The notes below the pieces were generated by a model. That model was not told where the DNA came from and did no database searches. It saw nothing but the letters and a program-made list of their open reading frames with translations. Source: Actinokineospora sp. NBRC 105648 (GTDB lineage: Bacteria > Actinomycetota > Actinomycetes > Mycobacteriales > Pseudonocardiaceae). Taken from it: a DNA stretch of 64,000 nt. The translations under genes were made by a program, and so were the position numbers. This document shows positions 1 through 64,000 of the stretch, in pieces (the stretch's first letter is position 1; every line of letters begins with the position of its first letter). The stretch lies in the NCBI RefSeq assembly GCF_030269645.1, contig NZ_BSTR01000017.1:62001-126000 (forward strand), written 5' to 3'.

Positions 1-544
1 CCAGCCGCACCACGGCCCGCGGCCGGTCGGCCGCGCTCCGCAGGTCCGGCACCGACCGGCGCGAGGTCACCAGGAACGACAGGCCCGGTGGGGGATCGCC
101 CGCCAGGTACCGCAGCAGCTCCACGGTCCCCTCGTCCGCCCAGTGCAGGTCCTCCACGACCAGCACGCCGCGACCGGTCAACAGCTCGCGCACCGCGCGG
201 AAAACCTGGTGGGTCGAGGCGTCCTCCGGTGGCGCGGGCGGGAGAACGGGAGCCAACTCCGGCAGTAGCGACCGCAACACCCCGGCCACCGGCGACAACC
301 CGGCGGCGTCGATCTTCAAGCCGCGCAGCACTTCCACCACCGGCCCGTACGGGAACGGCGCGCGCACCCGCACGCACCCGGAGACCAGTACCCCGTGCCC
401 GCCCAGCTGCCGCACGACCTCGCGCACCAGCCGGGTCTTGCCGATCCCCGGCTCACCCCGCACGAGCACCACCGCACCGGGCTGCCGCACCAGCTCCGCC
501 AGCTCGGCGGGCAGCGGTGCGCGGGAGGTCCCGGTCGGCGCCAT
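1..544 (-). CDS. AAA ATPase regulator, N-terminal part (runs off window)
   Basis: The minus-strand frame opens with ATG at 544-542 and stays open to the window edge, so about 181 residues are visible and the rest is missing. A Walker A motif (GEPGIGKT, residues 30-37) and a Walker B-like stretch (VLVVEDLHWADE) are those of the AAA/NACHT module of large LuxR-type or SARP-type transcriptional regulators, where DLHWAD is a hallmark. Such proteins use ATP hydrolysis to gate a C-terminal DNA-binding domain, which here lies outside the window. The gene is divergent from the subtilisin-like protease, with about 195 bp between them. Family assignment is fairly sure; the subtype (LAL or adenylate-cyclase-like) cannot be decided without the C-terminus. 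Confidence 0.75.
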   Translation of the reverse strand, partial: MAPTGTSRAPLPAELAELVRQPGAVVLVRGEPGIGKTRLVREVVRQLGGHGVLVSGCVRVRAPFPYGPVVEVLRGLKIDAAGLSPVAGVLRSLLPELAPVLPPAPPEDASTHQVFRAVRELLTGRGVLVVEDLHWADEGTVELLRYLAGDPPPGLSFLVTSRRSVPDLRSAADRPRAVVRL

Positions 545-708
545 ATCGGCAACCTATCCGCGCCGAACCACCCGCGGTAGTGCCCGTTGTTTACGTATAC
601 GCAGGTATTTCGCAGCCCGTTGTCCAGCCCGGGGTCGCCGGGCGACTGTTCTAGGCGCTCCGGCCGGGCATCCCCTCTCCCTGCGACCGGGCCGTGTCCC
701 GCGGCCCG

Positions 709-742
709 CAGAGGACTGACCATGATCAGAGGACTGACCATG
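709..742 (+). repeat. 18-bp tandem duplication of ribosome-binding site and start codon
   Basis: The 16-base string CAGAGGACTGACCATG occurs at 709-724 and again at 727-742, a period of 18 bases. Each copy holds an AGAGG Shine-Dalgarno-like sequence and an ATG. As 18 is a multiple of three, both ATGs (722 and 740) read into the same protease frame, giving two equivalent initiation sites six codons apart. Confidence 0.85.
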
Positions 743-2329
743 CACAAGCGTTACCGAACGACCCTGGTGCTGGGCGCGCTGGCGGCGACCGGCGCCCTCG
801 CCTGGGTCCCGATGGCCAACGCCGCCCCGACGGCCCCCGCCGCCCCCGCGGCGTCCGCGAAGTTCCTCAGCGCCGCCACCCAGAACACGGTCCCGGACCG
901 CTACATCGTCGTGCTCGCCGACACCGCGGGCGCGGCCCAGGCCCAGGTCAGCAGCCAGGCGCAGACCCTCGCGGGCCGCTACAGCGGCCAGGTCCGCCGG
1001 GTCTACGACAGCGCCCTGCGCGGCTTCTCGGTGCGGATGAGCGAGAGCAAGGCGCGCGAGCTGGCCGCCGACCCGTCGGTCAGCTACGTCCAGCCGGTGC
1101 AGATCGGCCACGGCTCGGGCACCCAGCCCAACCCGCCGTCCTGGGGGCTCGACCGGGTCGACCAGCGCAACCTGCCGCTGGACAGCAGCTACACCTACGA
1201 CACGACCGCGTCCAACGTGACCGCCTACGTGATCGACAGCGGCATCCGGATGACCCACCAGGACTTCGGCGGCCGGGCCAAGAGCGGCTACGACTTCGTC
1301 GACGACGACACCAACGCCAGTGACTGCCTCGGCCACGGCAGCCACGTCGCGGGCACCATCGGCGGCAGCGGCTACGGGGTGGCCAAGGCCGTCAACATCG
1401 TCTCGGTGCGCATCCTGACCTGCAACGACTCCGTCGCCGACGACGACGCCGTGGCGGGCGTCAACTGGATCACCAAGAACGCCGCCAAGCCCGCGGTCGC
1501 CAACATGAGCCTGCAGTTCGGCAGCTCGGCGCCCGCGCTGGAGACCGCGATCAAGAACTCCATCGCGGGCGGGGTCACCTGGGTGCTCTCGGCCAACAAC
1601 TTCAACTCCGACGCCTGCCAGAGCTCGCCGGCCAAGATCGCCGAGGCGATCACGGTCGGCAACATCACCAAGACCGACACCCGCCGGTCGGACTCGAACT
1701 ACGGGTCCTGCCTGGACATCTGGGCGCCGGGCGACAACATCGTCTCGGTCAACTACCAGAACGACACCGGCAACCGCACCATGAGCGGCACCTCGATGGC
1801 CGCCCCGCACGTGGCCGGTGCCGCCGCGCTGTACCTGTCCGCGAACCCCTCGGCGACCCCGAAGCAGGTCCGCGACGCCCTGGTGGCCCAGGCCAGCACG
1901 ATCACCGTCGGCGACGCCAAGGCCGGGTCGCCGAACAAGGTCCTCTACGCGCGTTCGGGCGGCACGACCCCGCCGACCACCTGCCCGGCCGTCACCAACG
2001 GCGCGGACGTCAACATCCCGGACAACGGCGCGGCGGTCACCAGCTCCGCGGTCGTGTCCGGCTGCTCGGGCAACGCCTCGGGCGGCGCCAAGGTCGCCGT
2101 CGACATCAAGCACACCTTCCGCGGTGACCTGGTCGTCGACCTGGTGGCCCCGGACGGCTCGGTCTACAACCTCAAGCCGTTCAGCGCCAACGACAGCGCG
2201 GACAACATCACCGCGACCTACACCGTCAACGCCTCGACCGAGGTCGCCAACGGCACCTGGAAGCTGCGGGTGCAGGACAAGGCGGCCAACGACACCGGCT
2301 ACATCAACTCCTGGACGCTCACCGTCTGA
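740..2329 (+). CDS. Secreted subtilisin-like serine protease (S8) with C-terminal P domain
   Basis: A 529-residue secreted protease. Residues 1-28 form a signal peptide (basic MHKRYR, hydrophobic core, cleavage near ANA). An I9-type inhibitory propeptide (YIVVLAD onward) precedes the catalytic domain. The triad is visible as D166 (YVIDSG), H199 (GHGSHVAGT) and S352 (GTSMAAP), with the oxyanion Asn in SANN near 286. After a short linker, residues 415-529 resemble the proprotein-convertase P domain, with the characteristic (RGDLVVDLVAPDGS) stretch and a Trp near the end. The upstream ATG at 722 is equally plausible because the ribosome-binding site is duplicated; the open frame back to 587 is unlikely to be translated. 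It probably acts on extracellular protein. Monocistronic, followed by a strong hairpin. Confidence 0.95.
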   Translation: MHKRYRTTLVLGALAATGALAWVPMANAAPTAPAAPAASAKFLSAATQNTVPDRYIVVLADTAGAAQAQVSSQAQTLAGRYSGQVRRVYDSALRGFSVRMSESKARELAADPSVSYVQPVQIGHGSGTQPNPPSWGLDRVDQRNLPLDSSYTYDTTASNVTAYVIDSGIRMTHQDFGGRAKSGYDFVDDDTNASDCLGHGSHVAGTIGGSGYGVAKAVNIVSVRILTCNDSVADDDAVAGVNWITKNAAKPAVANMSLQFGSSAPALETAIKNSIAGGVTWVLSANNFNSDACQSSPAKIAEAITVGNITKTDTRRSDSNYGSCLDIWAPGDNIVSVNYQNDTGNRTMSGTSMAAPHVAGAAALYLSANPSATPKQVRDALVAQASTITVGDAKAGSPNKVLYARSGGTTPPTTCPAVTNGADVNIPDNGAAVTSSAVVSGCSGNASGGAKVAVDIKHTFRGDLVVDLVAPDGSVYNLKPFSANDSADNITATYTVNASTEVANGTWKLRVQDKAANDTGYINSWTLTV

Positions 2330-2338
2330 GGCCCAGGC

Positions 2339-2408
2339 GCCGACGGTGTGACCGTCGGCTGACCGACCCGGTTCGGCGGTGTGGCTCGTGGGCGCCACAC
2401 CGCCGAAC
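2339..2408 (+). terminator. Double hairpin after the protease gene
   Basis: Two inverted repeats follow the stop codon. The first is GCCGACGG (2339-2346) with CCGTCGGC (2352-2359). The second has a perfect 14-bp stem, 2371-2384 with 2395-2408, extended by one more pair. There is no long T-tract, which is usual for actinobacterial terminators. Confidence 0.75.
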
Positions 2409-2556
2409 TGCCGTCTCACCACTGTGATCGCGCGGAACCGTTGCCTCGACGGCCTTCCCGCTGCACACCCTTGACAGGAACCGGTAGTGTTGGCACCACA
2501 GCGCTACCGCCGCGCTCCGGGGGGAACCGGTATCCAGGCGGGTCGAGGACTCAACC

Positions 2557-2760
2557 GTGACAGCTCTTGTCGTGCTGCTCGTCGTCATGTCGTCGTGGGG
2601 GTCGCTGTTCCTGCTGCTGCGCTGGCTGCTGGGCAAGCCGGTCGAGGAGGTCAGCCTCAGCCTGTCGGTGACACCGTGGCCGAAGGTGGACGTGCGGCTC
2701 CGCAGGCGGATTTCGGACAGCCCGCCGCCGTCCATTTCCGTCCATTCACCGGACCATTGA
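2557..2760 (+). CDS. Small single-pass membrane protein
   Basis: A 67-residue protein starting with GTG at 2557, seven bases after a GAGGAC ribosome-binding site. Residues 4-25 are strongly hydrophobic (VVLLVVMSS to FLLLRWLL) and form one transmembrane helix. A basic, Pro/Ser-rich tail of about 40 residues probably lies in the cytoplasm. A TTGACA hexamer at 2471-2476 lies upstream but lacks a convincing partner. No family was recognised. The gene converges on the HTH regulator with a 24-bp gap. It is called a gene because of the ribosome-binding site, membrane segment and high GC3; the length leaves doubt. Confidence 0.6.
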   Translation: MTALVVLLVVMSSWGSLFLLLRWLLGKPVEEVSLSLSVTPWPKVDVRLRRRISDSPPPSISVHSPDH

Positions 2761-2784
2761 CCGCTGAACGGGAAATGGCAACGG

Positions 2785-3630
2785 TCACGCCACCAGGGAT
2801 TCCAGCAGCGTCCGCGTCTGCTGCTCGGTGAGCGCCACCTGCTCGATCGCCAGGAAGCGCTCCCAGGCCGCGGTCACCTTGTCGCTGTCTCCATTGGCGA
2901 GGTAATCCTGGCCGACATTCTCCTCGAACAGGACGGTGTCGGCGATCTCCTCGTCCAGCTCGATCAGCAGGAAGGCGCCCGCCAGCCCGGGGTGCGCCCC
3001 CTTGGCCAGCGGCACCACGCGCAGGGTGACCAGGTCGTCGAGGGTGCGGTCGAGCAGGTAGCGCAGCTGCTCGCGCAGCACGTCCGGCCCGCCGACCGCG
3101 CGCCGGACGGCGGACTCGTCGACCAGGGCCACCAGCCGCGGCCGGTCCGGCCCCTCCAGCTGCGCCTGCCTGCTGATCCGCGCCTCCAGCGCGAGGTCGA
3201 GCTCGTCGCCGGAGTACACCGTGGCCAGCACGGCGCGGGCGTAGTCGGGGGTCTGCAGGTGCCCGGGGACCAGCAGCGGGTGGAACTGGTGGATGGCCGC
3301 GGCCGAGCCCTCGTAGGCGAGCAGCCTGCGGAAGGGCTCGGTGGTGACCGCGTCGTAGCGGGCGTACCAGGGCTGCTCCCGGCTCTCCCTGGCCACGTCC
3401 ACCAGGTCGGCCACGACCTCGGGGTCGGTGGTGCCGTACTCGGCGAGCAGCGCCTTGAGGTCGTTGGTGGAGATGCCGACCGCGGCCTTCTCGATCCGGA
3501 TCAGCTTCGAGACCGACCAGTCCATGGTCGCGGCCACCTCGGGCTGGGTCATGCCCGCCTGCTCGCGGAACGTGCGCAGCAGCCTGCCGAGCTGCCGCTT
3601 GGAGAACCGCGGGTCGCGTCGCCGGGTCAT
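2785..3630 (-). CDS. Helix-turn-helix regulator with DUF5753 domain
   Basis: A 281-residue protein with an XRE-type helix-turn-helix at residues 10-65 (GRLLRTFREQAGMTQPEVA, then SVSKLIRIE) followed by the DUF5753 ligand or effector domain (YEGSAAAIHQFHPLLVPGHLQTPDYARA is typical). This architecture is the regulator half of the Scr1-like pairs that are abundant in filamentous actinomycetes. The partner is usually a small DUF397 protein, found here as the divergent gene at 4016. ATG at 3630 is preferred over the TTG six bases upstream because GGAG lies six bases from it. The family is known to influence antibiotic production and development in Streptomyces; the specific target here is unknown. 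Confidence 0.92.
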   Translation of the reverse strand: MTRRRDPRFSKRQLGRLLRTFREQAGMTQPEVAATMDWSVSKLIRIEKAAVGISTNDLKALLAEYGTTDPEVVADLVDVARESREQPWYARYDAVTTEPFRRLLAYEGSAAAIHQFHPLLVPGHLQTPDYARAVLATVYSGDELDLALEARISRQAQLEGPDRPRLVALVDESAVRRAVGGPDVLREQLRYLLDRTLDDLVTLRVVPLAKGAHPGLAGAFLLIELDEEIADTVLFEENVGQDYLANGDSDKVTAAWERFLAIEQVALTEQQTRTLLESLVA

Positions 3631-4015
3631 CGTCAACTCCGCTCTGCCTGATCGACTCTGCTACTGGGTGTCATCCGTCCGTGCGCGGGGCCACCTGGCG
3701 ATCTGCCACGTGGCACTCTGCCCCGGACGGCTTGCCCCCAGCGTTTGGCAAGGTAGCACGCTCGACGGCAGTATGCGCAGGGTTTGGCTGATGTGGACAG
3801 TCCTCACGTTTGTCACCGGTTGGAGGGCCGCTCGTCCCAACTACCCCGATTACGCAGCGTGGGAAAAGGTGGCAAGTGGCAAATGTGGTCGTGCAGGTGC
3901 GCGAGCACCCGACCTGACTTACCCGGGCAGCGGATTCTCTCCGGCCCGCCAATGACGTAATAATCGCCGGGTATTCGCTCCCACCCGGGGAGCGAGACCC
4001 GACGAGGGAGCATTG
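3631..4015. promoter_or_regulatory. Divergent intergenic region between HTH regulator and DUF397 gene
   Basis: About 385 bases without a gene separate the two divergent halves of the HTH/DUF397 pair, so both promoters must lie here. The segment around 3740-3900 is less GC-rich than its surroundings and repeats the short string TTTGGC(A/T) (near 3749 and 3783) and GGCAA(A/G)TG (near 3871-3883), possible half-sites for the HTH protein. No clear inverted operator was found. Confidence 0.4.
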
Positions 4016-4201
4016 ATGACGGCGGCGTGTCCGGTCTGGCGAAAAAGTTCCTACAGCGACTCGCACGCTTGTGTGGAACTCGCCAGGTGGTCCGGCGGCA
4101 ATTCAGTTCGGGACTCCAAGAATCCTGGACAGAAATTGGACATCTCACCCCGATCAGTCGCGCGACTGATCGCCTACGCCCGTGCCGAGAGGCAGGCCTG
4201 A
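4016..4201 (+). CDS. DUF397 domain protein (partner of HTH regulator)
   Basis: A 61-residue protein that is almost entirely a DUF397 domain. It shows the family signature W-RKSSYS near the N-terminus, then CVELA, then VRDSKNP and a closing FxxxL-like helix. DUF397 proteins pair with DUF5753/HTH regulators, and the pair behaves as a regulatory or toxin-antitoxin-like module in actinomycetes. ATG at 4016 is chosen, with GAGGGA ten bases upstream; a TTG at 4013 is possible. Divergent from the HTH gene. Confidence 0.9.
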   Translation: MTAACPVWRKSSYSDSHACVELARWSGGNSVRDSKNPGQKLDISPRSVARLIAYARAERQA

Positions 4202-5000
4202 TCAGCCGCGGGCACCCCGGTGGCCCGCCCGCGATCGCACCGCGGCGCCCCGGCCACCGCCCGACCTGCCCGAACCCGCCGACGGCGACCTGATCGGCAT
4301 ACCGCTCGGTTCGTTCGCCACCCCGCTCGACCGCCCGGCGGCTTGGACACCGCGGTCCACGCCCGCCGGTCGACAACCGGTTTCGGCTGGTGCGGCAGTG
4401 AGCGCACGCGGCTTGAGTGTTCGGATACCGGTCGGTTCTCTTCCGTTCCGATTGGGTACCCGGTCTAGGCGCGAGCACCAGTGCGCACCGGTACCCGGTA
4501 GTCGTTTCACCTGGCGCACAGTGGCGCACAGTGGTGTCCAGTCCGTGGGTGTCCAGTCCGTGTGAAGTGTGGGAATGCCAGTCGGTTCCCCCGACCCGAT
4601 TGCCTGCCCGGTGCGAGTGCGGACACCGGGTCCGAACTGGTCGTCGGTGGTGGGTTCGCTTGGCGCGCGGCGGTGCCACAGCTCGGGCGGAGCGGGGTAC
4701 CGGTCGGTTCTCTCCCGGCCCGGCTGGTGGCTCGCGAACCGGCGATGTCCACCGGATCGTCGGCGATGTCGACGATGCCGTCCGCGGCGGTTCCCTGTTC
4801 GCGCCGCGCGGTCACCGCCGCCGAGCATCGGTGGGTTCGGTGTGTGGCGCTCGGCGGTGGGCCGGCCCCCACCCCGCCCGTCGCGTCGCGGACCCGAGCT
4901 GATCGGCAGCACCCCAGGGGGGAGCGCCGCAGGCAGGCGCTACTCGAGGCGGCGACGTGCTCCGCCGGATTCCTGATCGCTTCCGGGCCGCCGGTGCGGC
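4202..5000. repeat. Non-coding region with dispersed degenerate repeats
   Basis: About 800 bases with no convincing gene; open frames on both strands are low-complexity and share no domain. A degenerate motif of about 40 bases, GG(A/C)ATRCCGGTCGGTTC followed by a CCG-CCCGATTG-like tail, recurs from about 4296, 4423, 4572 and 4695, at intervals of 127, 149 and 123 bases. Between copies are shorter direct repeats such as TGTCCAGTCCGTG (twice near 4535-4565) and GGCGCACAGT (twice near 4513-4530). It resembles a decayed minisatellite and is related in style, not in unit sequence, to the longer array at 24.9-26.8 kb. Confidence 0.6.
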
Positions 5001-5690
5001 ATGCTGCCCTGCATGAGGTCGCGCCTGCCGTCGTTGCTGGTGGTGGCCGCGTTCCTGGTGCTCGCGGTCGTCGCGGCCCGCGGCGAGTCGGCGATCCCCG
5101 CGGGTCCGGGCCTGGCCGCACGGCCGGACCCACCGCCCCCGCCACCGCCGCGCGCGACCGAGGCCACCGAGGGCAACCCGCTGCTCGACCTGATCAACGG
5201 GATCAGCACCGGCGTGCTGCTGGTGCTGATCGCCGCCATGCTGCTGATCGGTCTGGCGGGTCTGCTGGCCACCCTCGCGGGCGTGCGCAGGCGCCGCGTC
5301 CGGCTGGCCCGGCCCGAGTTCGAGCGTGCCGACACCCCGGAGGCCACTACCGGCGCCGTGGCGCACGCTCTCGCCACCGCCGCCCAGGCCGCCCGCCTGG
5401 AGCTGAGCAGGCGCGACGGCACCGACGCCGACGCCATCATCACCGCCTGGCTCACCCTCGAACGAGCCGCCGCCACCCTCGGCACCCCCCGCGCGGCCCA
5501 CCAGACGCCCACGGAGTTCACCGAGGCGGTGCTGTCCGCCCACACCCCCGACGCCACCGCGCTCAAGATCCTGCGCACGTGCTACCACCGAGCCCGCTTC
5601 GCCGACACCGTCACCGAAGCCGACACGGCGGCCGCCACCGACGCCCTGACCCGGATCGAGAACTCCCTCACCACGGGCACACCCCGGTGA
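5001..5690 (+). CDS. DUF4129 domain membrane protein
   Basis: A 229-residue protein with an N-terminal signal or anchor helix (residues 5-26), a Pro-rich extracytoplasmic stretch (PDPPPPPPP), a second transmembrane helix at about residues 70-95 (VLLVLIAAMLLIGLAGLLATLAGV) and a cytoplasmic C-terminal DUF4129 domain (ITAWLTLERAAA and YHRARF are the typical positions). DUF4129 proteins occur with MoxR ATPases, DUF58 proteins and transglutaminase-like proteins, as here. ATG at 5013 is an alternative start that trims four residues; neither has a strong ribosome-binding site. First gene of a five-gene operon. Confidence 0.88.
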   Translation: MLPCMRSRLPSLLVVAAFLVLAVVAARGESAIPAGPGLAARPDPPPPPPPRATEATEGNPLLDLINGISTGVLLVLIAAMLLIGLAGLLATLAGVRRRRVRLARPEFERADTPEATTGAVAHALATAAQAARLELSRRDGTDADAIITAWLTLERAAATLGTPRAAHQTPTEFTEAVLSAHTPDATALKILRTCYHRARFADTVTEADTAAATDALTRIENSLTTGTPR

Positions 5691-5733
5691 CCCGCCGCCC
5701 CCGGGCCGACCCGCAGGCGTGCCGGAGCCGCCC

Positions 5734-6191
5734 GTGAACGCCCTCAAGACCGCCGCCATCGCGCTCTTGGCGGGCACCACCGTCGTGGCCGTCGGGGTCT
5801 GGCCCGGCGACATCCCGCTCTTCTGGGCCATCGCCCTAGCCGTCCCCGCCGCCGCGATCGCCGCGGTCGGCGCCCGCGCGGCAGGCCCGCTCGAACCTGT
5901 CTGGAGCGCGGTCCCCGACGAGCACGGTTCGGCGACGATGCCGCAGGCCGCCAACCTGGCCACCCGCCTGGCCGAGGCGCATCAAGATCCTTACCGCTTC
6001 CGCACGCGGATCCAGCCGAGGCTCCGCAAGCTCGCCGAGGCGCACCTGCACGCCCATCGGATATCCACTGTGGACGATCCGCGCGCGGTGGCCGTGCTCG
6101 GCGCGGAGCTGCACCACCTGGTCACCTCGCCCACGGCGGTCCTGCCACCCGCGCGACGGGTCGTCGAACTGCTGGCCCGACTGGAGGAATC

Positions 6192-6195
<4 letters not shown>
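5734..6195 (+). CDS. Membrane protein of the MoxR/DUF58 operon
   Basis: A 153-residue protein with two N-terminal transmembrane helices (about residues 4-21 and 27-45) and a cytoplasmic helical domain containing PYRFRTRIQPRLRKLAEAHL. No named domain is recognised, but a protein of this size and shape commonly sits between the DUF4129 and MoxR genes in actinomycetes. GTG at 5734 is preferred because GGAG ends six bases upstream; GTG at 5719 is possible. The stop overlaps the moxR start by 4 bases, which implies translational coupling. Confidence 0.75.
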
Positions 6196-7135
<940 letters not shown>

Positions 7136-7139
<4 letters not shown>

Positions 7140-8473
7140 ACCGGGTCCTGGCCTGGGCCACCGCGCGCCGCGCCGCGGGTGCGGCGGGCTGGCGCGGCAC
7201 CGACGCCCTCTTCCGCGGCGCCGTCGGCGGCCTCGGTCTGGTCGGGGCCGGAGTCGTGCTGCACCGGGTCGATCTCGTGCTGCTCGGCGCTCCGCTGCTG
7301 CTCGGCACCGTCCTCGCGTTGGCCGCCCCGGTCGGCGCCGTCCCGGTCGTGCGGGCCGAACGGCTGCCCAGCACGGTCGAGGCGGGCGACCGCGGCAGGC
7401 TCGCCGTCCGGGTCGAGGCGGGCCCGGGTGTGGAGTTCATGGCCGTCCGGCTGCCGGTGCCCGGGGCGCAGGGCATCGGTCCGGTCCACCTCGTGCCCGG
7501 CGCCGCCCGCGAGTTGCGCGCGAGCCTGCGCTGGAACGCCTGGGGTGAGGGCCTCGATCTGCGCCCGGACCACCTCGCCGCAGGTCGCGACGCGTTGGTG
7601 ATCTCCGGACCCGTCGTCGGTCACGAGGCACGCCGCACAGTCCTACCGCCGGTGGAGCCGCTAAGACCCGGTCCACTGCCCCCTCGCGCCGCGGGCCTTG
7701 TCGGCGCCCACCGCTCGCCGCGGCCAGGCGATGGGACCGAACTGCGCGCAATCCGCCCTTTCCAGCCAGGGGACCGCGTTCGCCGTGTCGACTGGCGGGT
7801 CTCGCTCAGAGCGGGTGCCGCTGCCGGTGAGCTCTTAGCCCCCGGCACGCTGCACGTCCGGGAGCGTCACGCTGAGGCTGACGCAGACCTCTTGCTCGTC
7901 ATCGACTCACGCGTGGACGTCAGCGCGAACCTGTCCGATTGGTCGACCGCGACCGCCCGCGCGGTCCGCACGCGGGGAAGTCTCGACGCGACAGTCCGCG
8001 CTACCGCCTCCCTCGCCGCCGCCTACCTGAGGCAGGGCGACCGGGTCGGTCTCGTCGACCTGGGACGCCCGCAGCTGGGCATCGGCGCGGGCGTCGGCCA
8101 CCGCCAGCTGGCTCGGGTGCGCCACCAGCTCGTCGCGTGCAGCCGTTCGGCGGGGTGGGCCCCGCAGCCGGTCTTGCTGCCCCGACAGGTCCCCGCGGGG
8201 GCGGTCGTCGTGCTGCTCTCGCCGTTCCTCGACGACGCCGTCGCCGACACCACCATCCGCACGGCTCGCCGCGGGCACGCCGTGGTGGCCGTGGACATGC
8301 TGCCCACGCCGCTCGTCCCCGACCCGGAGGCGGAATGGGGTGCGGTGGTAGCCCAGGTCATCACCGCCGAGCACCGCGCTCGCACGGCGGCACTGCGGTC
8401 GAACGGCGTGCTCGTGGTCACCGGCGTGGACGGTGTGGCCGCCGTCCTGCGCCGGGTGCGGGGCAGGCGGTGA
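7136..8473 (+). CDS. DUF58 (vWA-like) membrane-anchored protein
   Basis: A 445-residue protein starting with GTG at 7136 inside the moxR stop. Two transmembrane helices lie at about residues 22-60. An Ig-like segment follows, then the DUF58 core with the diagnostic RPFQPGDRVRRVDWRVS (near 205-220) and a vWA-like stretch (LLLVIDSRVDV). DUF58 proteins are the usual MoxR partners and are thought to help mature extracytoplasmic proteins. Codon 234 (7835-7837) is TTA, so translation may depend on a UUA-decoding tRNA. The second half uses less GC-biased codons than the first. Confidence 0.93.
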
Positions 8474-8979
8474 CCGACGGCCTCGACGTCGGCAGGGGCG
8501 TCTCCGCCGGACTGCTGCGCGCCGTCGTGGCCGTGGTGTGCGCGGGGATCGTGGCCGACCTCGCGCTCAACCGGGCGAGCGTCGTCGTGCTGGGCGCCGC
8601 GGTCCTGCTGTCGGTCGCCTGCGTGTTCCTCCCCGCGTCACCGGCGCCGTTGCTGTTGATCGCGCTCGCGGCCCTGCTGATCACCGTCAGCGGGCCGGAC
8701 CCGTTGCGCCCGGCCGTGCTGGTCCTGGTGCCTCTCGTGCACCTATTGCACATTAATTGCGCTATTGGCGCCCTCTTGCCGAAAGGCGCTCGCCTAGATC
8801 CGCGCGCGCTGTGGCCCGCGGCCCGCCGGGTGGCCGTCGTCCAACTGGTCGTGGCCGCGCTGGCGGTGTTGGCCATGGTCATTCCGGCCGGTCGTACACC
8901 CGAACCGGTGGAATTGATCGCGTTGCTGTCGATCGCCGGGCTGGCCGCCGTGGTGATCGTTCTTGACCGATCCCGCTGA
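8470..8979 (+). CDS. Integral membrane protein at the end of the MoxR operon
   Basis: A 169-residue protein, GTG start overlapping the DUF58 stop by 4 bases. At least four hydrophobic helices are visible (about residues 13-33, 38-52, 55-71 and 110-130, plus a C-terminal one near 145-163). No named domain. Position and coupling point to a membrane role together with the MoxR/DUF58 system. Operon ends here. Confidence 0.75.
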   Translation: MTDGLDVGRGVSAGLLRAVVAVVCAGIVADLALNRASVVVLGAAVLLSVACVFLPASPAPLLLIALAALLITVSGPDPLRPAVLVLVPLVHLLHINCAIGALLPKGARLDPRALWPAARRVAVVQLVVAALAVLAMVIPAGRTPEPVELIALLSIAGLAAVVIVLDRSR

Positions 8980-8994
8980 AACCCCGCGACGGGC

Positions 8995-9036
8995 GTCACA
9001 CCAGCGCAAACGTGCCAGCGACCCCGGTCACACCAG
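8995..9036 (+). promoter_or_regulatory. Direct repeat upstream of ndh
   Basis: GTCACACCAG occurs at 8995-9004 and at 9027-9036, 32 bases apart (about three helical turns), each followed by (C/T)GC. The pair lies 50-90 bases before the ndh start, where a regulator could bind two half-sites on one DNA face. Confidence 0.4.
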
Positions 9037-9083
9037 TGCGGGGGCGCCTCGCGGGGGCGGGAAACCAGTGCCACCATTGAGGC

Positions 9084-10409
9084 ATGGCGCACGGAAAGTC
9101 GGAGCCCACCCGGATCCTCATCCTCGGTGGCGGATATGTCGGGCTGTACACCGCGCTCGGCCTGCAGCGGAAGCTGCGCTCCGGCGAGGCGTCGGTGACG
9201 GTCGTCGACCCCCAGCCGCACATGACCTACCAGCCCTTCCTGCCCGAGGCGGCGGCGGGCGCGATCGAGCCGCGGCACGTGGTCGTGCCGCTGCGCCGCA
9301 CGCTCAAGCGCTGCCACGTGATCACCGCGCGGACCACCTCGATCGAGCACGCCCGCAAGGTCGTCACGATCGAGGCGCCGGACGGGCACACCGAGGAGCT
9401 GGGCTACGACGTGCTCGTCGTCGCCCTCGGTTCGGTCGCCCGGCTGCTGCCGATCCCCGGCCTGGTCGAGAACGGCATCTCGTTCAAGACCATCGGCGAG
9501 GCGATCTACCTGCGCAACCACGTGATGTCCAAGCTCGACGAGGCGGACAGCACGCTCGACCCCGAGACGCGCAAGCGGCTGCTGACCTTCACCTTCGTCG
9601 GCGGCGGCTTCGCGGGCATCGAGGCGCTGGGCGAGCTGGAGGACATGGCCCGTTTCGCCACCCAGTACTACAAGAACGTCGCCCCCGAGGACCTGCGCTT
9701 CGTCATGGTCGAGGCGGCGGGCCGGGTGCTGCCCGAGGTGCGCGAGAGCCTGGGCGTCTACACGGTGATGCAGCTGGAGAAGCGCGGCATCGAGGTGTAC
9801 CTGTCCACGCTGGCCAAGTCGTTCGAGAACGGCCACGTGGTGCTCTCCGACGGCACCGAGTTCGACAGCGACACCATCGTCTGGACCGCGGGCGTCAAGT
9901 CCAACCCGGTCCTGGCCGCCTCGGACCTGCCGCTGACCAAGCAGGGCAGGCTGCGCGCCACCGCCGCGATGCGCGTCGAGGGCCTCACCGACGCCTGGAC
10001 CGCGGGCGACTGCGCCGCCGTGCCCGACCTGTCCCGCACGGACGAGGACCCGACGGCGATCTGCGCGCCCAACGCCCAGAACGCCGTCCGGCAGGCCCGC
10101 CTGCTGGCCAAGAACGTCGTCACCGCGCTGCGCGGCGGCGAGCCGAAGGACTACTTCCACAAGAACATCGGCTCGGTCGCCAGCCTCGGCCTGCACCAGG
10201 GTGTCGGCGATGTCTTCAACGTCAAGGCGAAGGGGTTCATCGCCTGGGCGATGCACCGCGCCTACCACGTGAAGGCGATGCCCACCTTCAACCGCAAGGT
10301 CCGCATCACGCTGGACTGGTTAACCGGCGGACTCTTCCGGCGCGAGGTCATCTCGATGGGTCAGATCAATGACCCGAAGGCGGAGTTCGCCAGGGTTTCC
10401 AAAGGCTGA
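9084..10409 (+). CDS. ndh: Type II NADH:quinone dehydrogenase
   Basis: A 441-residue single-subunit NADH dehydrogenase that oxidises NADH and reduces menaquinone without pumping protons. The FAD-binding Rossmann motif is GGGYVG (residues 15-20) and the NADH-binding motif is FVGGGFAGIE (about 172-181). WTAGDCAAVPD is the second FAD contact, and AQNAVRQARLLAKN follows as in the mycobacterial Ndh enzymes. The C-terminal amphipathic segment should anchor it to the inner leaflet. Codon 413 (10320-10322) is TTA, which is rare here and lies less than 200 bases before a tRNA gene with the matching anticodon. Monocistronic, ending in a hairpin. Confidence 0.95.
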   Translation: MAHGKSEPTRILILGGGYVGLYTALGLQRKLRSGEASVTVVDPQPHMTYQPFLPEAAAGAIEPRHVVVPLRRTLKRCHVITARTTSIEHARKVVTIEAPDGHTEELGYDVLVVALGSVARLLPIPGLVENGISFKTIGEAIYLRNHVMSKLDEADSTLDPETRKRLLTFTFVGGGFAGIEALGELEDMARFATQYYKNVAPEDLRFVMVEAAGRVLPEVRESLGVYTVMQLEKRGIEVYLSTLAKSFENGHVVLSDGTEFDSDTIVWTAGVKSNPVLAASDLPLTKQGRLRATAAMRVEGLTDAWTAGDCAAVPDLSRTDEDPTAICAPNAQNAVRQARLLAKNVVTALRGGEPKDYFHKNIGSVASLGLHQGVGDVFNVKAKGFIAWAMHRAYHVKAMPTFNRKVRITLDWLTGGLFRREVISMGQINDPKAEFARVSKG

Positions 10410-10418
10410 CCGGCAAAC

Positions 10419-10438
10419 GGCCCAACTCGGGTTGGGCC
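10419..10438 (+). terminator. Hairpin after ndh
   Basis: GGCCCAAC (10419-10426), tetraloop TCGG, GTTGGGCC (10431-10438), then TT. Perfect 8-bp stem just after the ndh stop. Confidence 0.8.
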
Positions 10439-10499
10439 TTCCGGCCGGAGTTCTCGCGAACCTGTCCCGAGCCCTGTAATCGCGCCTTAGGCTGCGGCT

Positions 10500-10573
10500 G
10501 CCCCCGTAGCCCAACAGGCAGAGGCAGCCCCCTTAAAAGGGGTCGAGTGCCGGTTCGAATCCGGTCGGGGGCA
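10500..10573 (+). tRNA. tRNA with anticodon UAA and a short (class I) variable loop
   Basis: A complete cloverleaf of 74 bases. The acceptor stem is GCCCCCG (10500-10506) with CGGGGGC (10566-10572) and the discriminator is A. The D stem is GCC/GGC and the D loop holds GG. The anticodon stem is 10527-10531 with 10539-10543, and the loop CTTAAAA gives anticodon TAA at 10534-10536. The variable loop is 5 bases (10544-10548). The T arm is GCCGG-TTCGAAT-CCGGT. CCA is not encoded. The anticodon means Leu (UUA/UUG), yet leucine tRNAs normally carry a long variable arm. Either the charging identity is unusual or this is a non-standard tRNA. A strong terminator follows. Confidence 0.85.
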
Positions 10574-10593
10574 CAGCGCAAGACCACACAGGA

Positions 10594-10630
10594 ACGGCCC
10601 CGCACCAGGGAAAACCCGGTGCGGGGCCGT
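10594..10630 (+). terminator. Terminator of the tRNA transcript
   Basis: A perfect 13-bp stem, 10594-10606 with 10618-10630, starting ACGGCCCC; the loop AGGGAAAACCC can itself pair through GGG/CCC. The stem is followed by TT. Confidence 0.85.
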
Positions 10631-11058
10631 TTCCGCGACACCGGCCGCACACGTTCCGCGACGGTTGGATCCGGACAGTCGCGCCCGATCCGGGCCGAAC
10701 TCCGCGCGCCGGCGTCCGTCCGCTTCCGACTCGTCACCCAGTGTCATCGGTGTCACCGGGGGTCCGCGATCTGTGCGCCTGGTTGGTTTCTTCCTGTCCC
10801 ATAAGGCAATTGGCGGGCGAGTTCAGGGACGATTGAAATGCTGTTCGCCTGCCCGCTCGCGGGTCTTGGCGGTGCCCGGTGTCCGCGGTGCGGCAAGTGG
10901 ACACTGCTGTCGCGGAAATGCCAGTTCGCCGGCGAACGCCCACTTGTCCGAACCGAACTGGATCGCGTCAGCGCCCTCGGGGTGGTGGTCAGGGACCTCG
11001 CCGGCGGGGATGCGACCACCCGGGTTCACCGCGGGCCCGGTGTGGCAACCTCGGGGCC
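10631..11058. other. Non-coding stretch upstream of the ankyrin gene
   Basis: No gene, repeat or hairpin stands out in these 428 bases. Open frames here lack ribosome-binding sites and domains. The promoter of the downstream ankyrin gene probably lies in the second half. Confidence 0.4.
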
Positions 11059-11451
11059 GTGACGAGCGACGGGGAATACCTCGAATTGGCCGCGCGCGCC
11101 TTCGAGGCCGTGCGCGCGGGCGACACGGCGGAGTTGGTGGCCGCGCTGGCGGCGGGGGTGGCGGTGAACCTGGCCAACCAGTCCGGCGACACGCTGGTGA
11201 TGCTGGCGGCCTACCACGGGCACCTGGCCGCGCTCGAGGTGTTGCTGGAGCGCGGTGCCGACCCGAACCGGCTGAACGACAAGGCGCAGAGCCCGCTGGC
11301 GGGCGCGGTGTTCAAGACCTCCGACGACATCGTGCGAGTCCTGCTGGCGGCCGGTGCGGACCCGGCGGCGGGACAGCCGTCCGCGGTGGACACGGCGCGG
11401 ATGTTCGGCCGCGACGAGCTGTTGGCGCTTTTCGAACAAACCCGCGAATAG
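11059..11451 (+). CDS. Ankyrin-repeat protein
   Basis: A 130-residue protein made of about three ankyrin repeats: SGDTLVMLAAYHGHLAALEVLLERGADPN, then QSPLAGAVFKTSDDIVRVLLAAGADP, then a capping repeat with DTARMFGRDELLALF. Ankyrin repeats form a protein-binding scaffold, and no enzymatic domain is attached. The GTG start at 11059 is chosen because residues upstream in the same frame have no homology-like character. The size fits free-standing bacterial ankyrin proteins. The MerR gene lies 60 bases downstream. Confidence 0.88.
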   Translation: MTSDGEYLELAARAFEAVRAGDTAELVAALAAGVAVNLANQSGDTLVMLAAYHGHLAALEVLLERGADPNRLNDKAQSPLAGAVFKTSDDIVRVLLAAGADPAAGQPSAVDTARMFGRDELLALFEQTRE

Positions 11452-11511
11452 GGTCTCCGGTGGCGAGTGTGTCCACAGTGGAGCGCGAACGGACCCTCTA
11501 AGCTCGGCCGG

Positions 11512-12261
11512 GTGGCCGAATACCGGATCGACGACCTGGCCAGGGCGGCGGGCACCTCGGTGCGCAACGTCCGGGTCTACCAGGACCGCGAGCTGCTCCC
11601 CCCGCCCGCGCGGCGCGGTCGCACCGCGTTCTACGGCGACGCACACCTGTCCCGGCTGCGCCTGATCCTCAACATGCTCGACCGCGGTTACGCCTTCGCC
11701 CAGATCAAGGAGATGCTCGACGCCTGGCAGGCCGGGCACAGCCTCGCCGACGTGCTCGGCCTGGAGGCGGCCGCGGGGGCCGCCTGGTCGCACGAGCAGC
11801 CCGCGGTGATCCCGATGGGCGAGCTGGTCCGGATGTTCGGCACCCAGCTCACCCCGGCCAACCTGCGCAAGGCGGTGCAGCTCGGTGTCCTCGAACGGCG
11901 CGGCGCCCAGTTCGTCGCGCCGAGCCCGAAGCTGCTGGAGGCGGGCTACGAGCTGGTCCGGCTGGACGTCCCGCTGGCCGAGGCGCTGACCCTGGCCGCG
12001 GAGCTGCAGACCGAGACCGACCGGATCACCGGCCTGCTGATCGGCCTGGTGCGCCAGTACGTGCTCGACCCGAAGGGCGCGGACTGGCTGCCCAGCGGCG
12101 AGGAGCTGCCGCACTACGCCGACGTCATCTCCCGCCTGCACCCGTTGGTGATGTCCGCGCTCAGCGCCGCGGTCGACCGGTCCGCGCGCCGGGTGATCCC
12201 GGAGATCATGGGCGACCGGCTCATCGCGCTGGCCGAGCGGGCCAGGCGCGCGGTGGACTGA
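11512..12261 (+). CDS. MerR-family transcriptional regulator
   Basis: A 249-residue regulator. Residues 1-70 are the MerR winged helix (YRIDDLARAAGTSVRNVRVYQDRELLPPPARRGRTAFY), followed by the dimerisation helix. The C-terminal 170 residues contain no Cys cluster for metal sensing; they form an all-helical domain that probably binds a small organic ligand. GTG start at 11512. An inverted repeat lies between it and the EphD-like gene downstream, a plausible target. Confidence 0.9.
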   Translation: MAEYRIDDLARAAGTSVRNVRVYQDRELLPPPARRGRTAFYGDAHLSRLRLILNMLDRGYAFAQIKEMLDAWQAGHSLADVLGLEAAAGAAWSHEQPAVIPMGELVRMFGTQLTPANLRKAVQLGVLERRGAQFVAPSPKLLEAGYELVRLDVPLAEALTLAAELQTETDRITGLLIGLVRQYVLDPKGADWLPSGEELPHYADVISRLHPLVMSALSAAVDRSARRVIPEIMGDRLIALAERARRAVD

Positions 12262-12277
12262 GCGGACCCTTGCACAT

Positions 12278-12310
12278 TGACAATGACGGTTGTAACGTTC
12301 GCCATTGTCA
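12278..12310 (+). promoter_or_regulatory. Inverted repeat upstream of the ephD-like gene
   Basis: TGACAATG (12278-12285) and CATTGTCA (12303-12310) form perfect 8-bp half-sites separated by 17 bases that include an AACGTT palindrome. The site lies 17-49 bases after the merR stop and 70-102 bases before the hydrolase/dehydrogenase start, in a locally AT-rich stretch. It could be an operator for the MerR-type or another dimeric regulator. Confidence 0.55.
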
Positions 12311-12379
12311 CGTAACACCGATGTCACCCGCGGCCCGCGGCGCCCGCCCCGGGCCGGTGCCGCACGCCCGGGAGCCGCC

Positions 12380-14149
12380 ATGGCCAGCGAACTCCGATTC
12401 CCCGAGTCGGCGATGACCGTGCGCCGCCGCACCGTGCGCTCGGGTGAGGCCGAACTGGCCGTGTTCACCCAGGGCGACCCCGGCTCGCCCACGATCCTGT
12501 TGGTCCACGGCTTCCCCGACACGCACGCGCTGTGGGACGGGATGGCCGAGCGGCTCGCCGAGAACTACCACGTCGTCCGCTACGACACCCGCGGCGCGGG
12601 CGAGTCGACGGCGCCGCGCAAGCGCTCCGCGTACCGCACGCAGCTGCTCGCCGAGGACCTCTTCGCCGTGGCCGACGCCGTCAGCCCGCGCCTGCCCGTG
12701 CACCTCGTCGCGCACGACTGGGGCTCGATCCAGTCCTGGGAGGCGGTCACCGACTCGCGCGCCAAGACCCGGATCGCGTCCTTCACCTCGGTCTCGGGCC
12801 CCAGCCTCGACCACGTCGGCCACTGGGTCCGCCGCAGGCTGTCCCGCCCGACCCCGGCCAACGTCGCCAAGGTCGTCAACCAGCTCGTGCACTCCTGGTA
12901 CATCTACCTGTTCCACATCCCGGTGCTGCCCGGCCTCGCCTGGCGCACGGTGATCGGCCCGCGCTGGGGCGAGATCCTGCGCCGCGTCGAGGGCGTGACC
13001 GGTCACGTGCCCGCGCCCACCATCGGCGCCGACGCCGCGCGCGGGGTGCAGCTCTACCGGGCGAACATGTTCAACCGGATCTCCCGGCCGCGCCCGCGTC
13101 CGGCCGAGGTGCCGGTGCAGGTCGTCATCCCGACCCGCGACCGGTTCGTCACCGCGCGGCTCGCGGAGGACCTGGATCGCTGGATCGGACGGCTGTGGCG
13201 GCGCGAGGTCGTGGCCGGGCACTGGGTGCCGCTCTCGCACCCGGAGGCGCTGACCCGGATGGTCGAGGAGTTCGTCGACCACGTCGGCGGCGCGCCGTCG
13301 ACCCGGAGCCTGCAACGGGCCAAGGTCGGCGAGCCGGACGAGGGCTTCACCAACCGTCTCGTGGTGATCACCGGTGCCGGCCGGGGGATCGGCCGGGCCA
13401 CCGCGCTGGCCTTCGCCGAGCGCGGCGCCGAGGTGGTGGTGGCGGACGTGGACCTCGACGCCGCCCGGCGCACCGCCGCCGACATCGGGCCCGCCGCGTA
13501 CCCGTACCGGGTGGACGTCGCCGACGAGGAGGCCGTGCGGCGCTTCGCCGAGGACGTCGTCGACGAGCACGGCGTGCCGGACGTGGTGGTCAACAACGCG
13601 GGCATCGGCATGGCCGGGCCGTTCCTGGACACCACCGCGGCGGACTGGCGGCGCGTCGTGGACGTCAACCTGCTCGGCGTGGCGAACGGCTGCCGGGTCT
13701 TCGGCGCGCTGATGGCCGAGGCGGGGGAGGGCGGGCACATCGTCAACCTGTCCTCGGCCGCGGCCTACACGCCCAGCCGGGCCATGTCGGCCTACGCCGC
13801 GAGCAAGGCCGCCGTGCTGATGCTGTCCGACTGCCTGCGCGCCGAGCTGGCCGACCACGGCATCGGCGTCAGCGCGGTGTGTCCGGGCATCGTGGCCACC
13901 GACATCACCAACACGACCCGGTTCACCGGCACCGACGACGTCGAGCAGCAGCGCCTGCGGCAGAAGGCGACCAAGGCCTACGCCCGCCGCGGCTTCGGAC
14001 CCGAGCTGGTGGCCGCCGCGATCGTCCGCGCGGTCGAGCGCGGAACACCGGTCGTGCCGGTGACCCCCGAGGCCAAGATCGCCCGGCTCGGCGCGCGGTT
14101 CGCCCCCGCGCTGATGCGCCGCGCGGCCCGTTTCAACGTGATCGGCTGA
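12380..14149 (+). CDS. ephD: EphD-like alpha/beta hydrolase fused to short-chain dehydrogenase
   Basis: A 589-residue two-domain enzyme. Residues 1-300 are an alpha/beta hydrolase of epoxide-hydrolase type, with the oxyanion loop HGFPDT and the nucleophile elbow HDWGS, whose Asp is the expected nucleophile. Residues 330-589 are a short-chain dehydrogenase, with the cofactor motif TGAGRGIG, NNAG, and the catalytic Ser plus YxxxK in YAASK. This order and length match mycobacterial EphD (about 590 residues), which acts on mycolic-acid-type lipids. GGGAG lies six bases before ATG 12380. It is followed, three bases after its stop, by the PF10118 gene and a reductase, suggesting a lipid-modifying operon. 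Confidence 0.9.
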   Translation: MASELRFPESAMTVRRRTVRSGEAELAVFTQGDPGSPTILLVHGFPDTHALWDGMAERLAENYHVVRYDTRGAGESTAPRKRSAYRTQLLAEDLFAVADAVSPRLPVHLVAHDWGSIQSWEAVTDSRAKTRIASFTSVSGPSLDHVGHWVRRRLSRPTPANVAKVVNQLVHSWYIYLFHIPVLPGLAWRTVIGPRWGEILRRVEGVTGHVPAPTIGADAARGVQLYRANMFNRISRPRPRPAEVPVQVVIPTRDRFVTARLAEDLDRWIGRLWRREVVAGHWVPLSHPEALTRMVEEFVDHVGGAPSTRSLQRAKVGEPDEGFTNRLVVITGAGRGIGRATALAFAERGAEVVVADVDLDAARRTAADIGPAAYPYRVDVADEEAVRRFAEDVVDEHGVPDVVVNNAGIGMAGPFLDTTAADWRRVVDVNLLGVANGCRVFGALMAEAGEGGHIVNLSSAAAYTPSRAMSAYAASKAAVLMLSDCLRAELADHGIGVSAVCPGIVATDITNTTRFTGTDDVEQQRLRQKATKAYARRGFGPELVAAAIVRAVERGTPVVPVTPEAKIARLGARFAPALMRRAARFNVIG

Positions 14150-14152
14150 ACC

Positions 14153-14995
14153 GTGGACGAGAACCTGGTCCTGCACGCCCGCGACGTCCGGTTCGACTGG
14201 TCGGCGGTGCCGCTGCACTGGGTGCCCGGCGAACCCCTCGCCACGCACGCGATGAACACCTTGCACTTAGTCCTCCCCGAGGGCGAGCGCTGGTTCGTGC
14301 GGGTGTTCAAGCAGGCGCTACCGCTCATCCGTGACGAGGCGCTGCGCGAGGACGTGCTCGGCTTCATCGGCCAAGAGGCCATGCACGCAGAGGCGCACCA
14401 AGGCGCTGCCGATCACCTTGCCGCGCAAGGACTTGACCCGGCACCGTTCGTCGCGCAGATCGAATGGCTGTTCCGCGGCCTCTTAGGTGATCGGGACCTG
14501 ACTGGTGTCGCGCGACACCAGTGGTTGCTGGAGCGGCTGTCGGTCATCGCGGCCATCGAGCACTTCACCGCGGTGCTCGGCCACTGGGTGCTCACCGCGC
14601 CACTGGAGTCCGCGGACCCGACCATGCTGGACCTGCTCCGTTGGCACGGCGCCGAAGAGGTGGAGCACCGGGCGGCCGCCTACGACCTGTACATGCACCT
14701 CGACGGGCGTTACCTGCGCAGGCTCCGCGCGATGCTCGTCGCCGGGCCAGTGCTGTTCTGGCTGTTCGCGCGCTCGACTCGCTGGTTGATGGCACACGAC
14801 CCGCTGCGTCCCGGCCGCGCTCGGTGGCGCGACTACCTGCGGGTCTCCCGCCGTGGACTGCTTCCCGCGCTTGGTGAGCTGCTACCTGCCACTTGGCGCT
14901 ACCTGCCGCGGTCGTACCACCCGAGCCGGGAGGGATCGACCGAACTAGCCGTGGCGTACCTGGCCAAGTCCCCTGCGGCCCGGGCGGCCGGATGA
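14153..14995 (+). CDS. PF10118-type metal-dependent hydrolase family protein
   Basis: A 280-residue helical protein of the family annotated as metal-dependent hydrolase (PF10118). Conserved acidic/His motifs are visible: FIGQEAMHAEAHQ (about residues 75-87), AAIEHFTAVLGHW, and HGAEEVEHRAAAYDLY (about 165-180). These E-x-x-H pairs are consistent with a diiron site. Codons 39 and 111 (14267 and 14483) are TTA, and codon use is clearly less GC-biased than in the upstream fusion gene. GTG start, three bases after the previous stop; its stop overlaps the next start. Probably supplied with electrons by the adjacent reductase. Confidence 0.85.
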   Translation: MDENLVLHARDVRFDWSAVPLHWVPGEPLATHAMNTLHLVLPEGERWFVRVFKQALPLIRDEALREDVLGFIGQEAMHAEAHQGAADHLAAQGLDPAPFVAQIEWLFRGLLGDRDLTGVARHQWLLERLSVIAAIEHFTAVLGHWVLTAPLESADPTMLDLLRWHGAEEVEHRAAAYDLYMHLDGRYLRRLRAMLVAGPVLFWLFARSTRWLMAHDPLRPGRARWRDYLRVSRRGLLPALGELLPATWRYLPRSYHPSREGSTELAVAYLAKSPAARAAG

Positions 14996-16026
14996 ACGGC
15001 CTCTTACCGCCGCCAGACCTCTATGGGCGCGCAAGACCGGATAGGGCGTTTCGCTCGCTTGTCCCTGTGGTGTCGGCATTCCAGTGGTTGAGCGCGCGCG
15101 GCGCGCGGCGACAACCGCCTGTGCGGGCGGTCGAACGTGACCTTGCGCTGGTAGTGCAAGCGGTGACCGTTGAGGCGGAAGACGTTGTCGCACTGCGGTT
15201 AGCGGATCCTTCCGGGGGAGTGCTGCCGCGCTGGCGACCCGGTTGTCACCTAGATGTCACGCTGCCCTCTGGTGCGCGGCGTCAGTACTCGCTGTGCGGT
15301 GACCCGATGGACCGGTTGACTTATCGGATCGCGGTTCGCTTGGTGCCCGGCGGCACTGGCTCGGCCGAGGCACACGCGCTCGCGGTTGGCGCGGTCGTGC
15401 TCGTCAGCGGCCCACGGCAGGCGTTTCCGTTTGTTCCCAAGGGCCCGCTGCTGTTCGTGGCGGGCGGCATCGGCATCACCCCCATCCTCCCGATGGTGCA
15501 CTGGTCGGCTGTCCACGGCCACGACTACCGACTGGTCTACACAGGACGCTCGCGCGCGGCCATGCCCTTCCTGGACGAGCTGCCGATCTCGGCGCGCGTC
15601 CGTGTCCGAACGGACGAGGCAGGTCTACCGACCTCGCACGAGCTGCTCGCCGACGCGCCCGAAGGCGCTTCGCTGTATGTTTGCGGCCCGACCCCACTGC
15701 TCGAAGCACTCCGCCACGCGTGGTCCGGGCCGGTGCACTTTGAACGGTTCGCACCGCCACCGATCCAGGACGGCGACCCGTTCGAGCTGCGACTGGGTCG
15801 TGGCGGTCCGGTGGTCCCAGTCGCCGCCAACGAGTCCGCGCTGACCGCGCTGCGACGGGTCAACCCGGATGTTGCTTATTCGTGCAGGCAAGGGTTCTGC
15901 GGTACGTGCGAGGTCCGCGTGGTGCCCGGAGCAGTTGATCACCGAGGCTACCTACCCTCCACTGAGGACGGGATGCTCATCTGCGTCGCGCGGGCGGCGG
16001 GTGCCCGCGTCGTGCTGGACATGTGA
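14992..16026 (+). CDS. Flavin and 2Fe-2S oxidoreductase (PDR/VanB type)
   Basis: A 344-residue reductase. An FMN-binding barrel comes first (RQYSLCGDP is the flavin motif, about residues 98-106), then an NAD(P)H-binding domain (FVAGGIGITPILPM, CGPTPLLEA) and a C-terminal plant-type ferredoxin domain with YSCRQGFCGTC and a distal Cys (LICVARA). Such proteins pass electrons from NAD(P)H to an oxygenase. No oxygenase is adjacent other than the possible diiron PF10118 protein, with which it is translationally coupled by a 4-base overlap. Codons 5 and 70 are TTA. Ends the operon. Confidence 0.92.
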   Translation: MNGLLPPPDLYGRARPDRAFRSLVPVVSAFQWLSARGARRQPPVRAVERDLALVVQAVTVEAEDVVALRLADPSGGVLPRWRPGCHLDVTLPSGARRQYSLCGDPMDRLTYRIAVRLVPGGTGSAEAHALAVGAVVLVSGPRQAFPFVPKGPLLFVAGGIGITPILPMVHWSAVHGHDYRLVYTGRSRAAMPFLDELPISARVRVRTDEAGLPTSHELLADAPEGASLYVCGPTPLLEALRHAWSGPVHFERFAPPPIQDGDPFELRLGRGGPVVPVAANESALTALRRVNPDVAYSCRQGFCGTCEVRVVPGAVDHRGYLPSTEDGMLICVARAAGARVVLDM

Positions 16027-16151
16027 AAGAGGGCGCCGTGCCCATCTAGCGCGCCTGCTGCCTGGGTGTTGCCTTCGGGTCGCCGTCTTCGTTGCCCGGG
16101 GCTTGGTCTGGTGGGGTTTTGCTGCCCTGCGTTGCCCGGGTAAGTGCGGGG

Positions 16152-16292
16152 GCTCGATCTAGTGAACTCGCTTCGTGTGGGGCCCCTAGAGCACCGCGGT
16201 GGTGAAAAAAGGGCGGGTGAAGGGCATTCCCCACCACCGGTCAAGTTTAGCGGTGCTCTCCCCCCACACGAAGCGAGTCCACTAGATCGAGC
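16152..16292 (-). repeat. Hairpin element, copy A
   Basis: A 141-bp element whose 31-bp ends (16152-16182 and 16262-16292) are inverted with one mismatch. Inside lies a second stem (GAGCACCGC with GCGGTGCTC), a conserved CGCTAAACTTG and a T-tract. Read on the minus strand it is almost identical to copy B at 37320. On its 5' side in that orientation (16300-16350) is one AACCGCAGCGG hairpin unit; on its 3' side are conserved CCCGCACTTACCCGGGCAAC and GGGCAACGAAGACGGC. It lies between convergent genes. Confidence 0.9.
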
Positions 16293-16450
16293 ATCCGTAG
16301 CGGGCCTTGCGTTCCAGCGGGGTCGGCCTCTCCGCTGCGGTTTGGTGGGGGTCTGGTGTCCATGGTTGCTGGCATCAGCGAGCCTGGCTGCGGTGGGTGC
16401 TGGGTGGTGGGTGGGGCTGTTGCTGGTCCTCTTTCTTGGAGCTCCTCTCC

Positions 16451-16490
16451 CTTCCCTTCCCTTCCCTTCCCTTCCCTTCCCTTCCCTTCC
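16451..16490 (+). repeat. CTTCC pentanucleotide microsatellite
   Basis: Eight perfect CTTCC units, flanked by near-matches on both sides (CTCTCC, CCCTC). The opposite strand is GGAAG-rich. It lies just downstream of the minus-strand membrane protein gene. Confidence 0.9.
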
Positions 16491-16517
16491 CCCTCTTCCT
16501 TTCCTCCGCGCTTTGGG

Positions 16518-16904
16518 TCACATGCGGCCTGGGCGCATGATTCCGGCTGCCAGGACCAACATGCTCCCGAACGTCGCGTTCCACACCCCCACCTGCAGGT
16601 CGCCGATGTCCACGACCTCCCGGGCCTGCCACACCCAGACACCGCAGGTCAGGACCAGGAGTACGCCGCCTAGTTGGAGGATTCCCTTGGAGCGGACCAC
16701 TCCCACCACGGCGAACAGGGCGCCCAGGGCCAGTGGCAGCAGGATCGAGGTCAGGGCCGTGGCCGTCTCCCGTTGGACGCCCACGAACAGGTCGCTCAGC
16801 GGCAGTGTGTTGCCCGGTCGGTCCTCGTACCACGACCGGAAGGTCCCGTAGCCGACGAACCCGACGCCGACCAGGCTGAGGGCTACTGAGATCAGTGCGC
16901 GCAC
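16518..16904 (-). CDS. Four-helix membrane protein
   Basis: A 128-residue protein with four predicted transmembrane helices (about residues 3-22, 52-68, 76-92 and 108-123) and an extracytoplasmic loop SWYEDRPGNTLPLSDLF between helices 1 and 2. No family was recognised. ATG at 16904. The pentanucleotide repeat and element A lie downstream. Its promoter must lie between it and the Bax-inhibitor terminator. Confidence 0.7.
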   Translation of the reverse strand: MRALISVALSLVGVGFVGYGTFRSWYEDRPGNTLPLSDLFVGVQRETATALTSILLPLALGALFAVVGVVRSKGILQLGGVLLVLTCGVWVWQAREVVDIGDLQVGVWNATFGSMLVLAAGIMRPGRM

Positions 16905-16968
16905 GTCGTCGACTCTAGGGCTCTGGTGGCACGACGGGAACCGCGGCGATGACCCCAGGAGCGCGAAA

Positions 16969-17008
16969 GGGAACAGGGCGCCCGGCTGGTGCCGGACGCC
17001 CTGTTCCC
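16969..17008 (-). terminator. Terminator of the Bax-inhibitor-like gene
   Basis: GGGAACAGGGCG (16969-16980) and CGCCCTGTTCCC (16997-17008) form a perfect 12-bp stem. Read on the minus strand it follows the stop codon by about 13 bases and is followed by TTTCG. Confidence 0.85.
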
Positions 17009-17021
17009 TACTTCGCTAGCG

Positions 17022-17831
17022 TCACTCGCTGCTCTGCAGCATGTACAGCAGGCGCAGGATCTCCAGGTACAGCCAGACCAGGGTGGTCATCAGGCCGAAG
17101 GCGACGTACCAGGCGAACTTGGCCGGGGTGCCGCTGCGGATGGCCTGGTCGGCCATGTCGAAGTCGAGCAGGAAGTTGAACGCGGCGATGCCGATGAACA
17201 GCAGGCTGATGCCGATGCCGAGCGGGCCCGCCTCGCGCAGGCCGGTGTTGACGCCGAAGAGCGAGAGCACCAGGTTGACCAGCATGAGGCCCGCCGCCGC
17301 GACGGTGGCGCCGATGATCCACTTGGTCAGCTTGGGGGTGACCTTGACCGCGCCGGTCTTGTAGACGACCAGCATGGTCACGAACACCAGGGCGGTACCC
17401 AGGATCGCCTGGAAGGCGATGCCCGGCACGAAGGCTTCGAACACCCCGGTGATCGCCCCGAGGAACACGCCCTCGGCGGCGGAGTACGCCAGGATCAGGG
17501 CCGGGCTGGTGCTCTGCTTGAAGATCACCACGAGGGAGAGCACCAAGCCGACGATGGCGCCGCCGATGACCAGCGGGTAGGGGGGCACGCTGCGGCTCAG
17601 GACCGCGATGGCGGTGATGACGCCGATGACCAGCGCCACCCCGAGGGTCGTCGCGGTCTTGGTGACCACGTCGTCGACGGTCATCGGTCGGTCGTTGCTC
17701 GCCGCAGGCGGCGCGGGGTAGCCGCCGTACCCGGGCGGGCCCGGCTGCTGGTAGCCCTGGGCCTGGGGCTGGAAGCCCGCGTATCCGCCGCTGGGCAGCT
17801 TGCGGAACGCGGGGTTGCTGGTAGAACGCAC
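17022..17831 (-). CDS. Bax inhibitor-1/YccA family membrane protein
   Basis: A 269-residue protein with a Gly/Pro/Tyr/Gln-rich cytoplasmic N-terminus (residues 1-50, YGGYPAPP) and seven hydrophobic helices from about residue 65 on. The family signature sits in VFVTMLVVYKTG, and a conserved Asp-rich turn lies in FNFLLDFDMADQAI. The length and tail match the actinobacterial Bax inhibitor-1 branch, integral membrane proteins linked to ion leakage and stress. The GTG start at 17831 is chosen because AGGAGG lies just upstream. Confidence 0.92.
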   Translation of the reverse strand: MRSTSNPAFRKLPSGGYAGFQPQAQGYQQPGPPGYGGYPAPPAASNDRPMTVDDVVTKTATTLGVALVIGVITAIAVLSRSVPPYPLVIGGAIVGLVLSLVVIFKQSTSPALILAYSAAEGVFLGAITGVFEAFVPGIAFQAILGTALVFVTMLVVYKTGAVKVTPKLTKWIIGATVAAAGLMLVNLVLSLFGVNTGLREAGPLGIGISLLFIGIAAFNFLLDFDMADQAIRSGTPAKFAWYVAFGLMTTLVWLYLEILRLLYMLQSSE

Positions 17832-18258
17832 CTGATCCTCCTGGGCCTGAATGGCGCCTGCACCACGGTCAACGATCGAGCCTGCCAACCGGTTCCCGGT
17901 GGGTAAAACCTACTTTACCCACACTCGGCTCAACGCCGGGGCGCGACAGGCGATTCCCGGACCGGCGCGTAGCGTGATCATGCTGGCTGGAAGTTACGCC
18001 GTTCGTGCGGTAACGCCCGGGTCGGGTCGAAGTCGACCTGGGCCGATGCCGGGGTGTGATCTCGATTCGCGCTCCTTCTGGCGGATTGCCTCATCCGCTC
18101 GAACGCAGCAGGCTCGCAGCAGTGCGCGCCCTGTGCCCGTCCGGTCACTAGCGGTGGCCCGGCGTTCCCCGGTACGCGGCCCACACCGCCAGGAGATCCA
18201 CGCACTTCAAGCGCCGACGGCGTGCGCTGCCGCGGCGCGGCAAGGAGCCGACTGCACA
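17832..18258. promoter_or_regulatory. Divergent intergenic region with a palindromic operator-like site
   Basis: 427 bases between the Bax-inhibitor-like gene and the wall-protein gene. GTGGGTAAA (17899-17907) and TTTACCCAC (17914-17922) form perfect 9-bp half-sites with a 6-base spacer, 68-91 bases upstream of the Bax-inhibitor start. The remainder shows no further gene or repeat; the open frame running into the wall-protein gene lacks a start signal. Confidence 0.6.
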
Positions 18259-19722
18259 ATGGGGCGAACCACACTGGGTGCCCGGCTGGTCGCGGGGGTG
18301 GCGGGCGCGGCAGTGCTGTCCGCCGCCTTCACCACCGCCGCCGCGCCTACCGCCGTCGCCACCGTCCAGCCGGGGCTGGGCATCGCGACACCCGCCCAGC
18401 CGTACAAGAACAACCCGGAGCCGACCGACTGGCTGGGGTCCTACACCGTCGACGGCAAACAGGTCTGGTGCGTCCAGTACGCCTACCTCGCCCCCGACTC
18501 CGACGAGCCCTACCGCGGCGGTGAGCCGCTCAAGACCAAGTGGGGCACCGAGCTGGACGGCACGGTCGCCGCGGACATCTCGTACCTGCTCTTGCGCTAC
18601 TCCGACACCAAGAGCGTCGACGAGGCCGCCGCGCTGGCCCACCTGCTGCACTCGTGGACCGCGGCCCCGCAGACACCCGACCAGCTCCTGCCGACCAACG
18701 ACTTCCGGCACGTCGCCTACGACGTGCCGTTCCACCAGAACGCCCTGGCCCAGAAGAGCGCGGGCGCGGTGGCCGCGGTCGACCGGCTCAAGGCGGACGC
18801 CACGGCCAACCACGGCCCGTGGACCGCGGCGCTGACCAAGCCGACGAAGCCGCAGGTCATCGGCACCGCCGACACCTGGACCGTCGAGGTCCGCAACGCC
18901 AAGACCGGGGTGGGCAAGGTCCCGGTCAAGATCACGCTGACCGACGCGACCGTGGACGGCAAGACCACCGCCACCCTCAACACCAAGGACGACGGCAGCG
19001 GCATCGCGCTGCAGGTCACCCCGACCGGGCCCAAGCCCGCGGTGGCGATCTCGCTGCTCAGCCCGGCCGACCGCCCGGTCGTGCGGCCCGCCGCCGACGA
19101 GAACACCCAGCGGGTGGTCAGCACCGGTGGTGAGAAGGAGCTCACCGCGCGCGAGGACACCACGGCCACCACCGCCCCGGGCAACGCCGCGGTGACCAAG
19201 GTCGACGAGAAGACCGGCAAGGGCATCGCCAAGGTGTCCCTGCGCGTCACCGCCGCCGACAAGACCGCCCCCGCGGTCGGCCAGGACGGCAAGCCGCTGC
19301 TCGGTGCCGACGGCAAGGCGCTGGTCGTGGTGACCGGTGACGACGGCAAGGCGGTCGTGCCGAACCTGCGCACCCCGCAGGAGATCTGCGTGGTCGAGGT
19401 GGCCGCGCCCGCGGGCTACGAGCAGTCGTTCGACCCGAACGCGCCGCCGTCGGCGTGCGGCAAGGTCGACCCGGGCGGCACCCTCGAGCTCAAGGTGGCC
19501 AACAAGCCCAACGTCCCCACGGTGCCCAAGACGATCCCCGCGGGCGAGAACCCCGCCGTAGCGGCTGCCGCGCTGGTGGACGAGAGCGGTCCTTCCACCG
19601 GCCTCTTGGTCTCGTTGGGTGCTCTGCTGCTCTTGGCCGCCGGTGCGGGCGCCACGCTGGTCCGCCGGGCCCGTGGACCGCAGGTCGTCGGCCGCAAGAT
19701 GCGCAAGGACTGGGGGCACTGA
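18259..19722 (+). CDS. Surface protein with thioester-like N-terminus, SpaA-type domain and sorting signal
   Basis: A 487-residue exported protein. A signal peptide (residues 1-30) precedes a domain with WCVQYAYLAPDSD (about 70-82), which resembles the thioester-domain region of actinomycete surface proteins; confirmation is needed. A SpaA/Cna-B-like beta domain (TKVDEKTGKGIAKVSLRV to VEVAAPAGYE, about 312-430) follows. The C-terminus has GPSTG (444-448), a 20-residue hydrophobic helix and a 19-residue basic tail. That is a sorting-signal layout with a non-canonical motif in place of LPxTG. AAGGAG lies 11 bases before ATG 18259. The sortase gene follows after five bases and is the likely anchoring enzyme. 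Confidence 0.85.
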   Translation: MGRTTLGARLVAGVAGAAVLSAAFTTAAAPTAVATVQPGLGIATPAQPYKNNPEPTDWLGSYTVDGKQVWCVQYAYLAPDSDEPYRGGEPLKTKWGTELDGTVAADISYLLLRYSDTKSVDEAAALAHLLHSWTAAPQTPDQLLPTNDFRHVAYDVPFHQNALAQKSAGAVAAVDRLKADATANHGPWTAALTKPTKPQVIGTADTWTVEVRNAKTGVGKVPVKITLTDATVDGKTTATLNTKDDGSGIALQVTPTGPKPAVAISLLSPADRPVVRPAADENTQRVVSTGGEKELTAREDTTATTAPGNAAVTKVDEKTGKGIAKVSLRVTAADKTAPAVGQDGKPLLGADGKALVVVTGDDGKAVVPNLRTPQEICVVEVAAPAGYEQSFDPNAPPSACGKVDPGGTLELKVANKPNVPTVPKTIPAGENPAVAAAALVDESGPSTGLLVSLGALLLLAAGAGATLVRRARGPQVVGRKMRKDWGH

Positions 19723-19727
19723 CGGGC

Positions 19728-20492
19728 ATGGCTCGCCGAGGCTCCAAGCTCGCCCCACTCGCCACGGCGGGTGGGGCGGGCGCTCTTGTCGTGTTGATCT
19801 GCGCGTTGAACATCTCCCCCGACCGGGTGGTAGGTCTACCGCTGCCCGGTCAGGCGGGGATGTCCGCGGCCGATGTCCGCAAGGCGGCGGCGGACAGCAA
19901 GTCCGTGCTCGCCGAGATGCAGTTGCAGGTAAAGCCCGCGCCCACCGCGGCGCCCTCCGCGGTGCCCCCCGCGCAAGCCCCAGCCGCACCGCCTGACCAG
20001 CCCGCCAACCAACCCGCCCCGCCCGCGCCCAAGCCCGCGGCCCAGCCCGCCGGGCAGAAGCCGGGCACGCTGCGGCTGGCCAAGGGCGGGACGGCCACTC
20101 TGGTCCGCAAGGAGCTCAGCGCCGACGCCACGCTGCCGGTGCCCAGCGGTGTCCGCGAGGCCACCTGGTGGGGCGCCGGGCTGGACGCGGCCCAGGGCGC
20201 CACCGTCTTCGCCGGGCACGTGAACTGGAAGGGCCAGACCGGCCCGTTCGCCGAGCTCTGGGACGCCCGGACCGGTGACGCGGTGTCCGTTGTGGACGCA
20301 GCGGGGCGGCAGTGGCGCTATCGTGTCGCGCGGGTGGAGACAGTCGACAAACGCCACCTCCCGGACCGTGCCGAGGAGTTCTTCGGCCAGGCGGGCGCGC
20401 ACCGGCTGGTGCTGGTGACCTGCGGGGGCCAGTGGGTCGGTGGGCAGGACGGCTATGAGTCCAACCGCGTGGTGATCGCTCTTCCGGAGTGA
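19728..20492 (+). CDS. Class F sortase
   Basis: A 254-residue membrane-anchored transpeptidase. One N-terminal helix (residues 12-30) and a Pro/Ala-rich spacer (70-112) precede the catalytic barrel. The triad is H164 (FAGHVNW), C232 (LVTCGG) and R247 (ESNRVV), with the TLVTC-like context of actinobacterial class F enzymes. It cleaves sorting signals and links proteins to the wall. The gene directly follows its probable substrate, so the two form an anchoring unit. ATG at 19728, GACGGGC upstream. Confidence 0.93.
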   Translation: MARRGSKLAPLATAGGAGALVVLICALNISPDRVVGLPLPGQAGMSAADVRKAAADSKSVLAEMQLQVKPAPTAAPSAVPPAQAPAAPPDQPANQPAPPAPKPAAQPAGQKPGTLRLAKGGTATLVRKELSADATLPVPSGVREATWWGAGLDAAQGATVFAGHVNWKGQTGPFAELWDARTGDAVSVVDAAGRQWRYRVARVETVDKRHLPDRAEEFFGQAGAHRLVLVTCGGQWVGGQDGYESNRVVIALPE

Positions 20493-20553
20493 TCCACACG
20501 ACCTGGTGGCACCACATCGTGTCGTTGGGCCACTGTCGACCGTGGTGTAACTA

Positions 20554-20574
20554 CCGTGGGCAACGAGCCCACGG
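20554..20574 (+). terminator. Hairpin after the sortase gene
   Basis: CCGTGGGC (20554-20561), loop AACGA, GCCCACGG (20567-20574): a perfect 8-bp stem between the sortase and deacetylase genes. It may instead be an operator because no T-tract follows. Confidence 0.5.
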
Positions 20575-20628
20575 CGTACGCGTCTATCCGTTCGGGAGGA
20601 ACACACCGCAGTCCATCGGGGAGGACAC

Positions 20629-21768
20629 ATGGGGATCCGCAGGCGTTGGGAGACCGTCGGGATCGGCGCTGGTCTGGTGCTGACCTTCGTCGTCTTGCTG
20701 GTCCTGGGCACCGTCCGGCCGGACGAACCGGGCAAGCCGGTGCCCGTCGGCGCCCCGAGCCCGCAGGCCGCACCCGGTCCACAAGGGCCGCCCGCGTGGA
20801 TGCGCAAGCTCAATCCGGGAGAAAAGCCTCCCCAATTCGTGTTGTTCTCCTTCGACGGCGCGGGTTCGCACGAGCACTGGCAGCGGTTCTTGCCGCTCGC
20901 GCGCAGTGTGAACGCGCATTTCTCCGGCTTCCTTTCCGGCATCTACCTGCTCGACGACTCGCAGAAGGCCGATTACACCGGTCCGGGGCACAAACCCGGC
21001 AAGGCGTCGATCGGTTTCGGCGGTTCCCCTGATGACGTGCGCGCGCTGATCGGCGACCTGAACACCGCCGCGGCGCAGGGCCACGAGATCGGCACGCACT
21101 ACAACGGCCACTTCTGCCAGGGTGCCGAGCCCAGCGTCGGCCGGTGGAGCACCGCGCAGTGGAACAACGAGCTCGACCAGTTCTTCGGCTACGTCGACCG
21201 GGCCGGTCCGCTCGGCCTCAAGATCGACCCCAAGGCGATCCGCGGCGGTCGCACGCCGTGCCTGGAGGGCCGCTTCGACCAGCTCTTCCCGGCGCTGGCG
21301 GCCCGCGGCATGGACTACGACTCCAGCCAGGTCTCCGACGGCCTGGCCTGGCCCGCGCTGCAGTCCGGCGTCTGGGAGTTCGCCATGCCCACCGTCCGGG
21401 TGCCCGGTCTGGGGTACAAGAAGACGATCATGATGGACTACAACTTCTGGTTCTCGCTCAACCGCGCCAAGGACGAGCCCGCCCGGGCGCCGGAGTTCAC
21501 CAAGATCGTGCTGGACACCTACGAGCACGTGTACCAATCCGCCTACGCGGGCAACCGGGCCCCGATGGTCGTCGGGAACCATTTCAACCAGTGGTCCGGC
21601 GGCGCGTTCATCACGGCCACCGAGAAGTTCATGGGTGAGGTCTGCGGAAAGCCGGACACCGTGTGCGCCACCTACAGCGAAGTCATCGAATGGATGAAGT
21701 TGCAAGACCCGAAAGTACTTGACAGTTACCGTATGCAGCCGCACGCCCAGGTGATCGCGCCGAACTGA
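20629..21768 (+). CDS. Polysaccharide deacetylase-like exported protein
   Basis: A 379-residue protein with an N-terminal membrane anchor (residues 8-29) and a Pro-rich linker. Its domain resembles the NodB/polysaccharide deacetylase fold: FVLFSFDGAG (about 70-79) is in the place of the TFDDG motif, and GHEIGTHYNGHF (about 147-158) supplies the His pair of the metal site. FSFDG holds a single Asp rather than two, so metal binding may be altered. The substrate is probably a cell-surface glycan. ATG 20629 follows GAGGACAC. Confidence 0.8.
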   Translation: MGIRRRWETVGIGAGLVLTFVVLLVLGTVRPDEPGKPVPVGAPSPQAAPGPQGPPAWMRKLNPGEKPPQFVLFSFDGAGSHEHWQRFLPLARSVNAHFSGFLSGIYLLDDSQKADYTGPGHKPGKASIGFGGSPDDVRALIGDLNTAAAQGHEIGTHYNGHFCQGAEPSVGRWSTAQWNNELDQFFGYVDRAGPLGLKIDPKAIRGGRTPCLEGRFDQLFPALAARGMDYDSSQVSDGLAWPALQSGVWEFAMPTVRVPGLGYKKTIMMDYNFWFSLNRAKDEPARAPEFTKIVLDTYEHVYQSAYAGNRAPMVVGNHFNQWSGGAFITATEKFMGEVCGKPDTVCATYSEVIEWMKLQDPKVLDSYRMQPHAQVIAPN

Positions 21769-21853
21769 TCACATTCGAGTGGTGGAAGTTGCGTTGGGAA
21801 ATGACAACCGATACCACTATGAGGTCCCATTTCCCCCTCCGTGGAGACCTCCC

Positions 21854-22813
21854 GTGAAGATCGCCTTCGTCGGCAAAGGGGGCAGCGGCAAGACAACCCT
21901 CGCGTCGCTGTTCCTGCGCCACCTCGCCGCCGAGCGGCCCGCACCACCCGTGCTGGCCCTCGACGCGGACATCAACCAGCACCTGGCCGCCGCGCTCGGC
22001 GCCCCGGAGTCGCACTCGATGCCGACCCTGGGCACCAACCTGCCGCGCATCAAGGACTACCTGCGCGGTGACAACCCGCGGGTGCCGTCCACCGACGACA
22101 TGATCAAGACCACCCCGCCCGGCGCGGGCTCGCGGCTGATCGGCGTCGACGACGACAACCCGCTCTACCGCGACCTCGTCCACGAGGTCGAGGGCGTCCG
22201 GCTCGCCGTCACCGGCCCGTTCGCCGAGTCCGACCTCGGCGTGTCCTGCTACCACTCCAAGATCGGCGCGGTCGAGCTGCTGCTCAACCACATGGTCGAC
22301 GGGCCGCGCGAGTACGTCGTGGTCGACATGACCGCGGGCGCCGACTCGTTCGCCTCCGGCCTGTTCACCCGCTTCGACGTCACCTTCCTGGTCTGCGAGC
22401 CGACCGTGCGCAGCGTCGGGGTCTACCGGCAGTACCTCGAGTACGCGCGCGACTTCGACGTGCGCGTCGCGGTCATCGGCAACAAGATCATCGACGCCGA
22501 CGACCTGGGCTTCCTGCGCGAGCACGTCGGCCGCGACCTGCTCGCCTGGGTCGGCCGCTCCGACCACGTCCGCGCCGCCGAGCGCGGCGAGGTTCGCCCG
22601 ATCGAGGCCCTGGAGACCGAGAACCGGGTGGCGCTGCGGACCATGCGCGAGCTCGTGGACGGCGTCGAGCAGGACTGGACCCGCTTCCACCGCCAGACCG
22701 TCGAGTTCCACCTGCGCAACGCCGCGGCCTGGGGCAGCGACCGCGCGGGCCGCGACCTGGCCGACCAGGTCGACCCCGACTTCGTGCTCGGCCCGGTCCC
22801 GCTCGCCTCCTGA
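21854..22813 (+). CDS. CooC/ParA-like P-loop ATPase
   Basis: A 319-residue ATPase of the SIMIBI class with a deviant Walker A at the extreme N-terminus (KGGSGKTT, residues 8-15). The intrasubunit Asp lies in ALDADINQ and a Walker B-like VVVDMTAG at about residues 158-165. It resembles CooC, the nickel-insertion accessory ATPase, and anion-pump-like ATPases more than chromosome-partitioning ParA, and no parB is nearby. No Ni enzyme is visible in the window. The GTG start at 21854 is chosen because the P-loop is normally at the N-terminus and GGAG lies eight bases upstream. Confidence 0.85.
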   Translation: MKIAFVGKGGSGKTTLASLFLRHLAAERPAPPVLALDADINQHLAAALGAPESHSMPTLGTNLPRIKDYLRGDNPRVPSTDDMIKTTPPGAGSRLIGVDDDNPLYRDLVHEVEGVRLAVTGPFAESDLGVSCYHSKIGAVELLLNHMVDGPREYVVVDMTAGADSFASGLFTRFDVTFLVCEPTVRSVGVYRQYLEYARDFDVRVAVIGNKIIDADDLGFLREHVGRDLLAWVGRSDHVRAAERGEVRPIEALETENRVALRTMRELVDGVEQDWTRFHRQTVEFHLRNAAAWGSDRAGRDLADQVDPDFVLGPVPLAS

Positions 22814-22888
22814 CCCTGTGCACAACTCGTCGCCCGGTTCCGCCCGAGCTGCCATGCTCGGTCCACCAGCGAGGAGAGGGCGGAGAAC

Positions 22889-24883
22889 ATGGCGACCTAC
22901 CTGGTCACGGGCGCGACGGGGCTCATCGGCGGGCGGTTGGTGCGCGAACTGCTGGCGCGCGCCGACGCCGAGCGGGTGTGGCTGCTGGTGCGCGCCCAGT
23001 CCCGGGAGCGGTTGACCCGCGCGACCAGCGCCCTGCCCGGCGCCGAGCGGGTGCGCCCGGTCGTCGGTGACGTCTCCGCGCCCGGCCTGGGGATCGCCGC
23101 CGACCAGTTGCCCGAGCTCGCAGGCGTCGACCACGTGATCCACCTGGCCGCGCTCTACGACGTGACCGCGGGCGACGAGGCCAGCGTCGCGGCGAACGTG
23201 GACGGCACCCGGCACGTCCTCGAGCTCGCCGCCGAGCTGGGCGCCGGGTGCCTGCACCACGTCTCCTCGGTGGCGGTCGCGGGCGACTACCGCGGCCGCT
23301 TCACCGAGGAGATGTTCGACGCGGGCCAGCGCCTGGCGACGGCCTACCACCGCACCAAGTTCGAGTCGGAGCGGTTGGTGCGCGGCCAGTCCGCGGTGCC
23401 GTGGCGGGTCTACCGGCCCGCGGTCGTGGTGGGCGACTCGGTCACCGGCGAGATGGACAAGGTCGACGGCCCGTACTACTTCTTCTCCGCGCTGTCCCGG
23501 CTGGAGTCGGTGCCCGGCCTGCCGCTGCTGTTCCCGGACATCGGCGACACCAACATCGTCCCGGTCGACTACGTGGCCAGGGCGATGGCTCACCTGGTGC
23601 ACCAGCCCGGGCTGGACGGCCGGACGTTCCACCTGGTGTCGCCGGAGCCGCAGTCGGCCAAGCAGGTCTACAACGCCTTCGCCCGCGCCGCGGGCGCCCC
23701 GCCGGCCGCCGCCGAACTGGACCGCCGGATCTCCGCGCCGCTGCTGGGCCTGCTCCGCTTCGCCGAGAACGTCCCCGGCGTGTCCCTCGCCGTCGACGCC
23801 GCCCTCGACCGCCTCGGTATCCCCCCGGTCCTGCTCACCACGCTGACCTTCAAACCCACCTTCGACTCCGCGGGCACCCAGCGGGCGCTCGCGGGCAGCG
23901 GCATCGAGGTCCCGGACCTCGACGACTACGCGGGCGTCCTGTGGCGCTACTGGCGCGAGCACCTGGACCCGCTGCGCGCCCGCAGGCACGGCCACCGCGG
24001 CACCCTCGACGGCCGCCGCGTCGTGATCACCGGCGCGTCCTCCGGCATCGGCCGCGCCACCGCCCTCAAGGTCGCCGCCGCCGGTGGCGTGCCGCTGCTG
24101 CTGGCCCGCCGCGAGTCCGAGCTGGAGGAGGTCCGCGCCGAGATCGTCGCCGCGGGCGGCGAGGCGTACGCCTACCCCTGCGACCTCACCGACGACGAGT
24201 CGGTGGCCAAGACGGTCTCCGCGATGCTCGCCGACCAGCCCGCGGTGGACATGCTGGTCAACAACGCCGGCCGCTCCATCCGCCGCGCCGCCCGCCTGTC
24301 CTACGACCGCATGCACGACTACGAGCGCGCCATGGCCATCAACTACTTCGGCGCCGTCCGGCTGATCCTGGCCCTGCTGCCCCACCTGACCGAACGCCAC
24401 TTCGGCCACATCGTCAACGTCTCCTCGATCGGCGTCCAGGGCATCGCCCCCCGCTTCTCCGCCTACGTCGCCTCAAAGGCCGCCCTCGACTACTTCAGCA
24501 AGATCGTCGCCACCGAAACCCACGGCGCCGGAATCACGTTCACCACCGTGCACATGCCGCTGGTCCGCACCCCGATGATCACCCCAACCAAGATCTACGA
24601 CGCCTTCCCGGCCAAGTCCCCGGAACAAGCCGCCGACATGGTGCTCAAGGCACTCGTAGAGCGCCCCGCCCACATCGGCACCCCCACCGGCTACGCCATC
24701 CAGGCCGCCTACGCGGTGTCCCCCGCCCTGGTGAACGCCATCGCCTACCAGGCCTACCGGATCTTCCCCGACTCCACGGCCCCCGGGACCCCGCAATCCC
24801 CCCTCCGCCTGGGCAAGGGCGAACGCAACCTCACCGCCGCAGCCAGGGCCCTGGCCAAACTGACCCGAGGCTTCCACTGGTAA
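22889..24883 (+). CDS. acrA1: AcrA1-like two-domain acyl-CoA reductase / short-chain dehydrogenase
   Basis: A 664-residue enzyme with two Rossmann domains. Residues 1-360 are an extended NAD-dependent epimerase/acyl-reductase domain (TGATGLIGG at 7-15; YHRTK as the YxxxK motif, about 152-156). Residues 373-640 are a classical short-chain dehydrogenase (TGASSGIG, NNAG, YVASK). The same order and length are known in the mycobacterial multifunctional acyl-CoA reductase AcrA1, which reduces fatty acyl-CoA towards alcohols. It shares its lipid theme with the EphD-like enzyme upstream. GAGGAGAGGG precedes ATG 22889. A long gene-free repeat region follows. Confidence 0.85.
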   Translation: MATYLVTGATGLIGGRLVRELLARADAERVWLLVRAQSRERLTRATSALPGAERVRPVVGDVSAPGLGIAADQLPELAGVDHVIHLAALYDVTAGDEASVAANVDGTRHVLELAAELGAGCLHHVSSVAVAGDYRGRFTEEMFDAGQRLATAYHRTKFESERLVRGQSAVPWRVYRPAVVVGDSVTGEMDKVDGPYYFFSALSRLESVPGLPLLFPDIGDTNIVPVDYVARAMAHLVHQPGLDGRTFHLVSPEPQSAKQVYNAFARAAGAPPAAAELDRRISAPLLGLLRFAENVPGVSLAVDAALDRLGIPPVLLTTLTFKPTFDSAGTQRALAGSGIEVPDLDDYAGVLWRYWREHLDPLRARRHGHRGTLDGRRVVITGASSGIGRATALKVAAAGGVPLLLARRESELEEVRAEIVAAGGEAYAYPCDLTDDESVAKTVSAMLADQPAVDMLVNNAGRSIRRAARLSYDRMHDYERAMAINYFGAVRLILALLPHLTERHFGHIVNVSSIGVQGIAPRFSAYVASKAALDYFSKIVATETHGAGITFTTVHMPLVRTPMITPTKIYDAFPAKSPEQAADMVLKALVERPAHIGTPTGYAIQAAYAVSPALVNAIAYQAYRIFPDSTAPGTPQSPLRLGKGERNLTAAARALAKLTRGFHW

Positions 24884-26860
24884 CCCACCCACCCCCGGAC
24901 TTCCGAACACGTGCCACACCAGCACCATCCTGCGCCCGAACTTGGTGCCGCGCCCGGACCGTGCTGTGCGGACCTACCCCGCGCTAGATCCACTCCGCAC
25001 CCGAACCGTGCCGCACCGCGCCGTCCCCGAACTTGGTGCGGCACCCGAACCATGCTGTGCGGACCTACCCCGCGCTCGAACCACTCCGCACCCGAACCGT
25101 GCCGCGCCGGAACCTGGTGCCGCACCCGAACCGTGCTGTGCGGCCTTACCTCGAGGAACCCATCCCGCACTTGATCGGGTCGCGCCCTGGCCACCTCGCA
25201 CCCGAACCGTGCCGCACCGCGCCATCCGCGCCCGAACCTGTACCGCACCCGAACGGCGCTATTCGGACTCGCCTCGCGCTCGAGCCCCATCCCGCACTCG
25301 AACCCATCCGCTCTTGATCCCTGCCGCGCCCAGTTGGTGCCATGGCCGCCCCGCCCGCGCCCGAACCCCCGCCGCAGCGTGCCATCTCGCGCTCGAACCT
25401 GGTGCCGCACCTGAATGGTGTTGTGCGGCCTCATCTCGCGCTGGAACCCATCTAGCACTTGATCGTGTCCCGTCCAGTTCCTGCTCTGGCCGCCCGCGCC
25501 GAAACTTGTGCCGCACCGTGCCATCCCGCTCGAACCTGGTGCCGCACCTGAACGATGTTGTGCGGACCTACCCGGCGCTCGAACCCCATCCCGCACTTGA
25601 CCCCTGTCGCGCCCGGTCGGTGCCCTGGGCATCCCGCGCCCGAACCTGTGGCGCACGGGAACGTGCCATACCGGGCCTGAACCCGTGCGTACCCGAACCG
25701 TGCCGCACCGCGCCTTCCCGCGCCGGAACCTGGTGTCGCAGCCGAACCGTGCTGTGCGTACCTACCCCGCGCTTGAGCCACCTCCGCCCTTGATCCGTGC
25801 CGTGCCCGGTTGGTGCCATGGCCGCCCCCGCCCCGAACCCGGCGCCGCACCCGAACCGCGTTGTGCGGACTTACCTCGTGCTCGAACCCATGCCGCACTT
25901 GATCGTGTCGTGCCCGGCGGCCGCCCCGCGCCCGAACCCGTGCCGCACCGTGCCCTGCCGCGCTCGACCTGGCGCCGCACCCGAACCGTGCTGTGCCGAT
26001 CCCGTGCTCGACCTACCCCGCTCTTGATCCCTGTCGTGCCCGGTGCCCTGTCCATCCCGCACCCGAACCCGGTGTCGCCCCGCGCCATCTCGCGCCCGAG
26101 CCTGGTCCCGCGCCCGGACCGTGCTGTGCGGGCCTACCCCGCGCCCGAACCACTCCACTCTTGATCCCTGCCGCGCCGGGTTCGCGCCTTAGCCCATCCC
26201 GCGCCCGAATCCACCCGCACCCGAACCCGTCCTCGTCCCGCACTCGGACGCGCCGTGCCGCGTCCGAACCCGTGCCGCGCCGCTCCAACCCGCGCCCGGA
26301 CCTGGTCCCGCACCCGGACCGTGCCGTGTGGGCCTACTCCGCGCTCGAACCACCCCGCTCTTGCCCGTTTCGTGCCATGGCTACCCCGCACCCGAATCTG
26401 GTCCCCACCCGAATCGTGCTGTGCGGACCTACTCCGCGCTCGAACCACCCCGCTCTTGCCCGTTTCGTGCCATGGCTACCCCGCACCCGAATCTGGTCCC
26501 CACCCGAATCGTGCTGTGCGGGCCTACCCCGCGCTCGAACCACCCCGCTCTTGATCCCGCTCGCGTCGGGTTCGTGCTTGGCCACCCCGCGCCCGAACCC
26601 GTCTCGCAATGAACCGTGTCCTGCCCGAACCACCCCCGCACCTGAACCCGTGCCGTGCCCGAACCAGGCCGCGATCGAACCTGGTCGCATTCGATCGCGC
26701 CGTGCCTGGACCACGCGACCCCGCCTCGTCCGGCGCCCGCTGTTCGATTCCGGCCGATCGATTCGGCCCGCGTCTGGCCGCGAGTCGGGTATTCCCAATC
26801 CCTTCCCAGCACGTCCACGATCGGGTGACCGGGGTTGATGTGTCAGGGCTCGACCGTAAG
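24884..26860. repeat. Degenerate minisatellite, about 2 kb, gene-free
   Basis: Nearly 2 kb made of variants of strings such as GCACCCGAACC(G/T)TG, GCTGTGCGG(A/G)CCTACC and CCGCGCTCGAACC. Repeat length varies between about 70 and 180 bases and is most regular at the right end. There, starts at 26341, 26436 and 26531 give a 95-bp unit, and the first two copies are virtually identical. Open frames exist on both strands but contain only repeated low-complexity peptides. No ribosome-binding site, domain or consistent frame supports a gene. The last 250 bases (26600-26860) lose the pattern. Confidence 0.85.
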
Positions 26861-27061
26861 GTGAAAGCGATGGCCCTTGTTGTTCTTGCGCCGCTTTGCT
26901 TTTCCCGTCGGGAACGGTGGGCGCGGACGGCCCGCGCGTGATCGTGGGTGTTGTGCGAGCCGCGCGGTATTCTGTTGGTCAACCCCGCACCGTTGGGTGA
27001 GATTCACCTGATCGCGTGCCCACCATGTTGCCGTTCGTGGTGTCGCAGGTACCGTCATCTC

Positions 27062-27958
27062 ATGGCTTCCCAACAGGATCGTGATCACGTCGGCTTCACG
27101 GTCGTGCGGCACGGGTTCGACCGCGCACAGGTGAAGCAGCACATCCAGGACCTCGAAACCACCGCCACCACCGCGCTCGCCCAGCGCGACGAGGCGGTGG
27201 CCAAGGCCGAGGAGCTGGCCGGGCAGCTGGAGCTGGCCCGCCGCGAGATCGATGCCCTCAACGCCCGACTCGACAAGATCGGCACCGCCGCCGCGGCGTC
27301 GTCGGCGCCGAACGCGCCCGAGCGCTCGGCCCGGGCGGACGTGGTCGCCAAGGCCCAGGCCGCCGAGATCACCAGCCGAGCCCAAGCCGCCGCCGACACG
27401 GCGTGGTCGGCAGCTGAAGAGGCCTCGACAGCCCTGCGCGAGCGCTACCGCCGCCTGCTGGCCGAATTGGACAAGCAGCACACCGAGATCCACGCCGCCC
27501 ACAAGACGATCATGGATGAGGCCCGGGCCAAGGTGGATCAGATGACCACCGTCGCCGAGCAGCGCCAGCGCGAGGTCGACGAGCGGGCCGAACGCGAGCG
27601 CCAGCGCCTCGAGCAGCAGTTCCAGCAGGACCTCACCAGCAAGCGCGACCACCTCGCCGAGGAGATCGCCGCCGCCCACAGCGCCGCCGAGCAGGAGGCC
27701 GACCGCCGCCTCCGCGCCGCCACCGACGAGGCCGACAAGCGCATCGCCACCGCCACCAGCCACGTCGAACAGCTCACCGCCCTGCGCGAACAGCTCGCCG
27801 GACGCCTCCGGGGCACCTCGGACCTGCTCGACCAGAGCGCGAAGCTGCTCCAGCCGATCGAGGCCGAGGCCGAACTCGACCAGCTCCCGTTGTCCGCTGA
27901 GCCTCCGGCTGCCCAGACCCAGCCGGTCCGCAAGCCGCAGAAGGCCCCGGCCCGCTAG
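27062..27958 (+). CDS. Coiled-coil protein with DivIVA-like N-terminus
   Basis: A 298-residue cytoplasmic protein. The N-terminus (VGFTVVRHGFDRAQVKQHIQDLE, residues 9-31 in part) resembles the DivIVA/Wag31 N-terminal motif that binds curved membrane. About 220 residues of charged, Ala/Glu/Arg-rich coiled coil follow, then a Pro/Ala-rich tail ending KPQKAPAR. Such proteins act in polar growth or septum organisation; the exact role is not known. ATG 27062 has no strong ribosome-binding site. The last 130 bases of the gene are repeated three times downstream as decaying non-coding copies. Confidence 0.8.
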   Translation: MASQQDRDHVGFTVVRHGFDRAQVKQHIQDLETTATTALAQRDEAVAKAEELAGQLELARREIDALNARLDKIGTAAAASSAPNAPERSARADVVAKAQAAEITSRAQAAADTAWSAAEEASTALRERYRRLLAELDKQHTEIHAAHKTIMDEARAKVDQMTTVAEQRQREVDERAERERQRLEQQFQQDLTSKRDHLAEEIAAAHSAAEQEADRRLRAATDEADKRIATATSHVEQLTALREQLAGRLRGTSDLLDQSAKLLQPIEAEAELDQLPLSAEPPAAQTQPVRKPQKAPAR

Positions 27959-28006
27959 CAGAATGCGGCCGTGCGCGAACAGTTAGCCGACGCTCGCGTG
28001 GTACCG

Positions 28007-28498
28007 CTGCTCGACCAGAGCGCGAAGCTGCTCCAGCCGATCGAGGCCGAGGCCGAACTCAACCAGCCCCCGCTGCCCGCTGAGGCTCCCGCTGCCCAGA
28101 CCCAGCCGGTCCGCAAGCCGCAGAAGGCCCCAGCTCGCTAGCAGAGCGGGACCGCTCGCCGAGCGCCTGTGAGGCACCTGGGACCTGCTCGTCCAGAGCG
28201 TGAAGCTGCTCCAGCCGATCGAGGCCGAGGCCGAACTCGACCAGCTCCCGTTGTCCGCTGAGCCTCCCGCCGCCCAGGCCCAGCCGATCCGCAAGCGTAA
28301 AAGGTCCCGGCCTGCTTGGAGAACACAGGTCCGCACGGACAGCTTGCCCGATGCTTGCGCGGTACCACCGACCCGCTCGACCGAACGGCGAAGCTGCTGC
28401 AGCCGATCGAAGTCGAACTTGCCCAAGTCCCGCTGCTGGTGAATCCCTGCCGCTCAGACCCAGCCTGTCCAGAGCCGCGGAGAGCCCCAGCCGCTAGC
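28007..28498 (+). pseudogene. Three decaying tandem copies of the 3' end of the preceding gene
   Basis: The segment from CTGCTCGACCAGAGCGCGAAG to the stop (27824-27957) recurs at about 28007-28140, 28185-28317 and 28373-28497, spaced 183, 178 and about 188 bases. The first copy is close to the parent and even keeps the CGCTAG ending; the second and third diverge stepwise. Each copy includes part of the sequence upstream of the repeat start. No copy has a start codon, so they are remnants of tandem duplication. Confidence 0.85.
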
Positions 28499-28680
28499 GG
28501 AGTGTGGTCCTGCCAGGATCGCCCCGGGCAGGTACAAGCGGTTGGGTGGCACTGTCTCGCGAGCCGTGCGATTTCCCGCCCGCTAGCGGAGCCTTGTCCA
28601 GACCGAATCCGCGGGCAGCGCCTCATCGGTCGGTAGGCGGACGGCGTGCCGTGGGTCAGAAAGGGCCGAGACGCCCGGGT

Positions 28681-29742
28681 TCACGAGCAAGCGGGTGGCT
28701 GCAGGACAGGGCGCCTGGAGTCGTCGAGTCGCAGGTAGATCTTGGGTACGTACCCCAGTTCCGCGCCATCGCGGGAGACGCGCCCCCAAGTCCGTTCCTC
28801 GGCAGCCGTGGTGTCGTTGACCTTCGGGTCCGTCACCGGGACCTCGGTAGTCACCTGGCACTGCACTACGACCATCCGCCCGGACGAGATCACCGTGGTG
28901 ACCTCCGCGGTCGTGTCGGGAGTCTTGAACACAGCCACCGATGTGCTGTCGTAGCCGGAGGAGCTGGTGGCGTACACCGTCGCGGTGATCGTTCCCGGGG
29001 GTAACGGGCTCGTGGTCGTCGTTGTCGGGTAGTTGCCGCTGTAGGAGTCGACGGGTCCGGTGGTGGCCTCGCACCACGCCGAAGCCGCCAAGATGAGGGC
29101 CGCACTCGCCAACCCCGCCGCAGTCCATGCGACCTTGCCCGCGCGACGGCTCCGCCTGCGCAGGAGTGCGATCTCCTCCAGTAGCGAGCTATCAGTGGCA
29201 GGCGGTGGAGTGCTGTCCTGCGCTGCTGCCTCTTCGAACCGGGTGGTCCACAGTTCGACCTCCTCCGTCGTCATGCCCATCGCGGGCAGGACCGCAGCGA
29301 GCGCGACCCGGTTGGGGGGCTTCTTGCCGGTGAACAGGTCGCCGACCACCGTCTTCCCCCAGCCGGCGGCTCGGCTCAGTTCGCGCACGCTCAGCCCCCG
29401 CCCTGCACGTTCCGAGGCCAACGCGCGTGCCACCGCGCGCAGGGGAACGTCGGTGCCGCCTGCCGAGACGGGAGCGGTTCGGGTGGCGTCCTCGGCGCGG
29501 CGCCACAGCTCCCGGATGTGGTCGGCGTCCCCGCCCAGTGCCTCGGTTATCGCCAGGGCTGTGGCTTCCGACACCGCTGACCTGCCGTTGAGCATCCTGG
29601 AGAGTGCCGACCGGGAGTACTTGACCTTGTCCGAGAGGTCACCCAATGTGTGGCCACTGCTCTTCTGGAGCCGCTTGAGTTCGGCGGCGAGCGCGGAGAC
29701 CGCGGGGAGGGTCTCCCCGCGGTCGTCCGTCGATTGGGTCAC
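28681..29742 (-). CDS. Membrane-anchored regulator with two helix-turn-helix domains
   Basis: A 353-residue protein. A first XRE-type helix-turn-helix spans residues 20-70 (HTLGDLSDKVKYSRSALSRMLNG) and a second spans 101-150 (GLSVRELSRAAGWGKTVVGDLF). A single transmembrane helix (203-223) follows, then a Ser/Thr-rich extracytoplasmic domain of about 125 residues ending in WGRVSRDGAELGYVPKIYL, which looks like a small SH3-like fold. It should sense a signal outside and act on DNA inside. GTG start at 29742, overlapping the upstream small gene by 4 bases. Confidence 0.85.
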   Translation of the reverse strand: MTQSTDDRGETLPAVSALAAELKRLQKSSGHTLGDLSDKVKYSRSALSRMLNGRSAVSEATALAITEALGGDADHIRELWRRAEDATRTAPVSAGGTDVPLRAVARALASERAGRGLSVRELSRAAGWGKTVVGDLFTGKKPPNRVALAAVLPAMGMTTEEVELWTTRFEEAAAQDSTPPPATDSSLLEEIALLRRRSRRAGKVAWTAAGLASAALILAASAWCEATTGPVDSYSGNYPTTTTTSPLPPGTITATVYATSSSGYDSTSVAVFKTPDTTAEVTTVISSGRMVVVQCQVTTEVPVTDPKVNDTTAAEERTWGRVSRDGAELGYVPKIYLRLDDSRRPVLQPPACS

Positions 29743-29987
29743 AGCGAGACCTCGACGCGCAGCACGTGCCGCGCTCGCCCGCTGGTCGGCAGCAGCCGGT
29801 CAGCCAGGGTCACCGCGACGCCGCCGATCAGCATCACGGCCGCCGCCGCGGCGTACACCGAGTGGCCCGCGGCAACCAGTGATCCGGCGGCGACGAAGAC
29901 GAACACGAACAGGAAGACCCGCCACGTGGCGGTTGTCTCCGGTTGGCACAGGCCGGAAGCGCGCCTGCGCACCACGGACTTGCTCAC
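29739..29987 (-). CDS. Small two-helix membrane protein coupled to the double-HTH regulator
   Basis: An 82-residue protein with two adjacent hydrophobic helices (about residues 23-41 and 45-63) and a basic N-terminus. The GTG start at 29987 has GAGGGAG just upstream. Its stop overlaps the start of the membrane-anchored regulator by 4 bases, so the two are translated together and may interact in the membrane. No family was recognised. Confidence 0.7.
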   Translation of the reverse strand: MSKSVVRRRASGLCQPETTATWRVFLFVFVFVAAGSLVAAGHSVYAAAAAVMLIGGVAVTLADRLLPTSGRARHVLRVEVSL

Positions 29988-30225
29988 GGTTTCTCCCTCG
30001 GGTGGAAGTGGCGCGGCCGATCGGCCGCGCTGTTCCATCCTGATCACGCCTGACGGGGCAGTGAAGGCATCGCCGTTGACACTCAGTCCGCTACCAGGTG
30101 TTGCACGGGGCATCCGGACACGCCGCAACGCCCGCGCAACACCGACCGACCCAGGTCGGGTATCCGCTGATGGCGGTCCGACGTGGTCGTTGCGCTGTCC
30201 GCTGTGGTGACGCGGACACCGGTGG

Positions 30226-31446
30226 TCAGCTCAGGCGCTCCAACACCATCGCCATGCCCTGGCCGCCGCCCACGCACATGGTCTCCAGGCCGAACTGCTT
30301 GTCGTGCCACTGCAGCGAGTTGATCAGCGTCGTGGCGATCCGGGCGCCGGTCATGCCGAACGGGTGGCCGACCGCGATCGCGCCGCCGTTGACGTTCAGG
30401 CGGTCCTCGGGGACGCCGAGCTCGCGTGCCGAGGGGATGACCTGGGCGGCGAAGGCCTCGTTGATCTCCACCAGGTCGATGTCGCCGATGGTCAGCCCGG
30501 CCAGGGCCAGTGCCCGCTGGGACGCCTCGACCGGGCCCAGGCCCATGATCTCCGGCGAGAGCCCGGACACCCCGGTGGCCACGATCCGCGCCAGCGGGGT
30601 CAGGCCGAGGGCGGCGGCCTTGGTGTCGGACATGATCACCAGTGCGGCGGCGCCGTCGTTGAGCGGGCAGCAGTTGCCCGCGGTCACCCGGCCGTCGGGG
30701 CGGAAGACCGGCTTGAGCGTCGCGGTCTTCTCGTAGGTGATCCCCGCGCGCGGGCCGTCGTCGGTGTCCACCACGCGGCCGTCGGGGAGGGTGACCGGGG
30801 TGATCTCGCGGGCCCAGAAGCCGTCCTTGATGGCCTGTTCGGCGCGGTTCTGCGAGCGGACGCCGAAGTGGTCCATCTCCTCGCGGGTGATGCCCTTGGC
30901 CAGCGCCAGGTTCTCCGCGGTCTGGCCCATCGCGATGTAGGCGTCGGGGACCAGGCCGTCGGTGCGCGGGTCGTGCCAGTCGCCCGCGCCCTCGGCGGCG
31001 ACCGAGGCGGTGCGCGCCTCGGCGTCGGCGAAGATCGGGTTGTGGGTGTCCGGCCAGGAGTCGGAGCTGCCCTTGACGAAGCGGGACACCGTCTCCACCC
31101 CGGCCGAGATGAACACCTCGCCCTCGCCCGCCTTGATCGCGTGCAGCGCCATCCGGGTGGTCTGCAGCGAGGACGCGCAGTACCGGGTCACCGTGCAGCC
31201 GGGCAGGGAGTCGTAGCCGAGCAGCACCGAGACGATCCGGCCCATGTTGTTGCCCTGCTCGCCGCCGGGCAGGCCGCAGCCGAGCATCAGGTCATCGATC
31301 TCGGCCGGGTCCAGCGCGGGCACCTTGTCCAGGGCGGCGCGGACCATCTGCGCGGTGAGGTCGTCGGGCCGGATGTCGACCAGGGACCCCTTCCCGGCGC
31401 GCCCGATGGGCGAGCGGACGGCGGAGACGATGACTGCCTCGGGCAT
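30226..31446 (-). CDS. Thiolase (acetyl-CoA C-acyltransferase)
   Basis: A 406-residue thiolase. The acyl-carrying nucleophile is C90 (RYCASSLQT); H361 (GHPFGMTGAR) and C391 (CVGGGQGMA) complete the active site. NEAFAAQ is the other family motif, at about 329-335. The enzyme cleaves 3-ketoacyl-CoA or condenses acetyl-CoA. No hydroxyacyl-CoA dehydrogenase or hydratase lies nearby, so beta-oxidation or a stand-alone acetyltransferase role cannot be told apart. AAGGAG lies just before ATG 31446. Confidence 0.95.
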   Translation of the reverse strand: MPEAVIVSAVRSPIGRAGKGSLVDIRPDDLTAQMVRAALDKVPALDPAEIDDLMLGCGLPGGEQGNNMGRIVSVLLGYDSLPGCTVTRYCASSLQTTRMALHAIKAGEGEVFISAGVETVSRFVKGSSDSWPDTHNPIFADAEARTASVAAEGAGDWHDPRTDGLVPDAYIAMGQTAENLALAKGITREEMDHFGVRSQNRAEQAIKDGFWAREITPVTLPDGRVVDTDDGPRAGITYEKTATLKPVFRPDGRVTAGNCCPLNDGAAALVIMSDTKAAALGLTPLARIVATGVSGLSPEIMGLGPVEASQRALALAGLTIGDIDLVEINEAFAAQVIPSARELGVPEDRLNVNGGAIAVGHPFGMTGARIATTLINSLQWHDKQFGLETMCVGGGQGMAMVLERLS

Positions 31447-31533
31447 GGGGGCTCCTTCGCGGTGGCCGGTTGGGCACGACACCGCCGAGGCTACTCGCTG
31501 GTAACCGGGCCCGACCCGGGGGAGCGGCGCTGC

Positions 31534-32349
31534 TCAGCCAGGTGTCACCGCACTGTCGCACACCCCGACCGCCGCGCACAGTGGGGCGAGGATCACCTCG
31601 GCGGCCAGCCCGTAGCCCGCGCCGTTGGGGTGGAACCGGTCGGCGCTGAACAGCTCGCCGGACCGGGTCGCGAAGTGCCTGGACAGCAGGGCCGCCAACG
31701 GCACCACCCGCGCGGGGGTGGCCGCGAGCGCGCGGGCCTGCGCACGGGCGAGGGCCCGGCTGCGCCGTCGGGCGAGCTCGCGCAACGGCTGGGGGATCGG
31801 CTGGATCGCGCCCAGGTCCGGGCAGGTGGCGACGACTACGGCGGTACCGACCGCGTGCAGCCGCGCGACCTCGGCGGCGAGCAGTGCCGCGGACTCCGCG
31901 ATGCTGCGCCGCGCGGTCACGTCGTTGCCGCCGATCATGACAAGAGCCACGTCCGGCGCGTCCGCTACAGCCCGGTCTACCTGCGCCGTTAGGTCTGTCG
32001 TCCGCGCGCCGCTAACCGCGTACGTGGTGAGTCTCACCGGTCGTAAAGCCTCGTCCGCGAGCCCCCGCGCCAAGCGCACACCAGGCAGAGCCTCCGGCGA
32101 CTCAGCCCCCAGGCCTGCCGCGCTCGAGTCGCCGAAGATCCCGAACCGCAGTCCGCCGACCACCGACACCGGACCCGTGCCGTCGGGCAGGTAGCCGCCG
32201 TCGGCGTTGAACGGCTGCTCAAGCGGCTTGCCGATCACCGACCTGGCCTGCTTGGCCTGCGTCGTGAACAACGTGTACGCCGCTCCCGAGAGGCCGCCGA
32301 CCGACCCGGCGGCCAGCGCGGCCACCCGGAGAGCACGAACCCAGATCAC
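31534..32349 (-). CDS. Secreted or membrane-anchored SGNH/GDSL hydrolase
   Basis: A 271-residue protein with an N-terminal hydrophobic anchor (residues 5-28). The SGNH blocks are visible: FGDSSAAGLG (block I, nucleophile Ser), a Gly in block II, GGND (block III) and DRFHPNGAGY (block V with catalytic Asp and His). It should hydrolyse an ester of a lipid or carbohydrate at the cell surface. GTG start at 32349. Convergent with no neighbour; it is divergent from the cystathionine beta-synthase gene. Confidence 0.9.
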   Translation of the reverse strand: MIWVRALRVAALAAGSVGGLSGAAYTLFTTQAKQARSVIGKPLEQPFNADGGYLPDGTGPVSVVGGLRFGIFGDSSAAGLGAESPEALPGVRLARGLADEALRPVRLTTYAVSGARTTDLTAQVDRAVADAPDVALVMIGGNDVTARRSIAESAALLAAEVARLHAVGTAVVVATCPDLGAIQPIPQPLRELARRRSRALARAQARALAATPARVVPLAALLSRHFATRSGELFSADRFHPNGAGYGLAAEVILAPLCAAVGVCDSAVTPG

Positions 32350-32485
32350 CTGTCTACCCCCGTTCGGTCAACGTGGTTACTCCAGACGTATCGCGCCCAC
32401 CCCTGGTTCCGCGTCACCCCGGGTGTCCCACGACCCCCGGGTTAGGCTTCCGGCGCAGGCCAAGTGACCTCACGAAGGAGCCCCG

Positions 32486-33865
32486 GTGGAGTACGTCGAG
32501 CACATCAGCGATCTCGTCGGCGACACGCCCCTGGTGAAGCTGAACGCGCTGGCCGCGGGCCTGGCGCCGACGGTGCTGGCCAAGGTCGAGTACCTCAACC
32601 CCGGCGGCAGCGTCAAGGACCGGATCGCGCTGCGCATGGTCGAGGCGGCCGAGGCCTCCGGCGAGCTGCGCCCGGGCGGCACGATCGTCGAGCCCACCTC
32701 GGGCAACACCGGCGTCGGCCTGGCGATGATCGCCCAGCGCAGGGGCTACAAGTGCGTCTTCGTCTGCCCGGACAAGGTCAGCGAGGACAAGCGCAACGTG
32801 CTCAAGGCCTACGGCGCCGAGGTCGTGGTGTGCCCGACCGCGGTCGCCCCGGAGCACCCCGACTCCTACTACAACGTCTCCGACCGGCTGGTCCGCGAGA
32901 TCGAGGGCGCCTGGAAGCCGAACCAGTACGCCAACCCGCAGAACCCGGAGAGCCACTACCACTCCACCGGCCCGGAGCTGTGGAAGCAGACCGACGGGCG
33001 GATCACGCACTTCGTCGCGGGCGTGGGCACCGGCGGCACGATCTCCGGCACCGGCCGCTTCCTCAAGGAGGCCTCCGGGGGCCGGGTCAAGGTCATCGGC
33101 GCCGACCCGGAGGGCTCGGTCTACTCCGGCGGCACCGGCAGGCCCTACCTGGTGGAGGGGGTCGGCGAGGACTTCTGGCCGGACACCTACGACCGCGACA
33201 TCGCCGACGAGATCATCGCGGTGAGCGACGCGGAGTCCTTCGAGGTCACCCGCAGGCTGGCCCGCGAGGAGGCCCTGCTGGTCGGCGGCTCGTGCGGGAT
33301 GGCGGCCGCGGCGGCGCTGCGGCTGGCCGAGCGGCTCGGGCCCGACGACGTCGTGGTCGTGCTGCTGCCCGACGGCGGCCGCGGCTACCTGTCCAAGGTC
33401 TTCAACGACTCGTGGATGGCCCAGTACGGCTTCCTGCCGCCCGAGCACTCCGGCGCCACCGTCGGCGACGTGCTCCGGCGCAAGAGCGCCTCGGGCACCA
33501 CGCTGCCGGAGTTCATCCACGCCCACCCCGCCGAGACGGTGGCCGACGCGGTCGCCATCCTGCGCGAGTTCGGGGTCAGCCAGATGCCGGTGGTCAACGC
33601 GGAGCCGCCGGTGATGGCCGCCGAGGTCGTCGGCGCGGTGAACGAGCGTGATCTTCTCGACGCCCTGTTCGCGGGCAAGGCCGCGCTGGCCGACCGCCTC
33701 GACCGGCACATGTCGGGCCCGCTGCCCACCATCGGCGCAGGTGAGCAGGTGTCCGCGGCCATGTCGGCGCTCTCCGCCGCGGACGGTGCGCTGGTCCTGG
33801 TGGACGGCAAGCCCGCGGGTGTGGTGACCAGGCAAGATCTCCTGGGGTTCCTCGCGGGCCGCTGA
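32486..33865 (+). CDS. cbs: Cystathionine beta-synthase
   Basis: A 459-residue PLP enzyme that joins serine and homocysteine to cystathionine. The PLP lysine is K44 (GGSVKDR), the phosphate-binding loop is near GVGTGGT (about 176-182), and TSGNTG (71-76) binds the substrate carboxylate. The C-terminal 125 residues hold two CBS domains (Bateman module), as in other actinobacterial enzymes; the N-terminal heme-binding extension of animal enzymes is missing. AAGGAG precedes GTG 32486. The gamma-synthase gene lies 2 kb downstream, so transsulfuration genes are grouped here. Confidence 0.96.
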   Translation: MEYVEHISDLVGDTPLVKLNALAAGLAPTVLAKVEYLNPGGSVKDRIALRMVEAAEASGELRPGGTIVEPTSGNTGVGLAMIAQRRGYKCVFVCPDKVSEDKRNVLKAYGAEVVVCPTAVAPEHPDSYYNVSDRLVREIEGAWKPNQYANPQNPESHYHSTGPELWKQTDGRITHFVAGVGTGGTISGTGRFLKEASGGRVKVIGADPEGSVYSGGTGRPYLVEGVGEDFWPDTYDRDIADEIIAVSDAESFEVTRRLAREEALLVGGSCGMAAAAALRLAERLGPDDVVVVLLPDGGRGYLSKVFNDSWMAQYGFLPPEHSGATVGDVLRRKSASGTTLPEFIHAHPAETVADAVAILREFGVSQMPVVNAEPPVMAAEVVGAVNERDLLDALFAGKAALADRLDRHMSGPLPTIGAGEQVSAAMSALSAADGALVLVDGKPAGVVTRQDLLGFLAGR

Positions 33866-33982
33866 CCCCCTAGGGTCTGCCGCGAGCCGATACCGGCACC
33901 GTGGCACACCATCCGATAGCGTTACCCGCAGTGTTATCCGCGTTGCAAGTTGACACACCAGGTCAAAGGGGTGGGAAACCCG

Positions 33983-35203
33983 ATGAGTGCTCCCCAGCCG
34001 CCGAACCAGCCATGGCAGGGCGGACAGCCCCAGCAGTGGCCTGGTCAAGGCCAGGACCAAGGGCAGCCGCCGTACGGCCAACCGCCGCAGGGCTACCCGC
34101 CCCAGCAGCCGCAGTACGCGCCCCCGCCCGGTGACAACACCGGTGCCGACGGCGTCGAGCGCACGCAGGCGATCCGCCCGGGCCAGCAGCCGCCGTTCGG
34201 GCAGGAGGACGACAGCCAGGACCGCACCCAGGCCGTGCGCCCCGGTCAGGGCGACGCGACCCAGATGGTGCCCCCGGGCTCCGTCCCGCAGTCCCCGCCC
34301 TACGCCCCGCCGCCCAGCGCGGCGGACTCGCCGCCCGGGGGCTTCAACCAGCCCTACGGGCATCAGCAGCCGGGTGGCTTCGGCCAGCAGCCCGGTGGGT
34401 TCCCCGGCCAGGGCTACGGCCAGCCGCAGCCGGGCGGGTACCCGCCCCAGGGCGGCTTCGCCCAGCAGGGTGGGCTCGGTCAGCCGCCCGCGTTCGGCGG
34501 CCAGGGCTCCAACACCGGCATGATCTCGCTGATCGTGCTGGGCGCGGTGGCGCTGCTCGGCGTGATCACCGCGATCATGGGCCTCTCGCTGGCCTCGGAC
34601 ATCTCCAGCGTGAGCGGCTACTGCTCGGGCGTCGACTCCCGCTTCCTCGCGGGCGTTGCCTGCCCGACCGGCATCAACACGCTGTTCTCCTGGCTGCAGG
34701 TGCTCGGCGCGGTGGCCGCGGTCGCGGGCGCGGTGCTGCTGGCGCTGAAGAAGACCAACTACGGGCACCTGCTCATCGCCGGTGGCGGTGGCGCGGTCGT
34801 GCTGTTCGCGATCCTCAACGGCGCCACCTTCAGCTTCGCGGGCAGCGTCACCACCTCGCTGGTGTTCGGCCTGATCATCGCCGGTGCCGGTGCGCTGGCG
34901 TTCTTCCCGCAGACCAAGGACTACCTGGTCGCCAGCCCGCCGCTGGGCTCGCTCGGCGGCGGTGGCGGTCCGACGAACCCGCCCACCGGTGGCTTCGGCC
35001 AGCAGCAGCCCGGCGGCTTCGGGCAGCAGCCCCCGCAGCAGGGTGGTTTCGGCCAGCAGCCGCCGCAGGGCTACGGGCAGCAGCCGCCGCAGCAGCCCGG
35101 CTACGGCCAGCAGCCCCCGCAGGGCTACGGCCCGCCGCCCGGTGGCGGTTACGGCCAGCAGCCGCCGCAGGGTGGGCAGCAGCAGCCGCCGCAGCAGTGG
35201 TGA
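33983..35203 (+). CDS. Gln/Pro/Gly-rich membrane protein
   Basis: A 406-residue protein. The first 175 residues are Gln/Pro/Gly-rich (repeats of PQ, GGF, GQQP), and four transmembrane helices occupy roughly 180-315. The last 90 residues are repeats of GGFGQQ(P)PQQ and GYGQQPPQ. The low-complexity ends are cytoplasmic and probably disordered; they resemble the tails of other actinomycete envelope proteins. No enzyme motif. ATG 33983. Followed by a strong terminator, and by a shorter protein of the same type. Confidence 0.8.
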   Translation: MSAPQPPNQPWQGGQPQQWPGQGQDQGQPPYGQPPQGYPPQQPQYAPPPGDNTGADGVERTQAIRPGQQPPFGQEDDSQDRTQAVRPGQGDATQMVPPGSVPQSPPYAPPPSAADSPPGGFNQPYGHQQPGGFGQQPGGFPGQGYGQPQPGGYPPQGGFAQQGGLGQPPAFGGQGSNTGMISLIVLGAVALLGVITAIMGLSLASDISSVSGYCSGVDSRFLAGVACPTGINTLFSWLQVLGAVAAVAGAVLLALKKTNYGHLLIAGGGGAVVLFAILNGATFSFAGSVTTSLVFGLIIAGAGALAFFPQTKDYLVASPPLGSLGGGGGPTNPPTGGFGQQQPGGFGQQPPQQGGFGQQPPQGYGQQPPQQPGYGQQPPQGYGPPPGGGYGQQPPQGGQQQPPQQW

Positions 35204-35220
35204 GCGCGTAACACCTTTTC

Positions 35221-35252
35221 GATGGGCCCCGACCAACCGGTCGGGGCCCATC
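35221..35252 (+). terminator. Strong hairpin between the two Gln-rich membrane protein genes
   Basis: A perfect 14-bp stem, 35221-35234 with 35239-35252 (GATGGGCC ... GGCCCATC), and a 4-base loop AACC. Confidence 0.85.
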
Positions 35253-35293
35253 TGCGTCTGTAGTGGGCAAACACCGGACGAGGGGCGCGAACC

Positions 35294-35845
35294 ATGAGCT
35301 ACCAGCAGCAGCCGTACCAGCAGCCCTACCAGCCGCAGCAGCAGTACTACGGCTACCAGCAGCAACCCGCGCAGGTGGGCAGCCCGGGCACCGCGATCAT
35401 CGCGGGCATCCTTGCCCTGGGCCTCGCGGCCACCTTCGGCGGCGCGGTGGTCGACCTGCTGGTGGAGTTCAAGCTGATCGACAACCTGGACCAGATCCCG
35501 GGCGGGATGCTGGGGATCCTGGTCGCCCGGGCGGCGGTGGCGGTGTTCGCCCTGCTCGGCGCCATCCTGCTGTTCGCGCGCCGCTCGGGCGGGGCGGTGC
35601 TCACGATCCTGGCCGCCATCGCCGGGCTGGTCACGGTGGTGGTCGAGCCGATGACCTCGGAGCTGTTCGCCATGGTGGGCGTGGATTTCGGACAGTACCT
35701 CGAGGGGCTGTTCGCGTTCGACTCCACTTACGGCACGCTGTTGGCACTCGGCGTGATCGCGGCACCGCTCGCGTTCCTGTTCGCGGTACTGCCGTCCACG
35801 TTCCGGTGGTGCCGCGGCCGTCAGGTGAGCTTCCCTCAGTACTGA
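35294..35845 (+). CDS. Small Gln/Tyr-rich tetraspan membrane protein
   Basis: A 183-residue protein with a Gln/Tyr/Pro-rich cytoplasmic N-terminus (residues 1-28, repeats of QQPYQ) and four transmembrane helices (about 33-55, 72-95, 98-115 and 145-167). It is a smaller relative in style of the protein encoded just upstream, which suggests they work in the same envelope setting. No domain was recognised. ATG 35294, GAGGGGC upstream. Confidence 0.75.
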   Translation: MSYQQQPYQQPYQPQQQYYGYQQQPAQVGSPGTAIIAGILALGLAATFGGAVVDLLVEFKLIDNLDQIPGGMLGILVARAAVAVFALLGAILLFARRSGGAVLTILAAIAGLVTVVVEPMTSELFAMVGVDFGQYLEGLFAFDSTYGTLLALGVIAAPLAFLFAVLPSTFRWCRGRQVSFPQY

Positions 35846-35950
35846 GCATGACCGGCGCGCCGTGCATACCCTCTAATGGGCGAATATTCCTCATAGTGGG
35901 ATTAGTCCCACATGATGGTCATGCCCGGCCTGAGCCGTAACCTGGGACTC
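35846..35950 (+). promoter_or_regulatory. Possible structured leader of the gamma-synthase gene
   Basis: GTGGGA (35896-35901) pairs with TCCCAC (35906-35911) across TTAG. Outside it GCATGACC (35846-35853) can pair with GGTCATGC (35917-35924). The nested stems lie 26 bases before the start. They may be a transcription terminator of the preceding gene or a regulatory leader. The known SAM riboswitch core was not recognised. Confidence 0.35.
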
Positions 35951-37108
35951 ATGGTTGACGACACGTCCCGCTGGGGTTTCGAGACCCGGGCCATCCACGC
36001 TGGCCAAGCGCCCGACCCGCGCACCGGGTCGGTGATCGTCCCGATCTACGCCACGTCCACCTTCGCCCAAGACGGCGTGGGTGGCGTGCGGGACGGCGGC
36101 TACGAGTACTCCCGCACCGCGAACCCGACACGCACCGCCCTCGAAGAGGCGCTGGCCTCGCTGGAGGGCGGCAAGCACGGCCTGGCGTTCGCCTCCGGCA
36201 TGGCCGCGGCCGACATCGCGCTGCGCTCGATGGCCCGCCCGGGCGACCACGTCATCCTGGGCAGCGACGCCTACGGCGGCACATTCCGCCTGCTCGACAA
36301 GGTCCTGTCCCTGTGGGGCGTCGAGTACACCTCGGTCGACTTGGCCGACACCACCGCCACCCGGGCCGCGGTCCGACCGAACACCAAGGTCATCTGGTCG
36401 GAGACGCCGACCAACCCGCTGCTCGGCATCGCCGACATCGCCGCACTGGCCACCATCGCCGCCGACGCGGGCGCGAAGCTGGTCATCGACAACACCTTCG
36501 CCACCCCGTACCTGCAGTCCCCACTGGGCCTGGGCGCGGACGTGGTGCTGCACTCCACCACCAAGTACCTAGGCGGCCACTCCGACGTCGTCGGCGGCGC
36601 ACTGGTCACTTCGGATGACGAACTCCAGGACAAGTTCTCCTTCCTGCGCAACGCCGTAGGCGCCGTCCCAAGCCCCTTCGACTCCTGGCTCGTCCTGCGC
36701 GGCGCCAAGACCCTGGCCCTGCGCATGGAACGACACAGCGACAACGCCGAGCGCGTCGTCGAGGCACTGCAGAGCCACCAGAAGGTCACCAAGGTCTACT
36801 ACCCCGGCCTCACCGACCACGCCGGCCACGAGATCGCCGCAAAGCAAATGCGCCGCTTCGGCGGCATGGTCTCCTTCTCGGTCACCGGCGGCGAACAAGC
36901 CGCCCTCGACATCGCGGCCCGCACCAGGCTGTTCATCCTGGGCGAGTCCCTCGGCGGCATCGAGTCCCTGATCGAACACCCGGGCAAGATGACCCACGCC
37001 AGCACCACGGGCTCCCCACTGCAGGTGGCAGGCGACATCCTGCGCCTCTCGGTGGGCATCGAGGACAGCACGGACCTCGTCCGAGACCTGCTGGACGCAC
37101 TGAACTGA
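35951..37108 (+). CDS. metB: Cystathionine gamma-synthase (or gamma-lyase)
   Basis: A 385-residue enzyme of the Cys/Met metabolism PLP family. The Schiff-base lysine is K205 ([12 protein letters not shown]), and [11 protein letters not shown] (51-61) and [13 protein letters not shown] (C-terminal) are family signatures. It couples O-acyl-homoserine with cysteine to make cystathionine, but gamma-lyase activity cannot be excluded by sequence. With cbs nearby, both directions of transsulfuration may be run from this locus. ATG 35951 is preferred over upstream in-frame starts because homology to the family begins there. Confidence 0.93.
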
Positions 37109-37129
37109 TTACGGCAAAGCCAAACGAAA

Positions 37130-37158
37130 GCCCCCGACCCGGCCACCGGTTCGGGGGC
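37130..37158 (+). terminator. Terminator of the gamma-synthase gene
   Basis: GCCCCCGA (37130-37137) pairs with TCGGGGGC (37151-37158), the loop can pair further (CCGG/CCGG), and CTTCTTTT follows. Confidence 0.85.
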
Positions 37159-37203
37159 CTTCTTTTAGATCCGTACGCGCAGACTCCACGGATCCGCCCA
37201 CGA

Positions 37204-37319
37204 CCTTGACCCAACCGCAGCGGAAATGCCGACACCGTTGGAACGCAAGAGAATTCCGCCCTCCAGCAAACCGCAGCGGATAGGCCGACCCCGCTGGTAC
37301 CGCCGGCCCCGCTACGGAT
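37204..37319 (+). repeat. Two hairpin units preceding element copy B
   Basis: AACCGCAGCGG occurs at 37213 and 37269, a period of 56 bases. Each unit forms the small palindrome CCGC-A-GCGG inside a wider CCAGC-to-GCTGG pairing. The second unit leads into CGCTACGGAT and the 140-bp element. Confidence 0.8.
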
Positions 37320-37459
37320 GCTCGATCTAGTGGACTCGCTTCGTGTGGGGGGAGAGCACCGCTAAACTTGCCGGTGGTGGGGAATGCCCTTCACCCGCCC
37401 TTTTTTCGCCACCGCGGTGCTCTAGGGGCCCCACGCGAAGCGAGTTCACTAGATCGAGC
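37320..37459 (+). repeat. Hairpin element, copy B
   Basis: A 140-bp element, nearly identical to copy A in reverse orientation. Outer stem: GCTCGATCTAGTG... paired with ...CACTAGATCGAGC; inner stem: GAGCACCGC with GCGGTGCTC. Conserved CGCTAAACTTG and TTTTTT tract inside. Downstream flank CCCGCACTTACCCGGGCAAC matches copy A, and a CAACGAAGACGGC string follows twice. Confidence 0.9.
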
Positions 37460-37499
37460 CCCCGCACTTACCCGGGCAACCCAGGGCCGCAAAACCCCC

Positions 37500-37600
37500 A
37501 GGCCGAGCCCACCCTCGCGACCCGAGCAACGAAGACGGCAACCTCACGACGCTCGTCCTAGATCCAGCCCACCCTCGCGACCCAAGCAACGAAGACGGCC
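37500..37600 (+). repeat. 62-bp direct repeat in the element B flank
   Basis: The string CCCACCCTCGCGACCC(G/A)AGC, then AACGAAGACGGC, occurs near 37507 and again near 37569. The second half is shared with the flank of copy A. Confidence 0.75.
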
Positions 37601-37706
37601 ACGCAGCAGCACCAGAGGCGCAGGCCCCCCCATCCGGACCTATCCCACGCCCCAACAACCACCCTACCGTCGGATGATCCACCCACCAGACGATCGGAGA
37701 CCCCTC

Positions 37707-37961
37707 GTGCCCCGTCGCTCCATCGCCGCCGCGTTCGTGACCGGTGTCCTGGCCGTGCTCCTGTTGCCCGGCACCGCGAACGCCACCCAGAGCATCATCT
37801 TCACCAAGGTCGGCCCGTTCCAGACCAACGAGGCCTGCGTGTACTCCAAGAACCGCGACATCATCGAGGGCCAGTACCTGATCTACCCCGGTCTGGGCGC
37901 CGACTGCGACCACGAGGCGAGCGGCTACTACTACCACAGCGGCGAGTGGCAGAACGGCTGA
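37707..37961 (+). CDS. Small secreted protein
   Basis: An 84-residue protein with a clear signal peptide (residues 1-26, cleavage after ANA) and a mature part of about 58 residues with two Cys (ACVYSK and ADCDHE) that may form a disulfide, and an aromatic-rich end (YYYHSGEW). No family was recognised. GTG start at 37707, CGGAGA upstream. It lies between element B and a bidirectional hairpin. Confidence 0.75.
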   Translation: MPRRSIAAAFVTGVLAVLLLPGTANATQSIIFTKVGPFQTNEACVYSKNRDIIEGQYLIYPGLGADCDHEASGYYYHSGEWQNG

Positions 37962-37977
37962 CCGCCACCCGGCTGCC

Positions 37978-38002
37978 GGGGTGCGCTGACTCAGCGCACC
38001 CC
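37978..38002. terminator. Bidirectional terminator between convergent genes
   Basis: GGGGTGCGC (37978-37986), 7-base loop, GCGCACCCC (37994-38002): a perfect 9-bp stem that can extend to 12 bp. It serves the small secreted gene on the plus strand and the lyase on the minus strand. Confidence 0.75.
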
Positions 38003-38012
38003 GCGCGCCAGG

Positions 38013-40826
38013 TCAGCTGACGACCTCCAGCACTGGCCGGTTCGCCCCCGCCTCCCGTTGGTCCAGGGTCACCCCGAACGCGCCGCCGGACAGGCCGAGG
38101 GACACCGTGCCGTGGTTCGCCCGCACGAACGACGTCACGTCCAGCCCGATCCAGTCGGCGCGCGCGCTGATCCGGCCGGTCGCCAGCGGGGCGCCGAGCG
38201 TGGGCTGGTTGTTCCAGGTCACTCCGGTCTCGGTCCACGCCCCGGTCGCCCCGTGCGCCGTCACGGTGGAGTGCGTGCTCTCGCTGTCCGTTACCCGGCC
38301 GTGCACCCACAGCACGGCGCGCTTGGGCACCGTGGCCAAGCCCAGGTCGAACCGCAGGAACGACCGACGCGCGTAACCCACCGCCGCGGTCTTGACCACC
38401 AGCGCGGCGGTCGCGAAGTTCTGGTCGGCGTAGCTGCCGTCGCGCACGTAAGCGTCCTCGACCGGGCTGAAGGTGGAGGCGGTGCCCGTGGACACCGCCG
38501 ATCCCGTGCCGAGTCGCACGATCCGGGTCGCGCCGAGGGTTCCGCCGACCTCGACCAAGAGCTTGGTGGTGGGGGAGGTCTGCAACACGGTCACCCCAGG
38601 GTCGGCCGTGGCCGTCGCGAAACCATTGTCCGACAACGTGACGGTCACCGTGGTCGCTAGCCGGGTCGGGTCGGCGACAGCCACGCTCAGCACGGCACCG
38701 TCCTGCCGGACCAGCACCGAGCACGGGCCGTCCGCACTGATTGTTCCGCACGTGCCCGCCGCGAAGAAGTTCGCCGCGCGTACCGTCCCCGCCGAGATCC
38801 CCTGCGTGGTCGCGGTGTTCGCCACCACGGTCACGCCGGGGGACGCGCTGCGGGCGGCGGTGGTCGCGTCCGTGGCGCCAGGCAGCAGTAGGTACGCGTA
38901 GGAGGCGTTCACCGGGTTCGTGCCGTGGTCGTGCCACAACGTGAGGTAGCGCCGGGTGATCGCGTCGGCCGGGCCGTCGGTGTCGATGGTGGCCCACGAG
39001 CCGGTGCGGGCGGCCCGGGCCGCGGTCACGGTCGCGCCGCCGAGGAACACGTACCCGCCGAACCCGGCGATCGCCGCCCACTGCGCGCCGGTGAACTTCT
39101 TCGACCACCCGAGCGTGCCCGGCTGGGTCGCGCCGTCGACGACCAGGGCGTTCGTGCCCGCCGCACCGAGGTTGCGGTTGTCCACAATGGAATCAACAGA
39201 AGCGCCGTCGGTCGCGGTGATACCCGCGCCCAGGCACACTACCGCGTCATCGAGGCAGAACCACGACTTGCGGCCGGTCAGCGTCGACTGCAGGCCGGTG
39301 ACGTGCTGGCCGATCGCCGACGCCACGCCGTCGGACGCCCCGCCCGCCCAGGTGTTGGTCGGCATCGTGGCGTTCCACTCGCCGCCCGCCGCGTCCGCCA
39401 GCGGCTTGCGGGACGCGGTCACTCCTGGCAGCCGGTAGGGGTCCACAGTGGGCCAGAACGCGTCCGAGTACTGGTCGGCGCCGTAGTCCTGGCCCCACCA
39501 GTACGTCATCCCGCTGCCGGTGTGCCAGCCGCGCAGGTTCTCGCCGTTGCCGGTCTCGTAGAACGTCGTGCGGTTCGAGTGCATCGACACCGCGAAGGTC
39601 CACAGTGGACGACGATGCACGGCGCGGTCCATCGCCGCGAACACCCGGCTCGAGGTCGGGTGCGCCGCGGCGGGCACGCTCCCGTCGGCCAGCAGCGCGC
39701 GCCCCCGGGCGAGATCCGGGACCAGTAGGTGGTCCTCGTAGGGCGAGTAGGTGTCGCGGGTGATCCAGCCCTTCGCCAACCCCCGCCAGCGGTTCGACTC
39801 GGTCGGCGAGGCCAGCCCGGTCGAGGCCAGGAGCAGCACCGCGGCGATGACCGCGTGCCCACGCCGGTGGTCGCTCTGGTCGGACCGGGCGATCCCCCGG
39901 CCGGACACCCCGTCGACGATCAGTCCATTGTGGATGAGCGGCGCGAACGCCGAGTCCACCGAGTCGAACAGCGCCTGCCGGTTCGGGTCCGTCACCGCCC
40001 AGGTCGACCCGGCGAGCAGGTGCAGCACCCGGGAGAGCCCGCCGAGCAGCACCACGCCGTACCCGCCCGCGTAGGGCACCGAGTCGTGCTGGACGAACGA
40101 ACCGTCGGAGTACAGGCCGTCCCCGGACAGCACCGGCGGGAACACCGGCGACAGCGCGTCACGGGCCGCGGCGATCTTGGCCGCGTCCTCGCCGAGCACC
40201 CCGCGCAACGCGACCACCTGGCACAGGTCGACCCGGTTCGCGCCGGTGCTCGTGTCTGTGTACGCCGAGAGCCGTGAGACCGGTACGTGGTAGTCCACGG
40301 CGGCGAGGTGGTCGGTGAGCTGCGTGCCGGGCAGCGCCACCAGGAAGCAGGTGTCCAGCAACTTCTGCGGGGCGCCGATCTGCCAGTCCCACCAGTTCCC
40401 GTAGGGGCTTCTCGTGGCGCTGTAAGCATTGTTCTGCATCCACTCCAGCCCGTCCAGGACCGCGGTGGACATGACCGGTGAGTTGGTGTGGCCGGTGCCG
40501 GGCTGGGCGTAGGCCAGCGCCATCGTGCGCAACCGGGCGTAGGAGCTGGTGACGTTGGCCGACACGGTGCCGATCGGGTACTCCGGCCAGAGACCCGATC
40601 CCGTGGTGCTCATCGTGCTCTGGTAGTTCAGGGCCGCGTTCCCGGTGGCCACCAACGCGGTGTGGAACGGTTCGGCGGCCGGGTCGTACCCGGTGCCGGT
40701 GAGCAGATCGCGCCACCTCGTGCGCAACGCGTCGTAGGGCGCCGTGGCGAACGCGGGCACGTTCGCGCCCAGCGCCACCGCCACCACCGATCCGGCGAGC
40801 AGGAATCCCCTTCGGGACACACCCAT
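38013..40826 (-). CDS. Family 8 polysaccharide lyase with C-terminal DNRLRE-like domain
   Basis: A 937-residue secreted lyase of the hyaluronate/chondroitin/xanthan lyase family. A twin-arginine signal (SRRGFLLAG) is at the N-terminus. The helical toroid has N197 (GANRVD), H247 (VQHDS) and Y256 (GGYG), with gaps of 50 and 9 residues as in the Asn-His-Tyr triad of pneumococcal hyaluronate lyase. WWDWQIG lies at 145-151. The central part is the family's beta-sandwich. Residues 780-937 (YVRDGSYADQN, FDLG, WNNQP) are a DNRLRE-type carbohydrate- or wall-binding domain. It should degrade an acidic polysaccharide outside the cell; substrate cannot be fixed. Confidence 0.93.
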   Translation of the reverse strand: MGVSRRGFLLAGSVVAVALGANVPAFATAPYDALRTRWRDLLTGTGYDPAAEPFHTALVATGNAALNYQSTMSTTGSGLWPEYPIGTVSANVTSSYARLRTMALAYAQPGTGHTNSPVMSTAVLDGLEWMQNNAYSATRSPYGNWWDWQIGAPQKLLDTCFLVALPGTQLTDHLAAVDYHVPVSRLSAYTDTSTGANRVDLCQVVALRGVLGEDAAKIAAARDALSPVFPPVLSGDGLYSDGSFVQHDSVPYAGGYGVVLLGGLSRVLHLLAGSTWAVTDPNRQALFDSVDSAFAPLIHNGLIVDGVSGRGIARSDQSDHRRGHAVIAAVLLLASTGLASPTESNRWRGLAKGWITRDTYSPYEDHLLVPDLARGRALLADGSVPAAAHPTSSRVFAAMDRAVHRRPLWTFAVSMHSNRTTFYETGNGENLRGWHTGSGMTYWWGQDYGADQYSDAFWPTVDPYRLPGVTASRKPLADAAGGEWNATMPTNTWAGGASDGVASAIGQHVTGLQSTLTGRKSWFCLDDAVVCLGAGITATDGASVDSIVDNRNLGAAGTNALVVDGATQPGTLGWSKKFTGAQWAAIAGFGGYVFLGGATVTAARAARTGSWATIDTDGPADAITRRYLTLWHDHGTNPVNASYAYLLLPGATDATTAARSASPGVTVVANTATTQGISAGTVRAANFFAAGTCGTISADGPCSVLVRQDGAVLSVAVADPTRLATTVTVTLSDNGFATATADPGVTVLQTSPTTKLLVEVGGTLGATRIVRLGTGSAVSTGTASTFSPVEDAYVRDGSYADQNFATAALVVKTAAVGYARRSFLRFDLGLATVPKRAVLWVHGRVTDSESTHSTVTAHGATGAWTETGVTWNNQPTLGAPLATGRISARADWIGLDVTSFVRANHGTVSLGLSGGAFGVTLDQREAGANRPVLEVVS

Positions 40827-41071
40827 GTCATCAACCTCTCGTCCGCACCGTCCGCGCAGGCGCGCGACTTGGTGAAGATCACCGATGACTGAACGCCCCC
40901 GACCGCGCCTTGGTTGCTCGGGGAGACGAGATCGTTCCGGCCATCCGGTCTAGACCTCCGGGTAACCCGCCTTGGCTGTGTGCGCGTGAGCCTGCGTTCA
41001 GTGTGACTCGGCCGACCAGACTCGGACGCCCCGCCGTCGCGGCGGTAGTGTCGGTTGGGGGTGTCCGAATC

Positions 41072-42019
41072 ATGAAGATCGTGTTGCCCGGTGGGACCGG
41101 GAACGTGGGTGGTTTCCTCAGCCGGTCGCTGGCCGCGGCCGGGCACGAGGTCGTGGTGCTGACCAGGCGGGCCGGGGTCGACCTCGGTGCCGGGGTGCGC
41201 TCGGTGCGCTGGGACGGGCGCTCGCTCGGGCCGTGGGCGCACGAGCTCGACGGGTGCGCCGCGGTGGTCAACCTGGCCGGGCGCAGCGTCAGCTGCCGCT
41301 ACACCGAGGCGAACCTGCGCGAGATGATGGCGTCGCGAGTGGACTCCGCGCGGGTGGTCGGCGAGGCGATCGCCGCGGCCTCGGCACCGCCGCGGGTGTG
41401 GTTGCAGATGAGCACCGCGACGATCTACGCCCACCGGCACGACGCGGCCAACGACGAGGCGACCGGCGTCATCGGTGGCACCGAGCCGGGGGTGCCGGGG
41501 TACTGGGCGTTCAGCGTCGAGATCGCCAAGCAGTGGGAGCTCGCCCAGGAGCGGGCGTCGACACCCGCGACGCGCAAGGTGGCGCTGCGGACGGCCATGG
41601 TGATGAGCCCGGACCGGGGGAGTGTCTTCGACGTCCTGTCCTGGATGGCCCGGCTCGGCCTCGGCGGCCCGGTGGCGGGCGGGCGGCAGTACGTGTCCTG
41701 GATCCACGACCGCGACTTCCTCCGCGCGGTCGAGTTCCTGCTCGCCAGGGACGACCTGGCCGGCCCGGTCAACCTGGCGGCGCCAGACCCGGTCCCCCAG
41801 CGCGAGTTCGCCCGCACCCTGCGCCGGGCGTGGCGGAGACCGGTCGGCCTGCTGGCGACGAAGTGGATGGCCGAGATCGGCGCGTTCGCCCTGCGGTCCG
41901 ACACCGAACTACTGCTCAAGAGCCGCCGAGTCGTCCCGGGCCGCCTCTCGGACGCCGGTTTCACCTTCGACTTCGCGCGCTGGGAGGACGCTGCCGCCGA
42001 CCTCGTCCAACGGCGTTGA
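41072..42019 (+). CDS. TIGR01777-type NAD(P)-dependent epimerase
   Basis: A 315-residue extended short-chain dehydrogenase. The N-terminal nucleotide-binding motif GGTGNVGG lies at residues 7-14. VVNLAGRSVSCRYTEAN is typical of the TIGR01777 family, and a C-terminal DUF1731 helical domain (LSDAGFTFDF) follows. The usual YxxxK is replaced by FSVEIAKQWE, as in many family members. The substrate is unknown. ATG 41072. Divergent from the lyase. Confidence 0.9.
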   Translation: MKIVLPGGTGNVGGFLSRSLAAAGHEVVVLTRRAGVDLGAGVRSVRWDGRSLGPWAHELDGCAAVVNLAGRSVSCRYTEANLREMMASRVDSARVVGEAIAAASAPPRVWLQMSTATIYAHRHDAANDEATGVIGGTEPGVPGYWAFSVEIAKQWELAQERASTPATRKVALRTAMVMSPDRGSVFDVLSWMARLGLGGPVAGGRQYVSWIHDRDFLRAVEFLLARDDLAGPVNLAAPDPVPQREFARTLRRAWRRPVGLLATKWMAEIGAFALRSDTELLLKSRRVVPGRLSDAGFTFDFARWEDAAADLVQRR

Positions 42020-42035
42020 CGCCCTGCTGCGGGGA

Positions 42036-43016
42036 TCAGAAAACGGCGAGCAACGGCGGCAGCGCCGCGAGGACCAGGATGGCCGCCACGTTCGCGCGGC
42101 GGTACTGGGCGAGCAGGGCAACGAACTCGCGCAGGAACGCACTCGGCACGAAGTACGACGCCGTCCGGGCTCCGACGACGTGGACCCGCAACCGCAGCTG
42201 TCGAGCGAGCACCGCTGTTCGGAACACGTGGTAGTTGTTGGTGACGGCCAGGATGGTGCCCGCGCGCCCGTGCTCGGCCAGCAGCTCCATGCTGTAGCGC
42301 AGGTTCTGCTCGGTGGTCGCCGCCTTGCCCTCCAACAGGATCCGCTCCGCGGGCACCCCGTTCGCGCGCAGGTAGGTGCCCATCGCCTCGGCCTCGGAGA
42401 CCTGCTCGTCGGACCCCTGCCCACCAGAGACCACCAACACCGGATCAGTCTCGGCCGCGTGCGCACGGCACTCCACGGCCCGATCGAGCCGATTCGCCAA
42501 CAGCGGCGGCACACTGTCACCGTCAAGGCCCGCGCCGAGCACGATGATCGCGTCCGCCTGCCTGCCGCGCCCGAGCCTGCCGTAGAGCACCGAATACACG
42601 AGCAGCGCGGCGAACAGGAACGCGAGATACCCCGCCACCAGCACCAACGACGTCACTCCGACAGCCAACCACCGCGGCCCACCAAACCCGATGGTCGCTG
42701 CGGTCACCCCGAACAGGCCGAGCATCGCCAGACCCGCGAGCAGGGACAGGAGGTTCCCGAGCGTGTGCCCCTCCCTACGCCACATCACGACACCGTTGGC
42801 GACCAACGCCCAGGGCAACACCAGCCCAACCAACACCCCGACCACCACCGCGCTGTCCCGCAGCCAAGGGACACCCGAGAGCGAGTCCAGCAACCACAGC
42901 CCACCGAACACCACGGCAAGGCCCAGCCACACGGCGTTACCGAGCCGCCTCGGCTCCCGGTAGACCCGATAGACGAAGATCACTGCCGCCACCAGGGCGA
43001 GCAACGCGAAAGCCAT
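42036..43016 (-). CDS. YdcF/DUF218 membrane protein
   Basis: A 326-residue protein with about five N-terminal transmembrane helices (1-150), followed by a DUF218/YdcF domain (IIVLGAGLDGDSVPPLLANRLDRA; VVSGGQGSDEQVSEAEAMGTYL; TEQNLRYSMELL; TNNYHVFRT). A final hydrophobic helix lies at about 305-322. YdcF-like proteins are envelope proteins suspected of a nucleotide- or S-adenosylmethionine-binding role. The gene runs towards the epimerase. Upstream is the repeat cluster with elements C and D. Confidence 0.92.
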   Translation of the reverse strand: MAFALLALVAAVIFVYRVYREPRRLGNAVWLGLAVVFGGLWLLDSLSGVPWLRDSAVVVGVLVGLVLPWALVANGVVMWRREGHTLGNLLSLLAGLAMLGLFGVTAATIGFGGPRWLAVGVTSLVLVAGYLAFLFAALLVYSVLYGRLGRGRQADAIIVLGAGLDGDSVPPLLANRLDRAVECRAHAAETDPVLVVSGGQGSDEQVSEAEAMGTYLRANGVPAERILLEGKAATTEQNLRYSMELLAEHGRAGTILAVTNNYHVFRTAVLARQLRLRVHVVGARTASYFVPSAFLREFVALLAQYRRANVAAILVLAALPPLLAVF

Positions 43017-43199
43017 GGTCCTCCGTCACCCCGATACCACCCCACCGCCACTCGAAGCCAGGGATGGCTTGAAACCGCGACGGTAGCACCGCACCAGCGA
43101 GCACGGACCACAGGCAAGTTCCCCGCCAACTGTCCCTTCCAAACCTAGTCGCGACACTGCACGGCTCGCTGGTAGGCAACAGGATCCCTACCTCGCCCG

Positions 43200-43458
43200 G
43201 TGAGCAAGGGAATCCAGCCCCGCTAATACCCAGCGGAATCCCGACCCCACTGGTACCACAGCAGATAGGCTGACCCCGCCGCACGCGACAGGGTCCTGTC
43301 CCCCAGCAAACCGCAGCGGTGAGGCCGACCCGCTGGCACCCGACAGGGTCCCGTCCCCAGTAAACCGCAGCGGATAGGCCGACCCTGCTGGCACCCGAGT
43401 GAATCCTGCCCCCCAGCAAACCGCAGCGGTGAGGCCGACCCCGCTGGAACGCAACGCC
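43200..43458 (+). repeat. Array of about five ~55-bp hairpin units
   Basis: Units with CCCAG(C/T)AAACCGCAGCGG start at 43302, 43356 and 43412 (periods 54 and 56); two earlier, more divergent units lie at about 43213 and 43257. Each contains CCGC-A-GCGG and a wider CAGC/GCTG pairing, then a variable CACCCGACAGGGTCC-like link. The last unit leads through CGCTACGGAT into element C. Confidence 0.8.
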
Positions 43459-43468
43459 CGCTACGGAT

Positions 43469-43607
43469 GCTCGATCTGGTGGACTCGCTTCGTGTGGGGG
43501 GAGAGTGCCGCTAAACTTGCCGTGGGTGGGGATGCCCTTACCCTGCCCTTTTCTCTCCACCGCGGTGCTCTAGGGGCCCCGCACGAAGCGAGTTCACTGG
43601 ATCGAGC
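43469..43607 (+). repeat. Hairpin element, copy C
   Basis: A 139-bp element in the same orientation as copy B. Some outer-stem changes (ATCTGGTG against CACTGGAT) turn pairs into G-T/T-G, which pair only as G-U in RNA. The inner stem GAGTGCCGC/GCGGTGCTC also has G-U-type pairs. The CGCTAAACTTG segment is unchanged. Flanked by the hairpin array on its 5' side. Confidence 0.85.
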
Positions 43608-43709
43608 CCCTCATCTTTTCCTCGGGCAACCCCAGCGATGAGCCGCCGAAGACGGTCGACCGTAGGTCGGTGTGCGGCACACCCCACGAGCTGCCCAAGT
43701 AAGAGCAGG

Positions 43710-43848
43710 GCTCGATTGGCTGGACTGCCTTCGCGCGGGGCCCCTAGGCGACCGCGTGGGGAAAAAGCGTGGGGAGAAGGGCATCCCCACCACTGGTCAA
43801 GTTTAGCGGTCGCCTCCCCCCACACGAAGACAGTCCACCCAATCGAGC
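43710..43848 (-). repeat. Hairpin element, copy D (diverged)
   Basis: A 139-bp element in reverse orientation, 102 bases from copy C. Read on the minus strand, the outer stem is GCTCGATTGGGTGGACTG with CAGTCCAGCCAATCGAGC, and the inner stem is GGCGACCGC with GCGGTCGCC. Both differ from A-C on both sides of the stem in a compensating way, while CGCTAAACTTG and GGGGATGCCCTT are kept. Only a fragment of a hairpin unit (GCTGGTACGCA) is present beside it. Confidence 0.85.
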
Positions 43849-43947
43849 ACAAACGTAACGGGTGCTGCGTACCAGCGGGCTCTTCTTTAAAGAGTGAAAG
43901 ACTTCGGGTCCGCGAGATTTGGGATGTGGCCGTCGGCTTCGAGAAGG

Positions 43948-45045
43948 CTAGGGATTGGCTGTGATCTTTACTCGGTCGCTGTCGTTTTCGGAGAGGAATG
44001 ATGCCAGTGCGTGTCCTTCCTCAGTCACAGCAGTCCGTTCTGCTCGGGTGAACCGGCGCAGCGGCGTGACGATCACGGTGTCGTCCCTGACGATCCAGCT
44101 CGCCGCTACCCGGCCGTCGACCAAGACGACACGGACACCGTCCACCGATAGCCCGCGGTGGGCCTGGTCGACGATTCGGGTGCGGTCGTCGTAGCCGAGG
44201 AGGGCGTTGTCGAAGGCGGGTAGGTAGCGCACGGGGGCGGGGGTGTCCGGGTCTGGGCGGGGGGCGTCGGGGAGGTCCAGTAGTTCTCGGCCTCGTTCGT
44301 CGCGGAAGCTGACCAGTTCTGGCCGTACGGCGGACACCGCGGCGGGTAGGCCGGCGAGGCCGCTCCAGGACCGGAGGTCGGCTGTCGCCGCGGGGCCGAA
44401 GGCGGCCAGGTAGCGACGGACCATCGTCTGGCCGACCGGGTCCGTGCCGGTTGGGGCAGGTGGGTCTACCTCGCGTCCGAGCCATGATGAGATCGGGAGG
44501 TTTCGTACTCCTCCCTTCGCCCGCCAGATGCCGCGCGGTGGTAGCTGTACCACCGGGATGAGGGCGGCGACCAGCATTTCCCCCAGCGCCCGTGGGCCCG
44601 GTGCGGGCCACCGGTCGGCCAGTGCCCGGGAGAGTTCGGTCATCGAGCGCGGTTGGTCGTCGGCCAGGACCGCTCGGCCCGCGGCCGCGAGTTCGTCGAG
44701 GTCGATCCCGGCGAGTTCGGCCCGGTAGACCCCGAGTACCCGTTGGCGCAGCATGGCGTCGTGCCGGGATCGCCAGGCGAGCACGTCCTCGGCCGTGACC
44801 AAGTGGACGGTGCGGCGCATCAGGTGGGTGCGCACCACCTGCCTGTCGGTCAGCAGGTCCGACAGCACCGCCGGGTCGAACGCGCGCAGTCGTGACCAGA
44901 GTCCGACGAACGGCTCCTGCGGTTCCTGCGCCTGCAGGCCGCCCAGGTGCGCGACGGCGTCGAGGACCGGCAGGTCGGCGCGGTCGAGCAGGAGTTGCCG
45001 GGCGAGGGTTGCCCGGTTGAGCGCCCGGTTGTCCAAAACGGTCAT
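43948..45045 (-). CDS. AlkZ-like winged-helix DNA glycosylase family protein
   Basis: A 365-residue protein of the HTH_42 family, three tandem winged helices. The family's QxQ motif is present as LGGLQAQEP (about residues 34-42), the motif needed for glycosylase activity in the Streptomyces interstrand-crosslink repair enzyme AlkZ. This member may be a general alkyl-base glycosylase. No natural-product genes are adjacent, so self-resistance is not indicated. ATG at 45045. It runs towards element D. Confidence 0.88.
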   Translation of the reverse strand: MTVLDNRALNRATLARQLLLDRADLPVLDAVAHLGGLQAQEPQEPFVGLWSRLRAFDPAVLSDLLTDRQVVRTHLMRRTVHLVTAEDVLAWRSRHDAMLRQRVLGVYRAELAGIDLDELAAAGRAVLADDQPRSMTELSRALADRWPAPGPRALGEMLVAALIPVVQLPPRGIWRAKGGVRNLPISSWLGREVDPPAPTGTDPVGQTMVRRYLAAFGPAATADLRSWSGLAGLPAAVSAVRPELVSFRDERGRELLDLPDAPRPDPDTPAPVRYLPAFDNALLGYDDRTRIVDQAHRGLSVDGVRVVLVDGRVAASWIVRDDTVIVTPLRRFTRAERTAVTEEGHALASFLSENDSDRVKITANP

Positions 45046-45089
45046 CGCCTCATCCTGCCGGTCGTCGGCGTTCTCCTCCTGTCGTGCGG

Positions 45090-45650
45090 TCAGCTCGACC
45101 GCTGCCCGTCCAGTGCCTCGCGCAGGATGTCCGCGTGCCCGGCGTGCTGTGCGGTCTCGGCGATGACGTGCGCCAACACCCGCCGGACGCTGCGGACCGC
45201 GCCTGGCTCGTTCCAGGGCGCGTCTGGCATCGGGAAGGTCGCCGACAGGTCGGGGAGTGCGGCGATGATCTCCGCGCTGCGGGCGGCGACCCGCTCGTAG
45301 CGCGTGAGGATCTCGGCCAGCGTTTCACCGGGTGCGACCTGGAACTCGGCCTGGTGGTCGATCATCCACTTCGGGTACTCGGTCGCGGTGCCCGCCGCGA
45401 TGTCGGCCCAGGTCACACCCTCTGGCAGGTCGTAGCGCAGCGCCGCGGGGCCGTCGACCACGAAGCGCAGCCAGCCCTCCTCCACGGACGTGACGTGCTT
45501 GATCAGCCCACCCAGGCAGAGCGCGCTGACCGTGGGGCGCTCGGTGGCCTGCTCGTCGCTGAGCCCGTGCACGGTAGTGGTCAGGGCGGCTCGGGTGGTC
45601 GCCAGCTCGGCGATCAGGTCGGTCCGTTCGCTGTCGAGAATCGTGGTCAC
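45090..45650 (-). CDS. DinB/DUF664 family protein
   Basis: A 186-residue four-helix-bundle protein. A His in helix 2 (LIKHVTSVEEGWL) and two near the C-terminus (HVIAETAQHAGHADILRE) form the expected three-His metal site of the DinB superfamily. Related actinobacterial proteins act as mycothiol- or bacillithiol-dependent enzymes. GTG 45650 with GAGGGA upstream is preferred to the start 30 bases further back. Divergent from the WYL regulator (92 bp), a common pairing. Confidence 0.88.
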   Translation of the reverse strand: MTTILDSERTDLIAELATTRAALTTTVHGLSDEQATERPTVSALCLGGLIKHVTSVEEGWLRFVVDGPAALRYDLPEGVTWADIAAGTATEYPKWMIDHQAEFQVAPGETLAEILTRYERVAARSAEIIAALPDLSATFPMPDAPWNEPGAVRSVRRVLAHVIAETAQHAGHADILREALDGQRSS

Positions 45651-45742
45651 GTCGAGTCCCTCGGGTCGTTGAACTGGCACGGGACCACAGTCGCAGCAGA
45701 AGCGGACAGGTTGTGGCCGCTTCTCGGGGCAGAATGCGGGGC

Positions 45743-46714
45743 ATGCCGAAGACCTCAGCGCGACTGCTGTCGTTGCTCTCGCTGCTCCAAGCGCGCCGGG
45801 ACTGGCCTGGGGCGCTGCTGGCCGAGCGGCTCGACATCAGTCCGCGCACCGTGCGCCGCGACGTCGACCGCCTGCGCGAGCTCGGCTATCCCATCCAGGC
45901 CAGCAAAGGCCCCGACGGCGGCTACCGGCTCGACGCGGGCACGGAACTGCCGCCGTTGCTGTTCGACGACGAGCAGGCCGTGGCGCTGGCCGTCGCCCTG
46001 CAGATCGCCACGACCTCCGGCGTCGGGATCGAGGAGGCCGCGGCCCGCGCGTTGACCACCGTCCGGCAGGTCATGCCCGCACGGCTGCGCCACCGGATCG
46101 ACACCCTCCGGTTCACCGCCGTCGAACGTTCCGCGGCCGGACCAGGACCCCAGGTCGACAGCGGTGTCCTCCTGGGACTGAGCGCCGCCGTCCACGCCCG
46201 CGAGGTGCTGCGCTTCGACTACCCAGCGGCCGAAGCGCGGGACGTCCCGCCCCGCCGGGCGGAGCCGCACCACCTCGTCACCTGGGGCGGGCGCTGGTAC
46301 CTGGTCGCCTGGGACCTGGACCGCGCGGACTGGCGCACCTTCCGCGCCGACCGGATCACCCCGCGCGTCCCGACCGGCCCCCGTTTCACCCCGCGCGAGT
46401 TGCCCGGCGGTGACGTGGCCGCTTTCGTCGCCGCGAGGTTCCGCGGTTCCGCGGACTCGACCGACTGGCCCTGCCGCGGCGAGGTGATCCTCGACCTCCC
46501 CGCGGCCGAGGTGTCCCAGTACACCCGGGACGGGATCGTCGAGGAGCTCGGGCCGGACCGGTGCAGGCTCGTCCTGGGCTCGTGGTCCTGGCCCGGCCTG
46601 GCCGCCACCATCGGCAGGTTCGACGCCGACATCGAGGTCGTCGGGCCGGTCGAGCTCAAGGACGCCTTCGCGCACCTGGCCCGCCGGTACGCCGCCGCCG
46701 CGCTCCCGCGCTGA
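45743..46714 (+). CDS. WYL-domain transcriptional regulator
   Basis: A 323-residue regulator. The N-terminal DeoR-like winged helix (RLLSLLSLLQARRDWPGALLAERLDISPRTVRRDVDRLRELGYPI) is followed by a WYL domain, here GGRWYLVAWDLDRADWRTFRADRI (about 190-215), and a WCX-type C-terminus. WYL domains bind nucleic acids or small ligands and control DNA-damage and stress genes. ATG 45743 is chosen. The likely target is the divergent DinB gene. Confidence 0.93.
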   Translation: MPKTSARLLSLLSLLQARRDWPGALLAERLDISPRTVRRDVDRLRELGYPIQASKGPDGGYRLDAGTELPPLLFDDEQAVALAVALQIATTSGVGIEEAAARALTTVRQVMPARLRHRIDTLRFTAVERSAAGPGPQVDSGVLLGLSAAVHAREVLRFDYPAAEARDVPPRRAEPHHLVTWGGRWYLVAWDLDRADWRTFRADRITPRVPTGPRFTPRELPGGDVAAFVAARFRGSADSTDWPCRGEVILDLPAAEVSQYTRDGIVEELGPDRCRLVLGSWSWPGLAATIGRFDADIEVVGPVELKDAFAHLARRYAAAALPR

Positions 46715-46723
46715 GCGGCGCGG

Positions 46724-48112
46724 TCAGGAGAAGCGGCCCGCCAACGCCTCGATCAGACCGATGCCCAGCTCGCGCGGCCAGGTCCAGATGAACCCGGAGA
46801 ACCAGAGACCGATCACGAGCGCGATTCCGTCGGCGATCAGCAGCAGGGTGGTGACCCGCCGGGTCGTCGGCGTCCCGGCGTCGCCGAGGAACACCGACCG
46901 GTACATCGCCACCGTGCCCGTGGCGATGACCACGACCAGCAGTGTCGAGACCACCAGGGCGACGTAGTTGCCTGCCTGGAGCTCCTTGAGCTCGTCGACG
47001 TGGGACACCGCCACCCCGAGCACCAGGCTCAGCAACGGCGAGGTGAGGATGATCGCGAACATGATGAACGTGAGCGTGTAGGCGAAGACGTCCAGCAGCA
47101 CCGAGCCCTTGCCCCGCTTGGCCTGCGGCTGTTTCCGGTGCGACGGCACCGCCTTGGGCGCTGGCCCGGTCGACACCGGGGTCGGCAGGCGAGCGGTGAC
47201 CCGGGGCGCCCTCGGCGCCGGCTTGGCCGGAGCCGGGCTCGGCGCCCGCTGCTCGCGCTTGACCGCCAGTGCCCGGATCGCCCGCGCGAGGTCGCGGCGG
47301 GCCTCGGTCAAGGCGGCCTGGTCAGCTCCTTCGGCGGGCTTCTCGGGTTCTGCCCTGGGAACCGGGCGGCTGGTCGAGAAGCTGGGGTTGAGGCTGAGCG
47401 CGAGTTCGTGGACGTTGTCGGTGCCGCGTTGCTTCGGCGCGGGCAAGCCCCGTTCGCGCATCCTGAGCGACAGGTGCCGGTAGAGCAGGTGCAGGTCCAG
47501 CTCCTCAGGGCCCGCGGGCACCCCTTCGCGGAGCAGCGCCAGCAGCTCCCCGGAGAACGCCGTGTGACGCGCCCCGACCGGCGCGAGCGAGGGCACGTTC
47601 GACGACGACGAGGTCATCGTGTACGTCCCGCGCACGCTGACCTGCCCCATCACCGTGCCCTCGTGGTCGGCCATGGCGTCCTCGATGGCCCGCCCGGAGT
47701 AGCAGCAGTCCAGGATGAGGATCCGGGTGGCGGCGGTGCTCTCCAACAACTCGTCGCGCACCCACTCGAACGGCAGCGCGGAGTAGCGCGGCCGCGTCAG
47801 GTCGGTGCCCGCCAGCGCCAGGAACAGCTCGTGCTGCCGGGTGCCGAGCACACCGTGTCCGGCGAAGTAGATCAGCAGCACGTCCTCGGCCTGGCCCGCG
47901 ATCTCGGACAGCTCTCTGGCTACCCGCGCCGGATCCGACCAGTTCTCCAGGACCGCGCAGTGCGTGAACCCGCCGGTGGCCGGGTCGGTTAGCGCCGCCT
48001 TCAGGTCGGCGAGGTTGTTCGAGACCGACGGCAGGTCCGACAGCCCACTGTCCTGGTACACGCTGGTCCCGATAAGGACGGCGCGGGAACGGGCTCGGTT
48101 GGGCAGCGGCAC
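46724..48112 (-). CDS. Caspase-like peptidase with C-terminal membrane helices
   Basis: A 462-residue protein. Residues 10-235 are a caspase/metacaspase-type peptidase with catalytic H86 (YFAGHGV) and C137 (LDCCYSG), preceded by the S1-pocket Asp D135. A Pro/Lys/Arg-rich linker (about 265-340) leads to three or four transmembrane helices (about 345-460). The architecture fits bacterial caspase effectors linked to programmed death or phage defence, with membrane tethering or damage as the output. The GTG start at 48112 is chosen because AGGAG lies ten bases upstream. No sensor partner is adjacent. Confidence 0.88.
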
Positions 48113-48251
48113 GGCAAGCGGGCTCCTGTCAGGACGACAAGTCGCGGCCCAACTTACACAACGCGACCGGTCCGACACGCGGATTCCGCCTGCCCGGCCC
48201 AACCGCGAGGTCGCCGAGGTTGGCGCGGTGACCCACCTCGGCGACCTCGGC

Positions 48252-50705
<2,454 letters not shown>

Positions 50706-50842
50706 GCTGATCGTGTCTCCATCTGTGGGGCCGGACCGCGCGCGGTCGGGCCGTCGGTGTCGCCTGGCGCGCTCGTCGAGCGGTGGATCTGGTTCCTGCG
50801 CATTCTGGTACCCGCCGCCCGAGGCCCTGGCGGGTGCCGACC

Positions 50843-51196
50843 TCACTGGTCCTGGAGCAGCCCGAGCACGTTGCCGTCCGGGTCGGTCACGGTGGCGACC
50901 AGCCGACCGCCGCCGACGTCGTGCGCGGGTTCCTTGACGGTGGCGCCCGCGGCGGTCACCTCGGCCAGCTTCGCCTCGATGTCCGGCACGTGCCAGTAGG
51001 TCACCGGCGAGGTCATGCCCTGCCCGCCCCCGGGCACCAGCCCGATGTGCTGGCCCGCGGCCTCGAAGCCGACGTAGTAGGACTCGTCGGCCTGCGGCGC
51101 CACGCCGAGCAGCGCGGTGTAGACGGCCTTGGCGGCGGCGAGGTCGGACACAGGGTGCAGCACGGTCTTGATCCCCTGGGTCGGCGAACCGGTCAT
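50843..51196 (-). CDS. VOC (glyoxalase-like) family protein
   Basis: A 117-residue protein with the beta-alpha-beta-beta-beta pattern of the VOC fold (VLHPVSDLAAAKAVYTALLG; TYWHVPDIEA; VTDPDGNVLGLLQ). It contains a single VOC module, probably dimeric. The function cannot be assigned; the family includes glyoxalases, antibiotic-binding proteins and dioxygenases. ATG 51196 follows CAGGAG by seven bases. Confidence 0.9.
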   Translation of the reverse strand: MTGSPTQGIKTVLHPVSDLAAAKAVYTALLGVAPQADESYYVGFEAAGQHIGLVPGGGQGMTSPVTYWHVPDIEAKLAEVTAAGATVKEPAHDVGGGRLVATVTDPDGNVLGLLQDQ

Positions 51197-51337
51197 GGTC
51201 ACTCCTGAGGTCGTGGTGGCGTCGATGCCGGTCACGCTAGGTGAAGCCCGGCGCCGACGCTTCTCGAATCCTGACCGGTCCGCCCACCACCACCACCACC
51301 ATCATCACGACCAAGCAGCCACCACCACGCGGCGGCG

Positions 51338-52285
51338 CTAGTCCCAGTCCCAGCCGATGCCGACCACGCCGGGGCCGACGTCGTGGCGGAAGACGTGCGC
51401 CGACCGCGCACGGGAGAGCGTCAGGTCGCCGTCGTGGTGGAGTTCGACGTGTGGGGACTCCTGGAGCAGCCGGTAGCAGCGCGTGGGGCGGGCGGCGGCG
51501 TCGAACCGCACGGAGAGCAGGAAGCTGTCGGCCCTGGTGCGGAACGCGTGCCGGTAGTCCACGTCCACCGTGTCGCTGCCCGCGCACTCGAACTCGAACA
51601 GGTAGGTCTCGTCGACGTGCAGCGGTCGGTCGAAGAGCAGCTCGGTGACCGAGAGCGGACTCGTCCGGTGCCTGCGCAGCTTGCCGACCCGGCAGTTCTC
51701 CAGCGCCCGCGTGGTCAGCTTCGCCGGGGTGGCGAGCGGTTCGGCGCAGTAGACCGCGACCTGCCTGTCCACATTGGACGCCAGCGCCCGGACCAGGAAC
51801 CGGCTGCGGACAGCGCTGATGGCGCGGTTCGCGCCCAGCGAGACGGTGGTCTCCTGCCAGAGCGTGTGCAGGGACCGGCCGTCGATGCCGATGGAGCCGT
51901 CGGCCGTCTCGGCGATCTCGGCCGCGAGGTCGAGCAGCCCGCCGTACCCGCTGGGCCTGCGCCCCGCCCACCGGCCGCGCGGCTTCGGCGGGCCGAGCAG
52001 GGCCTGCAGCGACTGGGCGGGCAGCCCGAGGAGGGTCTCGATGGCCCGGACCGCGCGCAGCGAGTCGGTCCGCTCGGGGCGGCTGCGCCCCCGCTGCCAG
52101 TGGCTCACGCTCGCCGGGCTGACCTTGATGCCCGCGCGCGCCAGCCGGTCGCAGAGGTGCGCCAGGCTCAGGCCGCTGTCCTCGATGGCCGCGCGCAGGG
52201 CGTCGTGGAACGGCCCGGTGCGCAACAGGTCCGCGGTCGTCGCGCGATCTGCCTGCCGGGCGCCCGGATCGGTCTCAGTGCGCAT
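51338..52285 (-). CDS. HTH protein, paralogue 1 of a tandem pair
   Basis: A 315-residue protein. The N-terminal 90 residues contain a helix-turn-helix (LSLAHLCDRLARAGIKVSPASVSHWQRGRSRPERTDSLRAV). The C-terminal 200 residues form a beta-rich domain with CRVGKLRRHRTSPLSVTELLFDRPL. The same organisation and many of the same residues are found in the next gene, indicating duplication. The C-terminal domain is not recognised. Start ATG 52285, though a GTG 15 bases upstream is possible. The ribosome-binding site is weak. Confidence 0.75.
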   Translation of the reverse strand: MRTETDPGARQADRATTADLLRTGPFHDALRAAIEDSGLSLAHLCDRLARAGIKVSPASVSHWQRGRSRPERTDSLRAVRAIETLLGLPAQSLQALLGPPKPRGRWAGRRPSGYGGLLDLAAEIAETADGSIGIDGRSLHTLWQETTVSLGANRAISAVRSRFLVRALASNVDRQVAVYCAEPLATPAKLTTRALENCRVGKLRRHRTSPLSVTELLFDRPLHVDETYLFEFECAGSDTVDVDYRHAFRTRADSFLLSVRFDAAARPTRCYRLLQESPHVELHHDGDLTLSRARSAHVFRHDVGPGVVGIGWDWD

Positions 52286-52348
52286 GGCCGTTCGGGACAC
52301 TGCCGGAGCCGGTGTCCCGACTCGTCGGATTCGGCCCGTGACCCGCGG

Positions 52349-53323
52349 TCACGGGGACGGCCAGGCCCACCGGACCCCGAAGACCCCGGCGGGCAGTCCG
52401 GACTCGGCGAGCAGCGCGGTGTGCGAACCCCCGATCCAGAGGTCGCCGCGGCTCTCCTCGGCCGCGGCGGGGGTCCGCCGGACGTAGCGGCGGCACTGGG
52501 CGGGGACGGCGTCGGGTTCGAACCGCACCTGGAGCACGAACTCCCGCACGGGCTGGGCGAACCGGTGTTCGTAGTTGACCATCGCCAGGCCGCTCGGGAA
52601 CCGCCACTGGTACTCCAGCAGCGCCGGCTCGCCCGGCTCCAGCACCCGGTCCAGGATCAGCTCGGCCGCGGTCATCCCGGTGGACCGGTTCACGTGCACC
52701 CGGCCGATCCGGCAGTTCCGGACCTGTTCCAGGACTGGGGTGTTGCTCGGGTCCTCGTCGGTCAGGTGAGTCACCGCGCAGCGCGAGTTCCCGTCCCGGT
52801 CGGCCCGCACCAGGTCGCGCAGGTGGATGGCGGTGACCAGGCGCTCGCTGTTGACCGTGACGGTCACGCTGGTGCTGACCCGGCGCACCCGGCCCAGCGG
52901 CGTGATCCCGATCGCGGCCAGCGCGTCGAGCAGGGCGGGGTCGTCGGGCACGGCGGCCCGGGCGGTGCCGCCCGGTCGCCCGGCCGCCCACCGGCCCCGG
53001 GCGCGGCGCGGACCCAGCAGCGACACCAGCGCGTCCGACCGCAGTCCCAGGTAGTGCTCCAGCAGGCGCACCGCCCGCAGCGACGTGGACCGCTCGGGGC
53101 GGCTGCGTCCGCTGCGCCAGTAGCTCAGGGTAGGGAGGCTGACCCGGACGTCGTGCTCGGCGAGCCACCCCTGCATCTCTTCCAGGGTGCAGCCCCTGGC
53201 CTCGACGGCCCGCCGCAGCGCCTCCGGGAAGGCGTCGTCGCGCGGCGCGAGCGGCCGTCCGGCGGTCGGGGGTTCCGGGGGCGTCTGCTCGGTGGCGGCC
53301 TCGACGTCGAGATCTGTCTGCAT
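52349..53323 (-). CDS. HTH protein, paralogue 2 of a tandem pair
   Basis: A 324-residue protein with the same plan as its downstream neighbour: helix-turn-helix (LEEMQGWLAEHDVRVSLPTLSYWRSGRSRPERSTSLRAVRLLE) and a beta-rich C-terminal domain (CRIGRVHVNRSTGMTAAELILDRVLEPGEPALLEYQWRF). The shared core SxxRxxGRSRPERxxSLRAVR is the most conserved part. The gap between the paralogues is 63 bases, so they are probably co-transcribed. ATG 53323, GAGGGTGG upstream. Targets unknown. Confidence 0.78.
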   Translation of the reverse strand: MQTDLDVEAATEQTPPEPPTAGRPLAPRDDAFPEALRRAVEARGCTLEEMQGWLAEHDVRVSLPTLSYWRSGRSRPERSTSLRAVRLLEHYLGLRSDALVSLLGPRRARGRWAAGRPGGTARAAVPDDPALLDALAAIGITPLGRVRRVSTSVTVTVNSERLVTAIHLRDLVRADRDGNSRCAVTHLTDEDPSNTPVLEQVRNCRIGRVHVNRSTGMTAAELILDRVLEPGEPALLEYQWRFPSGLAMVNYEHRFAQPVREFVLQVRFEPDAVPAQCRRYVRRTPAAAEESRGDLWIGGSHTALLAESGLPAGVFGVRWAWPSP

Positions 53324-53687
53324 GCTGACCACCCTCGTGTGCGCCACGCGGTTCACTGCCGACCGCCGCCCCCGGACCGACCGGAGCGCCCTCATTATGC
53401 GATTCATCCGCCGCATGTCCAGGACTGTCGCGGGCCGGGTTCATTCACAGTATTGCGCGTTGGCACTCTTCGTGAGCCGGTCGAGGCACTGGCGGGCAGG
53501 TTTGCCGATGCGGTGATTAACCGAAATGGGGCGAGCCGATTCGATTGTTAAAACTCGAAGGGTGATTTCCGGTGACGAATTGCCCGGGCCGCCGACGTAC
53601 CGGTAGCCGTCTGGGGGGGTCCCGCCGCGAACGGGGCCCGCTGCCGACTCCCATCGACGGCGGCCCCGCGGCGGATGGTCTCCCCGG
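53324..53687. other. Non-coding stretch around the truncated sigma gene end
   Basis: 364 bases. The first part, less GC-rich around 53450-53560, should hold the promoter of the HTH paralogues. No sigma region 4 is encoded downstream of the truncated sigma gene. No repeat or hairpin stands out. Confidence 0.4.
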
Positions 53688-53972
53688 TCAGCGGGACAGG
53701 CGGTCGCGCGAGCGGGTGTGCGACTGGCCGACGGCGTGCCGGTGGGCCAGTGCCAGCGCCCACGCGTCGGCTCCGCCGCGACCCGGCTGGTACCGCGGCG
53801 CCGTGCGCCAGAGGTCGAGGAACACCTCGTAGGCGATCTCCTCCGCCCGGACCCGGTCCTCGACCAGGGTGCGGATCAGGCCGAACACCGGCCCGGCGAG
53901 TCGGTCGTAGAACAGCGCGAACGCGTCTTGGTCGCCCTGGGCGACCGCGTCCACCAGGTCGTCGTTCGTCAT
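53688..53972 (-). CDS. ECF sigma factor, region 2 only
   Basis: A 94-residue protein matching region 2 of SigK-type ECF sigma factors (DAFALFYDRLAGPVFGLIRTLVEDRVRAEEIAYEVFLDLWRTAPRYQP). Typical family members have 170-200 residues with region 4, which recognises the -35 element; none is found in any frame downstream. It is either a truncated remnant or a stand-alone core-binding protein. The start directly abuts the stop of the upstream VOC gene, so it is still part of an intact operon, which argues against recent decay. Confidence 0.8.
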   Translation of the reverse strand: MTNDDLVDAVAQGDQDAFALFYDRLAGPVFGLIRTLVEDRVRAEEIAYEVFLDLWRTAPRYQPGRGGADAWALALAHRHAVGQSHTRSRDRLSR

Positions 53973-54440
53973 CTAGACCCCCACCAGCGACTCGGACCGC
54001 GTGGCCGCGGTGGCCGGGGGCGCTGCCCGCACCTGCTGGGGACTTCCCGTGACGACGACGATGTTCCCGTCGGGATCGATGGCGATGAACCCGTCCGACG
54101 CGCGCGACACGTCGTGGGACACACCGATCACCGCGCCGCACGCGCGAAGCTGGGAGCGCAGCGCCGCCACCTCGGTGGCGCACACGCCCAACACGGTCGT
54201 CGGCCGGGCTCGGATCTCCGGGTCGTGCACGAGCACGACGTCCTCGGACCGCACCCGAGCGGACCGCGTGCGCAGCAGCACCCACCCGTCGGCGGTGCTC
54301 GACACGTCGAACCCGAGCGCCAGGTAGAAGTCCAGGGAGCGGTCCATCTGCCGTACCCGCACCCGCCGCGCCCCCGCGGGTCGGGCATCCGACGCGGGTT
54401 CGTGGGGGTTCTGCCGGTCGGTCGCCGCGGCCGCGGTCAT
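53973..54440 (-). CDS. VOC (glyoxalase-like) protein in the stress operon
   Basis: A 155-residue protein with one VOC module (RVRQMDRSLDFYLALGFDV, then VLVHDPEI, then GFIAIDPDGNIVVV) flanked by disordered ends. ATG 54440 overlaps the STAS stop by 4 bases and its stop abuts the sigma start. In this setting it may bind a small ligand that feeds into the partner-switching pathway; its function is not known. Confidence 0.85.
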   Translation of the reverse strand: MTAAAATDRQNPHEPASDARPAGARRVRVRQMDRSLDFYLALGFDVSSTADGWVLLRTRSARVRSEDVVLVHDPEIRARPTTVLGVCATEVAALRSQLRACGAVIGVSHDVSRASDGFIAIDPDGNIVVVTGSPQQVRAAPPATAATRSESLVGV

Positions 54441-54904
54441 CGGCTCGGGGTGGGGCGCAGGTCGAGAAGGCGGTCCAGCCCGGTCAGCGTGAGCGGCCGG
54501 GTGACGGCCAGGTGCTGGGCGACCACCCGCAGGCGCAACCCGTCGGCAGCGCAGTCGTTGTGCGCGTTGGCGATCACATGCATGCCGCCCGCGCCGAGGA
54601 AGGGCACCGCGCACAGGTCGAGCATGATCCCCACCGCGCCCTGGACCGTCCGCAGGTCGCGCCGGGCCCGGATGAGCGCCTCGGACAGCACCGGCGCGGT
54701 GGCCGCGTCGAGGTCGCCGGTGATCTGGACGCGCAGTTCCGAGCCGCTCCCGCACCGCTGCCAGCTGATCACGAGGCGGAGCAGCCGACCGGCGCGCCGC
54801 GTGGGTGCCGCGATCCGGGGAGGCTCTGGCGGCGGGGATACCTGGCCCTGGCTCGGTATCCGGGGCGTGTCGACCAACGAGATGTGAACGCGCATCGACT
54901 CCAC
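54437..54904 (-). CDS. STAS-domain anti-sigma factor antagonist
   Basis: A 155-residue protein. After a 45-residue Pro-rich leader, the STAS domain shows ELRVQITGDLDAATAPVLSEAL, the expected strand VGIMLDLCAVPFLGAGG and the closing helix. In RsbV-like antagonists the phosphorylated Ser follows LD-S; here the equivalent is FLGAGG, so the phosphate acceptor Ser appears to be replaced. It may not be regulated by phosphorylation. GTG 54904, AGGAG six bases upstream. First gene of the STAS-VOC-sigma operon. Confidence 0.82.
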   Translation of the reverse strand: MESMRVHISLVDTPRIPSQGQVSPPPEPPRIAAPTRRAGRLLRLVISWQRCGSGSELRVQITGDLDAATAPVLSEALIRARRDLRTVQGAVGIMLDLCAVPFLGAGGMHVIANAHNDCAADGLRLRVVAQHLAVTRPLTLTGLDRLLDLRPTPSR

Positions 54905-55314
54905 GATCGGCTCCTGACCGTCCGGGCTCGGCGAAGGCCGAGTGCGGAGGTTGAAGGAATCGTCGCAACCGCGGGATCTGGGCACGTCCCGACGAAGAGG
55001 ACCCCAGCGTAGCCCGGAGTTAGCGCGCGCGCCTGCCTGTGGCGCCGAGCCCACGATCGAGCGGTGCGCGCGTGCCGCCCGTTCAGGTCGCACCGCAGGT
55101 CTTGCCGAGGTCTTCGCTGTTCAGGCGTGCCGCGAGTCATCGTGGTCCTAAACTAGGACCAAGTGGTGCTTCTTCAGGACCCGCCAGTGCGCTCGGCCGG
55201 GGATCCGCTGCTCGGCATCGCCATGTTTCACATCGGGCCGCTGCGGGAATCACCTGAGTTGGAACGAAAGTTGCCCGAGCCCCCGGCGACATGGGACTCG
55301 GGAAGGATCTTTGA
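54905..55314. promoter_or_regulatory. Divergent intergenic region with TGGTCCTA palindrome
   Basis: 410 bases between the STAS operon and the desaturase gene. TGGTCCTA (55143-55150) and TAGGACCA (55154-55161), with a 3-base spacer, form an operator-like site about 155 bases before the desaturase start. No other element stands out. Confidence 0.55.
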
Positions 55315-56475
55315 ATGTCCACGACCCCGGTGACAGCGACCCCGGTGGCCGCGCCACCCAGTGCGCTCGGCGCCAGCACCACTGCCGGTGACTCCACTGC
55401 TCGTGACTCCGCCGCTTTTGACTCCGCTGCCCTTGACGCCGCGGCCACCGACGCCTCTGCCCGTGTCACCCCCGGTCGAAGCGACTTCGCCGAACTCACC
55501 GGCGTGGTCCGCCGCGCGGGCCTGCTGGACCGGCGCCACGGCTACTACGCCGTGAAGATCGCCGCCACGCTGCTCGCCTTCGCAGGCGGGTGCGTGGCGT
55601 TCGTGCTCCTGGGGGACTCCTGGTGGCAGTTGAGCACCGCGGTGTTCTTCGCCGTCATGTTCGCCCAGCTCGCGTTCCTCGGCCACGACGCCGGGCACCG
55701 GCAGATCTTGCGCTCCGGCCGGGCGAACGACCGGATCGGCCACACCCTCGCGGGCTTCGTCGGGATCAGCTACGGCTGGTGGATGGGCAAGCACACCCGC
55801 CACCACGCCAACCCGAACCACGAGGACGAGGACCCCGACCTGGACATCCCGATCCTCGCCTTCACCCGCAACCAGACCCAGGGCCGGGGCGGGTTCGTCC
55901 GCTGGACCGCGAAGAACCAGGCGGCGCTCTTCTTCCCGCTGCTGCTGCTCGAAGGGCTGAGCCTGCACTGGACCAGCGTGCAGACCGTGTGGCGGGGCGA
56001 GGTCAAGGCCCGCCGACTGGAGGCCGCGCTGCTGGTCGGGCACTTCGCCGGCTACCTTACGGCGGTGTTCGTCGTGCTGCCCCTGCCGTTGGCGCTCGCG
56101 TTCATCGCCGTGCACCAAGGCCTCTGGGGCGTGTACATGGGCTGCTCGTTCGCCCCCGGGCACAAGGGGATGCCCACCTACACCGACGCGAACACCCTGG
56201 ACTTCCTGCGCAAGCAGGTCCTCAGCAGCCGCAACGTGCGCGGTGGTCCCTGGGTCGACTTCGCCCTCGGCGGCCTCAACTACCAGATCGAGCACCACCT
56301 GTTCCCCAGCATGCCGCGGGTCAACCTGCGCCGAGCGCAGCCGGTGGTGCGGGAGTTCTGCGAGCAGCGGGGGATCGAATACGCCCAGTGCGGACTCCTG
56401 CGGACCTACCGCCATGTCTTGCAGCACCTCTACGACGTCGGCGCACCACTGCGCGCGAAGGCCGCTGTTCAGTAG
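55315..56475 (+). CDS. Acyl-lipid fatty acid desaturase
   Basis: A 386-residue membrane desaturase. The three His boxes that bind the diiron centre are HDAGH (about 121-125), HTRHH (about 158-162) and QIEHH (about 321-325), with hydrophobic pairs between them. The first 50 residues are a Thr/Ala/Asp-rich low-complexity extension made of DS(A/T)A repeats. It inserts double bonds into membrane fatty acids, and genes of this type respond to cold. GGAAGGA precedes ATG 55315. The HATPase and phosphatase genes follow. Confidence 0.95.
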   Translation: MSTTPVTATPVAAPPSALGASTTAGDSTARDSAAFDSAALDAAATDASARVTPGRSDFAELTGVVRRAGLLDRRHGYYAVKIAATLLAFAGGCVAFVLLGDSWWQLSTAVFFAVMFAQLAFLGHDAGHRQILRSGRANDRIGHTLAGFVGISYGWWMGKHTRHHANPNHEDEDPDLDIPILAFTRNQTQGRGGFVRWTAKNQAALFFPLLLLEGLSLHWTSVQTVWRGEVKARRLEAALLVGHFAGYLTAVFVVLPLPLALAFIAVHQGLWGVYMGCSFAPGHKGMPTYTDANTLDFLRKQVLSSRNVRGGPWVDFALGGLNYQIEHHLFPSMPRVNLRRAQPVVREFCEQRGIEYAQCGLLRTYRHVLQHLYDVGAPLRAKAAVQ

Positions 56476-56744
56476 CCGAGGCTGCGCCCGCGCGTTCACC
56501 GTCGAATCCGATCGTGTCGGTCCGTGTGATGACCAAGCACTATGGGTACTCCCGGCGTGCCGCACCAACCGGGCGCATCGGACTCCACCGCTCGGCCAGA
56601 GACCGACCTGGTCGAGACCGCCACCGCCCGGTCCGGCGATGTCCAGGTCGAGAAGGAAGTCGAGAGCATGATCGTCGAATGTCGGCCGCGACGTCCAGCG
56701 GCCAGTGGACCCGCCCGCCGTGCGCGGCTCGATCAGGGGGCGTC

Positions 56745-57164
56745 GTGGAGTTGACCGCTTCCCATGGTCCCCCGTCGTTCTCGATGTCGTTGCCGGGCGC
56801 GCCCACCAGCGTCGCGGTCGCGCGGCGGGACCTGCGCCAGTGGCTGGTCGGCAACGGCGTCCTGGACCGCTTGCTCGAAGACGTCGTCCTGTGCGCGAAC
56901 GAGGCGGTGACCAACGCGATCGAGCACGGCTACGGCGGTGGCTCCGATGGCTCGGACGCCGTTGTGCAGCTGTCGGTGCAGTTGGTCGCGGGCGCGGTCC
57001 TGGTGACCGTCGTCGACCACGGCGAGTGGCGACCGGCGCAGGCCGGGCTCGGCGTCGCCCACGGCTGGGGCCTGCCGCTGATCAAGTCCATCTCGGACAC
57101 CATGGACCTGACCCACTCGGCCGGGCGTACCGTCCTCACCGCACGCCTGCGCCGCGGTACCTGA
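56745..57164 (+). CDS. HATPase-type anti-sigma factor (RsbW-like)
   Basis: A 139-residue protein with the GHKL kinase fold: NEAVTNAIEHGYG (N box, about 51-63) and GWGLPLIKS (G box). RsbW-like proteins bind a sigma factor or phosphorylate a STAS antagonist. Here both candidate partners lie in the opposite operon. GTG 56745 with GGGGG upstream is chosen; an in-frame ATG at 56679 would add 22 residues. Between the desaturase and this gene there are 269 bases with no clear gene. Confidence 0.88.
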   Translation: MELTASHGPPSFSMSLPGAPTSVAVARRDLRQWLVGNGVLDRLLEDVVLCANEAVTNAIEHGYGGGSDGSDAVVQLSVQLVAGAVLVTVVDHGEWRPAQAGLGVAHGWGLPLIKSISDTMDLTHSAGRTVLTARLRRGT

Positions 57165-57200
57165 GCGCCGTCGTGGACACACCGCGGGCCGACACTCCCT

Positions 57201-58565
57201 GTGTTCGCCTGGCGGATCGACGGAGCGGGAGAGGGGATCGGGGGCTTGGGAACGGAGACCGTGGAGTTTCCCGCCGGTGTGCGCGCCGACGGTCTGCCCG
57301 CGGCCCTGTCGGATCCCGCGCGGCTGGCCGCGGTACGCGCGACAGGCCTGCTCGACACCGGCCCGGAGGCCGCGTTCGACGACCTCGCGTCTCTTGCGGC
57401 GGCGTTGACCGGGTGCGGCCGGGCGTTCGTGACGCTGGTCGACGAGCGGCGTTCGTTCTGGAAGGCGTGCATCGGGGTCGACCTGCACGAGGTCCCGGAC
57501 CGGCAGGACCCGGTGCGGGAGAGTTTCTGCTATTTCCTGGTGGGGTTGGGCGACACCTTCGCCGTCGAGGACGCGGTCAACGACCCGCGCACGCGTGACC
57601 ACCCGTCCGTACGGCCGATGAACATCGGCGCGTGGGCCGGGCACCCGATCTTCGACGGTGACGGGCGGGTCCTGGGCAGTCTTTGCGTGATCGACGACCG
57701 GCCGCACCCGTGGGACCCCGCGGTCCTGGCCTCGTTGGCGACCCTGGCACGCGCGGTGAGCACCGAGATCTCCCTGCGGCAGAGCCTGGCCGAGGCCGTC
57801 GCCGCCCAGGAGCGCAGCGCGAGCCTGGCCCGCAGCCTCCAGGACAGCCTGCTCCCGCCGGTGCTGCCGCAGGTCCCCGGACTCGACGCGGCGGCCTCGT
57901 ACCTGCCCGCCGGTGGCGGCACCACCGTGATCGGCGACTTCTACGACCTGTTCCGCGGCGAGGGCGACCAGTGGCACGCCGTGCTGGGCGACGTGTGCGG
58001 CAAGGGCGTCGAGGCCGCCGAGGTCACCGCCCTGGCCCGCTACACCGTGCGCGCCGAGGCCAGCCAGCACCCCGCCCCCGCCACCGTGCTGACCCGCCTG
58101 AACACCGCGCTGCTGGCCCAGCGCGACGACGGCCGCTTCCTCACCGCCGTGCACCTGACGTTCCGCGCCACGCCCGAGGGCATCACCGGCACGCTGTGCC
58201 TGGCCGGCCACCCCCAACCGCTGCTGCGCCACGCCGACGGGCGCGTCGAACCCCTCGGCGTCCTCGGCACGCTGCTGGGCGCACGGCGCACCGTGACCCT
58301 CACCGAGGTCGCGTTCCGCCTCCGCCCCGGCGACACCCTGCTGCTCTACACCGACGGCGCCACCGAGGCCCGCGCCCACCGCCCCGGCGCCCCGCTGTTC
58401 GGCGAGGTGGGGCTCACCCGCGCCCTCGCCGACTGCGGCGGCCTGACCGCCGAGGCCACCATCGCCCACCTGCACCGGAACCTCGACCAGCACACCGGCG
58501 GCTGGGCGAGCGATGACACGGCCCTGCTGGTCGTCCGCGTCCCGCCGACCACCCGATCGACCTGA
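57201..58565 (+). CDS. GAF-domain SpoIIE/PP2C-type phosphatase
   Basis: A 454-residue protein. A GAF domain (about residues 35-190; FDDLASLAAALTGCGRAFVTLVDERRSFWKA to GSLCVIDDRP) precedes the SpoIIE phosphatase domain (about 230-450). Metal-binding Asp residues are in IGDFYDLF, GDVCGKG and SDDTALLV. It dephosphorylates a STAS antagonist in response to a signal sensed by the GAF domain. GTG 57201 lacks a ribosome-binding site; TTG 57246, preceded by GGGAGAGGGGA, is a good alternative. Completes the partner-switching module. Confidence 0.92.
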   Translation: MFAWRIDGAGEGIGGLGTETVEFPAGVRADGLPAALSDPARLAAVRATGLLDTGPEAAFDDLASLAAALTGCGRAFVTLVDERRSFWKACIGVDLHEVPDRQDPVRESFCYFLVGLGDTFAVEDAVNDPRTRDHPSVRPMNIGAWAGHPIFDGDGRVLGSLCVIDDRPHPWDPAVLASLATLARAVSTEISLRQSLAEAVAAQERSASLARSLQDSLLPPVLPQVPGLDAAASYLPAGGGTTVIGDFYDLFRGEGDQWHAVLGDVCGKGVEAAEVTALARYTVRAEASQHPAPATVLTRLNTALLAQRDDGRFLTAVHLTFRATPEGITGTLCLAGHPQPLLRHADGRVEPLGVLGTLLGARRTVTLTEVAFRLRPGDTLLLYTDGATEARAHRPGAPLFGEVGLTRALADCGGLTAEATIAHLHRNLDQHTGGWASDDTALLVVRVPPTTRST

Positions 58566-58824
58566 CCCGGGAATCCGGTTCGTGCGCGAAATCCGGTATG
58601 CGGCCACTGAATCCGGTACAGAATAGAAATATGAACTCCCTTTTGAAACTTTTACCATTCTGGTATTGTAGATAGTCTCGCTGGTATGCTTGTCGGGTGC
58701 GTGGGGAACAGCCTGGTGAATGTCGAAACCAGTGCGGCACAACCTGGGGAATGCGGTCCACCTTCGAGTTCGCTGTCGCCCGCCTGCTGTCTCCGCGCAC
58801 TGACCGATTCGGTGTCCTAGGGGG
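58566..58824. promoter_or_regulatory. AT-rich promoter region of the monooxygenase gene
   Basis: Around 58618-58690 the sequence is markedly AT-rich for this genome (GAATAGAAATATGAA, CTTTTGAAACTTTTACC). ACCA-TTC-TGGT and repeats of (T)GGTAT occur here. It lies about 130 bases before the monooxygenase start and may hold the promoter and an operator. No gene. Confidence 0.5.
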
Positions 58825-60363
58825 ATGGTCGTGGAGACGAGCAAGATCGATGTAGTCGTGGTGGGCAGTGGCCCGACCGGGTTGATGTTGGCCACCGAGC
58901 TCGCGTTGGCCGGGGTCGAGGTGGTCGTGCTGGAGCGGTTGGCCGAGCCCAGCGGCCAGTCGAAGGCGCTCAACCTGCAACCCCGCACGGCCGAGGTGTT
59001 CGACCTGCGCGGGTTGATGGAGCCGACGCGGGAGTACGCGCACGGCACGTGGGGGAGTGGGCACTTCGGCGGTCGGCCGCTGAGCTACGAGGGCTGGCAG
59101 ACCCGGCACCCCTACCAGGTGAACATCCCGCAGGCAGGTGTGGAGCGGGTGTTGGAAGACCGGCTCGCCGAACTGGGGGCGCGGGTTCGGCGGGGGCACG
59201 AGCTGCTCGACTTCACCCAGAACGACGCGGGTGTCACGGCCGCCGTGCGCACCACGGCGGGTGAGTCGCGGATCGAGGCCCGCTACCTGGTCGGCTGCGA
59301 CGGCGGCCGCAGCGCGGTGCGCAAGCGGCTCGGGGTCGCCTTCCCCGGCACCGACGCCAGCCAGTTCGCCTTCGTGGCCGACGTGGCTTTCGACGCCCTG
59401 CCCGCCGCGGTGCCCACCCGGCTGCGGTCGGTGAGCGACGCGATCGCCAAGGAGGGCAACGGGAAGGGCGGCGCGGGCGGCCTGATCCCGCTGGGCGAGC
59501 CGGGTCTGTTCCGGCTGATCTTCAACGACCCCCGGGCCGGGCAGCGGGACCAGGCGGAGCCGGTGTCCACGGCCGAGGTCGCCGCCGCGGTGGAGCGGCT
59601 GTTCGGCGCCGGGGCGGTGATCGCCGAGATCCGCTGGGCGTCCCGGTTCACCAACGTCACCCGCCAGGTCGAGCACTACCGGGTCGGCAGGGTGCTGCTC
59701 GCGGGCGACGCGGCGCACGTCCACTTCCCGGCGGGCGGGCAGGGGTTGAACCTGGGGGTGCAGGACGCGATGAACCTCGGCTGGAAGCTCGCCGCCGAGG
59801 TCCAGGGCCGGGCTCCGGCCGGGTTGCTGGACACCTACCACTCGGAACGGCACCCGGTGGGGGCGCGCGTGCTGCACAACACCAGGGCGCAGTCCATGCC
59901 GGTAGACCCGGCGCCGGAGACGGTGGCGATGAGTCAGCTCATCACCGAGCTGGCGAAGTTGCCGGAGGCCAACCGGCACCTGGCGGGCATGGTGTCCGGG
60001 TTCGACATCCGCTACGAGGTGGACGGGCCCGACCACCCGCTGCTCGGTGGCAGACTGCCCGACCTCGAACTGCCGCTCGGTTGGGCCAGCGACCTGTTCC
60101 ACCCGGGCCGAGGCGTGCTGCTCAGCACTGATCCCCGGTATCTGGAGTTGGCGCGCCCGTGGTCTGACCGGGTCGACGCGACAACCCTGCCCGAGCTCCC
60201 CGACCTGACGGCGGACGCCGTGCTGGTCCGCCCGGACGGGTACGTGTGCTGGGTGGCTCCCGCCGACGGTTCCCCTTCGGACACCACGGACAACACCAAG
60301 CGGCTGGATGGCGCGCTGCGCACCTGGTTCGGCAGGCCTCAAGACACCGCTCAGGTCGACTGA
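58825..60363 (+). CDS. FAD-dependent aromatic monooxygenase
   Basis: A 512-residue group A flavoprotein monooxygenase. The N-terminal GSGPTG (FAD ADP-binding) is at residues 15-20, the DG motif is VGCDGGRSAVRKRLG (about 157-171), and LAGDAAHVHFPAGGQGLNLGVQDAMNLGWKLA (about 291-322) is the second FAD motif. The C-terminal thioredoxin-like domain suggests the polyketide or rifampicin hydroxylase branch. It may modify an antibiotic or an aromatic compound. ATG 58825, weak ribosome-binding site. The AT-rich region upstream suggests inducible expression. Confidence 0.92.
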   Translation: MVVETSKIDVVVVGSGPTGLMLATELALAGVEVVVLERLAEPSGQSKALNLQPRTAEVFDLRGLMEPTREYAHGTWGSGHFGGRPLSYEGWQTRHPYQVNIPQAGVERVLEDRLAELGARVRRGHELLDFTQNDAGVTAAVRTTAGESRIEARYLVGCDGGRSAVRKRLGVAFPGTDASQFAFVADVAFDALPAAVPTRLRSVSDAIAKEGNGKGGAGGLIPLGEPGLFRLIFNDPRAGQRDQAEPVSTAEVAAAVERLFGAGAVIAEIRWASRFTNVTRQVEHYRVGRVLLAGDAAHVHFPAGGQGLNLGVQDAMNLGWKLAAEVQGRAPAGLLDTYHSERHPVGARVLHNTRAQSMPVDPAPETVAMSQLITELAKLPEANRHLAGMVSGFDIRYEVDGPDHPLLGGRLPDLELPLGWASDLFHPGRGVLLSTDPRYLELARPWSDRVDATTLPELPDLTADAVLVRPDGYVCWVAPADGSPSDTTDNTKRLDGALRTWFGRPQDTAQVD

Positions 60364-60496
60364 CCACCGCGCGGAGGGGCTGATCGGTTTTGCCGACGTT
60401 CTGCCACTGCCCGCCCGCGGGTGGGAGGTGGAAGTACCGCGTGCCGCCGCATCCTTCGCCCTTGAGCGGCAGACAGCGCAAGAGCCACCTGCCCTT

Positions 60497-60530
60497 GGCG
60501 GGTATCGCCGTCGTCACGGCGGTACCCGCC
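60497..60530 (+). terminator. Hairpin after the monooxygenase gene
   Basis: GGCGGGTATCGCCGT (60497-60511) pairs with ACGGCGGTACCCGCC (60516-60530) with one G-T pair, a 15-bp stem and a CGTC loop. CCGGTGTTTGTT follows. Confidence 0.85.
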
Positions 60531-60554
60531 CCGGTGTTTGTTAGGGTCGACCGC

Positions 60555-61535
60555 GTGACCGAGTTGATCGCCGACGCGGTGAGTGGGCCCGCTCGTGACC
60601 GGGTGGTCAACCGCATCGCCGACCACTTGCTCGCCCACCGGCCGGGCCATCCGCTGCGGGTCGCCGTCGACGGCGTCGCCGCCGCGGGCAAGACCGCCTT
60701 CGCCCGCGCGCTGGTCGCCGCGATCGAGGAGCGCGGGCGACCCGCGGTCTATCTGTCCACGGCCGGCCTCCGCTATCGCCACGCGCCGGGCAACTACCTG
60801 AACGCCTACGACTTTCCCGCGTTCGCGAGCGCCGTGCTGCTCCCACTCGGCCCCGACGGCGACCGCCGCTACCACCCCGGGGTTATCGATCTGGACGTTG
60901 ACCAGCCCGTCGAAGAACCCGCGGCGATCGCCCCGGACGACGCGGTCGCGGTGGTGGACGGCAGTTTCCTCCAGTGCGAACCACTGGCCGCGCTGTGGGA
61001 CGAGGTGGTGTACCTGGACACCGACCCCGCCCTAGCGCCGGATGCGGCCGAGGGCGCCAACGACCCGCGACCCGAGCCGACCCACCTGCGCTATCTGTCC
61101 AAAGAGGAACCCTTGCGGCGAGCCACTATCCTGGTGGGCTGGGACGATGTGGACAGTCTGGTCCTGCGCCGGATCGGCGGCCCTCAGTCAGCTACGGCCC
61201 AGTTGTTCTCCTACGGCACCCTGCGCCTGCCGAGCGTGCAGGTGGCGCGGTTCGGCCGGGAACTCGTCGGTGTCCCCGACACCCTGCCGGGCCACCGCAC
61301 CGACTGGGTGAGCGTCACCGACCCCGCGGTGATCGCGGACAGCGGGACCGACAAGCACCCCATCGTGCGGCCCTCCGCCGATCCGGCCGATGCCGTGCCC
61401 GGCACGGTTTTCAAAGTCACCACAACGGAACTGGCCGCCGCCGACGACTACGAGGTCGACGACTACCGCCGCGTCCCGGTCCGCTTGGGCTCGGGTGCCA
61501 CTGCCTGGGCGTATCTGGACAGCGCGGGCACCTGA
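60555..61535 (+). CDS. Fusion of uridine-kinase-like P-loop domain and gamma-glutamylcyclotransferase-like domain
   Basis: A 326-residue two-domain protein. Residues 1-200 are a nucleoside/uridine-kinase-like domain with Walker A DGVAAAGKT (about 39-47) and a VVDGSFLQC strand. Residues 212-320 are a GGCT/AIG2-like domain, opening with AQLFSYGTLR and containing the family's typical closing strand. GGCT domains act on gamma-glutamyl amines; the kinase may phosphorylate a nucleoside or small alcohol. The fusion is unusual. GTG 60555 is directly behind the terminator hairpin, with weak AGGG upstream. Confidence 0.85.
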   Translation: MTELIADAVSGPARDRVVNRIADHLLAHRPGHPLRVAVDGVAAAGKTAFARALVAAIEERGRPAVYLSTAGLRYRHAPGNYLNAYDFPAFASAVLLPLGPDGDRRYHPGVIDLDVDQPVEEPAAIAPDDAVAVVDGSFLQCEPLAALWDEVVYLDTDPALAPDAAEGANDPRPEPTHLRYLSKEEPLRRATILVGWDDVDSLVLRRIGGPQSATAQLFSYGTLRLPSVQVARFGRELVGVPDTLPGHRTDWVSVTDPAVIADSGTDKHPIVRPSADPADAVPGTVFKVTTTELAAADDYEVDDYRRVPVRLGSGATAWAYLDSAGT

Positions 61536-61611
61536 CGACAGCGGGCCCGACCCTGTGGCGAGTGTCCGCGTTCGGCACTGTCGTCGTGCGTCCCTGTCCA
61601 CCACGCGCCCG

Positions 61612-62567
61612 AGCTAACCGGTAGTGGTTGTCCCGCTCGCGGATGAACTGGGGGCCACCGGAGACGAAGGTCTTGGGCAGCTCGACGAAGTTCAGGTAGG
61701 TCTCGCGGGTGCCCCGCTGATCGCTCGGCGTCGCGTCGGCCAGTTCGCCCGGGGCGGGCAGGGCGACGCCGGGGCGGTTCTGCTGGAGCAGTTCGCGGAC
61801 CAGCTTTCTCGGTCTGGTCGTAGGCGCCCTCGCCGAGCTTGAAGTAACGGACCTTCCGGGTGGCGCTCTCCACGTTGCCCAGGTCGCGCTCGAAGGCGAA
61901 CTCGGGCGTGTGCACACCGGCGACTCGCAGTCCGGCGCGCACCGCACGGTTGTGGTCGCGGAAGAACGAGACCCGCTCGGAGATCTTGGCCCCGGCGAGG
62001 GCGAAGAGCAGCAGCGGCGCGGTGGCGCCGATGGCGAAGGCGATGGTCAGCGCGACGGTCTCCACGCCGATCTTGCCGTTGGCCGCGGCCATGGTGATGG
62101 CCGCCAGCACCGACCGGCGCACGGCACGTAGAGCAGCCCGAGTCCCAGGCCCAGCCCGAAGCCGGTGCCGTTCGGGTTGACCTGGTGCTGCGGCAGCCGC
62201 GCGAACGGCCGTTCCAGCAGGCGTTCCAGCTGCGGGATCAGCAGGCTCAGCCCGACCACGGACAGCACAATCAGGCCCACCACGCAGGATTCGTCCGGCA
62301 GGCCGAGGGCCTTGATCGGCAGCGCGCCGAGCATGGTGAACACCGTGAAGCTCAGCACCAGGCCGCCGATCACCGCGTACGGCCTGCGGTTGCGCGTCTT
62401 CCGCCGCGGCCGGGCCGCGACGGGCACCACCGGAGTCGGTGCCACTGCCGGCCACCGCAGGCTGACGTGACCCGCCCGCGAAGAACGCCACCGGCAGCAC
62501 CGGCAGGATGCACGGCGACACCGGTGATCAGGCCCCGAACAGTTCCGATCAGGATCAACGTCAGCAT
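61612..62567 (-). pseudogene. dipZ: Decayed dipZ (CcdA-thioredoxin fusion)
   Basis: Conserved DipZ segments are found in order but in different frames on the minus strand. The start ATG 62567 gives MLTLILIGTVRGLITG; then SPCILPVLPVAFFAGG in another frame; then transmembrane GLVLSFTVFTMLGALPIKALG to LLYVPCAG in a third; then LAAITMAAANGKIGVE to KLGEGAYDQTE; then TYLNFVELPKTFVSGG. At least four frameshifts are needed. The last CcdA helices and the thioredoxin CxxC region are deleted (NRAVRAGLRVAG runs straight into HTPEFAFERD). The gene would export reducing power for disulfide repair; it is not functional here. Confidence 0.88.
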
Positions 62568-62787
62568 CGTGGAACGCCTCCCACTCAGCGGCCCGACCCC
62601 GCGACTGGCGGCTGGCTCACTCGACGGTTCTTCGCGACGGAACCGCTCACAGATGGGTAAGACTCCGCATCTGCGGTTCATTTACCGCTCTGGATCCGCT
62701 GATTCGGTTCTGATCTGCGGTTCTCGCGCCGACCGTGCCAGCGCGCGCCATGAGTGCGCCGCTTCTGAGCCAAGACGGCTTGCTCGT

Positions 62788-62813
62788 GTGCCATGCGTGT
62801 GCCATGATGGCAC
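62788..62813 (+). promoter_or_regulatory. Operator-like half-sites at the ribbon-helix-helix gene start
   Basis: GTGCCAT at 62788-62794 and again at 62799-62805, the second forming a perfect palindrome with ATGGCAC (62807-62813). It ends one base before the start codon, a common place for autorepression by ribbon-helix-helix proteins. Confidence 0.65.
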
Positions 62814-62814
62814 C

Positions 62815-63348
62815 ATGGATTTGACCACGCATGTGAGCAACCTCGGACGTGAGTTCGCCACGCTGGCCGAGGCAGGCGGTGACGAGGCGCGTGCGCTGGT
62901 CGAGCGCCTGACCGGATCGCTCGAGTCGGCCATCCGGATGACCTTGCTGGACGCTCTCTCGGCCGCCGCCGACGAGATCAGCCGGGACCTGGCACCGGGT
63001 TCGGTCGAGCTGCGCCTGCGCGGCCGCGATCCGAACTTCGTCGTGACCTCGCCGCCGGTGGAACAGACCGGGCTCGCGGCCGAGGACGTCGCGCCGACCG
63101 GGGACGGCACACCGGAGACCGGCCTGCTGATCGCCGAGGACGGTCCCGCCGCGCGGATCAACGTGCGCCTGCCCGAGCAGCTCAAGGCCGCGGTCGAGGA
63201 GGCCGCGGCCAAGGAGGGCCGGTCGGTCAACGCCTGGCTGGCCCGGGCGGCGGCCCTCGCCCTCCAGCGCTCCGATCGCGAGCAGCGCCCCGAGCCGCGC
63301 GCGGGCGGCAAGCGGGCCAAGCAGCAGTTCACCGGCTGGGTCCGCTAG
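62815..63348 (+). CDS. HicB/RHH-type DNA-binding protein
   Basis: A 177-residue protein. Residues 1-90 have no known domain; residues 115-150 are a ribbon-helix-helix motif (ARINVRLPEQLKAAVEEAAAKEGRSVNAWLARAAALAL), as in HicB-type antitoxins. No HicA-like toxin is adjacent. The basic C-terminus (GGKRAKQQF) may help DNA binding. The palindrome overlapping its start suggests autoregulation. It probably forms an operon with the DUF4097 gene 92 bases downstream. Confidence 0.85.
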   Translation: MDLTTHVSNLGREFATLAEAGGDEARALVERLTGSLESAIRMTLLDALSAAADEISRDLAPGSVELRLRGRDPNFVVTSPPVEQTGLAAEDVAPTGDGTPETGLLIAEDGPAARINVRLPEQLKAAVEEAAAKEGRSVNAWLARAAALALQRSDREQRPEPRAGGKRAKQQFTGWVR

Positions 63349-63440
63349 CCACACCGTTCGCCACAACGCCCACCAGCTCCTCCCACACCGAGCCCCCGAC
63401 CTGCGGGGACGGCACAACTACCCAAGATGCGGGGACAACC

Positions 63441-64000
63441 ATGCCCAAATACGACACGCCCCAACCGATCTCGGTCACCCTCGAACTCGGCGTCGGCAAC
63501 GTCCGGATCGTCGCGAGCGACCGGACTGACACGGTCGTCGAGGTCCGCCCGAGCGACGAGTCCGACGAGTCCGACGTGCAGGCCGCCCAGCAGGTGCGGG
63601 TCGACCACACCAACGGGCTGCTCCGGGTCACCGGCCCGAAGGCGCGCGTCTTCGACTTCTCCCGCAAGACCAGGTCGGTCGAGGTGACCATCGAGCTGCC
63701 CAGCGGCTCCCGGGTCTCCGCCGACACCCGGATGGGCGACTTCCGCTCCACCGGCAGGCTGGGGGAGTGCGGGCTCAAGACCTCCGCCGGCAACTTCTGG
63801 CTCGAGCGGACCGGCTCGCTGCGCCTGGAGACCTCGGCCGGTCAGGTCACCGTGGACGGGGTCGCGGGCACCGCGGAGGTCTCCACCGGCACCGGCAAGA
63901 TCCAGATCGGGGAGGTCGACGGCCCCGCCGTCATCCGGAACTCCAACGGCGACACCGCGGTCGACTCGGTCACCGGTGACCTGAGGGTGCGCTCGGCCAA
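63441..64000 (+). CDS. DUF4097 beta-helix protein (runs off window)
   Basis: The first 186 residues of a protein with DUF4097-type repeats: GVGNVRIVASDRTDT, then GDFRSTGRLGECGLKTSAGNFWLERTGSLRLETSAGQVTVDGVAGTAEVSTGTGKIQIGEVDG, a short beta-helix. There is no signal peptide, so it is cytoplasmic. GCGGGG precedes ATG 63441. The pair of ribbon-helix-helix protein and DUF4097 protein is common in actinomycetes; the joint role is not known. Confidence 0.88.
   Translation, partial: MPKYDTPQPISVTLELGVGNVRIVASDRTDTVVEVRPSDESDESDVQAAQQVRVDHTNGLLRVTGPKARVFDFSRKTRSVEVTIELPSGSRVSADTRMGDFRSTGRLGECGLKTSAGNFWLERTGSLRLETSAGQVTVDGVAGTAEVSTGTGKIQIGEVDGPAVIRNSNGDTAVDSVTGDLRVRSA

What the first reader, a model, noticed from the sequence alone, without database searches (positions are those of the whole stretch)
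16152..43848. Family of four ~140-bp intergenic hairpin elements with a conserved core
Copies at 16152-16292 (minus), 37320-37459 (plus), 43469-43607 (plus) and 43710-43848 (minus) share 24-31 bp inverted ends, an inner stem, an unpaired CGCTAAACTTG and a T-rich segment. Copies A and B are almost identical although 21 kb apart and in opposite orientation, which means recent copying or conversion. I do not recognise the family. A structured RNA, a non-autonomous mobile element or a chromosome-organising repeat are all possible.
Basis: partly seen in the sequence, partly recalled or inferred. Interest (0 to 1): 0.88.

Follow-up and report, generated by a model that had tools for sequence, protein, structure and literature searches.

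The report
High-copy folded hairpin repeat in Pseudonocardiaceae
The four repeats belong to a previously unnamed family of about 140-base hairpin elements, present in hundreds of copies in this genome, whose sequence changes from species to species while the folded shape of one strand is kept.

Summary
The hairpins belong to a family with 276 exact core matches in the own 8.43-Mb genome (reversed control 0), perhaps 400 copies with variants. The genus is Actinokineospora: 15 of 16 genomes held match, as do 35 of 327 of the family (11 of 46 genera). No Rfam family matches.

Species differ in stem sequence but keep pairing: in 18 diverged copies 27 of 41 pairs change on both sides. Mismatches favour G·T over A·C (131 to 4 cells), so one defined strand, RNA or DNA, is under selection. 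Two bulges persist; the 5' one (TANNCT-type) has TT 16-18 nt upstream, like a promoter.

Copies favour gaps between convergent genes, avoid divergent gaps and often form face-to-face doublets. The nearest relative is in the same genome for 43 of 45. Low-copy relatives sit on some Streptomyces pSAM2-type elements and plasmids and a small Kutzneria plasmid, pointing with rep where a rep is near.

I read it as a non-autonomous mobile element whose working form is the folded strand, possibly a single-strand initiation site. RAYT and reverse transcriptase are not general partners. Activity and mobiliser are untested.

The parts
16152..16292 (-). hairpin element, copy A (solo), between convergent genes 15307-16026 (+) and 16518-16904 (-)
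   Evidence: relatives G119, G045 and G457 have from an overlap to 34 bp between the orthologous genes
37320..37459 (+). hairpin element, copy B (solo)
37320..37350 (+). copy B, left arm of outer stem P1
37340..37345 (+). copy B, -35-like TTCGTG inside P1 (weak match), 17 nt before the -10-like bulge
   Evidence: inference
37353..37362 (+). copy B, left arm of inner stem P2
37363..37368 (+). copy B, unpaired 5' bulge TAAACT (TANNCT-type, -10-like)
37376..37407 (+). copy B, P3 hairpin followed by a T run, terminator-like on the element strand
37414..37423 (+). copy B, right arm of P2
37424..37428 (+). copy B, conserved 3' bulge AGGGG (TAGGGG with the last base of P2)
37429..37459 (+). copy B, right arm of P1
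43469..43607 (+). hairpin element, copy C, left half of a face-to-face doublet
43710..43848 (-). hairpin element, copy D, right half of the doublet (102 bp from C)
   Evidence: terminator-like hairpin at 43790-43769
37285..37319 (+). upstream flank box shared by many copies (..CGCTGGNACGC..CCCGCTACGGAT)
37460..37485 (+). downstream flank box shared by many copies (CCC..TTAACYYGGGCAAC)

Best explanation
Each repeat is one copy of a non-autonomous mobile element of Pseudonocardiaceae. Its working form is one defined strand folded into a rod: outer stem P1, 3' bulge (T)AGGGG, inner stem P2, 5' bulge TANNCT, then a terminal hairpin P3, in about half of the families followed by T. SHOWN: the fold, its strand, its compensatory evolution, the copy number, the species-specific subfamilies, intergenic placement and doublets. 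INFERRED: copies spread within a genome because a trans-acting enzyme recognises the folded strand; the unpaired TANNCT with TT 16-18 nt upstream lets RNA polymerase start on the folded single strand, so the element works like a single-strand initiation site (sso or Frpo type), making a short RNA that ends at P3. Its relatives on pSAM2-type integrative elements and small plasmids would be the functional form, and the chromosomal copies a dispersed population tolerated mainly between convergent genes.
For: Copy number: 276 exact cores, control 0; 57 full elements found by model R3 in a 1.25-Mb sample. Structure: 50 own copies, 99.4% of pair cells standard; 18 diverged copies, 27 of 41 pairs changed on both sides, covariation 0.573 vs 0.202 shuffled; 23 hits from several genera, 37 of 41 (alignment fitted to the model). 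Strand: G·T 131 cells vs A·C 4 and 30 vs 6 (16 further cells there are other mismatches); the element strand also folds better with DNA energies in 4 of 4 window copies. Promoter geometry: 'TT' lies at spacer 16, 17 and 18 in 0.55, 0.66 and 0.45 of 29 representatives, at 15 and 19 in 0.24 and 0.21, elsewhere (6-14, 20-26) in at most 0.14; promoter score 13.9 vs 11.3 (sd 0.26) for mononucleotide shuffles and 11.1 for the other strand, 31 representatives. Mobility: nearest neighbour in the same genome for 43 of 45; the copy A site is nearly closed in three relatives. Mobile-element relatives: RepSA units and plasmids; where a rep gene is in the segment, element and rep point the same way at 5 of 5 loci with strong hits and 2 of 2 with weak ones.
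Against: RepSA does not track the element: 0 of 18 RepSA neighbourhoods from other Pseudonocardiaceae genomes carry it. G320, G462, G463 and G466 have the element without RepSA, and G464 has RepSA without it. Of 11 plasmid segments chosen by RepSA alone only 2 have weak hits (E 4e-4 and 8e-4); pIJ101 has none. The -35-like motif is poor in several families, including the main own subfamily and most of the plasmid forms on which the sso idea rests, and the tool's strict sigma-70 scan found no promoter around copies B, C and D. Representatives are related, so the shuffle test overstates independence. TANNNT was found in 21 of 31 chromosomal representatives, not all. A hand tally of 27 elements in three one-contig relatives (positions), assuming that coordinate 1 is near oriC (not checked), gives 13 on the leading and 14 on the lagging strand, no bias. 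Insertion boundaries and target duplications were not resolved.
Confidence: 0.4

Rival explanations
1. A structured RNA in the 3' regions of genes: read-through RNA from the upstream gene folds into the rod and is terminated at P3 or protected from decay. Copies between convergent genes, and face-to-face doublets, serve both genes.
For: G·U-type wobbles favoured on one strand. 20 of 147 convergent gaps but 1 of 149 divergent gaps hold a cluster (Fisher p 5e-6). Solos in tandem gaps point with the genes 11:2 in the own genome. Terminator-like hairpin plus T run on the element strand in copies B and D.
Against: In the named Actinokineospora sample the tandem bias is 7:5, i.e. absent. T runs of 4 or more occur in 16 of 31 representatives only. 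Copy B lies about 155 bp behind a predicted ordinary terminator of the upstream gene. A stem kept at 31 bp and relatives on transferable replicons are not explained.
Confidence: 0.25
2. A REP/BIME-like repeat moved by an HUH-type single-strand transposase that recognises the hairpin and its bulges; the promoter-like bases are incidental.
For: Intergenic hairpins, inverted doublets at fixed spacing (12 '+-' gaps of 82-102 bp), strand-specific fold with fixed bulges, species-specific expansion.
Against: No Y1/RAYT (PF01797) in any of the 11 searched genomes that carry the element or are of the same genus; the one hit among 16 genomes is G007, which has no element match. Units are 140 nt, several times a REP. 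RepSA, an HUH protein, does not track the element. Y2_Tnp: 0 of 16, but the control was silent, so inconclusive.
Confidence: 0.2
3. An ordinary MITE: a deletion derivative of a DDE-transposase element recognised as duplex terminal inverted repeats.
For: Long terminal inverted repeats, high copy, intergenic.
Against: The terminal sequences change between species while pairing is kept, and the most conserved parts are internal (TAGGGGCCCC, TANNCT). Selection for G·T over A·C pairs makes no sense for duplex end recognition. No target duplication was resolved. No search for a transposase gene with the same ends was made.
Confidence: 0.08
4. A chromosome-organising or topology element (BIME-like) acting as duplex DNA between convergent genes.
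For: Preference for convergent gaps.
Against: A duplex-binding site would not show strand-specific wobbles; sites differ between species.
Confidence: 0.05

Closest known systems
Single-strand origins and ssDNA promoters (sso of rolling-circle plasmids, ICEBs1 sso1; Frpo/ssi of F-type plasmids)
   Same: A folded single strand on transferable replicons with promoter-like hexamers. Passages of PMC4595007 and PMC11541004 describe folded ssDNA recognised by RNA polymerase, the latter with -35 and -10 elements in the fold. The plasmid and AICE copies point with rep where a rep is near.
   Different: Hundreds of chromosomal copies; no gene or rep attached to these; no model match in pIJ101; activity untested.
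REP/BIME/REPIN repeats
   Same: Intergenic palindromes in inverted pairs, avoiding divergent gaps, with species-specific families.
   Different: 140 nt with bulges instead of a short hairpin; no RAYT or Y1 gene. REP features recalled.
ERIC/IRU and other enterobacterial repeat units (RU-1 127 bp; start of the abstract of PMC2759123 seen in the listing)
   Same: Size class, intergenic, multiple copies, compared to MITEs there; palindromic nature of ERIC recalled.
   Different: Other phylum; no sequence comparison made; no strand-specific covariation known to me.
pSAM2-type AICEs (RepSA, PF20199)
   Same: Some Streptomyces units carry a relative of the element.
   Different: Most RepSA units examined here lack it.

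Membership tests
any Rfam family | reaches a family's gathering score | tested here: not met
   only a tRNA in the whole window; (window 43300-43960 only): best 29.7 bits to MIR1437 against a gathering score of 168
REP/BIME (RAYT-mobilised) | Y1/RAYT transposase gene in the genome | tested here: not met
   PF01797 in 1 of 16 genomes (G007); none in the 11 that carry the element or are of the same genus (8 of the genus, G060, G089, G019)
REP/BIME (RAYT-mobilised) | intergenic palindromes, often inverted pairs | tested here: met
   12 '+-' and 2 '-+' doublets, no '++' or '--', among 43 clusters
REP/BIME (RAYT-mobilised) | short hairpin with GTAG-type foot (recalled) | tested here: not met
   units are 138-150 nt in the genus; the base of the hairpin in own copies reads GGAT before GCTC, no GTAG
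MITE (DDE type) | conserved terminal inverted-repeat sequence | tested here: not met
   termini differ between species; pairing and internal bulges are conserved
MITE (DDE type) | target-site duplication | tested here: inconclusive
   relatives too diverged to see the boundaries
MITE (DDE type) | autonomous partner with the same ends | not tested
   no search for a transposase flanked by these ends was made
single-strand origin / ssDNA promoter | one specific strand folds | tested here: met
single-strand origin / ssDNA promoter | -35 and -10 hexamers at about 17 nt in the fold | tested here: inconclusive
   spacing peak at 16-18, but the hexamers are weak, poor in most plasmid forms, and the strict scans found none
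single-strand origin / ssDNA promoter | present on rolling-circle or conjugative replicons, same direction as rep | tested here: inconclusive
   same direction at 7 of 7 loci that have element and rep; but only 2 of 11 RepSA-chosen plasmid segments (weak) and 0 of 18 non-G000 Pseudonocardiaceae RepSA neighbourhoods carry it
single-strand origin / ssDNA promoter | primes or transcribes from single-stranded DNA | not testable with these tools
   needs in vitro transcription or an ssDNA accumulation assay
retroelement-mobilised RNA | reverse transcriptase in the genome | tested here: not met
   PF00078 in 3 of 16 genus genomes (G000, G466, G467); 12 of the 15 element-bearing ones have none
intrinsic terminator | GC hairpin followed by T run | tested here: inconclusive
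   present in copies B and D; T run of 4 or more in 16 of 31 representatives

The most novel reading that the evidence does not exclude
A group of Pseudonocardiaceae carries hundreds of dispersed folded single-strand initiation sites per chromosome, descended from or shared with the single-strand origins of pSAM2-type conjugative elements: a self-spreading promoter or primer hairpin that needs no gene of its own.
Probability: 0.2. Interest if true: 0.88.

Novelty: new variant of a known kind. Interest (0 to 1): 0.63.

Why it matters
It adds a large, apparently undescribed class of dispersed repeats in a family of antibiotic producers, with unusually clear compensatory evolution between diverged copies. 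If the folded strand starts transcription or DNA synthesis, it would link plasmid single-strand origins to a chromosomal repeat population and give a testable case of how gene-less hairpins spread. It also matters practically: many contigs of the own assembly begin or end close to an element.

Tried and rejected
Rfam at gathering threshold (whole window) and permissive threshold (43300-43960): nothing. RAYT/Y1 as mobiliser: absent from carriers searched. Reverse transcriptase: in 3 of 16 genus genomes, so not general. Y2_Tnp: no hit, but the control genomes also gave none, so no conclusion. RepSA units as general carriers: rejected for Pseudonocardiaceae. pIJ101 as a known rolling-circle plasmid: no R3 match. 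Phage records: no blastn match to the AICE form; the genus pattern in viral contigs: 0. G739 hits in the phylum scan are nearly perfect palindromes of about 60 bp of another kind, set aside by eye; L205 (G479) looks like a chance hit. The core-only pattern is not a useful probe outside the own species: of 397 genomes of the order, only G000 has many matches and 6 others have one each. The first, narrower model R1 matched 7 of 120 family genomes. Alignments A2, A3, A4 and A5 were not used for counts: A2 mixes both strands, and in A3-A5 MAFFT misregisters the 30-bp-arm families. Finding insertion boundaries by aligning four intergenic regions failed.

Counts to read with care. The genome search scored only 9-40 candidates per genome with these queries, so per-genome numbers there are floors. 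The 57-element census takes the better strand of each place and leaves out two truncated hits (L143 1-106, L132 144-227). The 1.25-Mb sample is not random: C8 and C13 were chosen because one search listed many copies there. Gene calls come from my own ORF caller trained on this genome. The 400-copy figure is my scaling: 276 exact cores times 57/38, where 38 exact cores lie in the sample. The representatives were picked by me, one to four per genome or genus. Of the 20 plasmid records with a RepSA-type gene I fetched 11 by that criterion; three others were already at hand through the element.
Full report
What was checked. Each is 139-141 nt with 31-nt outer arms and a 10-bp inner stem, and folds 9-12 standard deviations better than dinucleotide shuffles as RNA. 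With DNA energies the strand that reads TAAACTTG is the more stable one in all four (-55.2 vs -53.0, -52.7 vs -48.0, -43.7 vs -36.0, -51.6 vs -42.1 kcal/mol).

How many there are. The exact 11-mer CGCTAAACTTG occurs 276 times in the own genome (G000, 8.43 Mb, 149 contigs), and the same letters read backwards 0 times. In 1.25 Mb of G000 (and the window) a structure-only finder gave 51 elements and 0 on reversed sequence. It also showed subfamilies with other loops (GCTAGCCTG, TGCAAACTC, CGTAAACTTG). Model R3 gave 57 full elements in the same sample. Scaling 276 by 57/38 suggests roughly 400 copies; this is an extrapolation from a non-random sample.

Who has it. With model R2, 15 of 16 same-genus genomes and 35 of 327 family genomes (11 of 46 genera) have matches. 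At least one of these (G479) looks false by eye. Across the phylum, R3 matched 5 of 346 genomes: G000, three of one other genus with one match each, and one whose hits are a different palindrome. blastn later showed three places in one of the three, G883.

Anatomy and selection. In 50 own copies 99.4% of pair cells are standard and 12 of 41 pairs change on both sides (shuffles 7.3). In 18 diverged copies from five genomes of the genus 97.6% of cells pair, 27 of 41 pairs change on both sides, and covariation is 0.573 against 0.202 shuffled and at most 0.111 with slid partners. In 23 hits spanning several genera the figures are 97.4%, 37 of 41 and 0.743 against 0.182; that alignment was fitted to the model, which favours it. 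Mismatches tell the strand: G·T 131 cells against A·C 4 in the 50 own copies, 30 against 6 across genera, with 16 cells of other mismatches. Cells are not independent events, but G·T is spread over 17 pair columns and A·C over 5 in the second set. What stays fixed is less the ends than two bulges: (T)AGGGG, in other genera AGAGG or AGGGT, before the right arm, and TAAACTT / TAAGCTT / TAGCCT / TACCCT after the inner stem. A terminal hairpin P3 follows, often with T-rich bases. Two flank boxes (about 35 bp before, about 25 bp after) recur with the hairpin, so the unit is about 200 bp.

A promoter-like geometry. Anchored on the 5' bulge of 29 of 31 chromosomal representatives, 'TT' sits at spacers 16, 17 and 18 in 55, 66 and 45% of them, at 15 and 19 in 24 and 21%, and at most 14% at spacers 6-14 and 20-26. 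Examples are TTGACT-15-TAAACT, TTTACA-16-TAAACT, TTGATT-16-TAAACT and TTGTCT-17-TAAACT. The score is higher than in mononucleotide shuffles (13.9 vs 11.3, sd 0.26, 0 of 300) and than on the other strand (11.1). The representatives are related, the hexamers are often weak (also in the main own subfamily and in most plasmid forms), and a strict scan sees no promoter in the windows around copies B, C and D. I treat this as a lead, not a demonstration.

Where copies lie. In the G000 sample 57 elements form 43 clusters: 29 solos, 12 '+-' doublets with gaps of 82-102 bp and 2 '-+' doublets. Of 39 placed clusters (4 are at contig edges) 20 are in convergent gaps, 18 in tandem gaps and 1 in a divergent gap, against 147, 559 and 149 adjacent gene pairs (convergent vs divergent p 5e-6). 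Solos in tandem gaps point with the genes 11 to 2. In the named-species sample 35 of 50 placed clusters are convergent, 2 divergent, and tandem solos are 7 to 5. So avoidance of divergent gaps is solid, while the orientation bias is weak (pooled 18:7, p 0.04).

Movement. In a set of 50 elements of the genus, those of one genome average 76% identity, those of different genomes 54%, and the nearest relative is in the same genome for 43 of 45. At copy A's site the orthologous genes are nearly adjacent in G119, G045 and G457 (from overlapping to 34 bp by my gene calls), while G000 has 491 bp between them including the element. Downstream of the ortholog of the gene at 27104-27958, G463 and G467 have an element and G462 and G465 give no R3 hit, although the neighbouring genes agree in size and orientation (not compared by sequence). 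Each of the two filled sites resembles another copy of its own genome (91%, 95%) more than its ortholog (88%), although the G463 site is nearer still to a G465 copy (94%). This fits movement, conversion or both; boundaries and target duplications were not resolved.

Relatives on mobile elements. The phylum-scan hits of G883 and G747 lie in pSAM2-type integrative elements with RepSA (PF20199, E 9e-154 and 2e-92), FtsK-type transfer and integrase genes. The third, G821, does not obviously. blastn found the sequence in 19 plasmid records, 18 Streptomyces and one Kutzneria, the latter an 11.6-kb plasmid; only four of the 19 cover 60% or more of the query. No phage record matched. R3 confirms 9 places at E below 1e-7 in 8 of 22 segments and two weaker ones. 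At the seven loci with a replication gene nearby (L314, L315, L337, L338, L339 strong; L344, L347 weak) element and rep point the same way. Against a general role there: 11 segments chosen by RepSA alone gave only those two weak hits, and of 20 Pseudonocardiaceae RepSA neighbourhoods only one, from G000, has elements, 0 of 18 from other genomes. RepSA presence does not follow element presence.

Reading. The safest statement is a dispersed, evidently mobile or converting element whose selected form is one folded strand. My preferred mechanism is a single-strand initiation site of the sso/Frpo kind. It accounts for the strand, for a pre-opened TANNCT bulge with upstream TT at promoter spacing, for a pausing hairpin, and for relatives aligned with rep on rolling-circle elements. 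It does not explain why hundreds of copies sit in chromosomes, nor what moves them. A 3'-end RNA is the strongest rival and rests on gene context and terminator-like hairpins. RAYT and reverse transcriptase are not the general partner.

Literature. I searched the held open-access papers for palindromic, MITE-like and structured-RNA repeats in this family and for single-strand origins and saw no description of this family in the listings. I saw passages only of PMC4595007, PMC11541004, PMC3218068, PMC3583192, PMC2864571 and PMC3469384, and search listings otherwise. REP, ERIC and pSAM2 background beyond these is recalled.

Noticed in passing
43200-43460: Degenerate tandem units (..CCGCAGCGGNNAGGCCGACCCCGCTGG..) upstream of copy C; CCGCAGCGG occurs 110 times in the 1.25-Mb sample, only 28 of them within 350 bp of an element found by the structural finder, which suggests a second repeat family.
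   Followed up: partly
16450-16495: A CCCTT microsatellite lies in the same intergenic region as copy A.
   Followed up: no
L352:1967-2112 and blastn hits H14-H18: Relatives or partial matches of the AICE form lie about 0.1-2 kb from the ends of several linear Streptomyces plasmids.
   Followed up: no
L214, L219, L221 (G739): Nearly perfect palindromes with arms of about 60 bp (AAATTTAGGGGACAGGCCCCAAACTTGCAGG..) at three places in a small distant actinobacterial genome; a different family with a chance-like resemblance.
   Followed up: partly
contig ends of G000 (e.g. C1:161-301, C7:57-67, C13:8-18, C17:178-188): Many contigs of the own assembly begin or end within about 300 bases of an element, so the copy number is probably undercounted.
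   Followed up: partly
38013-40787 (-): Polysaccharide lyase family 8 with a CBM96 module beside copy B.
   Followed up: no
L337 (NZ_CP130632.1): The record's description says Streptomyces sp. NL15-2K while its organism field says Kutzneria buriramensis.
   Followed up: no
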